A program made the translations under genes and the position numbers. Shown here one piece after another: positions 1 through 64,000 of a DNA stretch of 64,000 nt. The notes beneath the pieces were generated by a model. That model saw nothing but the letters and a program-made list of their open reading frames with translations, did not search any database and was not told the DNA's origin. Source of the DNA: Crambe crambe (taxonomy: Eukaryota; Porifera; Demospongiae; Poecilosclerida; Crambeidae); the NCBI GenBank assembly GCA_963924555.1, contig OZ004587.1, positions 8,448,075 through 8,512,074 of the forward strand, in the 5' to 3' direction. Each line of letters begins with the position of its first letter. The first letter of the stretch is position 1.

Positions 1-171
1 TTTGGGGGTCTATGGATGTTCCTTGGGGGTCTATGCATGTTGTTATGACTGCATACCAACACATAACTCTTGATCGACCACTAGGAAAGTTTTATCTTAA
101 CGGACATACAAATTAGGTGATACTAGTCACGGATAGTAATTGCCCTCAATTAATCATGTGATCATGACTAT

Positions 172-196
172 GTGTGTGTGTGTGTGTGTGTGTGTG
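172..196. repeat. (TG)n microsatellite
   Basis: An uninterrupted TG dinucleotide run lies in the intron upstream of the first visible ADAM10 exon. No gene is seen in positions 1-419. This stretch is intron of the ADAM10-like gene, whose earlier exons lie left of the window. Confidence 0.9.
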
Positions 197-288
197 GTAT
201 GTGTCCTTATCCAAAACTTGATATTTACTCCTTTTGGCATCACTAAAATTGTAACTTAATATCTGAGAAGTTTCAGTATTGTCACATG

Positions 289-380
289 ATTAGAGGGGTT
301 TCCCCAGTGATGATTTCCATAATCAGAGGGGTTTCCCCAGTAATGATTTCCATAATTAAAGGAGTTTCCCCAGTAATGGA
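289..380. repeat. Short tandem repeat, three units of about 35 bp
   Basis: Three consecutive degenerate units share the core GGGGTTTCCCCAGTAATGAT (the last is shorter). They sit just before the polypyrimidine tract of the ADAM10 exon that begins at 420. No function is evident. Confidence 0.75.
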
Positions 381-419
381 AAGCAGATTATTTTCTTTCC
401 TTCCCCACTCTTTTTGCAG

Positions 420-3400
420 ATGAGGAAGACTCTCGTGTGATTGGTCACATCTTGGATGGCGTTTTTGACGGGATCATTCATTCAAAACACGGACAATTCC
501 ATGTGGAGCGAGCTAACAAATTCTTTGGCTCTCCACAGATGTTCCACTCCATCATTTATCGAGACATTGACGTCCAAACTCCTGAGAACTCCCCCTCTAC
601 GTGCGGTGTCAAAGGAGCTCTTCTTGAACGTTTAAAGCAACTCTCTTCACATGCCGTTCCTCTATCAGATGATCGTGAAGCACTTTATGGGACAGACACT
701 TCTTCACGGATGAAACGCAACACCATAAATGGTAATCTTTTTTGCCCCATTCGTGTGGCAGCTGATCACCTCTTCTTAGCGAATGTGGGTGGGGGGAGTA
801 TCGTGAACACGATGTCCGATATCGTCTCAGTGATTGCCAGTGTGCAAGCCATTTATCGCCAGACAGACTTTATTAATAGTGATGGAATGTCAGATAACAT
901 TCAACCAGTTGTAGTTAAACTGGAAATCTTGGAACAGAGCATGCCCGGATATCGCTATGGAGCTAACAATATTGGTGTCAATGACTTTCTTGATTTGTGG
1001 TCGCAGGAAGACCAGAACGCGTATTGCTTGGCACTGCTCCTCACATATCGGGACTTCGATGGCGGAGTGTTGGGATTGGCATGGGTAGCTCAGCCCCCTG
1101 GGGGGAACAGGGGCGGGATTTGCGAACAGAGGGTGCGGCTATCGGCTGGAAATAGGAACCTTAACACTGCCATTGTCACTTTCCTGAATTACGGACAGAT
1201 GCAACCTCGTTCAGTCTCCACCATAACCATCGCTCACGAGTTTGGTCATAACTTTGGTTCTCCTGTAAGTCAATCCAGTGGGACCTCTGAATAATGGACG
1301 TACTTGGGACCTAGACTTTTATCCTTTGTAGAGAGGTTGTCCTCTTTTGGAGGTTATCTTATTTGTATAGAGTGTATATACAAAGGTACTTTTAGATTGT
1401 CCCTTTGTTAAGAGGTTTGTCCTCTTTTGGAGTGTCTTCTATTGGACATTCCACTGTAGAATCCTCCACTCTTTACTCTCTTCCCCCACCCCCACCCTCA
1501 GCATGATCCCCAGGGTACGTGCTCCCCCGGAGGAAGCAGTGGGAACTTCATCATGTTCCCCCAGGCCACTGACGGCTCCCAGCCAAACAACGAGAGATTT
1601 TCCAGCTGTAGCATCAACAGCATCAGACCTGTGCTGGAGGGCAAATCTAACTGCTTCACTGGTGAGTGGAGTTTGATGAGACACCACTCTGAGATCAGGA
1701 CCATGGGCAGATCTAAAGGGGATTGGGGGGAGGGTTGCAACTCTTCTTTGCTGTGTATATGATAAAACATGTACAAAACTAATCTTTAATCATAGTTCCC
1801 ACCCCTTTTCAATTTGTCGCCTCTGAGGATACTGGACATCTCTCCGATCAGGACACCTCTCTGATCAGGACACTTCTTTTTTTTTTGGTCCTGAAAGTGT
1901 CCACATAAATGCTTATTCAGTTCTTTATGATGGCTTATAATATAATGCTTTAGTGTTGTGAAGGCAAGCGTTGTGAACATGGTGTGTGTGTGTGTGTGTG
2001 TGTGTTGAGATGTCTGTTAACAAGAAGCCACTATCATGGCTACCACAATTAATGCCACACAAGATTAATGCCCAACGTCACAATATTTGCACCCCTACCC
2101 CCTCTATTTCGTTCCCTATCATCCTCTCCTCCTCCCTCCTCCTCCTCCTCCTCCTCCCCTCCCCTCCTCCTCCTCCTCCTCCCCTCCTCCTCCTCCTCTG
2201 CAGCGACGGAAGCATTTTGTGGGAACGGTATCCGAGAGCCAGGTGAGGATTGTGATTGTGGGGCCATGTGTGCTCAGGACAGATGCTGTCGGACCAACTG
2301 CACTTTTACACCTGGCAGTGTTTGCAGGTACAACGTTCATGCTATTTAGACTCTTTCCCTCAGAGTAGTAAGTATACACTGTCTCTATAGTGACCACCTC
2401 CAAAAGGTGGTCTCTTAATGGAGGTGGTCTCCTTATTGAGGTCAAAGTCAATGGTACAAGCGTTATTTGGAGTGATCTTTAAAGAGAGGTGGGTGGTCTC
2501 TGAATAGGGTTAATGGAGGTGGTCTCTTTACAGAGGTCAATGGTACCAGCACTATTGGGACATGAGAGGTGGTCTCTGAATAGGGTGGTCTCTTTACAGA
2601 GGTCAAAATCAGTGGTACCAGCACTATTGGGACATGACCAAGTGGTCTTTAAAGAGAGGTGGTCCCTTAATAGGGTGATCTCTTAATAGAGGTTTCATTG
2701 TCTATACAAGTATGATCATTACTATATCCTCCATTCCTTTTAGCTCTATCTTTGGAGCCATTAGGTACGATACGGCATATATTATTATCATTTTTATATT
2801 TCCTTAGCTCTATGGACCCTTGTTGCATTTCAAGTACCTGCCAGTTACAGGATCGAGGTTTCACTTGTCTGAATGTATCAGAGTGCGGAGAGGCCTCTGA
2901 GTGCAGGTACAATTGAATTGTGACAGCTGTAGCTAATATTACAGGTGTAGTACATCTCTCTTCTTCTTCTTCATCTTTTAGTGGTACTGAGAGCACGTGT
3001 CCGCAGCCTCGACCATTTGCGAATAATGTCCGTTGTAATAATGATAGAAATGTCTGTGTCAATGGTGTCTGTTCGGGTAGCATCTGTGTGGCAAGAGGTC
3101 ACACGGACTGTCAGTGCTCTCGAAGTGCAGGCAACGCAGATGACCAGCTCTGTCACATCTGCTGTCGGGAAACGGCCTCCGGACCCTGTAGGTCCAGTTT
3201 TGACCTCTACGGACAGAGCATAGGCGAGTTCCGACAAAGCGGACGCTCGTGTAATAACTTTGCGGGTTACTGTTCCAACTCCAACCCACCCAGGTGAGGT
3301 CAAAGGTCATAGAGGAGTGAGTCTGCAGTTCTTAATGTCAATTCTATTTGTGTATATCACATGAGAATCACATGATTTTCCCTTCACATATATAACAGTT

Positions 3401-4470
3401 CTCTATTCATGTATTATCACATGAGAATCACATATTTTCTCTTTTCATAACTATAAATAGTTGCCAACTGATTGACAATGAGAGAACATTGAATGACCTC
3501 TTGGACATCTTTAACATCGGCACTCTCAACAAGATTGCCATGTGGCTACAGGTAAGTAATGTTTGAAGCAAACAAGTATATACAGATGAACCTCCAATAA
3601 AGGACAACACTCTGGAAGAGGACAAACCTCTCAACAAAGGACAATCTAAAAGTACCTTTGTAATATACACTCTATACAAAATAACCTCCAAAAGAGGACA
3701 ATCTCTTTACAGTGTGTCCATTAATAATTGGGAGGAGATTCCACAAGTGTCTTCCAATCAATGTTATATGAACATGTGACAAATGCAGGTGTATTGGTAC
3801 GTTCCCGTGTGCGTTCTAGTGGGGATCGTGATCCTCCTCATCCTCCTCCGAGTCACCTACAGGAGGAGGAAGCCGATCAAACGACGGCTGAGCGAGATGC
3901 GACGTAACAGCACTCTTCGTCGCCGACCCAACCAAAACGTGTCTGCAGCACAGACTGGAGGAGTGGGTGGGAGTGGTAACCAGGGGAGAGGTAGAGGGGG
4001 TGGAGGAAGAGGAGGACGACAGGGACAGAGAGAGAGAAACAGAGAAATATCACAAAGTAAATATGTAACTACTTGAGGGAGTATCCCTGTAATTAGTGGT
4101 TGGAACCTCCAATGAAGGACACTCGGAAACAGGGCAAGATTCCCTTGTATATGTATGTACACTCCATACAAAATAACCTCCAAAAGAGGACAATCTCTCT
4201 ACAAAGGACAAAAGGCTGGGTCCCAAGTGTGTCCATTATTAGGAGGTTCCACTTTAAATGGGTTGCTAGGCTTGTACATGTATTACTGAGTGAATATTTC
4301 TTTGTGCAGACGAAGGAGAGCAGAGATTAAGACAGTTCTTTCCCACCATCGACAGAGAGACAATGGTTGCCATCATGCGCTCTACCAGAAGTGAATCAAA
4401 GGCAGTCAAGCGGATTCTAGACCTAGGATTCCCACTCAAGAAAGTGCCCCTCCCACAACAACGCCCTTAA
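420..4470 (+). CDS. ADAM10: ADAM10-like membrane metalloprotease, 5' end missing
   Basis: This is a type I membrane sheddase of the ADAM10/Kuzbanian type, which cleaves cell-surface ectodomains such as Notch. Exons that keep frame are 420-1264, 1502-1661, 2204-2327, 2808-2906, 2982-3293, 3461-3551, 3789-4056 and 4310-4470 (stop TAA). The first exon enters in phase 1, so the start codon and early prodomain lie left of the window. In order one sees prodomain with a lone Cys, a furin-type site (RMKR), the metalloprotease domain with the zinc site HEFGHNFGSP split by an intron before HDPQGTC, the Met-turn region (NFIMFPQATDG), a disintegrin domain (CGNGIREPGEDCDCG), a Cys-rich region, one membrane helix (YVPVCVLVGIVILLILL) and a cytoplasmic tail. 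All catalytic residues are present. The tail is unusual in carrying a Gly/Arg-rich stretch. Family resemblance is strong along the whole length. Orthology to ADAM10 rather than ADAM17 rests on the HNFGSPHD site and the disintegrin spacing. Confidence 0.93.
1280..1459. mobile_element. MITE of the GGACA family (copy 1)
   Basis: This intronic copy of a small dispersed element has the conserved GGACAA/TTGTCC arrangement: CCTCTTTTGGAG blocks and ends related to AACCTCC...GGACAC and its complement. Similar copies lie at 3586-3750, 4105-4253, 5188-5322, 5628-5768, 19607-19770, 43716-43880 and 49458-49578. Confidence 0.7.
2128..2203 (+). repeat. (CCT)n low-complexity tract forming a splice acceptor tract
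   Basis: A long run of CCT triplets ends in CTGCAG at 2198-2203, immediately before the disintegrin exon. It serves as the polypyrimidine tract of that acceptor. Open frames across it are artefacts of low complexity. Confidence 0.85.
2390..2700. repeat. Internally repetitive intronic element (GGTGGTCTC repeats)
   Basis: The motif GAGGTGGTCTCT..ACAGAGGTCAA recurs several times in direct and inverted orientation. It fills most of the intron between the two disintegrin exons. It resembles a decayed inverted-repeat element, but I cannot define clean ends. Confidence 0.6.
3586..3750. mobile_element. MITE of the GGACA family (copy 2)
   Basis: The element starts GAACCTCCAATAAAGGACAA and ends near GTGTCCATTAATAATTGGGAGG, so its two ends are imperfect inverted repeats. 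It lies in the intron before the membrane-helix exon of ADAM10. Confidence 0.75.
4105..4253. mobile_element. MITE of the GGACA family (copy 3)
   Basis: This is the clearest copy. Its left end GGAACCTCCAATGAAGGACA and right end GTGTCCATTATTAGGAGGTTCC are near-perfect inverted repeats. It occupies the last intron of the ADAM10 gene. Confidence 0.8.
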
Positions 4471-4587
4471 AAAATGATGATCAAGTTCTCCTTCACTTTT
4501 TTAATCTGTGCTTTGTATATAGTGTCGTGTATTTAGAACTGTATGTTATTTATTCATTATGTATTGTGTATTATTCCACAAATTTTA

Positions 4588-4593
4588 AATAAA
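4588..4593 (+). terminator. Polyadenylation signal AATAAA of the ADAM10-like gene
   Basis: AATAAA occurs about 118 bases after the ADAM10 stop codon. It lies only 13 bases before the convergent GORAB stop, so the two genes overlap or nearly overlap at their 3' ends. Confidence 0.7.
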
Positions 4594-4605
4594 ATAATAA
4601 CTTCA

Positions 4606-6098
4606 TTAATCTTGTTCTCTGACCTCATCATTGGCCACACCCACTCCATCGCTAGTAGCAGCTATGCTGAGTGTCTGACAGAGCTTGGCAAGATGTTTGG
4701 CTTTCCTTAGTTCAGTTTCTTGGATCACAGTAGCCAAGTGTTCTGAAAGCAGTTCTTTCTGATCTGTGGTTTTATGCAGTTCAAGTTTAGCTGAGACGAA
4801 CTCCCTCTCTGCCAATTCATACCTCCTCCTAGCGAGGCAAATCAAGTTTGCTATGCGTAATAAAGTGGACCCCATTAATCCAAATAGCTTGGGACCAGTG
4901 GACCCCCATTAATCTAAATAGCTTGGGACCAGTGGACCCCCATTAATCCAAATAGCTTGGGACCAGTGGACCCCCATTAATCCAAATAGGTTGGGACCAG
5001 TGGACCCCCATTAATCCAAATAGGTTGGAACCAGTGGACCCCCATTAATCAAAATAGCTTGGGACCAGAGCCCATTTGGATTAGTGAATGCATACAGTTT
5101 GAGTTTCCATTTAATGCACCTCAAAATAGCCATGAATATCATTAAAAATTACTGTAAAGGTTCAGAGTAAGAGGGTTTGGATTTTGGAACAAAGGACAAT
5201 TTAAAAGTACCTTTGTATATACACTCTATACAAAATAACCTCCAAAAGAGGACAACCTCTTTACAAAGGACAAAAGGATGGGTCCCAAGTGTGTCCATTA
5301 TTAGGAGGTTGCACTGTACGAGTCCATAATCACATGTCTGAAAAACTGACCTTGCTTCATTGTTCAGTCTGTTTGCTTCCTCAATCTTTGCACGCAAAAT
5401 CTCCACATCTCGCGTGACCAGTTTATCCAATACAGCAAGTTCTGCATGGACTGATTTCAGACGCTCCGATTCTTGCTGAGTCTGTGAATACCTTTCTTTG
5501 AGCGTCTTCTCAATGAGTGCCTTTTTCCTCTTGTTCTCTTCCTCAATCTCGTCCTGCTTCATCTTCATCACCTCCAGGGTCTTCACACTACATGCATACA
5601 TGATATTTACCCATAATCACACTGTGTGTAACCTCCAAATGATGGACACACTTGGGACCCAGTCCTTTGTAGAGAGGTTGTCCTCTTTTGGAGGCTAGAG
5701 TGACTATACAAAGGTAATTCTAGATTGAGAGGTTTGTCCTCTTTCAGAGTGTCCCTTATTGGTTCCATCAAATTCCCTTACCTTTCCTCCTTTGGATCCT
5801 TTTCTGCTGACTCAACACATCTCTTGTCATGGTCGCATTGTTTTTCCTCCTTCCTACAACTACTAATGGTGGAGTCATCTGACCCTTGGACTTCGGACTG
5901 CTTCTTCTCCCCTGATGATGAACTAGAAGATACTCTTGGTGTGTGGTTTCTGGGGATATTCTCAATCCGTTCAAGAGGGGGTGTAGAGGTTGGTGGTTCT
6001 GGGTGATCATTTTTCAAATTACTCGCCTTATTTTTGACGCTTCTGATATCACTGTCGGTAAATCCAGACCATTCCTTGTTCAGTCCACGTAAATCCAT
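4606..6098 (-). CDS. GORAB: GORAB homologue, RAB6-interacting golgin
   Basis: This is a coiled-coil Golgi protein. In animals GORAB binds RAB6 and SCYL1 and acts in COPI trafficking. Three exons keep frame: 6098-5782 (ATG at 6098), 5587-5351 and 4828-4606 (stop TAA). They join in phase 2 at both introns and give about 258 residues, shorter than vertebrate GORAB. The N-terminus has the W.GF motif (EWSGFTDSDIRSVK). It is followed by a Ser/Pro-rich linker and a long coiled coil with ENKRKKALIEK, LDKLVTRDVEILRAKIEEAN and, near the C-terminus, ETELRKAKHLAKL. These are the most conserved GORAB blocks. Intron 2 contains a minisatellite and a partial MITE. The gene looks intact. Confidence 0.85.
4866..5090. 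repeat. Minisatellite, about 35-bp unit, about six copies
   Basis: The unit reads CCCCCATTAATCCAAATAGC followed by TTGGGACCAGTGGA. It is tandemly repeated with few changes inside GORAB intron 2. Confidence 0.9.
5188..5322. mobile_element. MITE of the GGACA family (copy 4, truncated)
   Basis: This copy has the CAAAATAACCTCCAAAAGAG core and the right end GTGTCCATTATTAGGAGG but lacks the left end. It lies in GORAB intron 2. Confidence 0.7.
5628..5768. mobile_element. MITE of the GGACA family (copy 5)
   Basis: It is inverted relative to copy 3 and occupies GORAB intron 1. Its left end ACCTCCAAATGATGGACACA matches the family end. Confidence 0.7.
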
Positions 6099-6352
6099 CT
6101 TCTATTTCATCCTACCAGTGCAGTGCAGCTAGCTCTAACCATAGATATATACTATGCTCTGACTATCGACTCTTACCTAGTGCTAATTCAGCACAAGCTC
6201 TAAAATGCTGACTTCGCATAAAAATCACATGACAGTTTTATAGCCACAGAGGTCAGGTCAGGTCAGGTACAGGACTCCCTCGGTACCCCTCAGCAGTGAT
6301 CCGCAGCTGAAGAAAACTAACTGCCCTTGGGCCTACTCCGTCGGCCTGGAGG

Positions 6353-7870
6353 ATGGCAACCCTGGTCCCCCCGCCAGCTACCCGCGGGTTACAGAAGGCC
6401 AGTGGTGCGAATAGCATAGAAGTCAAGGTGGTGATATTGGGCACACAGGGTGAGCTGATAGTGCTATCATGTTATGAAGGGTCATAAGCCCCACATCACA
6501 CATTTCAGTCACTGATCTAATTCTTGCATGCAGGAGTAGGTAAGACATCCTTGGTACTTCGCCATGTAGGCAACTCGTTCACTTCTAGCGTCAGTCCCAC
6601 CATAGGAGCAAGTTTCTTCACCTTTTCCATGTGAGTACTACACATCCTATGTATTAACTCCTTCCTTACCATTGATATAGCAAAGTTACCCCTTTCTCAC
6701 TAGCATCATAGCAGAATAACCCTTTCTTGTCCCTATGGCAGCCTATTACTGGCCTGAAAAGCATTTCTATGTCTCATCCTCTTTCTGAACAGGACTGTTA
6801 GGGACTATCGGATAAAGCTACAGCTCTGGGACACAGCTGGACAGGAAAGGTAAGACTTACCAAGATCCAGCGTGTGTTTGTTCTCAATACATTAAAAAGT
6901 ATATTGACCTAACTCAGCTAGTGCAGCTTAGATCCCCAATATTCTGTATAAGTGGTGCATCATTGTTGGCATGGAAATGAATGAATGAAAGGGAGTGACT
7001 CTTAATTTAGAAGTAATATCCTTTGATTATCTTTTGGTGTGTGTTAAAGGTTTCGATCAATGGCCCCCATGTACTACAGACGTGCCAATGCAGCCATGAT
7101 TGTCTATGATATCACAAGGGCAAGCACCTTCGATGAGGCAAAGGAGTGGGCAAAAGGTCAGGGTATAGGCTAGATGGTGGGGAAAGGTCAAAGGTCAAGG
7201 CAATTTATTATTTTTTTTTGGGGGGGGGGGAGAGAGAGAGAGAGAGAGAGTGTATGGTGTACTCTCACTCTTGTACTCCTGCAGAGCTCCAAAGTAAAGT
7301 GGATACTAAACTAGGTGAGTTATTTAACAGTCAAGAAGTGGTGTTCCCGACCTCTGTACTTGTATAGCTCTCTGTGTGGTGGGGAACAAGTCTGACCTTT
7401 CAGAGCAGCGAGAGATCAGTAGAGAGAGAGGAGAAGACTTTGCCCATCAGCTAGGAGCCATGTTCACCGAGACTTCTGCTGCTAGCAACACAGGTACATG
7501 GCATTCCAACCCTGAATTCAAGATACCATATTATACCATGTAACCATGTTTTATAACTTAAAAATGGAGACTCCTCTTTATTAATAATAAACCACTCTTT
7601 ATTGGAGTTGAAATGTTAATTGCAGGAGTGAAGGAGGCATTTTTGAAACTAGCACAAGGAGTGATCACACTGCACCAACACAACCAGCTCAATGGTCCCG
7701 TTTTTGATCCCTCATACTCCCCCTTAAGCAGCTACACTACCCAAGCCATGTCTGCCAGCCAGCTGAAGGAGAACAATCACCATGGAGTCCAAAACCACCA
7801 ACCAAAACTCAACGTCAATAGTGGCAGTGACTCAGAAAATTCAGTACTCCCTAGTTGCTGTAGCAGCTAG
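6353..7870 (+). CDS. Rab-family small GTPase (Rab5/21/22-like)
   Basis: This is a Ras-superfamily membrane-trafficking GTPase. Seven exons keep frame: 6353-6449, 6534-6630, 6793-6849, 7050-7156, 7285-7314, 7368-7493 and 7626-7870. Visible motifs are the P-loop GTQGVGKTS (split by intron 1), effector region SPTIGASFF, switch [24 protein letters not shown] (guanine specificity) and ETSAAS, the usual ETSAK position with Lys replaced. The protein ends in CCSS, a dicysteine prenylation signal. The Rab5/21/22 subgroup is suggested by SPTIGASF and APMYYR. I cannot fix the exact orthologue. Degenerate fragments of exons 1-3 reappear at 17938-18195 and 42297-42540. Confidence 0.88.
7205..7252. repeat. 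Homopolymer and (GA)n tract
   Basis: Consecutive T, G and (GA)n runs lie in a Rab intron about 30 bases before the small fifth exon. Confidence 0.85.
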
Positions 7871-8061
7871 CAAAACAGCTTTTTAATAATGTTTTTTTTT
7901 TCTTCATGTGTGTGTAAGTTTTTTGTTGTAAGATTACTATTGCGCATGTGCACTCACTCAGTTTTGAATTTCCCGCGCAGATCGCACCTTGTAATTGTTC
8001 CTGCCCATACAAATCCTGGAATTTCCGGAGATTTGGGTGGGGCACAGAGTAGAGATGAAGA

Positions 8062-8524
8062 ATGGGGAATAAGGCGAATAAACAGAAGCCTGGGCCCGAG
8101 CCAGATCCAGGTCAGTCTGAGTCCCAAGGGAGTGATCTTCCTTCTAAAGTGAATTCTTCCCGTCTTCTAAGCACCGACCCTCGGAAGGAGACCCTCCCAC
8201 CACCTCTCCCTCCTAGTCTGGACGCAAGGAATGAACCGCCCCCTAATGAGTCTTCTGATCCTCCAGACCCTCCTAGTCTAGACGCAAGGAATAAACCGCC
8301 CCCTGATGAGTCCTCTGATCTTCCAGACCCTCCTAGTCTAAACGCAGGGAGTGAGCCTCCCCCTGATGAGTCTTCTGATCCAGACCCTCCTAGTCTAGAC
8401 GCAGAGAGCAAGTCAAATTTGAGTGGCTCAACAAGAACAGAGGCTAGTCCTCCATCTTGGAGTGGAAGGAAGGTATCCAGACAAGAACGTAGGAGGACTG
8501 AAAGGATGAAACGCAAATTCAAAG
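8062..8524 (+). CDS. Proline/serine-rich exon starting MGNKANKQ, possible first exon of gene 1
   Basis: The 154-residue open exon starts with ATG and ends at a good donor (AAAG|GTAACT) in phase 1. That is the same phase as every acceptor of the downstream death-domain exons. MGNKANKQ has the N-terminal Gly needed for N-myristoylation, though residue 6 is Asn rather than the favoured Ser/Thr. Four Pro/Ser/Asp-rich repeats follow (core DPPSLDAR.EPPP.ESSD) and then a basic tail (RRRTERMKRKFK). I infer that it splices to 11173 and supplies an alternative N-terminus for gene 1, which has no TM-2A head. Alternatively it is a separate short gene whose later exons I cannot see. Degenerate copies lie near 17700 and 42100. 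Confidence 0.5.
8211..8410 (+). repeat. In-frame coding tandem repeat, about 60 bp unit
   Basis: Four units of CCTCCTAGTCTAGACGCAAG plus about 40 bases encode DPPSLDA..EPPPDESSD. Copies differ by a few substitutions, and the fourth is truncated. Confidence 0.9.
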
Positions 8525-8642
8525 GTAACTGCATATTAATACCTCTGACTTGAAGGTGCCAGTGGGAGGGGCATCTAATGACGTCATACTAATAATGTGG
8601 CTTGCTCAACCTTTCACTATAAGGCCATACCAATTTGATAGT

Positions 8643-9464
8643 AGCCTCAAACCCAGCCTCCTTTTGGTGGAGAGGTATCCACTGTTTGCGCATCTGGGAA
8701 TCAGGATATTCACTCAGATATTTCCGCTACATGATCGTCATAATTAGTGGGCGTGGTTTTCACAACCAGTGCTATTATATTGTTTTGCTGCTGCTCCTCG
8801 TTTCTCAAACTTTGCAGTGCAGGCCTCTCCACTCATTGCTCTGATGATCAACCAACGATGCTGATAGTACTTTGCCAGTCTTGGATAGAGAGCCTTCTCT
8901 TCTGTACCCCAAAGAAGCCATGTTACTTCTGATGCCATGGAGGATCTAGCATTCTTGGAAATTCATGGAACCATACATGAGATTGCACTTAGCATGAGCG
9001 TTTAGGCCACTCCAATAAAATGGTTAGTTTCTTGTCAACCGCCCGCATCTAAATTTGATCATCTGCTAATAATATATTGCGCATGGTCAGTAGTCAAGTG
9101 AGTGCACGTGATGCATGCTGACACAGCACAACGAGCTCTACCAGCTGCTTCACTACAAAAATAATGCTTCTCACACATCTGCGTTTCGCTGGAGTGTGGG
9201 AAAAAGAAGTTGTTAGATCGTACAAGTGGAAAGCCCAGAAATGACTTTCTGTATATAGCTTTTTTCGGGCCCAGAAGAAATTCCGCTATAGATTTCAGGT
9301 ACCTGGTATTCATGATTAAATAATAATAATAATAATAACCAGCGTCCCAGAAAACTAAGATTTTATTGGAGAGGCCTTATATAATTCAAAAGTTCAAACA
9401 GTGGATACCAGGCTCTCTTTTCCCCCACTCCCCAAAAATGAAAAAGGAGGCTGGGTTCGAGGGT
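8643..9464. mobile_element. TIR element related to the one at 54298
   Basis: The left end AGCCTCAAACCCAGCCTCC and the right end GGAGGCTGGGTTCGAGGG are inverted repeats. Both are followed inward by GTATCCACTGTTTGCGC and its complement. No transposase is visible. A second right-end-like segment lies at 9834-9910, so the area has suffered a local duplication. No target-site duplication is clear. Confidence 0.55.
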
Positions 9465-9980
9465 AATGCTTTGTGGGCCCTACCTACCCAACTTGAAATG
9501 AAAATGATAGTTTAGGGTCAAAAGTAAAACTCTCTTCAGTCACCCAAAATGGCAAATATAGTTTGGTTCAGTGTGACTGCTAAGTGAGGCAAACAACCTT
9601 CCACTAGGCAGGCAAATACAGGAATAGTACCTCACTGCATCTGCCAGTCTTAGATCAGATAGCCTTCTCTTCTGTGCTCCTGACGAAGCCTTGTTACTTC
9701 TGATACCCTGGAGGATCTAAGCATTCTTGGAAATTCATGGAACCATGCATGAGATTGCACCTAGCACTTCTCGAAATCTCGTCAAGTCTTGTCATCACAT
9801 GAGCGTTATTAATTATATGGATTGGTGCATGTTCAAACAGTGGATACCAGGCTCTCTTTTTCCCCAACCCCCCAAAAAGGAAATGGAGGCTGGGTTTGAG
9901 GGTAATGTTTCGCAGGCCCTACCTACCCAATTTTTTCAACTTGAAATGAAAATGATAATTCAGGGTCAAAAGTAAAACCC
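8937..9980. repeat. Local tandem duplication of intergenic sequence
   Basis: Blocks at 8937-9003 and 9390-9535 are repeated at about 9700-9775 and 9830-9980. Shared stretches include TTCTTGGAAATTCATGGAAC and AACAGTGGATACCAGGCTCT. I see no convincing coding exon between 8525 and 11172. Confidence 0.7.
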
Positions 9981-10117
9981 TTGCCAACTCCTTCCAGTCA
10001 CCCAAAATGGCAAATATAGCTTGGTTCAGTGTGACAGTTAAGTGAGGCAAACAACCTTCCGCTAGGCAGGCAAATAGCTAGGTATGGTCTAAAGAACCCA
10101 TGGAATCTGATGCATTT

Positions 10118-10239
10118 GTGACAGTCGAGGGTAGAAATCAAACGGTATTCACACTTTCTACTTGTTCGGAAAATTTTATTGTAAAGCATCAGTCATGATA
10201 AAAAACTTTGACTAAAATGTGAATTTCTACCCTCGACTG
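10118..10239. mobile_element. Small hairpin MITE (unit copy 1)
   Basis: The ends GTGACAGTCGAGGGTAGAAA and TTTCTACCCTCGACTG are inverted repeats around a short centre. The element is at the equivalent place in the other duplicated units (26996-27107 and 58831-58942), so it predates the duplication. This copy has lost its last few bases. Confidence 0.8.
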
Positions 10240-11172
10240 ATTCTAATACCTGGCCATGGTAGAAGCAAATTCTTAGATTGCTCCATGTGCTACTCTTCTG
10301 CATAGATTGAACCAGATCCCTCAAAATGACACTTTGTGTGCAATGTGGTCATTCATATGACAGCACGAGTGTAGGTAAAGGGATGAAGCACACCAAACAT
10401 TGTATTGTAGCCATTAGACTCAAACTCTGAAGTGACAGTTAGTATGCACCGAGTTATCTAATGTGTGACCTTGAAAGTGCAAGCCAAAATGGATGTGTCA
10501 TGTATACATAGACTGTTTCTTTCTTTGACCGTAGCCTTAGATGATTGCTAAGGCTGTAGTAACCACATTAGCTCCTAGTTAAGTTAGTCCATACATGTTC
10601 CTCTAATTATACTACTTTAGAGCAGAAACAAGTTGTCAAAGAAGAAATAGACATGGCTAAGTAAGTAGGCATGGTCAAATGTGCACCATTTTAGTTTGGG
10701 AAGAGTTTAACTCCACCCCCACCCCTTGATCCAGTCCTGAGTACTGTAGACACTTACTCTGTTACCTAAATGGTCCTGTGTAGCTACCACAACCATAATT
10801 ATGTTGAGAAAATCGAACTGCCTCCCCTATTATGAACTTCTGGCTACAAGCCTGTGTCTACCATCATGGTTGCTTCCTGTGATAAGCCCTGCCCATGCCA
10901 CACCTATTGTAAGGGTGTATAAAAATATCTATCATAAAGTGTGATATTTAAGAGAATGTTTATTTATGGGTATGTCCCTGATGACGATGTCTTAATTAGT
11001 CGTCAGAGACACACATGGTCCTTTGTGATTGTGATGGTCTATGTGGGTAGGTCTCAGGTGGTGTCTTAATTGGTGGTCAATGATACATGATAGCTATATA
11101 TGTGGGTATGTCCCTGGTGTTATCTTAATTAGTGTGTCATAGTATAGGTGTGTGATAATGTTTTATTTCCAG

Positions 11173-11457
11173 CTCCTCCCCTCAGTGTGGAGAATGTAAT
11201 GGCAGTCCTGGAAGCACTACCATGGAGACGCGTTGGTCGTCAACTGTATGTCCCTAAGTCCAAACTTGATGCTATTGCATCAGAAAACTCTACAGATAGA
11301 CAGAGACTGGCAGCTGTCATCCGATACTGGATCCTGAGGGACCCATTTGCCTCCTGGAGGAGGCTTATACATTGGCTTGACTATTACGAAGATGATGACA
11401 GTGACAAGTGGCGTGATGTAGCAGACAGGATACGGAAGTATGCAGAGAAACAAACAG
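11173..11457 (+). CDS. Death-domain exon a of gene 1
   Basis: The exon encodes one six-helix DD (SVENVMAVLEALPWRRVG ... ASWRRLIH). Compared with gene 2 (28086) and gene 3 (59936), changes are confined to two patches. One is RQLYVPK before LDAIA. The other is the acidic loop after RLIH (WLDYYEDDDSDKW). Exon lengths are 285, 306 and 276 bases, all differing by multiples of three. Confidence 0.85.
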
Positions 11458-14400
11458 GTGAGTGAGTGTCATTGCTCAGATCAGATTATTGTTGCCCAAT
11501 GCACTGCACATACAGCAAGAAAGCCAAAACCTTGAATTGAATTATTAACTACTAACAGTGTATAGTGACAATAATCACTGAAAGGACAAAGGAGGTTCTA
11601 TTTCACAGACACTGCTTTCCATGTATGGAAATGAGGGGATCAAGCATTTAGCAATGTAGAAATTAGTATGAGTTCACTCTCCCCCTCCCAATATCACTGA
11701 GCAGCCTAATAGTTGTGTTGGTTGCATAGCAACAGCATAAACTCCTCACCCTCCCCTCCCACATTGATTGTTTTTGTCCAGTGCCCCGCCCTCTATTAAA
11801 AACCCTCCATGGTGCTTGACTAATACTGTGAATTGTGTGGGTGTGTCTTATCTGGGGTAATAGAAGTGTTTGTGTCCCCCCAGACCCCAGCCTCACCTCT
11901 TGCAGTTTGTTAGCTGCTCTGGACACTGTGAAGAATGCAAAGACTGTCAGTGACTATGATAATAATGATTTGGAGCGTGTATTTGAGATACCAATCCCTA
12001 AGTGGCAGGAGATGAGGTCACGATGTGTTGAAGAGGACACCTACCGTGGTGAACTGGTGCACTATTACCTCGGTACCCATCCACAAGCTAGTTGGAATCA
12101 CCTGGCCGGGACACTTCTCTACCGGAAACAACACAGCGCTCTCGAGAAAGTGAAGGGGAAGGTTAAAGCTGATAAAGGTAGGTGTGTGGTAGATGACACA
12201 TAATGACATACTAAGTGAGGGAAGGAAGACTGTAGTCATGTGATTGGTCTACAGTGGATCCTCCTATTAAGGACTCTCAGGTCTTCATTGACAGAAATTG
12301 TCAAGGGACACAAAATTTGAGTGTTGACACTGAATGTTTTCATAATAGCTCTGTGTGTAGCTATTGTTCAAGGGGGCAAGATTGTACCTGGACCCCCTCC
12401 AACTCATTAGAGTAGCAATTTCTGGTTGAAGGTCATTTGAGATTTCTGTATATTATAATGACTTGTGCTTTCAAAGTGCTTTGGTGCTTTTGCTACATAT
12501 GCCTTGTCATGGCATAAGCAGGAAACTTGATTGGTCCAACAATACAGTTTAAACTACATTAAGCATGCATGGCCAGTGGAAGTGGATTGGTGTGACTATC
12601 AGTCAGCAGGGGGAGGGGCTAGCATATGGAGGGCATTAATTAATGATTTAAAATCTGATATGTTAGAGCTATTCCCACTATAAATATTGTGGAAGTGAAT
12701 GCATACACTTGATGTTGTCGTTAGAGCATCAACTCTAGTTGACTGAAGTAATGCACACTGCATGAGCTCATACTATTTTTATTTGTTGTTGAAGGGACTT
12801 ATTTTTGTTGATTGGCTCATGTTTTATTCTTTATGTTCCCTCCCACAGACCCCTCCCTCACCCTCGCTAATCTCACTCAGCTGCTACAGGATGCGGGGGA
12901 TTGGTATCTTGTGGGTGAAAGTCTCTACATCCCCGACTTAGTGCTTGACAGTATTGAATCTCAACACTCCAGTCAGTCAGAATGTGTGAAGGCTTTGTGG
13001 GAGTGGTACCTGAACAACCACCCATGTCCATCATGGAGACATGTGGCTCATGCTCTATATGAGTGGAGGAAGCATGGAGTGCTGGAAGTGTTGAAGAGTC
13101 ACTACCTTAAAGGTGAGTCTTGTGGTCTGTGATGGTTTCTGGAACTGTAGCATCATTACATGTGAGCCTCATCTCCTCTCTCTCACTATCCTGACCTGCA
13201 GTGGTTCCAACAGTGATAATCACAGAGAGACTAGTTGGGAGTACATTGATTGTATGGGGAGGGGCATTAGGTTCAATGGGAAAATAGATTGAATACCTAT
13301 ATGAGTATTAACTTAGGTTTGCTGCCTCCCCAACATGGACCCTTGTTTATTTGTTTGTTTGTTTGTTTGTTTTTGTTTATTATATTATCTGCGATTCCTA
13401 GTGCATGTCCTCCCATCTCATAGAGTTGATCATCCAGGACTTCTGATATGTCTTTATTAGGAAGTCCACTCTAAAGTCGATTTGATATACCTCAAGAGTA
13501 AGGGGTGTGGGGACTCTCCTTGATTCAATTGATCTACTCCCCCTCAAATACATGTCTCCTGCATACCATACAGCACACCCCCACTTCTTAATTAAATCCC
13601 CTCTTAATATTCATATCTCTGTAGGTGAAATACCTGCTACAATCATGTGGTAATATTTTTGATTGTAGGTTCGTCTGAGTCACGTAGATTGTACAACGAG
13701 GCAATGAGGGAAGGATCCATCAGAGCTCAGATCAATAAAATCCTCCTCTATGGAGCTCCCGGGACAGGCAAGTCCAGCTCCATGGACCTTTTCGTTGGCA
13801 ACCCTCCGAGAGGAGTCAGAACGAGCACACCTCTCGCAGCTCGTCCAATCACTATGTTCCATGTTGGTGTCACCAGCGAGGAGTGGAAGAAACTTCCTCC
13901 AGAGGAAAGAAGACGAATTTTATCCAGAGCCATAGCTGCTCACTCTCCTCCTGATGCCACCCAGTCCCCCAAGGGTTCTGATTCTGCAGAGAGTTCTGAT
14001 TCTTGTGAGGATTCTGACTCTGGTGGTGAAATATCTACTGGAATGGAAGGTGGTATCAATCTTAAACATAGAGAAGCTCACACCGCAGAAGACAGATCTT
14101 CAACACACGATCGAAATCTTCGAGTACACCCAGTGTCTCTCTCCAGTCCAACAGCCGCTAGAAAACCAAAGCCAAAGAGAAAGAGCTCACTGCCATCCAT
14201 TACCACACACGACCAATTAATAAGGCTAATGGACGAGTGCTTGGAGTCAGATAAACCCCTATCTACCTTCCGTAAGCTCTACCTGATTGACTCTGGAGGG
14301 CAACCACAGTTCCACGAGGTGCTACCCATATTTCTTCGTCGAATGTCGTTGTATATTTTCGTCTTCAAGTTGTCGGAAGAGCTCGCCACTAAACCCATGG

Positions 14401-16151
14401 TGGAGTATTTCGATGGTAGTGGGAAGCGTGTGGGAACCCCTTACCGATCAGCCCAATCTAATGAGCAGCTGTTGAAACATTGTCTCCGCACCATGCATAC
14501 TCACAGATCTGACAGCAAGAGTGGAGGCGAGTGCTCCAGAATCATGATTGTGGGGACCCACAGGGACGAAGAACATAAGTGCACGAATGAATCACGACAA
14601 GAGAAGAATAAGAAGTTAGCGGATATATTGCTTCCAGCTTTCAAAGACGAAGTCATCTACTACAAGCAGAGTGAGTTGATCTTTCCAGTCAATGCCAAAG
14701 ATCCTGCAGAATTTGACAAAAGCATCGCAAAGAATGTCCAAGGTTTAGTCCTAGAAGAGTGTAAGCCTGTCTCTATAGATGTGCCTTTCAAATATTTCTC
14801 TTTGGAAATACTCCTAGAAGAAGTGAGCCTTTCTCTAGATAGAGGTGTACTGAGCAAAGAGGAGTGCCTTAGAGCAGCAAAAGATCTCTACTTTGATGAG
14901 CACTCTCTCGATGCGGCTCTCCAGTTTCTAGACGAGATTTCAGCAGTCTTCTATTTCCCCGAGATTCTGGAGGGTGTTGTATTCACCAACCCTCAGGTCC
15001 TCTTGGACAAAGTGACCGAGTTGGTGGAGAAAATTTTCTGCTTGAGGGAAAATATCGGTGGTGAGGCTATAGGATTAACTGGAAGCTGGCAGAAGTTCAA
15101 AGAGCACGGCATCGTTAGCTTAGAGCTTCTCCAAAGGGAAGAATTTAACAAGCATTACGTTCCTGAAATCTTTGCTCCAGTAGATCTGGTGAAGCTGTTC
15201 AAAGAGTTGCTTATTATAGCCGACTTTAGTGCTTCAGAGTACATCATGCCTGCCCTTCTTCCTGTCCTGGAAAAGGAGAAGGTTCGTGAGTATCGCGTGT
15301 CCAATGATTCCACTTTAGCTCCCCTTGCTCTGTCCTTCCCTCTTGGCGGGCCTCGTCTCGGCACCTACTGCAGTCTCACCTGTTTCTTAGTCTCCCGCGA
15401 CAACCAGTTTCCTTGTCCTTGGAAAATCGTGCTTCTTTCTAGTTCCAACACTCCAGCTTGCCTCAATCGTAACTGCACCATGTTTTCTGTTCCTGGCTAC
15501 CCTGGCTCCGTCACACTCATCGATACGTTCACACAATTCGAAGTACACGTGCACACCGCTGAGAAAGTGCGCAGCAAGATGTCTTCTTTTGTCTCCCGAG
15601 CCATATTTGCAGGTCTGAGGAAAGCAACACTGGTCCTTGGCTACAACAACTCCATTCCATCGAAAGCACTACTCTGTCCGTGTGATCATGATGGGAGTAA
15701 CCCTCATGTCGCCACGTTTGGAGATTGAATCTGGACCTGCAGTCGAAATCCAAATACATTTGGAGACCTCACTTCAATACAGCTGCCGTGGTGTGAACAA
15801 GAAGATCCTCTTCCTACAAATGGTATGTCTGTTTATACATAAAGTGTACATTACTATTTCATGTCAATTATTCTCTTGCATGCAGCACCACTGGACTTGA
15901 GGACAGTGCAATGTGCATTGTGGGATGCCAAATGCAAGTGGTATAACCTTGGTCTGGAGCTCGGTTTGGACAAACCAACTCTCGATGCAATCAAAGTTAA
16001 CTGTCAGGAAGTGGAGGACCGTTTCCGAGAAGTTCTTTCTAAATGGCTCGATTTAGTGACCCCATCATGGAAGGCACTGGTGAAGGCCCTGAGGGCACCC
16101 ACTGTGGACTTTCCTCATATAGCCTCCAAGATTGAAAGCAAGTATATTTGA
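11173..16151 (+). CDS. Gene 1: triple-DD / Roc-like GTPase / DD protein, with internal stop
   Basis: Exons are 11173-11457 (DDa), 11884-12177 (DDb), 12849-13112 (DDc), 13669-15822 (GTPase/COR-like) and 15886-16151 (terminal DD, stop TGA). All junctions are phase 1. The 5' start is uncertain; the exon at 8062 fits by phase. The product is a cytosolic signalling protein: DDs oligomerise with other DDs, and the Roc-like GTPase may act as a switch. It differs from gene 2 by a G-to-T change creating TGA at 15726-15728 (TFGD-stop). This removes the last 31 codons of the GTPase exon and the whole terminal DD, although both remain otherwise intact. The gene may make a truncated protein or be at an early pseudogene stage. 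Confidence 0.8.
11884..12177 (+). CDS. Death-domain exon b of gene 1
   Basis: This DD exon (DPSLTSCSLLAALDTV ... HPQASWNHLAG) is 294 bases. The copies in genes 2 and 3 are 282, an in-frame four-codon difference at NAKTVSDYDNNDLERV. The second variable patch is LLYRKQHSAL, against LLEWKQ and LLYWEE in the other genes. Confidence 0.85.
12849..13112 (+). CDS. Death-domain exon c of gene 1
   Basis: This DD exon (DPSLTLANLTQLLQDAGDW ... HPCPSWRHVAHAL) is 264 bases in all three genes. The segment DAGDWYLVGESLYIPDLVLD is heavily substituted between copies, whereas LTLANLTQLLQ and HPCPSWRHVAHAL are invariant. Confidence 0.85.
13340..13385. repeat. (GTTT)n microsatellite
   Basis: This TTTG/GTTT run lies in the intron before the GTPase exon. 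Its length differs in the homologous introns of gene 2 (about 30247-30290) and gene 3 (about 62073-62100). Confidence 0.85.
13669..15822 (+). CDS. Roc-like GTPase / COR-like exon of gene 1
   Basis: The exon starts in phase 1 (GSSESRRLYNEAMREG). G-motifs are the P-loop GAPGTGKSS (13752-13775), the switch-II-like DSGGQPQF (from 14289) and GTHRDE as the guanine-specificity motif (about 14553). The P-loop and switch II are separated by a long insert that is acidic and Ser-rich (GSDSAESSDSCEDSDSGG), then basic (KPKPKRKSS). The C-terminal half (FKYFSLEILLEEVSLSL, LDAALQFLDEISAVFYFPE) resembles the winged-helix start of COR domains in Roco/DAPK-type proteins. The frame is interrupted by TGA at 15726-15728. 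Confidence 0.8.
15886..16151 (+). CDS. Terminal death-domain exon of gene 1 (beyond the stop)
   Basis: Acceptor TGCATGCAG precedes a phase-1 DD exon (APLDLRTVQCALWDAKCKWY ... VTPSWKALVKAL) that ends with KIESKYI-stop. It is intact although an upstream TGA should prevent its translation. Gene 2 and the 48013 copy have homologous exons. Confidence 0.75.
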
Positions 16152-16282
16152 TCGAAACACTAGACCTTTCCCCCTAAACCCTGTTTCTATATTAGCAACT
16201 ATTTAATTCATTTTTAAATATTAAATTTTTAAGTTTATCGATATCTTTTGTCTTTGTGCAATGGCTTTATTTGAAAAAAAAT

Positions 16283-16288
16283 AATAAA
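16283..16288 (+). terminator. Polyadenylation signal AATAAA of gene 1
   Basis: AATAAA lies 132 bases after the terminal stop. The homologous site is at 33213-33218 in gene 2. Confidence 0.65.
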
Positions 16289-16399
16289 TGCATCAATAAT
16301 TTTTGAAGGTTCAAGCGCTTTTCCTTGTAACATTTTTATTTTTAAATCCTGTGAATATTCTGAGTTGGCTGCGCATAAAATAGTCATTTTTGATTTGCT

Positions 16400-17560
16400 G
16401 AATTGAAGATCTAAAGTTGATTGTGTGAGTGTCTAACTAGTTCTCCTGTTACTGACACTGGTGGTACTGCTGGTACTGATGGCACTGGAGGTGATGGTGG
16501 AGGGACTGTATTTGGGTTGATTGGGACCCTCTGTTCTGGTGTACAGGGAGACTTTGCTGTGGTCAGGGTCAGTAGTGTCTGGCTGGTGCACGATGGACAA
16601 AAAAGAACAAAGAAACCTGCAGCAGCAAGAACACAATCATCTGAATTTACCACTTTGCTGTAAGAATGTCTACTTGCCTGAGATAAATGAGGTAGTGGAA
16701 GGCTGGGAGGTAAGTGGTGGGTGTGGCACCCTGACCAGCCAAGTGGTGTGGGCGTGAGATGATTTTCTGATGTAGGAATGTGAGTGGGGGCATATCAGAG
16801 AAGTTGTAGGCAACTATATATGTAGATCTTGACAATGGAAGAAACTGTCATGTTGATTTAATAGCTAAGAATACTTTCAACTTACCACTTGAACTGTTCC
16901 TTTGCAAGGGACCTGATAACCTCTTTTCCTAATTCTTGATAATCAACTTGTCCCTACGTAATACACCACAAAAGCTATCAGTCCCATATCCTTATATTAT
17001 TTGTTAAAGATTTTTTCAAGTTAAAAGTGGTCAGTGACATTTATTATAGCATACTGTCTCTGATCGAATAGCTAAGAACACTCTCTCTCAACTCACCACT
17101 TCAGTTATATTATAGCATACTGTCTCTCGGTCCATTCTCAGTGATCATATTCTGTAGATGGATTAGCAAGTGAGGAGCTGGGAGAGGAAAATAAGGCAGC
17201 TGCAATCAGTTGGTGGGAAAGAGTGAAGACAAGCAGCATAGGCCATGGCATCTGTGCTTCCTACGGCCTTGAACTCAAAACAGTACTGATAAAATAATAT
17301 GCAGATTAGTTTGATTTCAGTGTGAATGGGCTGAAAAAAATAAATAAATAAATAAGTGTACACATGTACTATGTTGTATGCAATGAAAAGAACCATTATG
17401 TATGTGGATGGGACCATTAGTGGAAGAGATTCCAACCCTCATAATTATACCAACTTCTTTTTTGACCTCCACTAAGCATAAGTTGTGACGTTATGCATAA
17501 AGTCTGCTGCAATCTATCTATCTAGCTATCTAGCCCAGGCCACGTGGGTAAGCGTAACTA
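16400..17560 (-). pseudogene. Start of duplicated tail A: ATOS-like proline-rich exon fragment and flanks
   Basis: On the minus strand about 16560-16430 encodes a Pro-rich stretch (VPPPSPPVPSVPAVPP). It is the same stretch that follows the ATOS-like SDMPP exon at 19.8 kb. A further open fragment near 16950-16870 reads QELGKEVIRSLAKEQFKW before a donor. The rest, to 17560, shows no gene and is homologous to 33340-34615. Confidence 0.45.
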
Positions 17561-17689
17561 TGGTGATGAATAGATGCGTAATAACCACACCCCTTGCTTA
17601 GTCAGCACAGGTGTGCATTATTATGAATAACAAATAACTGACCATGCAATTAGATTTCTGATCTCGTTTTCCGTCTCGAATATAGCAGA

Positions 17690-18372
17690 AACTTTGCCCC
17701 GAATCCAAGCCAGATCCAGATAAAGGGCGTGATCTTTCTTCTAAAGCAGTCATCCAACCAATGAACCTCGGAAGGCAGGAAGGAAAACCTCCCTCACTCT
17801 CCCTCCTGAGCACTCCCCACAGTGTAGGCCTGACAACTCCCCACAGTCAGTAGGCCTGACAACACTCCCCTCAGCAGCTAGCCAGTTCAGCTGAAGAAAA
17901 TTGCTCAGACCAACTGCCCTTAGGCCTACTCCACTGGCTTTGAGGATGGCAACCTGGTCCCCCTGCCAGCCACCCGTGGGTTACAGAAGGCCAGTGGCAC
18001 CATAGGAGCCCGTTTCTTCACCTTTCCATGTGAGTACTACACATCCTATGTATACATTAACTCCTTCCTTACCATCGATATAGCATTTTTCACTAGCATT
18101 ATAGCAGAATAACCCTTTCTTGTTGTCCCTATGGCTGGCCTGAAAAGTATTTATATTCTCATCCTCTTTGCACACTGAACAGGACTGTTAGGGAGAATTA
18201 TGAGGGTTGAAGCTTGGCTTGGACAAATCAACTCTCGATGCAATCAAAGTTCGAGAAGTTCTTACTAAATGGCTCGATTTAGCAACCCCATCATGGAAGG
18301 CACTGGTGAAGGCCTTGAAGACACTCTGTGGACTTTTCTCATTGAAAGCAAGTATATTTCATTGAAACACCC
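17690..18372 (+). pseudogene. Mosaic pseudo-block: proline-rich exon, Rab and DD fragments
   Basis: In order it contains a degenerate copy of the 8062 exon (about 17700-17820), Rab exon 1 fused to the end of exon 2 (17938-18031, joined at GGCCAGTGGCACCATAGGAG), the Rab exon 3 start (18178-18195), and a decayed terminal DD exon (18210-18345, LDAIK ... TPSWKALVKAL remnants). None keeps frame. It repeats at 42090-42715. Confidence 0.75.
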
Positions 18373-18478
18373 TAAACCATTCCTTGTAAAGTTCATCCAT
18401 TAGTTTCTATAGTTTGTTTTAAAAAAATTTTTTTTTCTTTTTTTTTTGGTATCAGGAACCAATACAATTTGCTTTTAT

Positions 18479-19556
18479 TCACCAAAAGTTTTGACAGTTG
18501 ATCAAATGAAGTGCTTCCCAATGCTCCACATGATTGAAGCGAGCTGAAAGGTCAGGATCATGACAATTAACAGCAGCAAGAGCAAAGAGCATGGAGACAT
18601 CCATAGAACCAATGCTATAAAATAAGAAAGAAAAATTGTTTTATTTTAAGCAAGCACTTAACAGGTTTATTGATCAGACACTTTGTATGTCATGCATAGT
18701 GATTATCAGCATTGCAATCTCAAAAGGCATCCTTAATTTGTAAGCAATTCTGGACTGATAAACATGCACCCATGCACCTTTACACTCGATCCCGCCACTT
18801 CAACCCCCACAATAATAAGGACGTCATAATTATGATAGGGTTATTCAAGATCACTATACTCTATGACATAACACTTCACATACCTCAGTCCATCTACAAT
18901 TTTGGGCAGTATTTCATTCATGTCTGCATCGTTTCCTTTCTCTAGCAAAGCCTCTGCCAACATCACACTTCTCGTTCAATGATCGACATCAGGCAGTCCT
19001 CCACATGTGAGACACTTCACAGAAAGTAAAGAATGACACAAATGAGTGTGCTTGGTTTCAACATAAAGTATATCATCTGGAGTAAAGTGTGCATCATTTA
19101 GAACCTAGTGTCACCTGTAAGGTGGGCATCATTTGAAGTAGTGTGCATTATTTGGAATCTGAACATGTTATAACAGGGGTCATGACTCACAAATTCTGGC
19201 GGCATTCTAATGGAGTGCATGTTCTTGACAGAGCTGAGCATTTGTTTGACACACTTTGAAGGCTGGACCAAACCTGAGCCACAAATGACATCACTGGTCT
19301 ACAGACTCTCGACTGCCACAACCTTCATTGTCCACGTATCAGTGTCTGCTACAATACCCACACCATGGTCCACTGGCTCGTCTAACGATAATTAATTATT
19401 AAAATTTAGAAAGATCCTGCTCTCCAATCACTTGTCATAAAGGCCTACCTTGACAGCATGAGCTAGGTCCTTGTAGAGTTTGTCCCAAAAACTCTGACCT
19501 GCACTTTCGGTGGTCCCATGTAGGACAAAGTCTGGTAAATAATGAGGAGAAACCCT
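18479..19556 (-). pseudogene. FNIP-like C-terminal exons, tail A
   Basis: Minus-strand exons resemble the C-terminus of folliculin-interacting proteins. They are 19554-19449 (PHYLPDFVLHGTTESAG ... KDLAHAVK), about 19395-19210 (DEPVDHGVGIVADTDTWT, then KQMLSSVKNM.SIRMPPEF), about 19000-18884 (MLAEALLEKGNDADMNEILP) and 18614-18479 (GSMDVSMLFALAAVNCHD, stop TGA). FNIPs bind folliculin in nutrient signalling. Here the second exon has a TAG after VAVESL, and the first half of the protein is missing. I read it as a truncated copy. The family call is moderate and rests on ADTD..T and the spacing of the blocks. Confidence 0.45.
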
Positions 19557-19606
19557 GAGGCAAAGAGAATTTATATTATGGATGATACACTATAATTCCA
19601 CTACAG

Positions 19607-19770
19607 TGGAGCCTCTGATATATAAAGGACACTACAAAAGAGGACAAACCTTTCAACAAAAAGACCATTGTATGCAAACTACATACAAAATAACCTCCAA
19701 AAGAGGACAACTTCTCTACAAAGGACAAAAGGATGGGTCCCAAGTGTGTGCATTATTAGGAGGTTTCACT
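19607..19770. mobile_element. MITE of the GGACA family (copy 6)
   Basis: This element lies between the FNIP-like and ATOS-like exons of tail A. Tail B has the same insertion at 43716-43880, so insertion preceded duplication. Confidence 0.75.
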
Positions 19771-19796
19771 ATATCATAATTCTTTAGGAAACTTGT

Positions 19797-20009
19797 CCCA
19801 CAAAGAGAGAGCCAATACTACTGCTGGTACTGATGGCTCTGGTGGTGATGGTGGAGGGACTGTACCATGAAGAGCCAAGTTGTGTGGGCTGGAGAGGGTT
19901 TTCTGACGTAGGAATGTCTGTGTGAGAGGGGGCATATCTGAGAAGTTGTAGGTGACTATGTAGATCTTGACCACCATGTGGTTAGGATTAAATTGTAGGA
20001 ACACACTTT
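19797..20009 (-). CDS. ATOS/FAM214-like exon with SDMPP motif, tail A
   Basis: On the minus strand this exon encodes FLQFNPNHMVVKIYIVTYNF followed by SDMPPLTQTFLRQKT, a signature I recognise from the atossa/FAM214 family C-terminal domain. A Pro-rich end (TVPPPSPPEPSVPAV) follows. Atos proteins act in transcriptional or metabolic regulation in the nucleus. It is probably part of the same gene as the exons at 20075-20225 and 21292-21453. The gene appears internally duplicated and perhaps non-functional. Confidence 0.55.
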
Positions 20010-20074
20010 ACAATGGGGACAGTATTGTATAAGACCCCTGACACTTAATCCTCAGCTTAAGAGACATTCCTTAC

Positions 20075-20225
20075 CAGATAGGGTGAGGTTCCTCCATGAT
20101 TATCATCCAGACTATAGAATGCAGCATTGACAGGCAAGACAAGATGAGGACCCACTAGCCGCCACCTCCACAGTGAAACCCTCAACCTGTCCACATGGCT
20201 CAAGACGTCCACTCAACACTGACTT
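20075..20225 (-). pseudogene. ATOS-like RLEPCGQVEGF exon, frameshifted copy
   Basis: This copy is homologous to the 162-base exon at 21292-21453 but 151 bases long. An 11-base deletion after the GCAAGACAAGATGAGG segment breaks the frame. The donor GTAAGG is retained. Confidence 0.65.
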
Positions 20226-21291
20226 CTGCATTGTATGCATGTAAAGGTACATCATTAATGATCATCCTAAACTATATTCTAAATAACCCCCACCTTCACT
20301 GCATTGAAATCTAGTATACTAAGGTGTGCGTTATTTGTGAATAACAAATACTTGCCTCAAAAGTTCCAAGCAGACATAGACTAGGGACAAACACAGGAGC
20401 TGAGTTACAGCGCTGTGGGGGGACTCTCGTCCGTGGTCTCTGTAATGAATAATCTTATGGTTTCACAGTACAGAATTGATCTCCCTGACTGACCCACTGA
20501 CCCACTGAGTGAGAGTGACTTACCTTGCATGCAAGTAATAGCACAGGATCTGCGTTTCCTTCAGGGCACACACCCTATACACAAGCTGGAATGGGAGAGG
20601 AGTCAAGGAGGAATGACAGGCAGTCCCTCTTACTTCCTGTCATGAGCGTATCTGAGAGGAGAGCAGATTGCTTGGAGCAGCAATTGTGGAGAAGAGGGCA
20701 CAGAGGAGAGGAGCTCTACAAGAAACAAGAACTGTATTCAACTGTGATCCATTAACAAGGATCTTTAGTGTCCAATATCATTAATAAAAGACACTGAAAG
20801 ATATCACTAGCTGGAGTCTTCCTGGCACACCTTTAGCCACCTACTGATATTGATGGAAAATCATTTTCAAATTCATCATTCCCTATTAATGCCCACCCTG
20901 CTACATTCCAACAACAAAGTTGGTGGTCATCATGATGGTCAAACTTCCTTCACCTGACCTCTGACCTCAATGCACAAAGGAAGACCTAGGCTCCATAAAG
21001 AGCAGATAAGAGATGGCAGAGTCTGTAAAGACAGTTCGAGGTACAAAATATATTACAGTGCAGTCATGACTTGATTTTAGTGTATCACAGATGTGTTATC
21101 CTAGCAGCTATGCCCAGAGGTCAAAGGTATATGGGGTATTAAAGGCCTCCTAAGTATGTGGTATAGTTTTAACCATAGGTCATGTCAAGTCTTCCGGTAC
21201 TAAGTACGAAACCTCTCAAAGAGAGCTCTCTTTTGAGGGGTAGTATGATCAGAAATGGACGTATATATCAACCTTAAGAGACATTCCTTAC

Positions 21292-21453
21292 CAGAGAGGG
21301 TGAGGTTTTTCCATGATTATCATCCAGACTATAGAATGCAGCATTGACAGGCAAGACAAGATGATGAGGACAAAAGGACCCACTAGCCGCCACCTCCACA
21401 GTGAAACCCTCAACCTGTCCACATGGCTCAAGACGTCCATTCAACACTGACTC
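21292..21453 (-). CDS. ATOS-like exon (SVLNGRLEPCGQVEGF), tail A
   Basis: The exon is 162 bases, phase 0 to phase 0. It reads ESVLNGRLEPCGQVEGFTVE and then SGSFCPHHLVLPVNAAFYSL. This matches the conserved ATOS/FAM214 block in which a LNGRLEP..VEGF..E..ASG.FCP..LPV pattern is diagnostic. Good donor GTAAGG. Intact copies lie at 44184-44345 and 45392-45553, and broken ones at 20075-20225 and 49995-50125. Confidence 0.6.
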
Positions 21454-21862
21454 CTTCATCGTATGCATGTAAAGGTACATCATTAATGATCATATTCTAA
21501 ATAACACCCACCTCCATTCCATTGAAATCTAGTAAACTAAGGTGGGCATTATTTGTGAATAACAATCTGGTTCAATACATTACTTGAAACAACAAATACT
21601 TGCCTCCGAAGTTCCAAGCAGACATAGACTATGGATGCACCTTCACTGCATTGAAATCTAGTATACTAAGGTGTGCGTTATTTGTGAATAACAAATACTT
21701 GCCTCAAAAGTTCCAAGCAGACAGACTAGAGATGAACACAGGAGCTGAGTTACAGCGCTGTTGGGAAACTCTCGTCCGTGGTCTCTGTAATGAATAATCT
21801 TATGGTTTCACAGTACAGAATTGATCTCCCTGACTGACCCACTGAGTGAGAGTGACTTACCT

Positions 21863-22103
21863 TACAAGTAATGGCACAAGATCTGCGTTTCACTCCTCCC
21901 TTCACTCCACCTGCATGCATGTAGGAAGAAGGGACAGGACTGTTAGCAGTGGGGGGAACCACACCAGTTTGTCTACCAGATGAGTTTACAGGTGGAGGAA
22001 CCAGACTTGCCTGTTCACTAGACCAGTTCACAACACCTGTTGCTGAGTCAGCAGCTACTCTAGAGGGTGAGATGACTTTAGAGTCTAAATGAAATGCCTC
22101 CAA
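21863..22103 (-). CDS. Exon upstream of the ATOS-like block, tail A
   Basis: This open exon encodes FHLDSKVISPSRVAADSATG ... TGVVPPTANSPVPSS ... KRRSCAITCK and ends at a GTAAGT donor. It is Ser/Pro/Val-rich, as expected of the disordered part of ATOS proteins. I do not recognise it on its own. A nearly identical copy lies at 45951-46191. Confidence 0.4.
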
Positions 22104-22109
22104 CTCCTT

Positions 22110-23028
22110 CTCTAATGAACTGACAGAATGGGAGAGGAGTCAAGGCGGAACGACAGGTGGTCCCTCCTACTTCCTGCCATGAGGGTATCTGAGAGAAGTG
22201 GAGGCGTGAGAGTGGATTGCTTGGAGCGACAATTGTGGAGAAGAGGGGGCAGAGGAGAGAGGAGCTCTGCAAGGAACAAGAACTCTATTCAAGTGTGAAT
22301 CATTAACACGAAGTTGCCAATATCATTAATAAAAAAGACCCTCTATAGACACTGAAAGATAATACCAGCTGGTTCATTTCCAATTCACTATTAATGCCCA
22401 CCCAACTCTTGGCAACAAGTTGTATACCCCATCGTTCCAGCAATGAATTTGTTGGCTCATCATGAGATGGACATGCTTCCTTCATCTGACCTCTGACCTC
22501 AATGCACACAAGAAGACCTTGACTCAATAAAGAGTGGTAGGATAAGAGATATAAAGTCTGCAATACAGTTCAAAGTACAGAAAGTTCAAAGTACAGAAAT
22601 CATGAAAGAGATTTCGAGTAGATGTGCTATCCTCTTCGTGGAAGGTTTTCAAATGGTTGTACCCCCACACTACAAAAGCTAACCTCGTATCTAGACCTAT
22701 TTGTGTGTACCTCTCCCCCTCCTCCTACTTTACACATTCTGCATACATTGTTCACATCTCACAGTCCTAATGATAGTTTCATCCAGCCAATCCAGTCATG
22801 AAAGAGGTTCCAGCTAGATCCACATTGGGCATGGGTGGCTTCCTCGATCGTGCAAGTAGTAGAGTTTGCACACGCACACGTACACTGAATCACTGTAGCC
22901 TAGCCTAGACTGTACTACTGTACCCAAGCGATCATTACCTCATGATGATGCGCAGCGCAGGGCGCCGGGTACCGCGTGGGGCCCGCGAACGGAGTTTGTT
23001 TGTGATCCATGTTTTGATCTTCAGGAGG
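22110..23028. other. Intergenic region before gene 2
   Basis: No convincing gene. The stretch is nearly identical to 46200-47060 up to about 22940 and then unique. It should hold the promoter and 5' untranslated exon of gene 2. A splice acceptor TTCAG lies at about 23020-23024, just before the start codon. Confidence 0.5.
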
Positions 23029-23230
23029 ATGCAATCGGCAGACCTGTGGAAGTCTCGGGTCCAGCACCTGAGGCAGTATTACTGTTTCAATGGACACAAG
23101 CCAAAGCAGAGAAGCTCCCCGGCCATTTCCCGCCATGTCTGGTTCATTCCATTGATATTGACCTTATGGTGGTTGTTGATAGCTGTCATGTTTATATACA
23201 CTCTCAAGATGGAGCATTTATTGAGTGCAG
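23029..23230 (+). CDS. First exon of gene 2: membrane-anchor peptide
   Basis: ATG opens 67 codons. There is a basic N-terminal region (residues 1-37), then a membrane helix at about 38-58 (WFIPLILTLWWLLIAVMFIY). It looks like a type II signal anchor. The donor is phase 1 (GTGCAG|GTATGC). Against the gene 3 copy at 51260 most changes in the helix are synonymous or conservative, which supports this frame over an overlapping open frame. The sequence upstream of the ATG is unrelated between copies. Confidence 0.7.
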
Positions 23231-25474
23231 GTATGCCAGTATGGTACCAAAAATGGGGTAATTCCAAACAATTCAAACTACTGAGACTTCTGAGTTTAAA
23301 GTCAAAGGTTCCCAAATTCATATATGAGGGGCCCAAGTTAAATTAGAACTGTTTATGGAAGTGTAAGTGCAAATAAACAACCACAGGAAATGTCTCTTGA
23401 CATCAAACTACTCTCTTGCCATTAAACTGTTTGGGTTCACTTTCCACTTATAAAATCACCAACCAATTTTAAAATTTCAAGCACAGGCAGACATCTATTT
23501 ATGCGGGATTTATGATAGTACTTTTTATAATGCAAATGGTAAAAAAAAATGATAGGGATGACGAAAAAGTAAGGAAAGAAGGGTAGGGAATGGGATTATA
23601 TATCCAGCCAACAATCCCTATATTACTGCACTATAAAATCTGAGGCTACCCGACGTATATAGTTAGCTATCAGCTTCTTCTTCTTTTTTTCTTCCTTTTA
23701 TTTAGTGTTATTCTCACAAGGAATTTAGTACACCTGCTTGAATAAACCATGGCTGTCAAGTGTTCAAAAGCCCCTAAACCATGATAATAGTTCTTATGTA
23801 AACTTACTTCACCACCAGGTGAAAAGCATGTCAGAATATAATAACAGTCACTTCCTCCTTGCACATAATGAGTTTTAATAGCCTCCTACCCAGGCCCACT
23901 TTCTTTCATGGGGCAGAGGGAAAGTGGAAGGGTTGATCTTATATTATTATTATATAAAGAAACACAACAAAAGTCAATTTTAGAAATTGTGTTAGTGAGA
24001 TTTCTAAACATTCTTCCCTCTTCTGTGTAGATCTAGTTTTCACTATAGAGTAAGGGTAGAAGAGAAAGAAGAATTTATGCAGTCTTTTGACCTTTGACCC
24101 ACCATCTTAGTGTTAACATACTCTCTGATTAGTACATTTGTCTCTTTCCAAGTACAGGTAGTCTTTCTTGAAGTAGAAAAAAATTAATTTTGTGTGTACT
24201 ATATGATTATTCCTGCTGTGTGTGTAGGTGAAGTCCTGAGGTACGAGCTTTATTTGAACTTCTTGCTGACTATATTGTGGTGGAAGCTTGCAGTGACTGA
24301 ATCTGAAGGGACGACAAAGACTCGCTTTCGTAATGGCCCACATTGCTCGTGTACCATGTGCACTAATCATCCAAATGGCTGCACTATCAGAAGGGGAAAT
24401 ATTTCCATGGTGATACTACCTCTTAAAGACAACTGGAAGTGCTATCGCAGAAGAAGAGTTCTTCAGACTGTTCACTATTCTGATCATCAAGTGGTGACTT
24501 CCTTGCTATTGATATTGGGTGGTGATGTTGAAACTAACCCTGGTCCTGGTGAGTATTTAGTGGAGTCAAGCATATCGTCATGAAAGGGATCAGCTATCAA
24601 TTTTGCACATGCTCAGTAGCCAATAGTGACAATAAGCCAGTTTCTCAAGAGTTACTGCACTTAGGAGTGTGAATGGTCTTCTATCATTTGATTCTATAGT
24701 GCCAACCATGATGGACATCATCTGCTTTCCTTTGCAAGACTCTAAAGTGGACTTGACTAAAGAAGTTGGAATAAAGTACCTTCAGTTTGGGATTCTCCTT
24801 TTGGAAGACCAGACTGGAGCGCGTATCAGTGCCATGGAGAGAGAACTGGCGAAGAATTCACAAGACATTAACTACCGTGTGTTTCAAGAGTGGCTACAAG
24901 GGAATGGGAGAAAACCTGTGTCCTGGGAGACTCTGATTTCTGTGCTGGAAGATATTGGACTGAGCCAACTTGCTAAATCAATAAGAGGTAGATAATTTTT
25001 GAATTTGTTATCTCTTTGTTGGTGAATGTGGGGCTTGCTGGTTGCAAAGGTTCTCTGATTTTCCCTCAAGTGAGGCAGTTTCAAACTTTGAGACCGGAGT
25101 GCCTAGGGGTTGTGGGTAGACAACACATACCATAAATTGGGAAACTTAAATGGATGCAGCTATATGCTATTCTTGCATTATTTGACTGCAATTCCATAGA
25201 ACACTGTGATGCTAATTCAGAACAACCTCCAAAAGAACCTACTGCTGGTGAGTATGAAGTAGCTAGAAAATTTTCAAGGCTATACAAAAAGTATGTTTGC
25301 TTGTTACAAGAATAGTTTGATAATTTTTCAACTGCATTTTTTGTTCAGAACATGCTCTATCTGACCAGACTGATGTAAAGGATGGAGCTAGTACTAGTGA
25401 TTGGACCAATGAAGGTATGGTAACTATATGAGCTACCAGACACGACAATTAGTATTAGAATCAGTGCATGGTGG

Positions 25475-25516
<42 letters not shown>

Positions 25517-28500
25517 CCTCTAAGCAATTACGATTGGAGCTTGTGCATATGTTCGTTTCACCTTTGACCCCACAAATAAAACATGCCCACAACACTTGGC
25601 CATTTCCTCATAGAGGCCTAGGTAGATTATAGGTGCTTGGCTTTCTAAGTACTTGTGATAAGCATTATACAGCCTCTTGTGTATGCAGCTGCACCACCAC
25701 AGCAATACCTTAGGCTAAGGAATTGAAGTACAAATGATTTTCACCAACTGCTTCACTCGCCAATTGAATATGTTACACGAACATACCCTAGCTCACGCGC
25801 TACTATTGCACAACACGTACGTACCATCATACATATGCCTGGGGCATTTTGGAGTGTAGACCTAGATATATGAGTGCCAAAAATTTCTTCTAAATAAGTA
25901 GGTTAAGTCACTCCCTCCTAGCTATGGCAGTTGTAAATGTAGGGATTGTTTTCATACAAGGCTGCAGTACGTTATACAGCCCAGCTAGATTTTAGGCTAT
26001 CCCGGCTTAACCTACTTGTAAATACGAAAGTATGAAAGTCATTAAAAAGACAGCTACAGTGGGTGTCTATATTTCGAGGTATAAAAGTTTCACGGATATT
26101 TTTAAAAGCTGTCAATTTTACTTGTTTAATTAGAACTGATGACAAGTATTAACACAAGTTTGGAGCAATCAAGAGGAAAATCTGAAAGTGTAAGTTTTCC
26201 TTATCTCACTTTGTGGCTCCAATCATTCTTTCAGTCTCGATCCTCGTGGCATATTTTTTGCTGTTATTGATTGTGATAAAGAGCTCATTATTTTCAGTTT
26301 ATATGCACTAACCAGCAACTCCAGTTCCATTAATTAATCCAATTCGTCAAAAATATCTCTCATATGTAAAGATCATTATTGCTAAGCTATAGGTAAGTCC
26401 ACACTATCAGTTTTTGCACCAAACTATACTTCCTGCTGGACCTGGAGTCCATGTGTGTTATAGCTACCTTTAACCATTTGCCATTCACTGCATTTGCTTT
26501 CCTCCCCTTTCCCTCCCTATGCACAGACTATCACTACTTCTACTGAGAGAAAGAGTATCAGCAAACCAGATGATGAAGCAGATCGTGGTAAACTTTCTCA
26601 CAAGAAAAAGAGAGTCAAAAAATCAGGTGAGCTTTTTTAATTTTAATATCACAGCTAAAAGAATGAAAGGTACTGAAGTGCTGCTAACCCTCAGCACACA
26701 CTAAGAGTTCTTAGTGGCTGTATGTGTTTGGCAGATATTGAGCAGATCACCAATGGGTAGGAGGTTCATTAAATTGGCATGTGCATTCCATATTGTTGAG
26801 CAAGCTAGCATTCTCATTTTGAACCATCAGTGCCTGCTCAGATACAGATATCATACCATTAACAACTCTCTCCAGTCACCCAAAATGGCAAATATAGCTT
26901 GGTTCAGTGTGACAGTTAAGTGAGGCAAACAACCTTCCACTAGGCAGGCAAATAGCTAGGTATGGTCTAAAGAACCCATGGAATCTGATGAATACGTGAC
27001 AGTCGAGGGTAGAAATCAAACAGTATTCACACTTTCTAATTTTGAAAAAAAGTTATTGTTAAGCGATAAATTAGACTAAAATGTGAATTTCTACCCTCGA
27101 CTGTCACTATACAGGAGTTCTTGATTCTAATACCCGGCCATGGTAGAAGCAAATCTTAGCTATAGATACCCCCATGTGTTACTCTTTTGCATAAATTGAA
27201 TCCAAAAATCCATTCCCCAAAATGACACTTTGTGTGCAATGTGGTCATTCATATGACAGCATGAGTGTAGGTAAAGGGATCAAGCACACTAAAAATTGTG
27301 TTGTAGCCATTAGACTCAAACTCTGAAGTGACAGTTAGTATGCACTGAGTTATCTAATGTGTGACCTTGAAAGTGCAAGTCAAAATGGATGTGTCATGTA
27401 TACATAGACTGTTTCTTTCTTTGACCGTAGCCTTAGATGATTGCTAAGGCTGTAGTAACCACATTAGCTCCTAGTTAAGTTAGTCCATACATGTTCCTCT
27501 AATTATACTACTTTAGAGCAGAAACAAGTTGTCAAAGAAGAAATAGACATGGCTAAGTAAGTAGGCATGGTCAAATGTGCACCATTTTAGCTTGGGAAGA
27601 GTTTAACTCCACCCCCACCCCTTGATCCAGTCCTGAGTACTGTAGACACTTACTCTGTTACCTAAATGGTCCTGTGTAGCTACCACAACCATAATTATGT
27701 TGAGAAAATCTAACTGCCTCCCCTATTATGAACTTCTGGCTACAACCCTGTAGTTATGTGGCTCAGATGTCTGCCATCATGGTTGCTTCCTGTGATAAGC
27801 CCTGCCCATGCCACACCTATTGTAAGGGTGTATAAAAATATCTATCATAAAGTGTGATATTTAAGAGAATGTTTATTTATGGGTATGTCCCTGATGACGA
27901 TGTCTTAATTAGTTGTCAGAGACACACATGGTCCTTTGTGATTGTGATGGTCTATGTGGGTAGGTCTCAGGTGGTGTCTTAATTGGTGGTCAATGATACA
28001 TGATAGCTATATATGTGGGTATGTCCCTGGTGTTATCTTAATTAGTGTGTCATAGTATAGGTGTGTGATAATGTTTTATTTCCAGCTCCTCCCCTCAGTG
28101 TGGAGAACGTAATGGCAGTCCTGGAAGCACTACCATGGAGACGCGTTGGTGATGAACTGTATGTCCCTGACTCCAAACTTGATGCTATTGCATCAGAAAA
28201 CTCTACAGATAGACAGAGACTGGCAGCTGTCATCCGATACTGGATCCTGAGGGACCCGTATGCCTCCTGGAGGAGGCTTATACATAGACTTGACGATTAT
28301 ATCGATTTTTACAACAATGACGAAGATGATGACAGTAAAAAGTGGCATGATGTAGCAGACAGGATACGGAAGTATGCAGAGAAACAAACAGGTGAGTGAG
28401 TGTCATTGCTGAGATCAGATTATTGTTGCCCAATGCACTGCACATACAGCAAGAAAGCCAAAACCTTGAATTGAATTATTAACTACTAACAGTGTATAGT

Positions 28501-31500
28501 GACAATAATCACTGAAAGGACAAAGGAGGTTCTATTTCACAGACACTGCTTTCCATGTATTGAAATGAGGGGATCAAGCATTTAGCAATGTAGAAATAAG
28601 TATGAGTTCACTCTCCCCCTCCCAATATCACTGAGCAGCCTAATAGTGGTGTTGGTTGCATAGCAACAGCATAAACTCCTCACCCTCCCCTCCCACATTG
28701 ATTGTTTTTGTCCAGTGCCCCGCCTCTATTAAAAACCCTCCATGGTGCTTGACTAATACTGTGAATTGTGTGGGTGTGTCTTATCTGGGGTAATAGAAGT
28801 GTTTGTGTCCCCCCAGACCCCAGCCTCACCTCTCGCAGTTTGTTAGCTGCTCTGGACACTGTAAAGAGTGTAAAGATTGACAGTGATGACTTGGAGTATG
28901 TACTTGAGATACCATCCCCTAAGCGGGAGGAGATGAGCACACGATGTGTTGAAGAGGACACCTACCGTGGTGAACTGGTGCACTATTACCTCGGTACCCA
29001 TCCACAAGCTAGTTGGAATCACCTGGCCGGGGCACTTCTCGAATGGAAACAACACAGCGCTCTCGAGAAAGTGAAGGGGAAGGTTAAAGCTGATAAAGGT
29101 AGGTGTGTGGTAGATGACACATAATGACATACTAAGTGAGGGAAGGAAGACTGTAGTCATGTGATTGGTCTACAGTGGATCCTCCTATTAAGGACTCTCA
29201 GGTCTTCATTGACAGAAATTGTCAAGGGACACAAAATTTGAGTGTTGACACTGAATGTTTTCATAATAGCTCTGTGTGTAGCTATTGTTCAAGGGGGCAA
29301 GATTGTACCTGGACCCCCTCCAACTCATTAGAGTAGCAATTTCTGGTTGAAGGTCATTTGAGATTTCTGTATAATGACTTGTGCTTTCAAAGTGCTTTGG
29401 TGCTTTTGCTACATATGCCTTGTCATGGCATAAGCAGGAAACTTGATTGGTCCAACAATACAGTTCAAACTACATTAAGCATGCATGGCCAGTGGAAGTG
29501 GATTGGTGTGACTATCAGTCAGCAGGGGGAGGGGCTAGCATATGGAGGGCATTAATTAATGATTTAAAATCTGATATGTTAGAGCTATTCCCACTATAAA
29601 TATTGTGGAAGTGAATGCATACACTTGATGTTGTCGTTAGAGCATCAACTCTAGTTGACTGAAGTAATGCACACTGCATGAGCTCATACTATTTTTATTT
29701 GTTGTTGAAGGGACTTATTTTTGTTGATTGGCTCATGTTTTATTCTTTATGTTCCCTCCCACAGACCCCTCCCTCACCCTCGCTAATCTCACTCAGCTGC
29801 TACAGGATGCAGGGAATTGGAATGGTGTGTTTCTTAGTCTCAACATCCACTACTCAGTGCGTGACAGTATTATATCTCAACACTCCAGTCAGTCAGAACG
29901 TGTGAAGGCTTTGGGGGAGTGGTACCTGAACAACCACCCATGTCCATCATGGAGACATGTGGCTCATGCTCTATATGAGGAGAAGGAGCATGGAGTGCTG
30001 GAAGTGTTGAAGAGTCACTACCTTAAAGGTGAGTCTTGTGGCTGGAACTGTAGCATCATTACATGTGAGCCTCATCTCCTCTCTCTCACTATCCTGACCT
30101 GCAGTGGTTCCAACAGTGATAATCACAGAGAGACTAGTTGGGAGTACATTGATTGTATGGGGAGGGGCATTAGGTTCAATGGGAAAATAGATTGAATACC
30201 TATATGAGTATTAACTTAGGTTTGCTGCCTCCCCAACATGGACCCTTGTTTATTTGTTTATTTGTTTGTTTGTTTGTTTTTGTTTATTATATTATCTGGG
30301 ATTCCTAGTGCATGTCCTCCCATCTCATAGAGTTGATCATCCAGGACTTCTGATATGTGTTTATTAGGAAGTCCACTCTAAAGTCGATTTGATATACCTC
30401 AAGAGTAAGGGGTGTGGGGACTCTCCTTGATTCAATTGATCTACTCCCCCTCAAATACATGTCTCCTGCATACCATACAGCAATTGCTCTGCTACCCCCA
30501 TACAGCACACCCCCACTTCTTAATTAAATCCCCCCTTAATATTCATATCTCTGTAGGTGAAATACCTGCTACAATCATGTGGTAATATTTTTGATTGTAG
30601 GTTCGTCTGAGTCACGTAGATTGTACAACGAGGCAATGAGGGAAGGATCCATCAGAGCTCAGATCAATAAAATCCTCCTCTATGGAGCTCCCGGGACAGG
30701 CAAGTCCAGCTCGATGGACCTGTTTGTTGGCAACCCTCCAAGAGGAATCAGAACGAGCACTCCTTTAGCTGCTCGTCCAATTACTATGTTCCATGTTGGT
30801 GTCACCAGTAAGGAGTGGAAGAAACTTCCTCCAGAGGAAAGAAGACGAATATTATCCAGAGCCATAGCTGCTCACTCTCCTCCTGATGCCACCCAGTCCC
30901 CCGAGGGTTCTGATTCTGCAGAGAGTTCTGATTCTTGTGAGGATTCTGACTCTGGTGGTGAAATGTCTACTGGAATGGAAGGTGGTATCAATCCTAAACG
31001 TAGAGAAGCTCACGCCACAGAAGACAGATCTTCAACACACGATCGAAATCTTCGAGTACACCCAGTGTCTCTCTCCAGTCCAACAGCCACTAGAAAACCA
31101 AAGCCAAAGAGAAAGAGCTCACTGCCATCCATTACCACACACGACCAACTAATAAGGCTAATGGACGAGTGCTTGGAGTCAGACAAACCCCTATCTACCT
31201 TCCGTAAGCTCTACCTGATTGACTCTGGAGGGCAACCACAGTTCCACGAGGTGCTACCCATATTTCTTCGTCGAATGTCGTTGTATATTTTCGTCTTCAA
31301 GTTGTCGGAAGAGCTCGCCACCAAACCCATGGTGGAGTATTTCGATGGTAGTGGGAAGCGTGTGGGGACCCCTTACCAATCGGCCCAATCTAATGAGCAG
31401 CTGTTGAAACATTGTCTGCGCACCATGCATACTCACAGATCTGACAGCAAGAGTGGAGGCGAGTGCTCCAGAATCATGATCGTGGGGACCCACAGGGACG

Positions 31501-33083
31501 AAGAACATAAGTGCACGAGTGAATCACGACAGGAGAAGAATAAGAAGTTAGCGGATATATTGCTTCCAGCTTTCAAAGACGAAGTCATCTACTACAAGCA
31601 GAGTGAGTTGATCTTTCCAGTCAATGCCAAAGATCCTGCAGAATTTGACAAAAGCATCGCAAAGAATGTCCAAGGTTTAGTCCTAGAAGAGTGTAAGCCT
31701 GTCTCTATAGATGTGCCTTTCAAATATTTCTCTTTGGAAATACTCCTAGAAGAAGTGAGCCTTTCTCTAGATAGAGGTGTACTGAGTAAAGAAGAGTGCC
31801 TTAGAGCAGCAAAAGATCTCTACTTTGATGAGCACTCTCTCGATGCGGCTCTCCAGTTTCTAGACGAGATTTCAGCAGTCTTCTATTTCCCTGAGATTCT
31901 GGAGGGTGTTGTATTCACCAACCCTCAGGTCCTCTTGGACAAAGTGACCGAGTTGGTTGAGAAAATTTTCTGCTTGAGGGAAAATATCGGTGGTGAGGCT
32001 ATAGGATTAACTGGAAGCTGGCAGAAGTTCAAAGAGCACGGCATCGTTAGCTTAGAGCTTCTCCAAAGGGAAGAATTTAACAAGCATTACGTTCCTGAAA
32101 TCTTTGCTCCAGTAGATCTGGTGAAGCTGTTCAAAGAGTTGCTTATTATAGCCGACTTTAGTGCTTCAGAGTACATCATGCCTGCCCTTCTTCCTGTCCT
32201 GGAAAAGGAGAAGGTTCGTGAGTATCGCGTGTCCAATGATTCCACTTTAGCTCCCCTTGCTCTGTCCTTCCCTCTTGGCGGGCCTCGTCTCGGCACCTAC
32301 TGCAGTCTCACCTGCTTCTTAGTCTCCCGCGACAACCAGTTTCCTTGTCCTTGGAAAATCGTGCTTCTCCCTAGTTCCAACACTCCAGCTTGCCTCAATC
32401 GTAACTGCACCAGGTTTTCTGTTCCTGGCTGTCCTGGCTCCGTCACACTCATAGACACGTTCACACAATTCGAAGTACATGTGCACACCGCTGAGAAAGT
32501 GCGCAGCAAGATGTCTTCTTTTGTCTCCCGAGCCATATTTGCAGGTCTGAGGAAAGCAACACTGGTCCTTGGCTACAACAACTCCATTCCATCGAAAGCA
32601 CTACTCTGTCCGTGTGATCGTGATGGGAGTGACCCTCATGTCGCCACGTTTGGAGATGGAATCTGGACCTGCAGTCGAAATCCAGATACATTTGGAGACC
32701 TCACTTCAATACAGCTGCCGTGGTGTGAACAAGAAGATCCTCTTCCTACAAATGGTATGTCTGTCTATTCATACAGTGTACATTACTGTTTCATGTCAAT
32801 TATTCTCTTGCATGCAGCACCACTGGACTTGAGGACAGTGCAAGGTGCATTGTGGGATGCTAAATGCAAGTGGTATAACCTTGGTCTGGAGCTCGGTTTG
32901 GACAAACCAACTCTCGATGCAATCAAAGTTAACTCTCAGGAAGTGGAGGACCGTTTCCGAGAAGTTATTTCTAAGTGGCTCGATTTAGTGACCCCATCAT
33001 GGAAGGCACTGGCGAAGGCCCTGAGGGCACCCACTGTGGACTTTCCTCATATAGCCTCCAAGATTGAAAGCAAGTATATTTGA
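23029..33083 (+). CDS. Gene 2: TM peptide - 2A - DD - triple DD - Roc-like GTPase - DD
   Basis: Exons are 23029-23230, 24228-24548, 24700-24987, 25221-25247, 25349-25414, 26134-26189, 26527-26626, 28086-28391, 28817-29098, 29765-30028, 30601-32754 and 32818-33083 (stop TGA). Every junction keeps frame; most are phase 1, and one (26189/26527) is phase 0. The first two exons form a membrane peptide ending in a 2A-like motif. Ribosomal skipping there should release a separate cytosolic protein starting with Pro. That protein has one N-terminal DD, a charged linker, three DDs, the GTPase/COR-like module and a final DD. No internal stop is present. This is the only complete member in the window. 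Confidence 0.8.
24228..24548 (+). CDS. 2A exon of gene 2
   Basis: The 321-base phase-1 exon encodes a second hydrophobic stretch (ELYLNFLLTILWWKLAV), a Cys-rich segment (HCSCTMCTNHPNGCTIRRGN), a basic run (YRRRRV), and finally SLLLILGGDVETNPGP as the last codons before the donor. D(V/I)ExNPGP is the 2A consensus at which ribosomes fail to form the Gly-Pro bond, and a hydrophobic run just upstream is typical. The gene 3 exon at 56066 appears to differ by one base (Met to Thr). Similar 2A peptides head some echinoderm NLR proteins and many non-LTR retrotransposon ORFs. No reverse transcriptase is seen here. Confidence 0.85.
24521..24547 (+). promoter_or_regulatory. 2A-like translational recoding signal GDVETNPGP
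   Basis: These nine codons match the 2A core exactly. Separation would occur between the Gly and the last Pro, giving an upstream product of about 173 residues. The downstream product would start P-G before the next exon. Confidence 0.85.
24700..24987 (+). CDS. N-terminal death-domain exon of gene 2 (head type 1)
   Basis: The phase-1 exon has a DD-like pattern (VDLTKEVGIKYLQFGILLLE ... VFQEWLQGNGRKPVSWETLI). Gene 3 has a different DD exon at the equivalent position (57415), so the post-2A module has been exchanged. Confidence 0.65.
25221..25414 (+). CDS. Two small linker exons of gene 2
   Basis: Exons 25221-25247 (EQPPKEPTA) and 25349-25414 (EHALSDQTDVKDGASTSDWT) are both phase 1 in and out with good GTGAGT/GTATGG donors. 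They encode a hydrophilic linker. Gene 3 lacks both and has one different small exon at 56586-56615. Confidence 0.55.
25477..25514. repeat. Poly-C tract, 38 bases
   Basis: An uninterrupted C run lies in an intron of gene 2. It could form G-quadruplex structure on the other strand, or could mark an assembly problem. Confidence 0.9.
26134..26626 (+). CDS. Charged linker exons of gene 2
   Basis: Exons 26134-26189 (ELMTSINTSLEQSRGKSES) and 26527-26626 (TITTSTERKSISKPDDEADR ... SHKKKRVKK) join in phase 0. They lead in phase 1 into DDa at 28086. KKKRVKK is a possible nuclear-localisation-like basic cluster. The gene 3 counterparts are 57973-58028 and 58365-58464. Confidence 0.65.
26996..27107. mobile_element. 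Small hairpin MITE (unit copy 2)
   Basis: A 112-bp element with ends GTGACAGTCGAGGGTAGAAA and its complement. It is the full-length counterpart of the gene 1 copy. Confidence 0.85.
28086..28391 (+). CDS. Death-domain exon a of gene 2
   Basis: At 306 bases this is the longest version. Variable patches are DELYVPD and the extended acidic/aromatic loop RLDDYIDFYNNDEDDDSKKW. The remainder is identical to gene 1 apart from F to Y in DPYASW and one H for R. Confidence 0.85.
28817..29098 (+). CDS. Death-domain exon b of gene 2
   Basis: The exon is 282 bases. Patch one reads SVKIDSDDLEYVLEIPSPKR, which is identical to gene 3. Patch two reads GALLEWKQHSAL. The shared patch one means genes 2 and 3 are closer to each other here than to gene 1. 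Confidence 0.85.
29765..30028 (+). CDS. Death-domain exon c of gene 2
   Basis: The exon is 264 bases. The variable segment NWNGVFLSLNIHYSVRDSII and ALYEEKEHG differ sharply from genes 1 and 3 inside an otherwise constant exon. Confidence 0.85.
30601..32754 (+). CDS. Roc-like GTPase / COR-like exon of gene 2
   Basis: Intact 2154-base exon. Motifs are GAPGTGKSS, DSGGQPQF and GTHRDE, as in gene 1. It differs from gene 1 by scattered, mostly conservative substitutions rather than clustered ones. It reads through the site of the gene 1 stop (TFGDGIWTCSRNPD) to the phase-1 donor AATG|GTATGT. Confidence 0.85.
32818..33083 (+). CDS. Terminal death-domain exon of gene 2
   Basis: This DD exon is preceded by CTTGCATGCAG and ends KIESKYI-stop. 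The intron before it is only 63 bases and happens to be open in frame, so an unspliced reading would also reach the same stop. Confidence 0.8.
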
Positions 33084-33212
33084 TCGAAACACTAGACCTT
33101 TCCCCCTAAACCCTGTTTCTATATTAGCAACTATTTAATTCATTTTTAAATATTAAATTTTTTAGTTTATCGATATCATTTGTCTTTGTACAATGGCTTT
33201 ATTTGAAAAAAA

Positions 33213-33218
33213 AATAAA
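33213..33218 (+). terminator. Polyadenylation signal AATAAA of gene 2
   Basis: AATAAA lies about 130 bases after the stop, at the same place as in gene 1. Confidence 0.6.
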
Positions 33219-33339
33219 TGCATCAATAATTTTTGAAGGTTCAAGCGCTTTTCCTTGTAACATTTTTATTTTTAAATCCTGTGAATATTCTGCAGTTGGC
33301 TGCGCATAAAATAGTCATTTTTGATTTGCTGAATTGAAG

Positions 33340-34615
33340 ATCTAAAGTTGATTGTGTGAGTGTCTAACTAGTTCTCCTGTTACTGACGCTGGTGGTACTG
33401 CTGGTACTGATACCACTGGAGGTGATGGTGGAGGGACTGTATTTGGGTTGATTGGGACCCTCTGTTCTGGTGTACAGGGAGACTTTGCTGTGGTCAGGGT
33501 CAGTAGTGTCTGGCTGGTGTACGATGGACAAAAAAGAACAAAGAGGCATATCAGAGAAGTTGTAGGCAACTATATATGTAGATCTTGACAATGGAAGAGT
33601 CATGTTGATTTAATAGCTAAGAATACTTTCAACTTACCACTTGAACTGTTCCTTTGCAAGGGACCTGATAACCTCTTTTCCTAATTCTTGATAATCAACT
33701 TGTCCCTACGTACGTAATAGCGTAATTCGCCATTTATCTAATATCGACCAGCTATACTGAGCAAGAATACTAACACATTACACGGATTGACACTAGTAGA
33801 TTACAATGATCAACAAAAGTGGGCGGAGACCGCGCCCTACCCGCCAAATTGTTTGCAAAGAAGCTGTGACAAAGCTGGTAAGTTTCTGGCTTGCTAGGCC
33901 GTTCTATCTAGCGCTTTAGCTATAAACAGTGTTGCCAAAGGTTAGAAATTTTTTTTCTGCAGAGCTATGGTCCGTGGGAGAAAAATCAGAAGACCTAGAG
34001 TTCCAAATCTACAAATACTTCTAGAATACCGAGTTTGAAATCCAGTTGATAATTGGCAACTTACGCTACACCACAAAAGCTATTAGTCCCATATCCTTAT
34101 ATTATTTGTTAAAGATTTTTTCAAGTTAAAAGTGGTCAGTGACATTTATTATAGCATACTGTCTCTGATCGAATAGCTAAGAACACTCTCTCTCAACTCA
34201 CCACTTCAGTTATATTATAGCATACTGTCTCTCGGTCCATTCTCAGTGATCATATTCTGTAGATGGATTAGCAAGTGAGGAGCTGGGAGAGGAAAATAAG
34301 GCAGCTGCAATCAGTTGGTGGGAAAGAGTGAAGACAAGCAGCATAGGCCATGGCATCTGTGCTTCCTACGGCCCTGAACTCAAAACAGTACTGATAAAAT
34401 AATATGCAGATTAGTTTGATTTCAGTGTGAATGGGCTGAAAAAAATAAATAAAAAAATAGGTGTACACATGTACTATGTTGTATGCAATGAAAAGAACCA
34501 TTATGTATGTGGATGGGACCATTAGTGGAAGAGATTCCAACCCTCATAATTATACCAACTTCTTTTTTGACCTCCACTAAGCATAAGTTGTGACATTATG
34601 CATAAAGTCTGCTGC
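33340..34615 (-). pseudogene. First part of tail B (ATOS-like fragment and flanks)
   Basis: The block is homologous to 16400-17515. It has the same minus-strand Pro-rich fragment (VPPPSPPVVSVPAVPP), a deletion of about 190 bases relative to copy A, and the 33720 MITE insertion. No intact gene is seen. Confidence 0.5.
33720..34066. mobile_element. 347-bp MITE with TA target duplication
   Basis: The ends GCGTAATTCGCCATTTATC and its imperfect complement at GATAATTGGCAACTTACGC are inverted. TA flanks both sides. Tail A has the uninterrupted site at about 16962 (ACGTAATACACC), so the insertion and its ends are directly shown by the paralogue. TA targeting suggests a Tc1/mariner-type source. Confidence 0.8.
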
Positions 34616-36440
34616 AACCAAGTAAATGTGGTAACAACATTTAACTCAGGATCAACTGGGCTCCTGGAATCACGAGCCCACTTATCAAATTCTTCATAGA
34701 CACATCAATTCTATAAAACAGACAAAAAACTGGTTTGGCACACCATATAGACCTACTTAATAGTTTGTGAACTAAAGTTTGGAGATGGACATTAGTACTA
34801 CAGTTCTCTATATCATCTCTGTCAAATTCACAATAAATTTGATATGACTAAGCTAACTTCAATTCATAGTAGATCTCTAAAACATTCTCTCCCAGCAGGA
34901 TTAGGAACTGGCGCTTCCTTTTCTAACTGATAGCAGATTGTCTACCTTGGCTTCATAATCAGAGGCCTATTGTGAACAGTGACAATAATCATCGCACTCA
35001 CATAAGGTCATTAATAGACTTACGGCACTAGTGGTGGGTACTTGCTCCGTAGGAACCAGAACCTTTGGAGCGGTCACCTTTCTGCTCTTTCTTCTGTTAT
35101 TGCGGTACCTCTGGGTGAACTGTGCATTGAAGGTGTGCTGTAACAATTTCATGCAATTTAATTACTGTGGTTTATCCTGATTTCTGATACACATACCCAG
35201 TACTTGGTGCAATACGGGGTGCTTAGTACTGGATACTTATCACAGAAGGCCTACGATACTCTTCATGAGTAGGGTACGGCAAAATAGCCACACTTTCCCT
35301 TATGAATGCCACCCTGTGAAGATGTTCTCCCAGCTTCCCCTCATTGATGGCACCTTGTACCACCCTTGAGAAAGTTACTGGAAGTTTGATGTTCTTGATA
35401 TTGAAAGCCTATGGTGATAGTGCCTGATTGAAACAGCAGATTGCATGCACTAGAATGTAAATCAGTTACCTTCTCATCACCCAACCTTACAATATCTGCT
35501 GTGCTAAACTGACTGGCATGACACCTCAATTTCACATGGTGCTAAAAGTAAGTACCCGAAAGAACAAGTCATGAGTTTCTAAAGAACCTCTCTTGAATCT
35601 AAATGCTTTTTTTCTATTATTGATGGTGACAAGGTTGCTACATACATGCACGTGACGTATGCATGCATAACGATAATGAGCAGATTTCCTTGAGTAATGT
35701 AAGAGGACACCAGTCAGTACATCCACACAGCAAGAGAGACTCATTTCTTTTGTCATTCGAGAAAATCTTCTTAGAAAGATAAGCCCTACAACCTCTCCAT
35801 TTGTTAGTCCTAAACCATCTTTATTTCAAGGACTATAATTATTTGAAATACATATGAAAATGACATTTGATACGAGGTTTTACCACCATTTCAAGAAACC
35901 TACCTGGCAATCAATCTTGTGACCATATGAATGAAGTACTGGTGTGGCAATGTCAAAAAAAAAAAATTCCATGAGATCTATTCTACCTTTATTCTGTAAA
36001 TAATGATAAACTTTCAATACTCACCATAGTAATATTGTTACCTGAAGATGCTTGAGGAAGGTACATGCAACGTCACACGGGATACATGTTGCTGACAACT
36101 CTTCCCAATACATACACAATATACGAATATCTAATCGTAAAAATTAATGTATCATGGTCATTCCTAACCTTTCTCCATGACACACAGACAATAGAAACTC
36201 ATGCCTGTAAACAACTCCAATGACGCCAGTTTCATCTAACCCTTTATAACAAGACTTTGACCTCAGTGCATCTAAATCTGCCAAAAATTTCTAGGGACCT
36301 ACAAAGAGACGAGATCAGAATATTATAACACCATGCTAACACCATATAAACCTTTGCCAATGGACACACTAATAGCTCCATCACTTTCAACACATTTATC
36401 AACCCTGGTCTGTTCATGTAGAGTTGGACACACACTTACT
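34616..36440 (-). CDS. Unidentified minus-strand gene, several exons
   Basis: Coding-like exons on the minus strand are about 36440-36350 (PGLINVLKVMELLVCPLAK), 36300-36240 (SLEIFGRFRCTEVKVLL), 35543-35470 (HHVKLRCHASQFSTADIVRL), 35405-35250 (NIKNIKLPVTFSRVV ... FIRESVAILPYPTHEEY), 35150-35020 (FNAQFTQRYRNNRRKSRK) and 34705-34616 (EEFDKWARDSRSPVDPELNV). I do not recognise the family and cannot fix all splice sites. The segment is absent from tail A, so it arrived with the 34.6-41.9 kb insertion. Confidence 0.4.
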
Positions 36441-36456
36441 TCCAGCAGCCTTATTT
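36439..36456. repeat. 18-bp direct repeat, left of the P-like transposon
   Basis: CTTCCAGCAGCCTTATTT is repeated exactly at 41371-41388, bracketing 4.9 kb that contains both transposon genes. It may be a target duplication or a duplicated exon end. Confidence 0.7.
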
Positions 36457-36529
36457 TGAAATTAATTAGGCGCGTTTCGCTATTAACTCGGTAGTGCAGG
36501 AAATTAACCCCCTACTCACCGTATAACCA

Positions 36530-37887
36530 ATGGCGCGTAAGGCGCGGGACCGGCAGCAGGACTTGCAGCAAGCTAGAGAACTGGATTCGTGGATGCTAAA
36601 GTCCCTCTGTTCAGTAGGTATGATAGCATGATAGCTATAGGCTAGCTATAATTAGCCTAATAGCTAAGTAACCGCCTGACTTGTTCAAGGTATGTTCAAG
36701 GACTGTGGTTTTTATACTGTCAGCGTTTTTGAGAGTCTTGTTGGGTTTCAAACACATGTATCTATGTTTAAATTTGCTGTATGATTGAATTAGTGCAATA
36801 CAAGGGTTACATTCTTTCCAAACCTCTGAGCTTATTATTATTATTTCTAGCTAGCTAGATATTGTGCCAAAATTAGAATGCAATACAAGCTAGGTACCTA
36901 ATAGTAAATAATTTAATCTTATAGATCATGGCAGCCAGTACCCCAATGATTGAAAGGGTCATTAAAGCAGCTGGGAAGAATGAAATAATGTCCCTTTTAA
37001 TTGCAAGTAGCAACAAAAAAGTTGTGGACAAATTATTTTGTGAATTAATTTCTGCTATCAAGACATGTATAATGGAGTTGGGAAGAGTAAGTATGGCACA
37101 TGCAAGAGAAAGGGCTATAAAAAAATTTCATCAGCTCAGACTGAACACGCTACCTGAAATATGGAACAAAAGCTTAGCTGAGCTTGAAATTACAAGCACT
37201 CCAGTGTTACTTCAATCAATTAACAGACTAATTTTTAATGAAATCCTAACTGAACATTTTTCCACTAATCATGCATCATCGGCTATGTCATCAAGACCAT
37301 TATCAGTGCATATGTCTTCAGAAGAAGAAAATGCTATTAGATATGCAAATGGATTTGTCACAATGCGATTGAAGAAAATTTACGAACAGGAACATACCAA
37401 CAAAGCCAGGCAGTTTGTAGAATGCCTCGCTAACATGTCAGTTGAGGGTGATGGAAGTAATTTTTATGAATATACTAAAATTTGGATAAGTACTATAAAC
37501 CGAGGTGGCCTATTTGAAATCAATGACAGCTGTTTCCTCTTTTTTCGTGCTCTTGAGCTTAAAGTACAAGAGTGTCTTCCTCATCATCTAAAAGGTGGAA
37601 CCATGTCAAAGGAGCAACTTTTCACCCTCATCATGGATGATGAAGATGTCAATTTTCTCTGGTCAATGCTTTCCATAAACATCGATTCCAAGTATTCTGA
37701 TGATCTTTTACGCACAATAGTGGAAAAGTGGGTCACTCTTAGAGGATTCACCATAACATCTTCTTGGTTACAAGAATATAAGGATATTAAAGCAAAGCAA
37801 GTAAGTAAGAAAAAAGCATTGAGAAAGGAATTAGCCAAAAAAAAGTCCAAGAAAGGATCAACAGACTTGGACTCCAGTGATGATTAA
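36530..37887 (+). CDS. Companion gene of the P-element-like transposon, unknown function
   Basis: Exon 1 36530-36613 (MARKARDRQQDLQQARELDS) splices in phase 0 (TCA|GTAGGT) to exon 2 36925-37887, giving about 348 residues. It starts basic and helical and ends with a Lys-rich, then Asp/Ser tail (KKKSKKGSTDLDSSDD). I see no catalytic motif and do not recognise the family. It converges tail-to-tail with the transposase, 46 bases apart, between the 18-bp direct repeats. I infer that it travels with the element. An alternative is a captured host gene. Confidence 0.6.
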
Positions 37888-37933
37888 CAAAATATGTATT
37901 GTAGCTAGCTATATCAGTCATTCATTATCTTGA

Positions 37934-38248
37934 TTATTCAACCTTTTTTGCTTGTCTTCGTCTCTTTGGAAGAGGTGTATCATCAATCACCTCCTTGTTG
38001 TGCAAGAGCCGTCTTTTCCGACTACTATTACCTCTAACAGGTAGCAGAGAAACAGATCCTTGTACTCTTAGAGATTGAGTAGACTCAAGGCATGCCTGTA
38101 CAGATGGATTTTCAGAGCAGCCACCTCTTCCACGAACTTGGCCAAAGAAATTCTCTAAGGGGTCTTGTGAAAAACATTCACTGAGAATATACTTCTCTGG
38201 ATATCCAGGAAGAGAGAGCAGATATTTAGATACTTCAACGAATGATTT

Positions 38249-38325
<77 letters not shown>

Positions 38326-40641
38326 TGTGTATGCATGCATGCTATCTGCAAAATGTACCTGTTATTCGTAGGCCTTCTAGAGTTTCTGTGCTGAGACACA
38401 TAGTTGCTTTGTAACCATCTGATACTTCAGAATTAGACTCAATGCTATCTTCCCATTCCTTCAAGTAGTCCAGAAAATCCTCCTTGAGCCACTACAAAAA
38501 TACCACTTTGCCATCCATTAATTACAATATTAAATTGCAGTACAGTACCTTAAATCTCTCGTCTGAAGTGTCAGTATAAGGTTTTAAATTTGGTTTCCTC
38601 CTCTTGATGTACTCCAGTTTGTTCCGACCATTTAAACAATCAAATAATTTGTCAAATATGCGCACAAAGCGCTCAGTCTCAGATGTCTTTGGATCACCAT
38701 AGAATTTAAGTGCATTCCCAACACTCTCACTCAATACCTACAATTAGAATTCACTCATTGTATTCTACACCCTATTTAAACATTTGTAGCTTATACCTGC
38801 ACAGCAAGATCCACCCGCATCCTTGAGTATGACGTGAGTTTGATATGCTCTAGTGACAGCTTTGGCAATAGATATAGGCCATGTGATCTGTTCCCCATTG
38901 CAATCTTTGCATGATACAGCTTACACAGGTGTTGCCAACTGATTTCCTTCCCATTGATCTAAAAATTATGCATGTGATTTACTTGCACTATATTGCTAAC
39001 TGCTTTCTTACCCACAGGTTGCGTGTATTGCCATGGCCTGAAGAGTGAGACCAGCAATTTCTTGTCGTTTTGAGCAAGTGAGGTACATCAGACATGAAAT
39101 AAACATATCTCTCATCGGAGGCATATGGATTCTTGGTTTTATAACACAAGCCATCATCTTTGTCACTCTGGTGCATGCGAAAGAATTTTCTGTTCGGTGA
39201 TGCACCGTCAGCAGTCACTACGATTACTTTAAATCCACATTTTTCAAGTCTTTCAATAGCTTCCCATACTATCAAAAAAAGGTAATCACTTTTGATTGTA
39301 GTGGTTGCAAAAGTTGCATATGGGAAATGTAGGTGGAAAAAAATGCCACGAATCATTAGTGTCAGTACATGGGTAGCAACATGTGGTGTTTTTTCATTAC
39401 CAATATCTCTCTCCAATTGATCAAGATGATCACCAATATCTCCCATGTTGACAAAACCTATCACTTTCGTCTGATGTTTGTTGTACACGAGGCTTTCCTT
39501 CACCTTCATCTCATTCAAAACCAATGTCACATGTCTCTTCCAATCAGGTAATTCGGATAATTTTGCCTCTTCCTCCAACATTTGGTCAACTTCTTCAGAA
39601 AATCCTGGTGCACTCTTGATATAATGAGTGTAGTCACGCAAGGTTCTTTCCGATGGAAGCTTGACCATGCCTGATGTTCGTAATGCATGATATGCTGCTG
39701 TGGATAGGAATTTCAGATTGAGGCACCATCTCACCATCATCGGGTGCCAACGCATCTGACGAGAATTCGTCAATCTGGCCACCTTCAATTGTTCTTCCCA
39801 AAATAGCCTGCGAAATGATCCTTTCGGATAGATATCATCAATTTTGTGTTTATTTTCTTCCATTATATTGTGGAGGTCAGAGTGTAATTCTTGATCCACA
39901 ATAACACTATTTCTTTCATACGATTGTTTTATTTTCTTTCTTAGCCTCTTGAGATTGTATTTTGAATTACTAGCTTTAGATTGAAGATTTTTCAACTTTT
40001 TCAACTTTTCTGCTGAACTAAGGTAACGATTGTTGCAATATTTAGATTTTGTTTTCTTTTTTTTTTAAGAATCGACTATACATCGATCTTAAATTTGATC
40101 GGAATTTCTGACAAATATTGCATTTACCATCACCCACAATTAATGTACAATCTGTAGTTCGAACTGTTGAGTTAAATACTTTACCGTTATACCAAACAGA
40201 GAACTCTTGAATCACCTCTGCTACCAGCGATCCGGCACTTGTTCTTATTTTGCCTTCATAAGTTGGGGACAAGATCATATCAATGAATTTCTTGTCTGGA
40301 TTTCCTGGGCATAATTTTGAATTACTGAGAATGTGTGTAACATTTACTATTAATTCTTTTTTGTTGAGAAGCTTGGGTAGTGCCAACATTGTGTGGTTGA
40401 TTTGTTGTCCATGAATGCATATCTCCCATGAAAAATCATTATGAATCGTGAGCTCATATGCATTGGATGATTTGCAACGAAAAGACATACTACCTTTCGA
40501 TTGATCAGTTAAATCAACCCATCCATCTATATCTTCCCTTACTGCCAGGTATAATTGGTTCATGTCTAATTGTGCCCTCTTAGCAGCCTGTTTCTTCCTC
40601 TCTCCATTCTTGAAATAAGTAAATCTTTTCTTCCGAGGCAT
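37934..40641 (-). pseudogene. P-element/THAP9-like transposase, probably inactive
   Basis: Exons run from 40641 (MPRKKRFTYFKNGERKKQ) to 39012, then 38958-38797, 38737-38549, 38491-38359 and 38250-37934 (stop TAA). RNase-H-fold blocks characteristic of P-element/THAP9 transposases are present: VTADGASPN, SDVPHLLKTTRN, INGKEISWQH, LPKLSLEHIKL and FSQDPLENFFG (catalytic Glu). No N-terminal THAP zinc finger is seen. Two defects stand out. One is a one-base excess in an A10 run (plus strand 40057-40066), which shifts frame between the first open frame and the rest. The other is Asn instead of the usual Asp in the L.DEMK motif (NEMKVKE, codon 39513-39515). Confidence 0.75.
38251..38321. repeat. (GT)n(GA)n microsatellite overlapping a splice acceptor
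   Basis: On the minus strand the (CA)n run ends in CACACAG directly before the last transposase exon. The repeat itself therefore provides the acceptor. Confidence 0.85.
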
Positions 40642-40678
40642 TCTGCATGCATGTTACAGTACCATGTCAGCTAGTGCT

Positions 40679-40710
40679 ACACTTTGTGATATATATTCAT
40701 CACAAAGTGT
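40679..40710. promoter_or_regulatory. Perfect palindrome upstream of the transposase
   Basis: ACACTTTGTGAT, eight bases, then ATCACAAAGTGT lies 38 bases before the transposase start codon. It could be a protein-binding site or a stem. No function can be assigned. The stretch from 40711 to 41370 shows no other convincing gene. Confidence 0.45.
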
Positions 40711-41370
40711 ATAGCTATTAATTTGGTTTGGGAATGTGGGACTCAATATTCAATATTATGCCTTAAGCTATAGAGCTATAGTGTAGCTAGCTGTAACTTT
40801 ATCCCTGCATAAGTCGGATGCTAAACAGCTTGCATTCAGCAAAATAGCACATTTAGTTACTTTAATAGGTAAGCAATTGCTACTAATCAGAAAACAAGTC
40901 CTATCCTTTAACACACAGTTGCTTATGGTACACAAAATTGAGCCTTTGAATTACAAAGATGAGGGCAGTAGATATAAACTATTCATTATCTAATTCTAGT
41001 GACAATGGATTTAGTTGCACATTTGGTAGCTTTACATTATCCACTATATGCTAACTCTGCATTATATAGCACTTACTTGCAAATGGTACACAAGATAGAT
41101 TCAGGCAAGGAGCTGAAAGTGTTTCTTATAAATTTCTCCCCTAAAGAGATTTGAACGAATTCTGTTTGGGCTAAACTGCAGTACCGTTCTCGCGGCTTGT
41201 TTTACAATAGTCGCAAAGATTTTCTGATATGTTTGCGGTCCTTTGTACTCGGGAAGACAGTAACTCATGCGCGTAACTAAGGTGAAACGAGCCTGTACTT
41301 CAATAATTATACTAGCCCTACGGGCGCACGTGACCCCGTTTCCAATCCCGGTACGGCTCATATATCTATG

Positions 41371-41388
41371 CTTCCAGCAGCCTTATTT
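41371..41388. repeat. 18-bp direct repeat, right of the P-like transposon
   Basis: An exact second copy of CTTCCAGCAGCCTTATTT. Inward sequences at the two ends show only weak inverted similarity. Confidence 0.7.
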
Positions 41389-41700
41389 CGGCAGAGTCCA
41401 AAATTACCATTAACAGAGTGGACCATTCTACGTTAATGATTTAGACCCCTTCAGTATCATAAATGGAGTGTCAAGTTCACCTGTGGGTATGCTGGACACT
41501 TTGTTCCATCATTGTTTCTGTCCAGCATCAGTGACTTCAAGTGACTAGTTCATTCTTAGCATATCTACAAGGAGCACTGAGAATGTTAAATTTGGATACC
41601 TGTACTCATCAAAACTGTCCATGATCACAAAATGTAATTACGCTTCTTTGCCTATAACAAGCATATTAATATTGAACCAGTTAACCTAACTTGTATATAC

Positions 41701-41877
41701 CTGAAAAAGCCTTTCTTTCCTTGCTTGGTGAGATCCTTGACCAGCACTATCAGGTTCTTCATTAAGCAGAATGCTATCATTGTCTGGGCATGACTCCACA
41801 GCAGGTAGTGGATCGTCATTCTGACTTGGTGTATTATCGAGTAGCTTGATAAGTACTCTTCCTCTTCTCTGGAACAT
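41701..41877 (-). CDS. Short minus-strand exon starting MFQRRGRVLIKLLD
   Basis: The 59-codon open exon has an ATG at 41877 and a donor CAG|GTATAT, phase 0. It is acidic (PAVESCPDNDSILLNEEPDS). It may be the first exon of the unidentified gene at 34616-36440, with the transposon inserted between. I do not recognise it. Confidence 0.35.
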
Positions 41878-44183
41878 AATTCACTCGAATTCTGCCAGGC
41901 TCCTGATCATCAATCCTGTAGGGATCCAGCTATCTAGCCCAGGCCACGTGGGTAAGCGTAACTATGGTGATGAATAGATGCGTAATAATCACACCCCTTG
42001 CTTAGTCAGCACAGGTGTGCATTATTATGAATAACAAATAACTGACCATGCAATTCGATTTCTGATCTCGTTTTCCATCTCGAATATAGCAGAAACTTTG
42101 CCCCGAATCCAAGCCAGATCCAGATTCAAAGGGCGTGATCTTTCTTCTAAAGCAGTCATCCAACCAATGAACCTCGGAAGGCAGGAAGGAAAACCTCCCT
42201 CCCTCTCCCTCCTGAGCACTCCCCACAGCATGGGCCCGACAACACTCCCCTCAGATTGCTCAGACCAACTGCCCTTAGGCCTACTCCACTGGCTTTGAAG
42301 ATGGCAACCTGGTCCCGCTGCCAGAAGGCCGCGCCAGTGGCACCATAGGAGCCTGTTTTTTCACCTTTCCATGTGAGTACTACACATCCTATGTATACAT
42401 TAACTCCTTCTTTACTATCGATATAGCATTTTTCACTAGCATTATAGCAGAATAACCCTTTCTTGTTGTCCCTATGGTTGGCCTGAAAAGTATTTCTATT
42501 CTCATCCTCTTTGCACACTGAACAGGACTGTTAGGGAGAATTATGAGGGTTGAAGCTTGGCTTGGACAAATCAACTCTCGATGCAATCAAAGTTTGAGAA
42601 GTTCTTACTAAATCGCTCGATTTAGCAACCCCATCATGGAAGGCACTGGTGAAGGCCTTGAAGACACCCTCTGTGGACTTTTCTCATTGAAAGCAAGTAT
42701 ATTTCATTGAAACACCCCTAAACCATTCCTTGTAAAGTTCATCCATTAGTTTCTATAGTTTGTTTTAAAAGATTTTTTTTCTTGACCAATACAATTTGCT
42801 TTTATTCACCAAAAGTTTTGACAGTTGATCAAATGAAGTGCTTCCCAATGCTCCACATGATTGAAGCGAGCTGAAAGGTCAGGATCATGACAATTGAACA
42901 GCAGCAAGAGCAAAGAGCATGAAGACATCCATAGAACCAATGCTATAAAATAAGAAAGAAGAATTGTTTTATTTTAAGCAAGCACTATTATCAGCATTGC
43001 AATCACAAAAGGCATCCTTAATTTGTAAGGTATTATTAACAACTCTTGACTGATAAACATGCACCCATGCACCTTTACACTCGATCCCACCACTTCAACC
43101 CCCACAATAATAAGGACGTCATAATTATGACAGGGTTATTCAAGATCACTATACTCTATGACATGTGTTTCACCATTGTGTCACCTGTAAGGTGTGCATC
43201 ATTTGAAGTAACGGGGATTATTTCAAAACATGTAATTACTGGTGATTATAACAGGGGTCATGACTCACAAATTCTGGCGGCATTCTAATGGAGTGCATGT
43301 TCTTGACAGAGCTGAGCATTTGTTTGACACACTTTGAAGGCTGGACCAAACCTGAGCCACAAATGACAATCACTGGTCTACAGACTCTCGACTGCCACGA
43401 CTTTCACTGTCCACATATCAGTGTCTGCCACAATACCCACACCATGGTCCACTGACTCGTCTATTATGGAATACTGTGAAAGAGAGAAATAAAACGATAA
43501 TTAATTATTGAAATTTAGAAAGTTCCTGCTCTCCAATCACTTGTCATAAAGGCCTACCTTGACAGCATGAGGTAGGTCCTTGTAGAGTTTGTCCTGGAAA
43601 CTCTGACCTGCACTTTCGGTGGTCCCATGTAGGACAAAGTCTGGTAAATAATGAGGAGAAACCCTGAGGCAAAGAGAATTTATATTATGGATGATACACT
43701 ATAATTCCACTACAGTGGAGCCTCTGATATATAAAGGACACTACAAAAGAGGACAAACCTTTCAACAAAAAGACCATTGTATGCAAACTACATACAAAAT
43801 AACCTCCAAAAGAGGACAACTTCTCTACAAAGGACAAAAGGATGGGTCCCAAGTGTGTCCATTATTAGGAGGTTTCACTATAACATAATTCTTTAGGAAA
43901 CTTGTCCCACAAAGAGAGAGCCAATACTACTGCTGGTACTGATGGCTCTGGTGGTGATGGTGGAGGGACTGTACCATGAAGAGCCAAGTTGTGTGGGCGG
44001 GAGAGGGTTTTCTGACGTAGGAATGTCTGTGTGAGAGGGGGCATATCTGAGAAGTTGTAGGTGACTATGTAGATCTTGACCACCATGTGGTTAGGATTAA
44101 ATTGTAGGAACACACTTTACAATGGGGACAGTATTGTATAAGACCCCTGACACTTAATCCTCAGCTTAAGAGACATTCCTTAC

Positions 44184-44345
44184 CAGATAGGGTGAGGTTC
44201 CTCCATGATTATCATCCAGACTATAGAATGCAGCATTGACAGGCAAGACAAGATGAGGGGAACAAAAGGACCCACTAGCCGCCACCTCCACAGTGAAACC
44301 CTCAACCTGTCCACATGGCTCAAGACGTCCATTCAACACTGACTC
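44184..44345 (-). CDS. ATOS-like exon, tail B copy 1
   Basis: Intact 162-base exon with acceptor TGATGCAG and donor GTAAGG. It reads SVLNGRLEPCGQVEGF ... SLDDNHGGTSPYL. It retains the SPYL ending that copy A (SPSL) has lost. Confidence 0.6.
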
Positions 44346-45391
44346 CTGCATCATTAATGATCATCCTAAACTATATTCTAAATAACCCCCACCTTCACTG
44401 CATTGAAATCTAGTATACTAAGGTGTGCGTTATTTGTGAATAACAAATACTTGCCTCAAAAGTTCCAAGCAGACATAGACTAGGGACAAACACAGGAGCT
44501 GAGTTACAGCGCTGTGGGGGGACTCTCGTCCGTGGTCTCTGTAATGAATAATCTTATGGTTTCACAGTACTGAATTGATCTCCATGACTGACCCACTGAC
44601 CCAATGAGTGAGAGTGACTTACCTTGCATGCAAGTAATAGCACAGGATCTGCGTTTCCTTGAGGGCACACACCCTATACACAAGCTGAAATGGGAGAGGA
44701 GTCAAGGAGGAATGACAGGCAGTCCCTCCTACTTCCTGTCATGAGCGTATCTGAGAGGAGAGCAGATTGCTTGGAGCAGCAATTGTGGAGAAGAGGGCAC
44801 AGAGGAGAGGAGCTCTACAAGAAACAAGAACTGTATTCAACTGTGATCCATTAACAAGGATCTTTAGTGTCCAATATCATTAATAAAAGACACTGAAAGA
44901 TATCACTAGCTGGAGTCTTCCTGGCACACCTTTAGCCCCCTACTGATATTGATGGAAAATCATTTTGAAATTCATCATTCCCTATTAATGCTCACCCATG
45001 CAACATTTCAACAACAAAGTTGGTGGTCATCATGATGGTCAAACTTCCTTCACCTGACCTCTGACCTCAATGCACAAAGGAAGACCTAGGCTCCATAAAG
45101 AGCAGATAAGAGATGGCAGAGTCTGTAAAGACAGTTCGAGGTACAAAATATATTACAGTGCAGTCATGACTTGATTTTAGTGTATCACAGATGTGTTATC
45201 CTAGCAGCTATGCCCAGAGGTCAAAGGTATATGGGGTATTAAAGGCCTCCTAAGTATGTGGTATAGTTTTAACCATAGGTCATGTCAAGTCTTCCGGTAC
45301 TAAGTACGAAACCTCTCAAAGAGAGCTCTCTTTTGAGGGGTAGTATGATGAGAAATGGACGTATATATCAACCTTAAGAGACATTCCTTAC

Positions 45392-45553
45392 CAGATAGGG
45401 TGAGGTTCCTCCATGATTATCATCCAGACTATAGAATGCAGCATTGACAGGCAAGACAAGACGATGAGGACAAATGGACCCACTAGCTGCCACCTCCACA
45501 GTGAAACCCTCAACCTGTCCACATGGCTCAAGACGTCCATTCAACACTGACTC
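45392..45553 (-). CDS. ATOS-like exon, tail B copy 2
   Basis: Another intact 162-base copy in tandem with the one at 44184. Its acceptor has become GATGAAG rather than TGCAG. Confidence 0.6.
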
Positions 45554-47089
45554 CTTCATCGTATGCATGTAAAGGTACATCATTAATGATCATATTCTAA
45601 ATAACACCCACCTCCATTCCATTGAAATCTAGTAAACTAAGGTGGGCATTATTTGTGAATAACAATCTGGTTCAATACATTACTTGAAACAACAAATACT
45701 TGCCTCCGAAGTTCCAAGCAGACATAGACTATGGATGCACCTTCACTGCATTGAAATCTAGTATACTAAGGTGTGCGTTATTTGTGAATAACAAATACTT
45801 GCCTCAAAAGTTCCAAGCAGACAGACTAGAGATGAACACAGGAGCTGAGTTACAGCGCTGTTGGGAAACTCTCGTCCGTGGTCTCTGTAATGGTTTCACA
45901 GTACAGAATTGATCTCCCTGACTGACCCACTGAGTGAGAGTGACTTACCTTACAAGTAATGGCACAAGATCTGCGTTTCACTCCTCCCTTCACTCCACCT
46001 GTATGCATGTAGGAAGAAGGGACAGGACTGTTAGCAGTGGGGGGAACCACACCAGTTTGTCTACCAGATGAGTTTACAGGTGGAGGAACCAGACTTGCCT
46101 GTTCACTAGACCAGTTCACAACACCTGTTGCTGAGTCAGCAGCTACTCTGGAGGGTGAGATGACTTTAGAGTCTAAATGAAATGCCTCCAACTCCTTCTC
46201 TAATGAACTGACAGAATGGGAGAGGAGTCAAGGCGGAACGACAGGTGGTCCCTCCTACTTCCTGCCATGAGGGTATCTGAGAGAAGTGGAGGTGAGAGTG
46301 GATTGCTTGGAGTGACAATTGTGGAGAAGAGGGGGCAGAGGAGAGAGGAGCTCTGCAAGGAACAAGAACTCTATTCAAGTGTGAATCATTAACACGAAGT
46401 TGCCTTTAGCTCTTAATATCATTAATAAAAAAGACCCTCTATAGACACTGAAAGATAATACCAGCTGGTTCATTTCCAATTCACTATTAATGCCCACCCA
46501 ACTCTTGGCAACAAGTTGTATACCCCATCGTTCCAGCAATCAATTTGTTGGCTCATCATGGACATGCTTCCTTCATCTGACCTCTGACCTCAATGCACAC
46601 AAGAAGATCTTGACTCCATAAAGAGTGGTAGGATAAGAAATATAAAGTCTGCAATACAGTTCAAAGTACAGAAAGTTCAAAGTACAGAAATCACGAAAGA
46701 GATTTCGAGTAGATGTGCTATCCTCTTCGTGGAAGGTTTTCAAATGGTTGTACCCCCACACTACAAAAGCTAACCTCGTATCTAGACCTATTTGTGTGTA
46801 CCTCTCCCCCTCCTCCTACTTTACACATTCTGCATACATTGTTCACATCTCACAGTCCTAATGATAGTTTCATCCAGCCAATCCAGTCATGAAAGAGGTT
46901 CCAGCTAGATCCACATTGGGCATGGGTGGCTTCCTCGATCGTGCAAGTAGTAGAGTTTGCACACGTACGTGCACGTACACTGAATCACTGTAGCCTAGCC
47001 TAGACTGTACTGTACTACTGTACTGTACTACTGTACCCAAGCGATCATTACCTCATGATGATATGGTGGCCCTCAGTGTCATCCTGCGC

Positions 47090-47245
47090 GAGAATACTAT
47101 TCCGAGAATCCGGGATTGCTATCCCGTGAATCCGGGATATATTCCGAGAGTCCGGGAAGTTTTTCCGAGAGTCCGGGAAATTTTTCCGAGAGTCCGGGAA
47201 TTTTTCCGAGAGTCCGGGTAGCCTCTGCGAGAATCCGATTCCGGG
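47090..47245. repeat. Minisatellite, 21-bp unit TTCCGAGAGTCCGGGAAATT
   Basis: At least six tandem units of TTCCGAGAGTCCGGGAA.TTT lie at the breakpoint where homology to tail A ends. CpG-rich TCCGGGA cores are also present in inverted form near the left edge. Confidence 0.85.
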
Positions 47246-47394
47246 ATCTAGCTAGCGCTAGCGGATACACCCTTTACCAACTATCTGAGCTGCATGATAT
47301 GAAGCGTCTTTCTACAACTGTATCTGAACCCAGCTCATCTAAGAATCCAAGATTCACTGAAAACCAGTTAAATCTCTATTCGTAGTTGAGCAAC

Positions 47395-47693
47395 AGTGTT
47401 TTCTAGGAGAGGAGTCCATTAAGGACCCATGGTTGTTACTCTCCAAAAAGATAAGGTGCGTTCTGTTCCAATGGTCACCAGTATCTTCTATGCTAGTTCA
47501 AACCATATCTGCACTTGACAATTTATCTCTTTATTCCCAGTTGAGAACCTTTGTTTTTCAGAAGAGGGGTTGATTAAGGACCCATGGCCGTTACTATCCA
47601 AAAAGAAAAGGTGCGTTCTGTTCCAATGGTCACCAGTATCCTCTATGCTAGTACAAACTATATCTGCACTTGATGATCTATATCTCTATTCCT
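47395..47693 (+). repeat. Two tandem units of about 155 bp with shared open frame
   Basis: Each unit contains TTAAGGACCCATGG and then GGTGCGTTCTGTTCCAATGG and TATCTGCACTTGA. One frame reads KDPW.LLSKK.RCVLFQWSP in both units, so it may derive from coding sequence. A further related stretch precedes them at about 47310-47390. Confidence 0.65.
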
Positions 47694-48278
47694 AGAAAGT
47701 GCGCAGCAAGATGTCTACCTTTGTCTCCCAAGCCATATTTGCAGGTCTGAGGAAAGAAACACTGGTCCTTGGCTACAACTCCATTCCATCGAAAGCACTG
47801 CTCTGTCTGTGTGATCGTGATGGGAGTAACCCTCATGTTGCCACGTTTGGAGATGGTATCTGGACCTGCAGTCAAAATCCCAATGAAGTAGGATACCTCA
47901 CTTCAAGACAGCTGCCGTGATGTGAACAAGAAGATCCTCTTCCTATTAATGGTATGTCTGTCTATTCATAGTGTACATTGCTATCTCATGTCAATTGTTC
48001 TCTTGCATGCAGCACCACTGGACTTGAGGACAGTGCAAGGTACATTGTGGGATGCCAAATGCAAGTGGTATAACCTCGGTCTGGATTTCAGCTTAGACGA
48101 ATCATCTCTCGATGCAATCAAAGTCAATTGTCAGGAAGTGGAAGACCGTTTTGGAGAAATACTTTCGAAATGGCTCAAATCAGTGACCCCATCATGGAAG
48201 GCACTGGTGAAGGCCCTGAGGGCACCCACCATGGACCTTCCTCATATAGCCTCAAAGATTGAAAGCAAGTATATTTGA
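47694..48278 (+). pseudogene. 3' fragment of a fourth DD/GTPase gene
   Basis: The fragment begins abruptly within the GTPase/COR-like exon (KVRSKMSTFVSQAIFAGLRK). It has an in-frame TGA at 47918-47920 where gene 2 has Trp (LPW). It then has the normal donor and a terminal DD exon at 48013-48278 that is fully open. The terminal DD is the most divergent copy in the first variable patch (LDFSLDESSLDAIK against LELGLDKPTLDAIK in gene 2). Confidence 0.75.
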
Positions 48279-48289
48279 TTGAAACACTG

Positions 48290-50130
48290 ACCTTTCCCCC
48301 TAAACCCTGTTTCCATGTTAGAACATTTTGTCTTCCTTGTAAAGTTCATCCCTTTGTACAATGGTTTGTTGAATATTTGGTATCAAGAGCCAATACAATA
48401 ATATCCAATTTGATTTTATTCACCAAAAGTGAGCTGAAAGGTCAGGATCATGACAGTTGACAGCAGCAAGAGCAAAGAGCATGGAGACATCCGTAGAACC
48501 AATGCTATAAAATAAGAAAGAAAAATTGTTTTATTTTAAGCAAACAGTGAATGGATCAGACACTTTGTATAGACAGTTGTATAGACAGACTCAGACATGC
48601 ATAGTGATTATCAGCAGTGCAATCTCAAAAGGCATCCTTAATTTGTAAGCAATTCTGGACTGATAAACATGCACCCATGCACCTTTACACTCGATCCCGC
48701 CACTTCAACCCCCACAATAATAAGGACGTCATAATTATGACAGGGTTATTCAAGATCACTATACTCTATGACATAACACTTCACATACCTCAGTCCATCT
48801 ACAATTTTAGGCAGTATTTCATTCATGTCTGCATCGTTTCCTTTCTCTAGCAAAGCCTCTGCCAACATCACTTTTCTCGTTTAATGACATCAGGCAGTCC
48901 TCCACATGTGATAGACACTTCATAGAAAGTAAAGAATGACACAAATGAGTGTGCTTGGTTTCAACATCATCTGGAGTAAAGTGTGCATCATTTAGAACCT
49001 ATTGTGTCACTTGTAAGGTGTGCATCATTTGAAGTAGCATGCATTATTTGGAATCTGAACATGTAATTACTGGTGATTATAACAGGGGTCATGACTCACA
49101 AATTCAGGTGGCATTCTAATGGAGTACATGTTCTTGACAGAGCTGAGCATCTGTTTGACAAGCTTAGCAGGCTGGACCAAACCTGAGCCACAATGGTCTG
49201 CAGACTCTTGGAGACTGCCACAACCTTCATTGTCCACGTATCAGTGTCTGCCACAATACCCACACCATGGTCCACTGGCTCGTCTATTAGGGAATACTGT
49301 GAAAGAGAGAAATAAAACGATAATTAATTATTAAAATTTAGACAGTTCCTGCTCTCCAATCACTTGTCATAAAGGCCTACCTTGACAGCATGAGGTAGGT
49401 CCTTGTAGAGTTTGTCCTGGAAACTCTGACCTGCACTTTCGGTGGTCCCATGTAGGACACCTTTCAACAAAAAGACCATTGTATGCAAACTACATACAAA
49501 ATAACCTCCAAAAGAGGACAACTTCTCTACCAAGGACAAAAGGATGGGTCCCAAGTGTGTCCATTATTAGGAGGTTTCTACTGCTGGTACTGATGGCTCT
49601 GGTGGTGATGGTGGAGGGACTGTACTATGAAGAGCCAAGTTGTGTGGGCGGGAGAGGGTTTTCTGATGTAGGAATGTCTGTGTGAGAGGGGGCATACCTG
49701 AGAAGTCGTAGGTGACTATGCAGATCTTGACAACCATGTGGTTAGGATTAAACAGTGTCTGGAAGGAACAGTCATGTTGATCGAATAGCTAAGAACACTT
49801 TTTCTCAACTTACCACTTGAACTGTTCCTTTGTGAGGGACCTGATAACCTCTTTTCCCAACTCCTGATAAATCAACTTGCCCCCTATTATTATGAGAACA
49901 CAAGAGTGTAAAATGTAGGAACACACTTTACAATGGGGACAGTATCGTATAAGACCCCTGACACTTAACCCTCAGCTTAAGAGGCATTCCTTACCAGATA
50001 GGGTGAGGTCCCTCCATGATTACCATGATAAGATGAGGGGGACAAAAAGACCCACTAGCCGCCACCTCCACAGTGAAACCCTCAACCTGTCCACATGGCT
50101 CAAGACGTCCATTCAACACTGACTCCTGCA
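48290..50130 (-). pseudogene. Tail C: partial FNIP-like and ATOS-like exons
   Basis: This is the third copy of the convergent tail. FNIP-like exons lie at about 48500-48420, 48900-48789, 49296-49110 (with LQTIVAQ in place of the TAG found in copies A and B) and about 49480-49386. They are followed by MITE 49458-49578, which has replaced part of the exon. The SDMPP exon is truncated. The ATOS exon at 50125-49995 is 131 bases after a 31-base deletion, hence frameshifted. Confidence 0.5.
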
Positions 50131-50499
50131 ACGTATGCATCCCCCTGGTAGAAGCAACACAATAAATGGGAGATAATCACATTGGATGCATCTCCCTGCC
50201 ACAGAATCCTAGGGCAACACACAAAAGGCAGTAAGATGGGAAATGATGAATTTTAGAGGTGGCTCTTGTAAAGCAGGAGTCTTTGGCAACACAGAAGGTA
50301 AAGGGTCATCACAGTAATTAGCATGTCACCATACCAATAGATTGAGTGAGTTAGGCTAGCTATCAGTTCAAATGGGTGGAGTCAAGCCATCGACTCTAAC
50401 TCAGTGAATATGGATGGATAGGTCATTTGAACATAATAGAGTGGAGGAATCTAAACTACACTCACCAACATCAGGAATACAACTTGCACTTTGTTTCAG

Positions 50500-50640
50500 C
50501 AACTGGTGGGGATCCCCTAGCTTTCTGCATATAAAATGAATTGGTTCCACAAAGGCTCATCCTCCTGCAGTGAGTTGAGTGTTCCCTTTGGTAGGAGGCT
50601 GAGATCATCTGCAACAGCCTGGCAGTGGATCCTAAATCCT
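50500..50640 (-). CDS. Unidentified coding-like exon
   Basis: The minus strand reads AVADDLSLLPKGTLNS then LQEDEPLWNQFILYAES followed by a stop. The composition looks coding and the stretch is not part of the duplicated tails. I do not recognise it. The surrounding 50130-51259 shows nothing else convincing. Confidence 0.25.
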
Positions 50641-51259
50641 GGAGGTCAGAGGTCACCCAGGTCTTACAAGTGGAAGGAAACACACTACTGTACATATGTG
50701 TATGCATTAGGGGGTGTGGTGTTCACTCTGGTTTTGTTTTTGTTTTTCTCATACTGACCTTCCATAAACTGTTCCCCATACATGTTGTAGCTGACTATAA
50801 TTTAGGAAGAGGTATCAGAGCATTTTACTTCAGAGTATCAGCATGATCAGGTGTCCATCTAATGGCTACGCCAGATTAGTGTCCATCATGAATGTATTTT
50901 CTACTTTGCAGGTGTTTTGCAGCACAGGAAGCTCGGATGTTATGTGGGTTCTTTCCTTGATCTCCAACAGACACTCAATTCCACACCCATTATTACACGA
51001 ATAGCTTCAAAGTTAAATAAAAATGACACGTGACGTGACATTAGAAACGGCTGAGAGGGCGTGAAAAGGAGGGGCCGGCCAAGGGTTTAGCCATTAAGAG
51101 GCGTTGCCCCGCAAAAGATTTGAACGCTATACGCATGCGTGTTATTCTCGAGCAGAAATCCGCAACAAAAAGAGGAGTAATACGGGCAAGATTTAGCTAA
51201 CGTAAGCTTACGTATTAAAAGTTCTTCTGGTTTTGATCGATTTTCATCGCTTTAGGAGG

Positions 51260-51470
51260 ATGCTGAGGCCTCAACTGGTAGACCTGTGGAAGTCTCGGGT
51301 CCAGCACCTGAGGCAGTATTACTGTTTTCATGGACACAAGCCAAAGCAGAGAAGCTCCCCGGCCATTTCCCGCCATGTCTGGTTCATTCCCCTGGTATTG
51401 ACCTTGTGGTGGTTGTTGATAGCTGTCATCTTTTTATACACTCTCAAGATGGAGCATTTATTGAACACAG
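51260..51470 (+). CDS. First exon of gene 3: membrane-anchor peptide
   Basis: ATG (MLRPQLVDLWKSRVQ) opens 70 codons with the same membrane helix as gene 2 (WFIPLVLTLWWLLIAVIFLY) and a phase-1 donor (ACACAG|GTGCGG). The acceptor TTTAG lies just before the ATG. Confidence 0.7.
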
Positions 51471-54400
51471 GTGCGGTACAAGATAATCAGCTATAGCTAA
51501 CTGTAAGGTACCTAGCTAAGTGAGATAATTCCGAACAGCAGGATAGGGTAATATGGGGTAATTCTGGTCATGGTGTAATTTTAGACAGTGTTTAGCACCA
51601 CTGTTGCAGGTAGCAAGTTCACTTCGGTATACATTAGGGTAGAATGATTAGCATATACCTTGTTTCCTGTTGGCAGAGGAGCACTTGTTATTCTGTCATG
51701 TTTGATATGATCAAAACTTCAGAATTTAGTGTTATTATTATAGCTACCAAGATAATTGTGAGTTCTTCAGTGCATGGGATTAAAAATTATTACACAAGCC
51801 AAAAATTTTCCTTGTAAAATTATATAGGGTCACATCTCACCTAATAGCGAGCTGTGTTGTGAATATTATGATTGTGAATTTAAAAAAGTAACTAGGGATC
51901 AACAAAATTAATGCTTGTAGAGAATAGGGATAAAAAATAGTTGACCAAAAATCAGCTACTGAATTCGAGTGATTGATGAGAAATAGTCTTGGGTTTTGTA
52001 GAGATTGGTTTCCTTGGCAACCATAATGGGCAGGGTTATCAGACCACCCTTAACTGAGTTTTGGATAAAAAGTTGGAGATTTGGATTATGTGTGTATAGA
52101 GGAGAAAGTGGGGTGTCCTTGTGTTTATAGTCATCACTAATGGAGTTTAGAAGCACTCAGGTCCTCAACCCCTTCCCTTCCCTCCCCTCCCCCTCTTCCC
52201 AGCACCACCCTCCCTCATCTCAAAGCAAATTCAAGTATCCCATTTGACTCCCTAATCTGTGCTTGCTGTGCTCACGGCTGCAACAGAGAAATGGCTTGCT
52301 CACATGTAGGCATTTCTTGATCTGAACCCACCCCGAACATTCCTTCTAAAGGGAGTGTCATAGGAAATAACATTTTAGTTACATGAATATTTTTGTGATG
52401 ATAAATTCATTGGTGTTATCTGCCATTCTAAAAGTGGGTGGAATTGTCAGTTATAGTGGGTGATGAGTGTAATCAATGTTTTCATGGCAAGTGTATCTGA
52501 TCAGTCAGTAATGGTATCACAATTTTGTTGTGCCTGCCTCTTCATCAACATACATTTGGTACACTACAGACTGAGAGCCTTTCAACCCTTGCAAGCTCTC
52601 TCTCATAAGAGTTGTTGGTCTCTATGCTATTAGCATTTTTGTGCTCAGGCTATGAGTCTTTAGGTACAATCAGTACAAGATCCTCTTGTGTAATAACAGC
52701 TAGCCAGAACACCAATCGTGCTCAGTGCAGCTGTGATGTTTCATGGAGGTGGCAGCTAGCCTGTATTTAATCTCCAGAAAAAGGGGTGTGGCAAGCCACA
52801 TTACTTGTGATAAATCTGTCTGTTAGAAGTGTGTATCAATGTTTTGCCATCTTAATTGCTTAATGTGATGACTTGATATTATCAATTGTAGTGGGTAATG
52901 AATGATGTTTTCATCTGATCTGTATGCATTGTAGGTGTGTCAGTAATGGCATCATCCACCCAGCATTAATTTTGTTGTACTTTTGTCACTAAAATTAATG
53001 TCTCTTACTAGCTGGTGGCGGCCTTTGACATTGTTTTAGCATGATCCACACGGTGGATGTGTAGTGATGTGAAGTTCTATTGCAGTCTAATCTCTCTGTA
53101 TCTCTTAATTTGTACCTTGACCTCTTCTTTGATTTTGACTTCTCATCTGGGGGAGGGGGAAGGGGGAAGTTTTGGATTTGATAGGGAGAAGTCTTGTCTC
53201 TTAGGGGGGAGTTTCCTGGACCTGGACCAGAGTATGGGCTGCACAAAGATACCAAAAATCTCACATTGTATAAAAACTAATCCATATACAGTACTTTAGA
53301 ACCCCTTTGCACTAACGCATGGAAATCAATGTATTCTACCTAGACCACTGCTGCAGCTATACTCTAATGCATCCACGGTAGATTGCAGTCATCTTGGGAA
53401 TACTAAAACCAAAATTTACAAACTCCAAAGCCACGGTTAAGTCCTTTGAAAGGAGGCTATGTAAATTTTGGTTTTGCTGTTCTGGATTTGGTGTTGCAAG
53501 ATCACTGCAATCTGCACAGTGCTGGTCAGCAGAGTTCATCTTTAAATTGATATAACAAAATCATTGCAAATATTTTTTATAAATTTTTGAAATTCATAGT
53601 TTTTTAAGGATCACCCGCCACCTTGCTTTTCCACTGCCCCACAAAAAAAGCAGAGCTGGTTACGAGGCAATGTAAACTTAATGGAATCAACCACTCACTG
53701 TACACAGCCTAGCACAAGTTTGATTAACCACTCAGAGTACTTATCTAGTACACCAGGATGGTTGAAGGTTATCTCCCCATCAGGTTGGCAGATTTCATGT
53801 GTGCATAATTAAAAGCCTGCAAAGTACTGTAGAAGGCCATTTGCACAATTATGACTCAACGAAAACACTAAGCCTTTATTACCATGAAGAAAACGAGTGT
53901 GCATGCACACAGAGAGGTTTTACTGCATAAGCCTGCCCAGTTAAAATTATTAACAAATGCGTAAACCTGGAGAAACTTTTGAAAAAAATAACTCTACCCC
54001 TCTCCCTCCCCCCATGTGACCTTCACCAAATTTGATTAGCTTATCCTGAACCTGGAAATGTGGTCAGACTTCAGGACCTGAAGTCTGACCATATTCCCAC
54101 TCAGTGCATTATCTCTACCTCGTTCAAGGCTGCCACAGCCTATGAAGATAATATAGATTCTGTATTCAGGGTTTATTTTAAGGGGGCGAGGGGGGGGCTT
54201 CTGCCCCCCCTGAACGATGGCTTGCTCCCCCTAGGAATTAGCTAGCTTTCGTAATGAGGTTATCATAGAATTCCACATACATGTACTGGTTTGTAGTAGC
54301 CTCGTACCCAGGCGCCTTATTAAATTTAAAATAAGGGCCTGGTATCTACTGTTTGCGCATGTGCTGGTTTTTCACGGTTTTCCGTGAATTTGTGCACTTT

Positions 54401-56513
54401 TGGAAATTTTAGGATACGTAACACGTCACAATATATTGGGCGGGGCCTTGTTTCTATGACGGCTAGTTACTTCTCCAGTTTCAGCTATGCCACCAATGTG
54501 GCTACCAGCGGCAATGATACTAATTTCTCTGACGCCGTCGCTTTCCAAGGCTTGGAGACGTTGGGCTTGCCTTATGTGGAGGAACAGAGCTTGGCCCATC
54601 AGGTCTGTCTACGAAGTATTTTTATGTCTGCCAACTGGTTTTGGGAAGAGCTAAGTTCTGCCGTTTGTAGTGGACCACCAGAACTTCCATTTGTCTCGGA
54701 AAGGTCTGGCCGCGCGAGATTAAGAGGTGGTAGCTAGCTGGGAAGAGAAGCGCAGTTCTTGCTCCAGATGGAGGATCAGGTGAGAGGATTGAGAAAGAAG
54801 TATGTGAAGGCCTCCATAGTCACCTCTTTAAAGTCTGAGTCTTGTTCCTGCGGCAAAGATCGAGTCATCAAATTAGCACCTCCCACTCTACGGCGTCATC
54901 TGCACACTATAATGATATTCATAGATGCTGGGATCACGCACGCGCAAGCAGTGGATACCAGGCCCTTATTTTAATAAGGCCTGGGTACGAGGCTATGGTT
55001 TGTAGTTGCCCCTCCTTAATTTTTTTCACTAGGCATTTGACCCCCCCCCCCCCCCCCCCCTTAAGTAAAATTCTGAATTAAACCCTGGTATTAGATACAG
55101 ATTCAAACTTCGGTTCATCTGACAGGGAGGACTGAGACCCTGTGAAAAGGATATGCCTTTGCATTTGCTCTGCTAACTGTCATAAAATTGACATAAACCC
55201 TGCATTGCTGCTGCCATATCCTATTTGGCTACACCTTGCAACGATGTAGGGCTTATGTCAATTTTATGACAGTTAGCAGAGCACAGTGACAAATGCAGTA
55301 CATGCAGCGATGTAGAGTTTGTCAATTCTGTGACAGCAAATGCAGTACATAGCCAGCACCTTGTTTAGTCATTTACTCCAGCCTACATCACTCTTTCATT
55401 TAGAAGAAATATTTTTACTCTCACTTATTTGCACACTTTTTTCAAGGGGCGCGGCTAAGAACGACCCTTTACCAAATAATCGTACCACACCCACCGCAAC
55501 TCAGCAAGGCAGTTTTTTTCTAACTAACTCTGTCTACCAAGTGTTCTAGCATTCTAGTGTTGTCTACGAAGTGTATAAACTAACTGTGCTGTCTACGAAG
55601 CATTCGAGAATTTGAGTTGTCCACGAAGGCACTCGAACGGCAATTGACAGTTAGGACTTGAGCTGTACTTCAATTTGAACAATACCATTCCTTAGATCAG
55701 GTGTAGAGCTTCAAGATGGTACCAAGATTGTAGATATAGGATGAAGCAGTCGGGAGTTATGGCTGTCAAGAAGAAGATTATTATTATTATTAATGAGCAT
55801 GGGTGTTTTGCATGTCAAGCCTACATAGAGAGTGCTACCGCACTCTCTGATTATGGTCACCTGTCAACTACATTACTTTCAGCCACTGTCTCTAGTAAGA
55901 ATAGTTTTTCTTGAACTAGTCATTCATTGTGTAATGAATTATCACTGAAACTTGTGAAAGTAGAATGGCACAGACTTATCCATGGTGTCTTCCAGCATCA
56001 AAGCTTTGTTACCTGTTTCTGTAATTCCTTTGTGTACAATATGATTATTCCTGCTGTGTGTGTAGGTGAAGTCCTGAGGTACGAGCTTTATTTGAACTTC
56101 TTGCTGACTATATTGTGGTGGAAGCTTGCAGTGACTGAATCTGAAGGGACGACAAAGACTCGCTTTCGTAATGGCCCACATTGCTCGTGTACCATGTGCA
56201 CTAATCATCCAAATGGCTGCACTATCAGAAGGGGAAATATTTCCACGGTGATACTACCTCTTAAAGACAACTGGAAGTGCTATCGCAGAAGAAGAGTTCT
56301 TCAGACTGTTCACTATTCTGATCATCAAGTGGTGACTTCCTTGCTATTGATATTGGGTGGTGATGTTGAAACTAACCCTGGTCCTGGTGAGTATTTATAG
56401 AACCTTTTTTCCATTTGATTTGGTTTGAGGCCTGTAGAGTTCCATAAATCACGTCGATATTTATTCAATTGAGCTTGTAGAAACAGTGGTATGTGGTCAA
56501 AGCACCAGGCAAT

Positions 56514-56584
<71 letters not shown>

Positions 56585-59500
56585 GGTATCGATGCAGATG
56601 ATACAACCATTTTAGGTAATCCAGCCATGACCAAAATAATATTATCTCAAAAATATTTAATGTGCCTGCATGTGAATGATGCTAGAATGCTTGAGGTGAA
56701 TGTACGCATAGGGTTTAGTAAGAAGGCAAATTTAATAATATTCAAAAAAATAAATGAGGTAACTTCCTGATGTTTTCCTGTTTGAAACCCAAAATAACTG
56801 TAATTATAGTGAAATGCTAACTGAACTTTAATTGGTATGATTTGTACGATAGTTCAAAACTAAAATTTTAAATTAAATTGACAATGTTTCTAGTTTGATT
56901 TATTAATGAATTTTCAAGCCAGCTTTGTCTCTCCCTGCACCAAGGCTGCTAATAAAGCCATAACAGAAGTAGGCCAACAGTAAAATTCCTCAAAGTGAAT
57001 GAACTATAGCAAGTTCGCCTGTGCCTCTTCTCTATAGCAAATTATGTTACACCCCATGGCTTCAGTAGATCTGTCCACTGCTTTTGTCACATGTACCAGT
57101 CATTAACAATTGAGTAGTTCTCATACTCGCATTTTGGTGGTAAAAAAGGTTCTACAGGTTATGTATGACGGTGGTATCAAGCCTAGAAGTTTAACAAAAT
57201 ATTTTTGCTAATTTCGTGCCAGCTTGTGGGCAAGATGTCCCTTAAATATCCATTTCTGCCCCTGGGCTTGCTGCTGTCCATCAAGTAGAACTATGAAACC
57301 TCTTACTCGGTTTCACTTTGAGCATGCCCAGTAGGTACTTTAAAGCTGGATATAATATAGTGAGTCTTGCAAGGATTATAGCCTTCTCATGCCCCACCCC
57401 CTCCCCCAATGCAGTTCAGGATGATATCGATGATGTCATTGAAGAGCTGAAGAATGTCCTAGAACCTTATTATGAAATTGGTAGGAGACTCCATGTGTCA
57501 GTGGACAAGCTAAAACAGATTCGTGGACAAAAATTGAGTGCAGCAGCAGCTATGGACAAAGTGATTATGGAGTGGTTAAAACAGAATTATGATATCACTA
57601 GATATGGGCCCCCAACTTGGAAGGCTCTGGTGGATGCTGTCGGACACCCTGCTGGAGGAAATAACAGAGCTGAAGCTGAAGAGATTGCCAGCAGACATAG
57701 AGCAAGTGAGTCCAGCAAGCTGTTTGTCCAGCATTTTACTTTTAGACAGCTTGGCACTGACCTGTAATGGAGTATTCATGAATGTATGTACAGTCCCCTC
57801 TATCCCATTTCTAGAGACTCAACAGGGTGTCTTGTTTACAAAAGAAAAAAAAAAGTGTTGCAAATACGAAAGTATGACATTAAAAGAACAGCTACAGTGG
57901 ATGGCTATATTTCAAGGTATAAAAGTTTCACAGATGTTTTTTTAAAGCTGTCAATTTTACTTGTTTAATTAGAACTGGTGACAAGTGTTAACACAATTTT
58001 GGAGCAATCAAAAGTAAAATCTGAAAATGTAAGTTTTCCTTATCTCACTTTGTGGCTCCAATCATTCTTTCAGTCTCGATCCTCGTGGCATATTTTTTGC
58101 TGTTATTGATTTTGATAAAGAGCTCATTATTTTCAGTTTATATGCACTAACCAGCAACTCCAGTTCCATTAATTAATCCAATTTGTCATAAATATCTCTC
58201 ATATGTAAAGATCATATTGCTAAGCTATAGGTAAGTCCACACTATCAGCTTTTGCACCAAACTATACTTCCTGCTGGACCTGGAGTCCATGTGTGTTATA
58301 GCTACCTTTAACCATTTGCCATTCACTGCATTTGCTTTCCTCCCCTTTCCCTCCCTATGCACAGACTATCACTACTTCTACTGAGAGAAAGAGTATCAGC
58401 AAACCAGATGATGAAGCAGATCGTGGTAAACTTTCTCACAAGAAAAAGAGAGTCAAAAAACCAGGTGAGCTTTTTTAATTTTAATATCACGGCTAAAAGA
58501 ATGAAAGGTACTGAAGTGCTAACCCTCAGTGCACACTAAGAGTTCTTAGTAGCTGTATGTGTTTGGCAGATATTGAGCAGATCACCAATGGGTAGGAGGT
58601 TTATTAAATTGGCATGTGCATTCCACATCGTTGAGCAAGCTAGCATTCTCATTTTGAACCATCAGTGCCTGCTCAGATACAGATATTATACCATTAACAA
58701 CTCTCTCCAGTCACCCAAAATGGCAAATATAGCTTGGTTCAGTGTGACAGTTAAGTGAGGCAAACAACCTTCCACTAGGCAGGCAAATAGCTAGGTATGG
58801 TCTAAAGAACCCATGGAATCTGATGCATATGTGACAGTCGAGGGTAGAAATCAAACAGTATTCACACTTTCTAATTTTGAAAAAAAGTTATTGTTAAGCG
58901 ATAAATTAGACTAAAATGTGAATTTCTACCCTCGACTGTCACTATACAGGAGTTCTTGATTCTAATACCCGGCCATGGTAGAAGCAAATCTTAGCTATAG
59001 ATACCCCCATGTGTTACTCTTTTGCATAAATTGAATCCAAAAATCCATTCCCCAAAATGACACTTTGTGTGCAATGTGGTCATTCATACATATGACAGCA
59101 TGAGTGTAGGTAAAGGGATCAAGCACACTAAAAATTGTGTTGTAGCCATTAGACTCAAACTCTGAAGTGACAGTTAGTATGCACTGAGTTATCTAATGTG
59201 TGACCTTGAAAGTGCAAGCCAAAATGGATGTGTCATGTATACATAGACTGTTTCTTTCTTTGACCGTAGCCTTAGATGATTGCTAAGGCTGTAGTAACCA
59301 CATTAGCTCCTAGTTAAGTTAGTCCATACATGTTCCTCTAATTATACTACTTTAGAGCAGAAACAAGTTGTCAAAGAAGAAATAGACATGGCTAAGTAAG
59401 TAGGCATGGTCAAATGTGCACCATTTTAGCATGGGAAGGGTTTATAATCCACTCAACCCCACCCCCACCCCTTGATCCAGTCCTGAGTACTGTAGACACT

Positions 59501-62500
59501 TACTCTGTTACCTAAATGGTCCTGTGTAGCTACCACAACCATAATTATGTTGAGAAAATCTAACTGCCTCCCCTATTATGAACTTCTGGCTACAACCCTG
59601 TAGTTATGTGGCTCAGATGTCTACCATCATGGTTGCTTCCTGTGATAAGCCCTGCCCATGCCACACCTATTGTAAGGGTGTATAAAAATATCTATCATAA
59701 AGTGTGATATTTAAGAGAATGTTTATTTATGGGTATGTCCCTGATGACGATGTCTTAATTAGTTGTCAGAGACACACATGGTCCTTTGTGATTGTGATGG
59801 TCTATGTGGGTAGGTCTCAGGTGGTGTCTTAATTGGTGGTCAATGATACATGATAGCTATATATGTGGGTATGTCCCTGGTGTTATCTTAATTAGTGTGT
59901 CATAGTATAGGTGTGTGATGATGTTTTATTTCCAGCTCCTCCCCTCAGTGTGGAGAATGTAATGGCAGTCCTGGAAGCACTACCATGGAGAGGCGTTGGT
60001 GTTATACTGTATGTCCCTGACTCCAAACTTGATGCTATTGCATCAGAAAACTCTACAGATAGACAGAGACTGGCAGCTGTCATCCGATACTGGATCCTGA
60101 GGGACCCATTTGCTTCCTGGAGGAGGCTTATACATAGACTTGACTATTCTTACGATGACAAGTGGCGTGATGTAGCAGACAGGATACGGAAGTATGCAGA
60201 GAAACAAACAGGTGAGTGAGTGTCATTGCTCTATTGTTGCCCAATGCACTGCACATACAGCAAGAAAGCCAAAACCTTGAATTGAATTATTAACTACTAA
60301 CAGTGTATAGTGACAATAATCACTGAAAGGACAAAGGAGGTTCTATTTCACAGACACTGCTTTCCATGTATGGAAATGAGGGGATCAAGCATTTAGCAAT
60401 GTAGAAATAAGTATGAGTTCACTCTCCCCCCTCCCAATATCACTGAGCAGCCTAATAGTTGTGTTGGTTGCATAGCAACAGCATAAACTCCTCACCCTCC
60501 CCTCCCACATTGATTGTTTTTGTCCAGTGCCCCGCCTCTATTAAAAACCCTCCATTGTGCTTGACTAATACTGTGAATTGTGTGGGTGTGTCTTATCTGG
60601 GGTAATAGAAGTGTTTGTGTCCCCCCAGACCCCAGCCTCACCTCTCGCAGTTTGTTAGCTGCTCTGGACACTGTAAAGAGTGTAAAGATTGACAGTGATG
60701 ACTTGGAGTATGTACTTGAGATACCATCCCCTAAGCGGGAGGAGATGAGCACACGATGTGTTGAAGAGGACACCTACCGTGGTGAACTGGTGCACTATTA
60801 CCTCGGTACCCATCCACAAGCTAGTTGGAATCACCTTGCCGGGACACTTCTCTACTGGGAAGAACACAGCGCTCTCGAGAAAGTGAAGGGGAAGGTTAAA
60901 GCTGATAAAGGTAGGTGTGTGGTAGATGACACATAATGACATACTAAGTGAGGGAAGGAAGACTGTAGTCATGTGATTGGTCTACAGTGGATCCTCCTAT
61001 TAAGGACTCTCAGGTCTTCACTGACAGAAATTGTCAAGGGACACAAAATTTGAGTGTTGACACTGAATGTTTTCATAATAGCTCTGTGTGTAGCTATTGT
61101 TCAAGGGGGCAAGATTGTACCTGGACCCCCTCCAACTCATTAGAGTAGCAATTTCTGGTTGAAGGTCATTTGAGATTTCTGTATAATGACTTGTGCTTTC
61201 AAAGTGCTTTGGTGCTTTTGCTACATATGCCTTGTCATGGCATAAGCAGGAAACTTGATTGGTCCAACAATACAGTTTAAACTACATTAAGCATGCATGG
61301 CCAGTGGAAGTGGATTGGTGTGACTATCAGTCAGCAGGGGGAGGGGCTAGCATATGGAGGGCATTAATTAATGATTTAAAATCTGATATGTTAGAGCTAT
61401 TCCCACTATAAATATTGTGGAAGTGAATGCATACACTTGATGTTGTCGTTAGAGCATCAACTCTAGTTGACTGAAGTAATGCACACTGCATGAGCTCATA
61501 CTATTTTTATTTGTTGTTGAAGGGACTTATTTTTGTTGCTTGGCTCATGTTTTATTCTTTATGTTCCCTCCCACAGACCCCTCCCTCACCCTCGCTAATC
61601 TCACTCAGCTGCTACAGGATATGAGGGATTGGGTTGGTGTGGGTGATGATCTCAACATCCCCATCTCAGTGCTTAACAGTATTAAATCTCGACACTCCAG
61701 TCAGTCAGAACGTGTGAAGGCTTTGGGGGAGTGGTACCTGAACAACCACCCATGTCCATCATGGAGACATGTGGCTCATGCTCTATATAGGCGGAAGAAG
61801 CATGGAGTGCTGGAAGTGTTGAAGAGTCACTACCTTAAAGGTGAGTCATGTGGTCTGTGATGGTTTCTGGAACTGTAACATCATTACATGTGAGCCTCAT
61901 CTCCTCTCTCTCACTATCCTGACCTGCAGTGGTTCCAACAGTGATAATCACAGAGAGACTAGTTGGGAGTACATTGATTGTATGGGGAGGGGCATTAGGT
62001 TCAATGGGAAAATAGATTGAATACCTATATGAGTATTAACTTAGGTTTGCTGCCTCCCCAACATGGACCCTTGTTTGTTTATTTGTTTGTTTTTGTTTAT
62101 TATATTATCTGGGATTCCTAGTGCATGTCCTCCCATCTCATAGAGTTGATCATCCAGGACTTCTGATATGTGTGTTTATTAGGAAGTCCACTCTAAAGTC
62201 GATTTGATATACCTCAAGAGTAAGGGGTGTGGGGACTCTCCTTGATCCAATTGATCTACTCCCCCTCAAATACATGTCTCCTGCATACCATACAGCACAC
62301 CCCCACTTCTTAATTAAATCCCCTCTTAATATTCATACCTCTGTAGGTGAAATACCTGCTACAATCATGTAGTGATATTTTTGATTGTAGGTTCGTCTGA
62401 GTCACGTAGATTGTACAACGAGGCAATGAAGGAAGGATCCATCAGAGCTCAGATCAATAAAATCCTCCTCTATGGAGCTCCCGGGACAGGCAAGTCCAGC

Positions 62501-64000
62501 TCCATGGACCTGTTTGTCGGCAACCCTCCGAGAGGAGTCAGAACGAGCACACCTCTCGCAGCTCGTCCAATCACTATGTTCCATGTTGGTGTCACCAGCA
62601 AGGAGTGGAAGAAACTTCCTCCAGAGGAAAGAAGACGAATATTATCCAGAGCCATAGCTGCTCACTCTCCTCCTGATGCCACCCAGACCCCCGAGGGTTC
62701 TGATTCTGCAGAGAGTTCTGATTCTTGTGAGGATTCTGACTCTGGTGGTGAAATGTCTACTGGAATGGAAGGTGGTATCAATCTTAAACGTAGAGAAGCT
62801 CACACCGCAGAAGACAGATCTTCAACACACGATCGAAATCTTCGAGTACACCCAGTGTCTCTCTCCAGTCCAACAGCCGCTAGAAAACCAAAACCAAAGA
62901 GAAAGAGCTCACTGCCATCCGTTACCACACACGACCAACTAATAAGGCTAATGGACGAGTGCTTGGAGTCAGACAAACCCCTATCTACCTTCCGTAAGCT
63001 CTACCTGATTGACTCTGGAGGGCAACCACAGTTCCACGAGGTGCTACCCATATTTCTTCGTCGAATGTCGTTGTATATTTTCGTCTTCAAGTTGTCGGAA
63101 GAGCTCACCACCAAACCCATGGTGGAATATTTTGATGGTAGTGGGAAGCGTGTGGGGACCCCTTACCGATCAGCCCAATCTAATGAGCAGCTGTTGAAAC
63201 ATTGTCTCCGCACCATGCATACTCACAGATCTGACAGCAAGAGTGGAGGCGAGTGCTCCAGAATCATGATCGTGGGGACCCACAGGGACGAAGAACATAA
63301 GTGCACGAGTGAATCACGACAGGAGAAGAATAAGAAGTTAGCGGATATATTGCTTCCAGCTTTCAAAGACGAAGTCATCTACTACAAGCAGAGTGAGTTG
63401 ATCTTTCCAGTCAATGCCAAAGATCCTGCAGAATTTGACAAAAGCATCGCAAAGAATGTCCAAGGTTTAGTCCTAGAAGAGTGTAAGCCTGTCTCTATAG
63501 ATGTGCCTTTCAAATATTTCTCTTTGGAAATACTCCTAGAAGAAGTGAGCCTTTCTCTAGATAGAGGTGTACTGAGCAAAGAGGAGTGCCTTAGAGCAGC
63601 AAAAGATCTCTACTTTGATGAGCACTCTCTCGATGCAGCTCTCCAGTTTCTAGACGAGATTTCAGCAGTCTTCTATTTCCCTGAGATTCTGGAGGGTGTT
63701 GTATTCACCAACCCTCAGGTCCTCTTGGACAAAGTGACCGAGTTGGTGGAGAAAATTTTCTGCTTGAGGGAAAATATCGGTGGTGAGGCTATAGGATTAA
63801 CTGGAAGCTGGCAGAAGTTCAAAGAGCACGGCATCGTTAGCTTAGAGCTTCTCCAAAGGGAAGAATTTAACAAGCATTACGTTCCTGAAATCTTTGCTCC
63901 AGTAGATCTGGTGAAGCTGTTCAAAGAGTTGCTTATTATAGCCGACTTTAGTGCTTCAGAGTACATCATGCCTGCCCTTCTTCCTGTCCTGGAAAAGGAG
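51260..64000 (+). CDS. Gene 3: TM peptide - 2A - DD - triple DD - Roc-like GTPase, cut by the window end
   Basis: Exons are 51260-51470, 56066-56386, 56586-56615, 57415-57705, 57973-58028, 58365-58464, 59936-60211, 60629-60910, 61577-61840 and 62391 to beyond 64000. Phases match gene 2 throughout. The first intron is 4.6 kb, against 1.0 kb in gene 2, and carries several inserted repeats. No internal stop is seen in the visible part. The terminal DD lies outside the window. Confidence 0.78.
53379..53514. mobile_element. Inverted-repeat (hairpin) element
   Basis: AGATTGCAGTCATCTTG...CCAAAATTTACA on the left pairs with TGTAAATTTTGG...CAAGATCACTGCAATCT on the right, around a centre of about 40 bases. 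Confidence 0.7.
54298..54995. mobile_element. 698-bp TIR element with 11-bp target duplication
   Basis: The ends AGCCTCGTACCCAGG and the complement CCTGGGTACGAGGCT extend to about 60 bp of imperfect inverted repeat including GGTATC.ACTG.TTGCGC. TGGTTTGTAGT flanks both sides (54287-54297 and 54996-55006). An open frame of 117 codons lies inside (54384-54737), of unknown meaning. The long duplication suggests a MULE-like non-autonomous element. Confidence 0.8.
55161..55296. mobile_element. Inverted-repeat element with about 45-bp arms
   Basis: GCTCTGCTAACTGTCATAAA and ATTGACATAA...CCCT on the left pair with AGGGCTTATGTCAATTTTAT and GACAGTTAGCAGAGC on the right. Confidence 0.75.
56066..56386 (+). 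CDS. 2A exon of gene 3
   Basis: The exon has the same length and phase as the gene 2 exon and differs by one noticed base (Thr for Met in NIS.VILP). It ends LLLILGGDVETNPGP followed by the donor GTGAGT. Confidence 0.85.
56359..56385 (+). promoter_or_regulatory. 2A-like translational recoding signal of gene 3
   Basis: The GDVETNPGP codons are identical to those in gene 2. The downstream protein would start P-G-I-D-A-D-D after splicing to 56586. Confidence 0.85.
56519..56580 (+). repeat. (CT)n microsatellite adjoining a splice acceptor
   Basis: About 31 CT dinucleotides run directly into CGCAG at the start of the 30-base exon 56586-56615 (GIDADDTTIL), forming its polypyrimidine tract. Confidence 0.9.
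57415..57705 (+). CDS. N-terminal death-domain exon of gene 3 (head type 2)
   Basis: This is a phase-1 DD exon (VIEELKNVLEPYYEIGRRLH ... RYGPPTWKALVDAVGHP) unlike the gene 2 head DD. It occupies the same slot between the 2A exon and the shared linker exons. Confidence 0.75.
57973..58464 (+). CDS. Charged linker exons of gene 3
   Basis: Exons 57973-58028 (ELVTSVNTILEQSKVKSEN) and 58365-58464 (TITTSTERKSISKPDDEADR ... KKKRVKKP) are counterparts of 26134-26626 with identical phases. Confidence 0.65.
58831..58942. mobile_element. Small hairpin MITE (unit copy 3)
   Basis: A 112-bp element nearly identical to the gene 2 copy. Confidence 0.85.
59936..60211 (+). CDS. Death-domain exon a of gene 3
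   Basis: At 276 bases this is the shortest version. Variable patches are WRGVGVILYVPD and the shortened loop RLDYSYDDKW. Confidence 0.85.
60629..60910 (+). CDS. Death-domain exon b of gene 3
   Basis: The exon is 282 bases. The first half is identical to gene 2. The second patch reads GTLLYWEEHSAL, mixing the gene 1 start (GTLLY) with private residues, as expected of gene conversion or point diversification. Confidence 0.85.
61577..61840 (+). CDS. Death-domain exon c of gene 3
   Basis: The exon is 264 bases. The variable segment reads DMRDWVGVGDDLNIPISVLN and then SIKSRHSS, and ALYRRKKHG in the second patch. The rest matches genes 1 and 2. Confidence 0.85.
62391..64000 (+). CDS. Roc-like GTPase / COR-like exon of gene 3, truncated by the window
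   Basis: The exon is open from the phase-1 acceptor to the right edge. It has GAPGTGKSS, DSGGQPQF and GTHRDE intact. Differences from genes 1 and 2 are few and scattered (for example ATQTPEGSD and SSLPSVTTHD). Confidence 0.82.

Follow-up and report, generated by a model that had tools for sequence, protein, structure and literature searches.

Death domains (DDs) are normally conserved parts through which cell-death and immune signals are wired. A stretch of 64,000 nucleotides of the Crambe crambe genome (contig OZ004587.1; hereafter the window, from whose first letter positions are counted) raises the question of why three DD exons vary at two places each among gene copies that are otherwise nearly identical.

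Gene layout and domain identity

The window holds three genes that share the exon order DDa-DDb-DDc-Roc/COR-like GTPase-DDd and are recent copies of one ancestral layout; all features described here lie on the plus strand. Gene 1 comprises DDa (11173..11457), DDb (11884..12177), DDc (12849..13112), a large Roc/COR-like GTPase exon (13669..15822) with an in-frame TGA at 15726-15728, and the terminal death-domain exon DDd (15886..16151), which is not hypervariable. The corresponding exons of gene 2 are located at 28086..28391, 28817..29098, 29765..30028, 30601..32754 (a GTPase exon with an open reading) and 32818..33083. In gene 3, DDa (59936..60211), DDb (60629..60910) and DDc (61577..61840) precede a GTPase exon (62391..64000) that continues beyond the window end. 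An extra DDd copy (48015..48275) lies 3′ of the end of a GTPase-exon copy.

Upstream of gene 2, we localized a probable 5′ exon (24391..24548), with copies elsewhere in the genome, whose leader ends in the 2A-like motif GGDVETNPGP, directly followed by a splice donor. This 2A/StopGo-type motif fits D(V/I)ExNPGP; its translational activity is putative. A probable further death-domain exon, DD0 (24739..24987), is conserved among copies. Judging from the sequence, both exons probably belong to gene 2; no DD0-type exon was listed upstream of gene 1 or gene 3. The Rfam scan of the window gave 0 matches, and comparison with a phage collection gave no match.

The Pfam Death profile (PF00531, cut-off 22.6 bits) matched DDa (26.8 bits), DDc (25.5 bits) and the DDd copy at 48015 (23.1 bits), while DD0 (17.6 bits) and the gene 2 DDd inside its large ORF (15.6 bits) scored below the cut-off and DDb had no match of its own. 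DDb and DDd were placed as death domains by alignment, with 28-31% identity of DDb to DDc. The identification of gene 1 DDa also draws on its splice sites, and that of all three variable exons on the selected sites described below. AlphaFold2 (AF2) models of DDc (pLDDT 89.9) and DDa (pLDDT 90.2) predict six helices, and the best PDB sequence match for the DD profile was FADD (E 3e-4). In the window's GTPase exon, P-loop, DSGGQ and THRD motifs are visible, which we take to be those of such a GTPase. The Roc match of this exon is weak (E 0.0027, 18.4 bits, cut-off 27) and COR-A gave no match in it; among 33 aligned proteins, Roc was found at E ≤0.01 in 23 and COR-A in three. Profile scans for NACHT and LRR gave no match in ten window stretches or the 33 proteins, nor did the stretches scanned yield a transmembrane or extracellular part.

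Two variable patches between near-identical introns

The initial annotation had described, for genes 1-3, two variable patches in each of DDa, DDb and DDc, and our alignments confirm them. In gene 1, they lie at approximately 11217-11267 and 11373-11408 (DDa), 11934-12020 and 12108-12137 (DDb), and 12893-12958 and 13058-13069 (DDc), and the changes fall mainly on codon positions 1 and 2. For the pairs g1-g2, g1-g3 and g2-g3, divergence was 4.9, 5.0 and 5.8% in DDa, 7.1, 7.1 and 2.1% in DDb, and 8.7, 8.7 and 9.5% in DDc, against 0.9, 0.7 and 1.0% in intron A, 0.2, 0.3 and 0.5% in intron B, and 0.6, 1.6 and 1.5% in intron C. The proposed concentration in exons and not introns thus holds (2.1-9.5% vs 0.2-1.6%), as do the hand counts for DDc of genes 1 and 3: 16 differences in the most divergent 69-base window (23 in all 261 bases) and one in the 120 bases directly upstream. 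The GTPase exon diverges by 2.2, 1.3 and 1.9%. Some non-coding DNA is less alike, namely the 1.2 kb upstream of DDa (3.7, 3.7 and 0.7%) and the 64-base intron D (6.2, 0 and 6.2%). The two-patch layout recurs in copies on C10, C5, C8 and C21 and in a C15-type subfamily.

Targeted mutagenesis or cassette conversion could in principle diversify patches that have such sharp borders, as they do in several exons. Between chromosomes, introns A and B are indeed unusually alike: gene 1 differs from c5a, c5c, c8 and c10f by 1.2-3.3% there and by 7.7-8.9% in intron C, a pattern for which DD-cassette conversion and constraint are candidate causes. Furthermore, the patch distances of DDc do not correlate with those of intron A (rho -0.05; 0.40 in DDa, 0.35 in DDb). 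Nevertheless, introns A-C adjoining the exons stay alike in genes 1-3, and silent change is scarce in the variable codons. These codons were defined by at least three residues, a choice that makes the comparison circular at positions 1+2 and leaves silent third positions unaffected; patch borders for the silent-change and correlation tests were drawn by eye from the alignment of genes 1-3 and further copies. In genes 1-3, 99 of 288 sites at positions 1+2 differ, against 4 of 134 silent-class third positions; in 12 copies, the latter differ at 192 of 2496, compared with 0.34-0.43 per site at positions 1+2. Silent-class change in variable codons is 1.6-2.5 times that in the rest of the exons, and exceeds that in introns A and B by more. 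Low silent change argues against both hypermutation and block conversion, and we rejected them, with the caveat that silent change is not low in the C15-type set, where variation at the five selected codons is as high at third positions as at positions 1+2 (0.64 vs 0.62). The targeted conversion that the initial annotation had offered as an alternative is therefore not needed for the C10/C5/C8/C21 copies, where silent third-position change is low; the C15-type set differs. Overall, we regard targeted mutagenesis or conversion as very improbable. Adenine-template mutagenesis, as in diversity-generating retroelements, was also rejected: the majority third bases at 29 selected codons (T9, C8, A6, G6) carry no adenine bias, and the third base is an invariant A at three of them (DDb 79, DDc 32 and DDc 38).

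Codon models of diversifying selection

Codon models on genomic copies, as the initial annotation had proposed, gave the outcome that diversifying selection predicts. They were fitted to 11 of 17 loci, leaving out c10e (DDa frameshift), c17 (diverged, DDb start unaligned), c10x (without the GTPase exon in the stretch taken) and the distant c8b, c10y and c15. For DDa-DDb-DDc, omega under M0 was 2.03, and M2a placed 18% of codons in a class with omega2 of 9.6 on the DD tree and 9.2 on the intron tree. On these two trees, 2dlnL was 353 and 369 for M1a/M2a, 354 and 371 for M7/M8, and 351 and 368 for M8a/M8; single exons on their own trees gave 112, 113 and 87, and 12 null simulations at most 6.3. 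The GTPase exon, modelled without c5b, had an M0 omega of 0.33 and a weaker site signal (2dlnL 9.0).

The signal recurs in non-overlapping sets, to neither of which c10f belongs: four copies on C10 (omega2 20, 2dlnL 111) and six on C5/C8/C21 (omega2 12, 2dlnL 203). The two sets, with 30 and 26 selected sites, have 17 in common (per-exon p 0.0016, 2e-6 and 4e-6). Twelve of 16 C15-type loci, including L028 (C8) and L042 (C1), gave omega2 of 21.8 and 2dlnL of 99.6, with five selected sites in the same two patches; L032 and L036 (identical to L031 and L035) and L030 and L040 (another subfamily) were left out.

One might suspect errors of assembly or alignment, or pseudogenes under relaxed constraint, as many copies contain stops and DDa patch 2 is variable in length and difficult to align. 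Relaxation, however, would bring omega near 1, not to 8-22; variation returns to corresponding positions in three modules and in separate sets of copies while the remaining exon is frozen; and the length of DDc is constant across 9 of 13 copies. Given also the null simulations, we rejected an artefactual origin, which we consider hardly credible.

Position of the selected sites on death-domain models

The proposal that variable sites be mapped on a DD structure was borne out: in the AF2 models of DDa and DDc, the selected sites lie mainly on a surface predicted to be formed by H2, H3 and the end of H5 with the H5-H6 loop. These elements are under very strong diversifying selection in DDa, DDb and DDc, the same structural positions being affected in three modules and several gene clusters. 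The GTPase exon, by contrast, is conserved, and H1, H6 and the H4-H5 loop are nearly frozen. In DDc, 10 of 11 selected sites fall in the H2-H3 or the H5 end-H6 start region (p 1.2e-5). In DDa, four of seven mappable sites lie inside the strictly drawn face (p 0.13), and sites 67, 76 and 77 are 1-2 residues beyond it; five of its 12 selected columns are insertions without counterpart in gene 1. The number of selected columns shared was four for DDa-DDb, three for DDa-DDc and seven for DDb-DDc (p 5e-4, 0.014 and 6e-6), with 2, 6 and 4 of 86 circular shifts, respectively, as close as observed.

Other DDc proteins point to the same two patches. Starting from 74 DDc proteins, 67 of them full length, we retained 44 others of the subfamily, all distinct, in which entropy averaged 2.09 bits at the 11 selected sites and 0.33 elsewhere (p 3.8e-6), although selected site 30 is invariant. 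Mean entropy was 1.88 bits in H2, 1.17 in H3 and 1.92 in H5-H6, and 0.02, 0.39 and 0.08 in H1, H4 and the H4-H5 loop; in some sets, the H1-H2 and H3-H4 loops vary too. The selected sites are rich in F, Y, D, Q, N and E.

H2/H3 and the H5-H6 loop are described as halves of the DD type I and type II interfaces (PMC7156525, PMC7054835). Since type I, II and III assembly uses DD surfaces on which selected sites lie, each copy might have acquired a private DD-DD interface that prevents cross-talk among parallel pathways. Type III variation would suit this idea, occurring on both sides (H3 and, less strongly, the H1-H2/H3-H4 loops), but types I and II vary in one half only, with low entropy in H1, H4 and the H4-H5 loop. 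A re-coded DD-DD pairing should alter the partner face too, unless the partner belongs to another family, and we consider such insulation of paralogues unlikely.

Terminal death domain and a separate family

The extension of the pattern to the terminal death domain stood in part. Between gene 1 DDd and the copy at 48015, eight of 14 replacements are at comparable positions (six patch-1-like, two patch-2-like) and six are elsewhere, but silent change is equally frequent (12, 1 and 13 differences at the three codon positions); between the DDd exons of genes 1 and 2, none of four replacements is at a patch-like position. The DDd model, without c5b and c5d, gave an M0 omega of 0.76 and a weaker signal (2dlnL 19.6), with selected sites mostly elsewhere. 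A replacement excess reaching the terminal DD, including the copy at 48015, is thus not supported by the models and pairwise comparisons. In an unrelated DD family on C16 (four of five C16 loci taken), a conserved exon has diverged flanks; this opposite pattern indicates that hypervariability is not general to the DDs of this genome.

Proposed role and extent of the repertoire

Codon models and the sites on DD models together support the diversifying selection on a surface suggested by the initial annotation. The explanation that we consider probable is that this DD surface binds a changing partner, most likely non-self or pathogen-derived, and signals defence or cell death. The protein would be a chain of DDa, DDb, DDc, the Roc/COR-like GTPase and DDd, probably preceded in some copies by the 2A-like leader and the constant DD0. 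Binding of the ligand inside the cell would be relayed to an assembly by the conserved faces together with the GTPase switch and constant DDs, and from there to defence or cell death. New specificities would arise by gene duplication and replacements fixed by selection, and introns A and B and the remaining exon parts would be alike because the copies are young, homogenised or both.

The family is large, in tandem and dispersed across several chromosomes; an array on C11 gave 37 strong DDc hits. Stops interrupt some exon reading in five of 13 five-exon copies and occur within 31 of 54 genomic GTPase-exon matches, although part of the matched sequence may be intron; with so many stops, much of the array may be inactive. 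Contig 249861 matches genes 1-3, c10d and c10f, while none of the nine DDa proteins listed for contig 600414 is identical to copies taken from the window's genome. The DDa proteins of contig 600414, the closest stand-in for population data, look like those of another haplotype, which this contig may represent.

Frequency-dependent selection on variable DD faces that mark individuals and take part when tissues fuse or reject each other would fit this contrast, read as strong haplotype diversity, as well as the extreme strength of selection, and allo-incompatibility is described in sponges (PMC8195603). On the other hand, a large repertoire on several chromosomes is closer to a receptor repertoire than to a single polymorphic locus, the profile scans recognized neither a transmembrane nor an extracellular part in the stretches covered, and the haplotype status of contig 600414 is presumptive; we therefore judge allorecognition to be rather unlikely. 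We tentatively propose, as a possible extension, a germline-diversified, strongly haplotype-different repertoire comprising dozens of intracellular receptors. In these, the DD, a constant adaptor in other systems, would serve as the variable antigen-binding-like module, three per receptor, alongside a GTPase switch and constant DDs. If this is true, an early-branching animal has recognition receptors of a new class, which may also work as an individuality system.

One DD face at an omega of roughly 8-22 with most of the rest frozen, in three modules per gene and on several chromosomes, points to an unrecognised DD recognition surface and a large candidate receptor repertoire in such an animal. 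Because the selection map names the contact residues, the ligand question is directly testable.

Comparison with known systems

The six-helix DD predicted here resembles that of FADD and other vertebrate death domains, which are few-copy adaptors or receptors and not arrayed hypervariable paralogues. DAPK1, with a kinase and ankyrin repeats, likewise joins a Roc/COR-like core to a death domain. Placozoan ROCOs with CARD or death domains (PMC11378527) appear similar in this respect; for these animal DD-ROCOs, DAPK1 included, the available part of that source mentions no hypervariable DD face.

In the sponge Amphimedon, an expansion of Death-like and TRADD-N proteins has been described (PMC8195603), also as lineage-specific signalling proteins tied to immunity or cell death. 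Its members often have a fast-evolving C-terminus, according to the part of that source available, whereas here the DD surface varies and the core is Roc/COR-like. Sea-urchin NLRs, as portrayed in the accessible portion of PMC4981915, place an N-terminal 2A-like leader before a death domain and a nucleotide-binding core, an order that gene 2 probably shares; they carry NACHT and LRR, neither of which matched in the stretches scanned here, in place of Roc/COR-like sequence.

By analogy, the closest known kind appears to be the brown-algal LRR-ROCO candidate receptors, in which the LRR is the variable module and undergoes exon shuffling (PMC11378527). Crambe crambe, by contrast, belongs to another kingdom, has a weak Roc match in the window and varies three death domains per gene: the variable modules are DDs, and LRR modules gave no match in the ten stretches scanned. 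In both systems, nevertheless, the ROCO GTPases seem to form a large family whose N-terminal binding modules occupy exons of their own, and site models indicate positive selection on the face with which these modules presumably bind their ligand (PMC11378527, in the part available).

Gene organization and probable 5' exons

The window (C10:8448075-8512074) belongs to a 143-Mb genome with intron-containing genes. Its three gene copies (g1, g2 and g3) have a common exon order, namely the hypervariable death-domain (DD) exons DDa, DDb and DDc, a large GTPase-like exon, and the terminal DD exon, DDd; g3 extends beyond the window end, and its remainder was taken from adjoining stretches of the same genome. 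The large exon shows a weak, under-cut-off similarity to Roc; of 33 aligned proteins, 23 match Roc and three match COR-A. It contains P-loop, DSGGQ and THRD motifs. The g1 GTPase exon carries an in-frame TGA close to its end (15726-15728), and stops or frameshifts are present in other gene copies too.

Approximately 3.1 kb upstream of g2 DDa, we identified two further exons: a leader exon (24391-24548), which finishes with the 2A-like motif GGDVETNPGP and is immediately followed by a splice donor, and DD0. A second leader copy is located near 56229-56398, a third near position 6515 of locus L010, and the genome holds at least 40 leader matches, many on contig C8 at 0.60-1.09 Mb. Among the matches listed, the leader lies near g2, g3 and the further C10 copies c10d, c10e and c10f, and DD0 near g2, c10d and c10e; neither was found near g1 among them. 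Leader and DD0 probably belong to the DD-GTPase genes. DD0 copies on C10, C5 and C21 are 95-100% identical; therefore, DD0 is not hypervariable. In sea-urchin NLRs, N-terminal 2A-like leaders permit dual targeting (PMC4981915).

Other ORFs of the window match a reprolysin-type metallopeptidase (437-1291) and a P-element-like transposase (TNP-like RNase H; 38991-40004, minus strand). Between the genes there are repeat blocks 97% identical, with short terminal-DD-like pieces nearby (19384-22916 and 43493-47011; 18204-18362 and 42547-42687). The mitochondrial contig, C119, includes cox1 with nine in-frame TGA codons as Trp and AGR as Arg (genetic code 4), and five tRNA genes within 4.3 kb. Code 4 in combination with several tRNA genes points to a sponge.

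Divergence of exons and introns

Between g1, g2 and g3, DDa, DDb and DDc diverge by 2.1-9.5%, whereas introns A, B and C, which follow these exons, diverge by 0.2-1.6%. The initial annotation had described the variation as concentrated in exons and not introns, citing 16 of 69 bases in one DDc patch of g1 and g3 against 1 of 120 in the intron just before. These counts were reproduced exactly, but the generalization does not extend to the short intron D after the GTPase exon (up to 6.2% among the three genes) or to the 1.2 kb upstream of DDa (up to 3.7%). Gene 1 DDc departs from its g3 counterpart at 13 first, 9 second and 1 third codon positions. Compared with copies c5a, c5c, c8 and c10f (named by contig), g1 introns A (11458-11883) and B (12178-12848) differ by 1.2-3.3% and intron C (13113-13668) by 7.7-8.9%; the low divergence of A and B relative to C may reflect either DD-cassette conversion or constraint.

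Positive selection on the DD exons

A genome search with DDa returned at least 41 matches (40 of 78 candidates scored). We compared 17 loci and used 11 of these in codon models, run with a home-made maximum-likelihood implementation. The codon-based test that had been proposed for the genomic copies gave an M0 omega of 2.03 across the DD exons and a positively selected class with omega2 of 9.6 at 18% of codons, thus bearing out the expectation of selection. The 2dlnL was 353 with the DD tree and 369 with the intron tree, whereas 12 simulations from the fitted null model reached 6.3 at most. Single exons DDa, DDb and DDc, each on its own tree, gave 2dlnL of 112, 113 and 87. Selection was also supported in the four C10 copies alone (2dlnL 111) and in the six C5/C8/C21 copies alone (203), whose 30 and 26 selected sites have 17 in common. 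In the separate C15-type subfamily (12 distinct copies, including one from C8 and one from C1), omega2 was 21.8, and the five selected sites lie in the same two patches. The GTPase exon has an M0 omega of 0.33 and a weak M2a signal (2dlnL 9.0).

For DDd, M0 omega was 0.76 with a moderate M2a signal (2dlnL 19.6). The same positions had been said to vary in the terminal DD copy at 48015, and 8 of its 14 replacements relative to g1 are indeed patch-like. However, silent change is equally frequent (12, 1 and 13 differences at codon positions 1, 2 and 3), and none of the four replacements between g1 and g2 DDd is patch-like; therefore, the terminal DD stands outside the excess.

Silent sites and a possible mutational origin

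The patches might instead be diversified by a mutational mechanism, either coding-blind mutation or copied blocks. Comparing variable codons among g1-3, we counted 99 differences in 288 comparisons at positions 1+2 but 4 in 134 at silent-class third positions (purine-purine or pyrimidine-pyrimidine changes, which are synonymous for nearly all codons), against 8 of 547 in the remaining exon sequence. The corresponding values for 12 copies are 2622/6050, 192/2496 and 536/11195. In the sets examined, variable codons therefore have a silent rate 1.6-2.5 times that of the remaining exon sequence, and their excess over introns A and B is larger still. A coding-blind process would not leave third positions so little changed, and old lineages kept apart, or blocks from diverged donors, would yield more silent differences. 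A point in favour of a mutational process is that, in the five selected C15-type codons, third positions are as variable as positions 1+2 (0.64 vs 0.62); this set is of greater age, its intron flanks having a mean divergence of 0.32-0.35. Overall, we consider the mutational explanation unlikely. Counted over 29 selected codons, the majority third base (T9 C8 A6 G6) does not fit an adenine-directed template.

Selected sites on the DD fold

AlphaFold models built from 12 window sequences gave a six-helix DD (H1-H6) for both DDc and DDa. The selected DDc residues are 19, 20 and 23 in H2, 29, 30, 32 and 36 in H3, 42 as the first of H4, and 71-73 at the H5 end and H5-H6 loop. Mapping, also suggested initially, gave a clear outcome for DDc, with 10 of 11 sites within the H2-H3 and H5end-H6start region (p = 1.2e-5), but not for DDa, with 4 of 7 mappable sites inside it (p = 0.13) and the other three 1-2 residues outside. 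Selected sites coincide between modules in 4 (DDa-DDb), 3 (DDa-DDc) and 7 (DDb-DDc) shared alignment columns (p = 5e-4, 0.014 and 6e-6), and circular shifts, used as a control, reached the observed closeness in 2, 6 and 4 of 86 cases. H2 typically adjoins H5 in DD folds, so the two patches could make up one surface.

PMC7156525 and PMC7054835 describe a type I interface pairing H1/H4 with H2/H3, a type II interface of H4 and the H4-H5 loop against the H5-H6 loop and H6, and a type III interface of H3 against the H1-H2 and H3-H4 loops. In types I and II the variable elements supply one of the two sides; type III shows some variation on both.

The wider family

Searching a protein database with DDc gave 74 proteins, 67 of full length; 44 of the latter form another subfamily, no two identical. 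In this subfamily, mean entropy is 2.09 bits over the 11 selected sites and 0.33 bits elsewhere (p = 3.8e-6), although selected site 30 is invariant and unselected sites 33, 22 and 17 are among those varying. Mean values (bits) are 0.02 for H1, 0.92 for H1-H2, 1.88 for H2, 1.17 for H3, 0.48 for H3-H4, 0.39 for H4, 0.08 for H4-H5, 1.92 for H5-H6 and 0.14 for H6.

The DDc query matched the window's genome at least 146 times (150 of 346 candidates scored), including 37 strong matches on C11 at 1.59-3.83 Mb. With COR-A, 149 of 150 scored matches were above the cut-off, which points to a very large ROCO-like expansion; these matches occur in runs on several contigs (C1, C3, C5, C8, C11 and others). 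With the GTPase exon, 31 of 54 scored candidates have a stop within the matched stretch. DDa proteins from contig 249861 are identical to g1, g2, g3 and c10d and consistent with c10f, while none of the nine other DDa proteins, from contig 600414, is identical to copies retrieved from the window's genome. We read this pattern as a putative second haplotype or individual, and the protein database may include the same animal.

Interpretation and comparison with known systems

The analysis shows selection acting on one face of the DD and conservation of most of the remainder. This face would contact a changing ligand, and the constant parts of the protein would transmit the signal. A foreign ligand seems likelier than a similar DD evolving in step with this face, since the opposing sides of type I and type II contacts show no matching change. 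We regard this overall reading as probable, slightly less so because of the GTPase matches with stops and the C15-type third positions.

Among the best matches in the open-licence literature on hypervariable or positively selected death domains and on sponge ROCO expansions, there was no report of such a family. Hypervariable families as such are already known; the new aspect is a hypervariable multigene family with the death domain as its variable module. Of the published systems found, the brown-algal LRR-ROCO family comes nearest, and PMC11378527 reports positive selection at its LRR sites; the selected module is the LRR in that family, whereas here it is the death domain.
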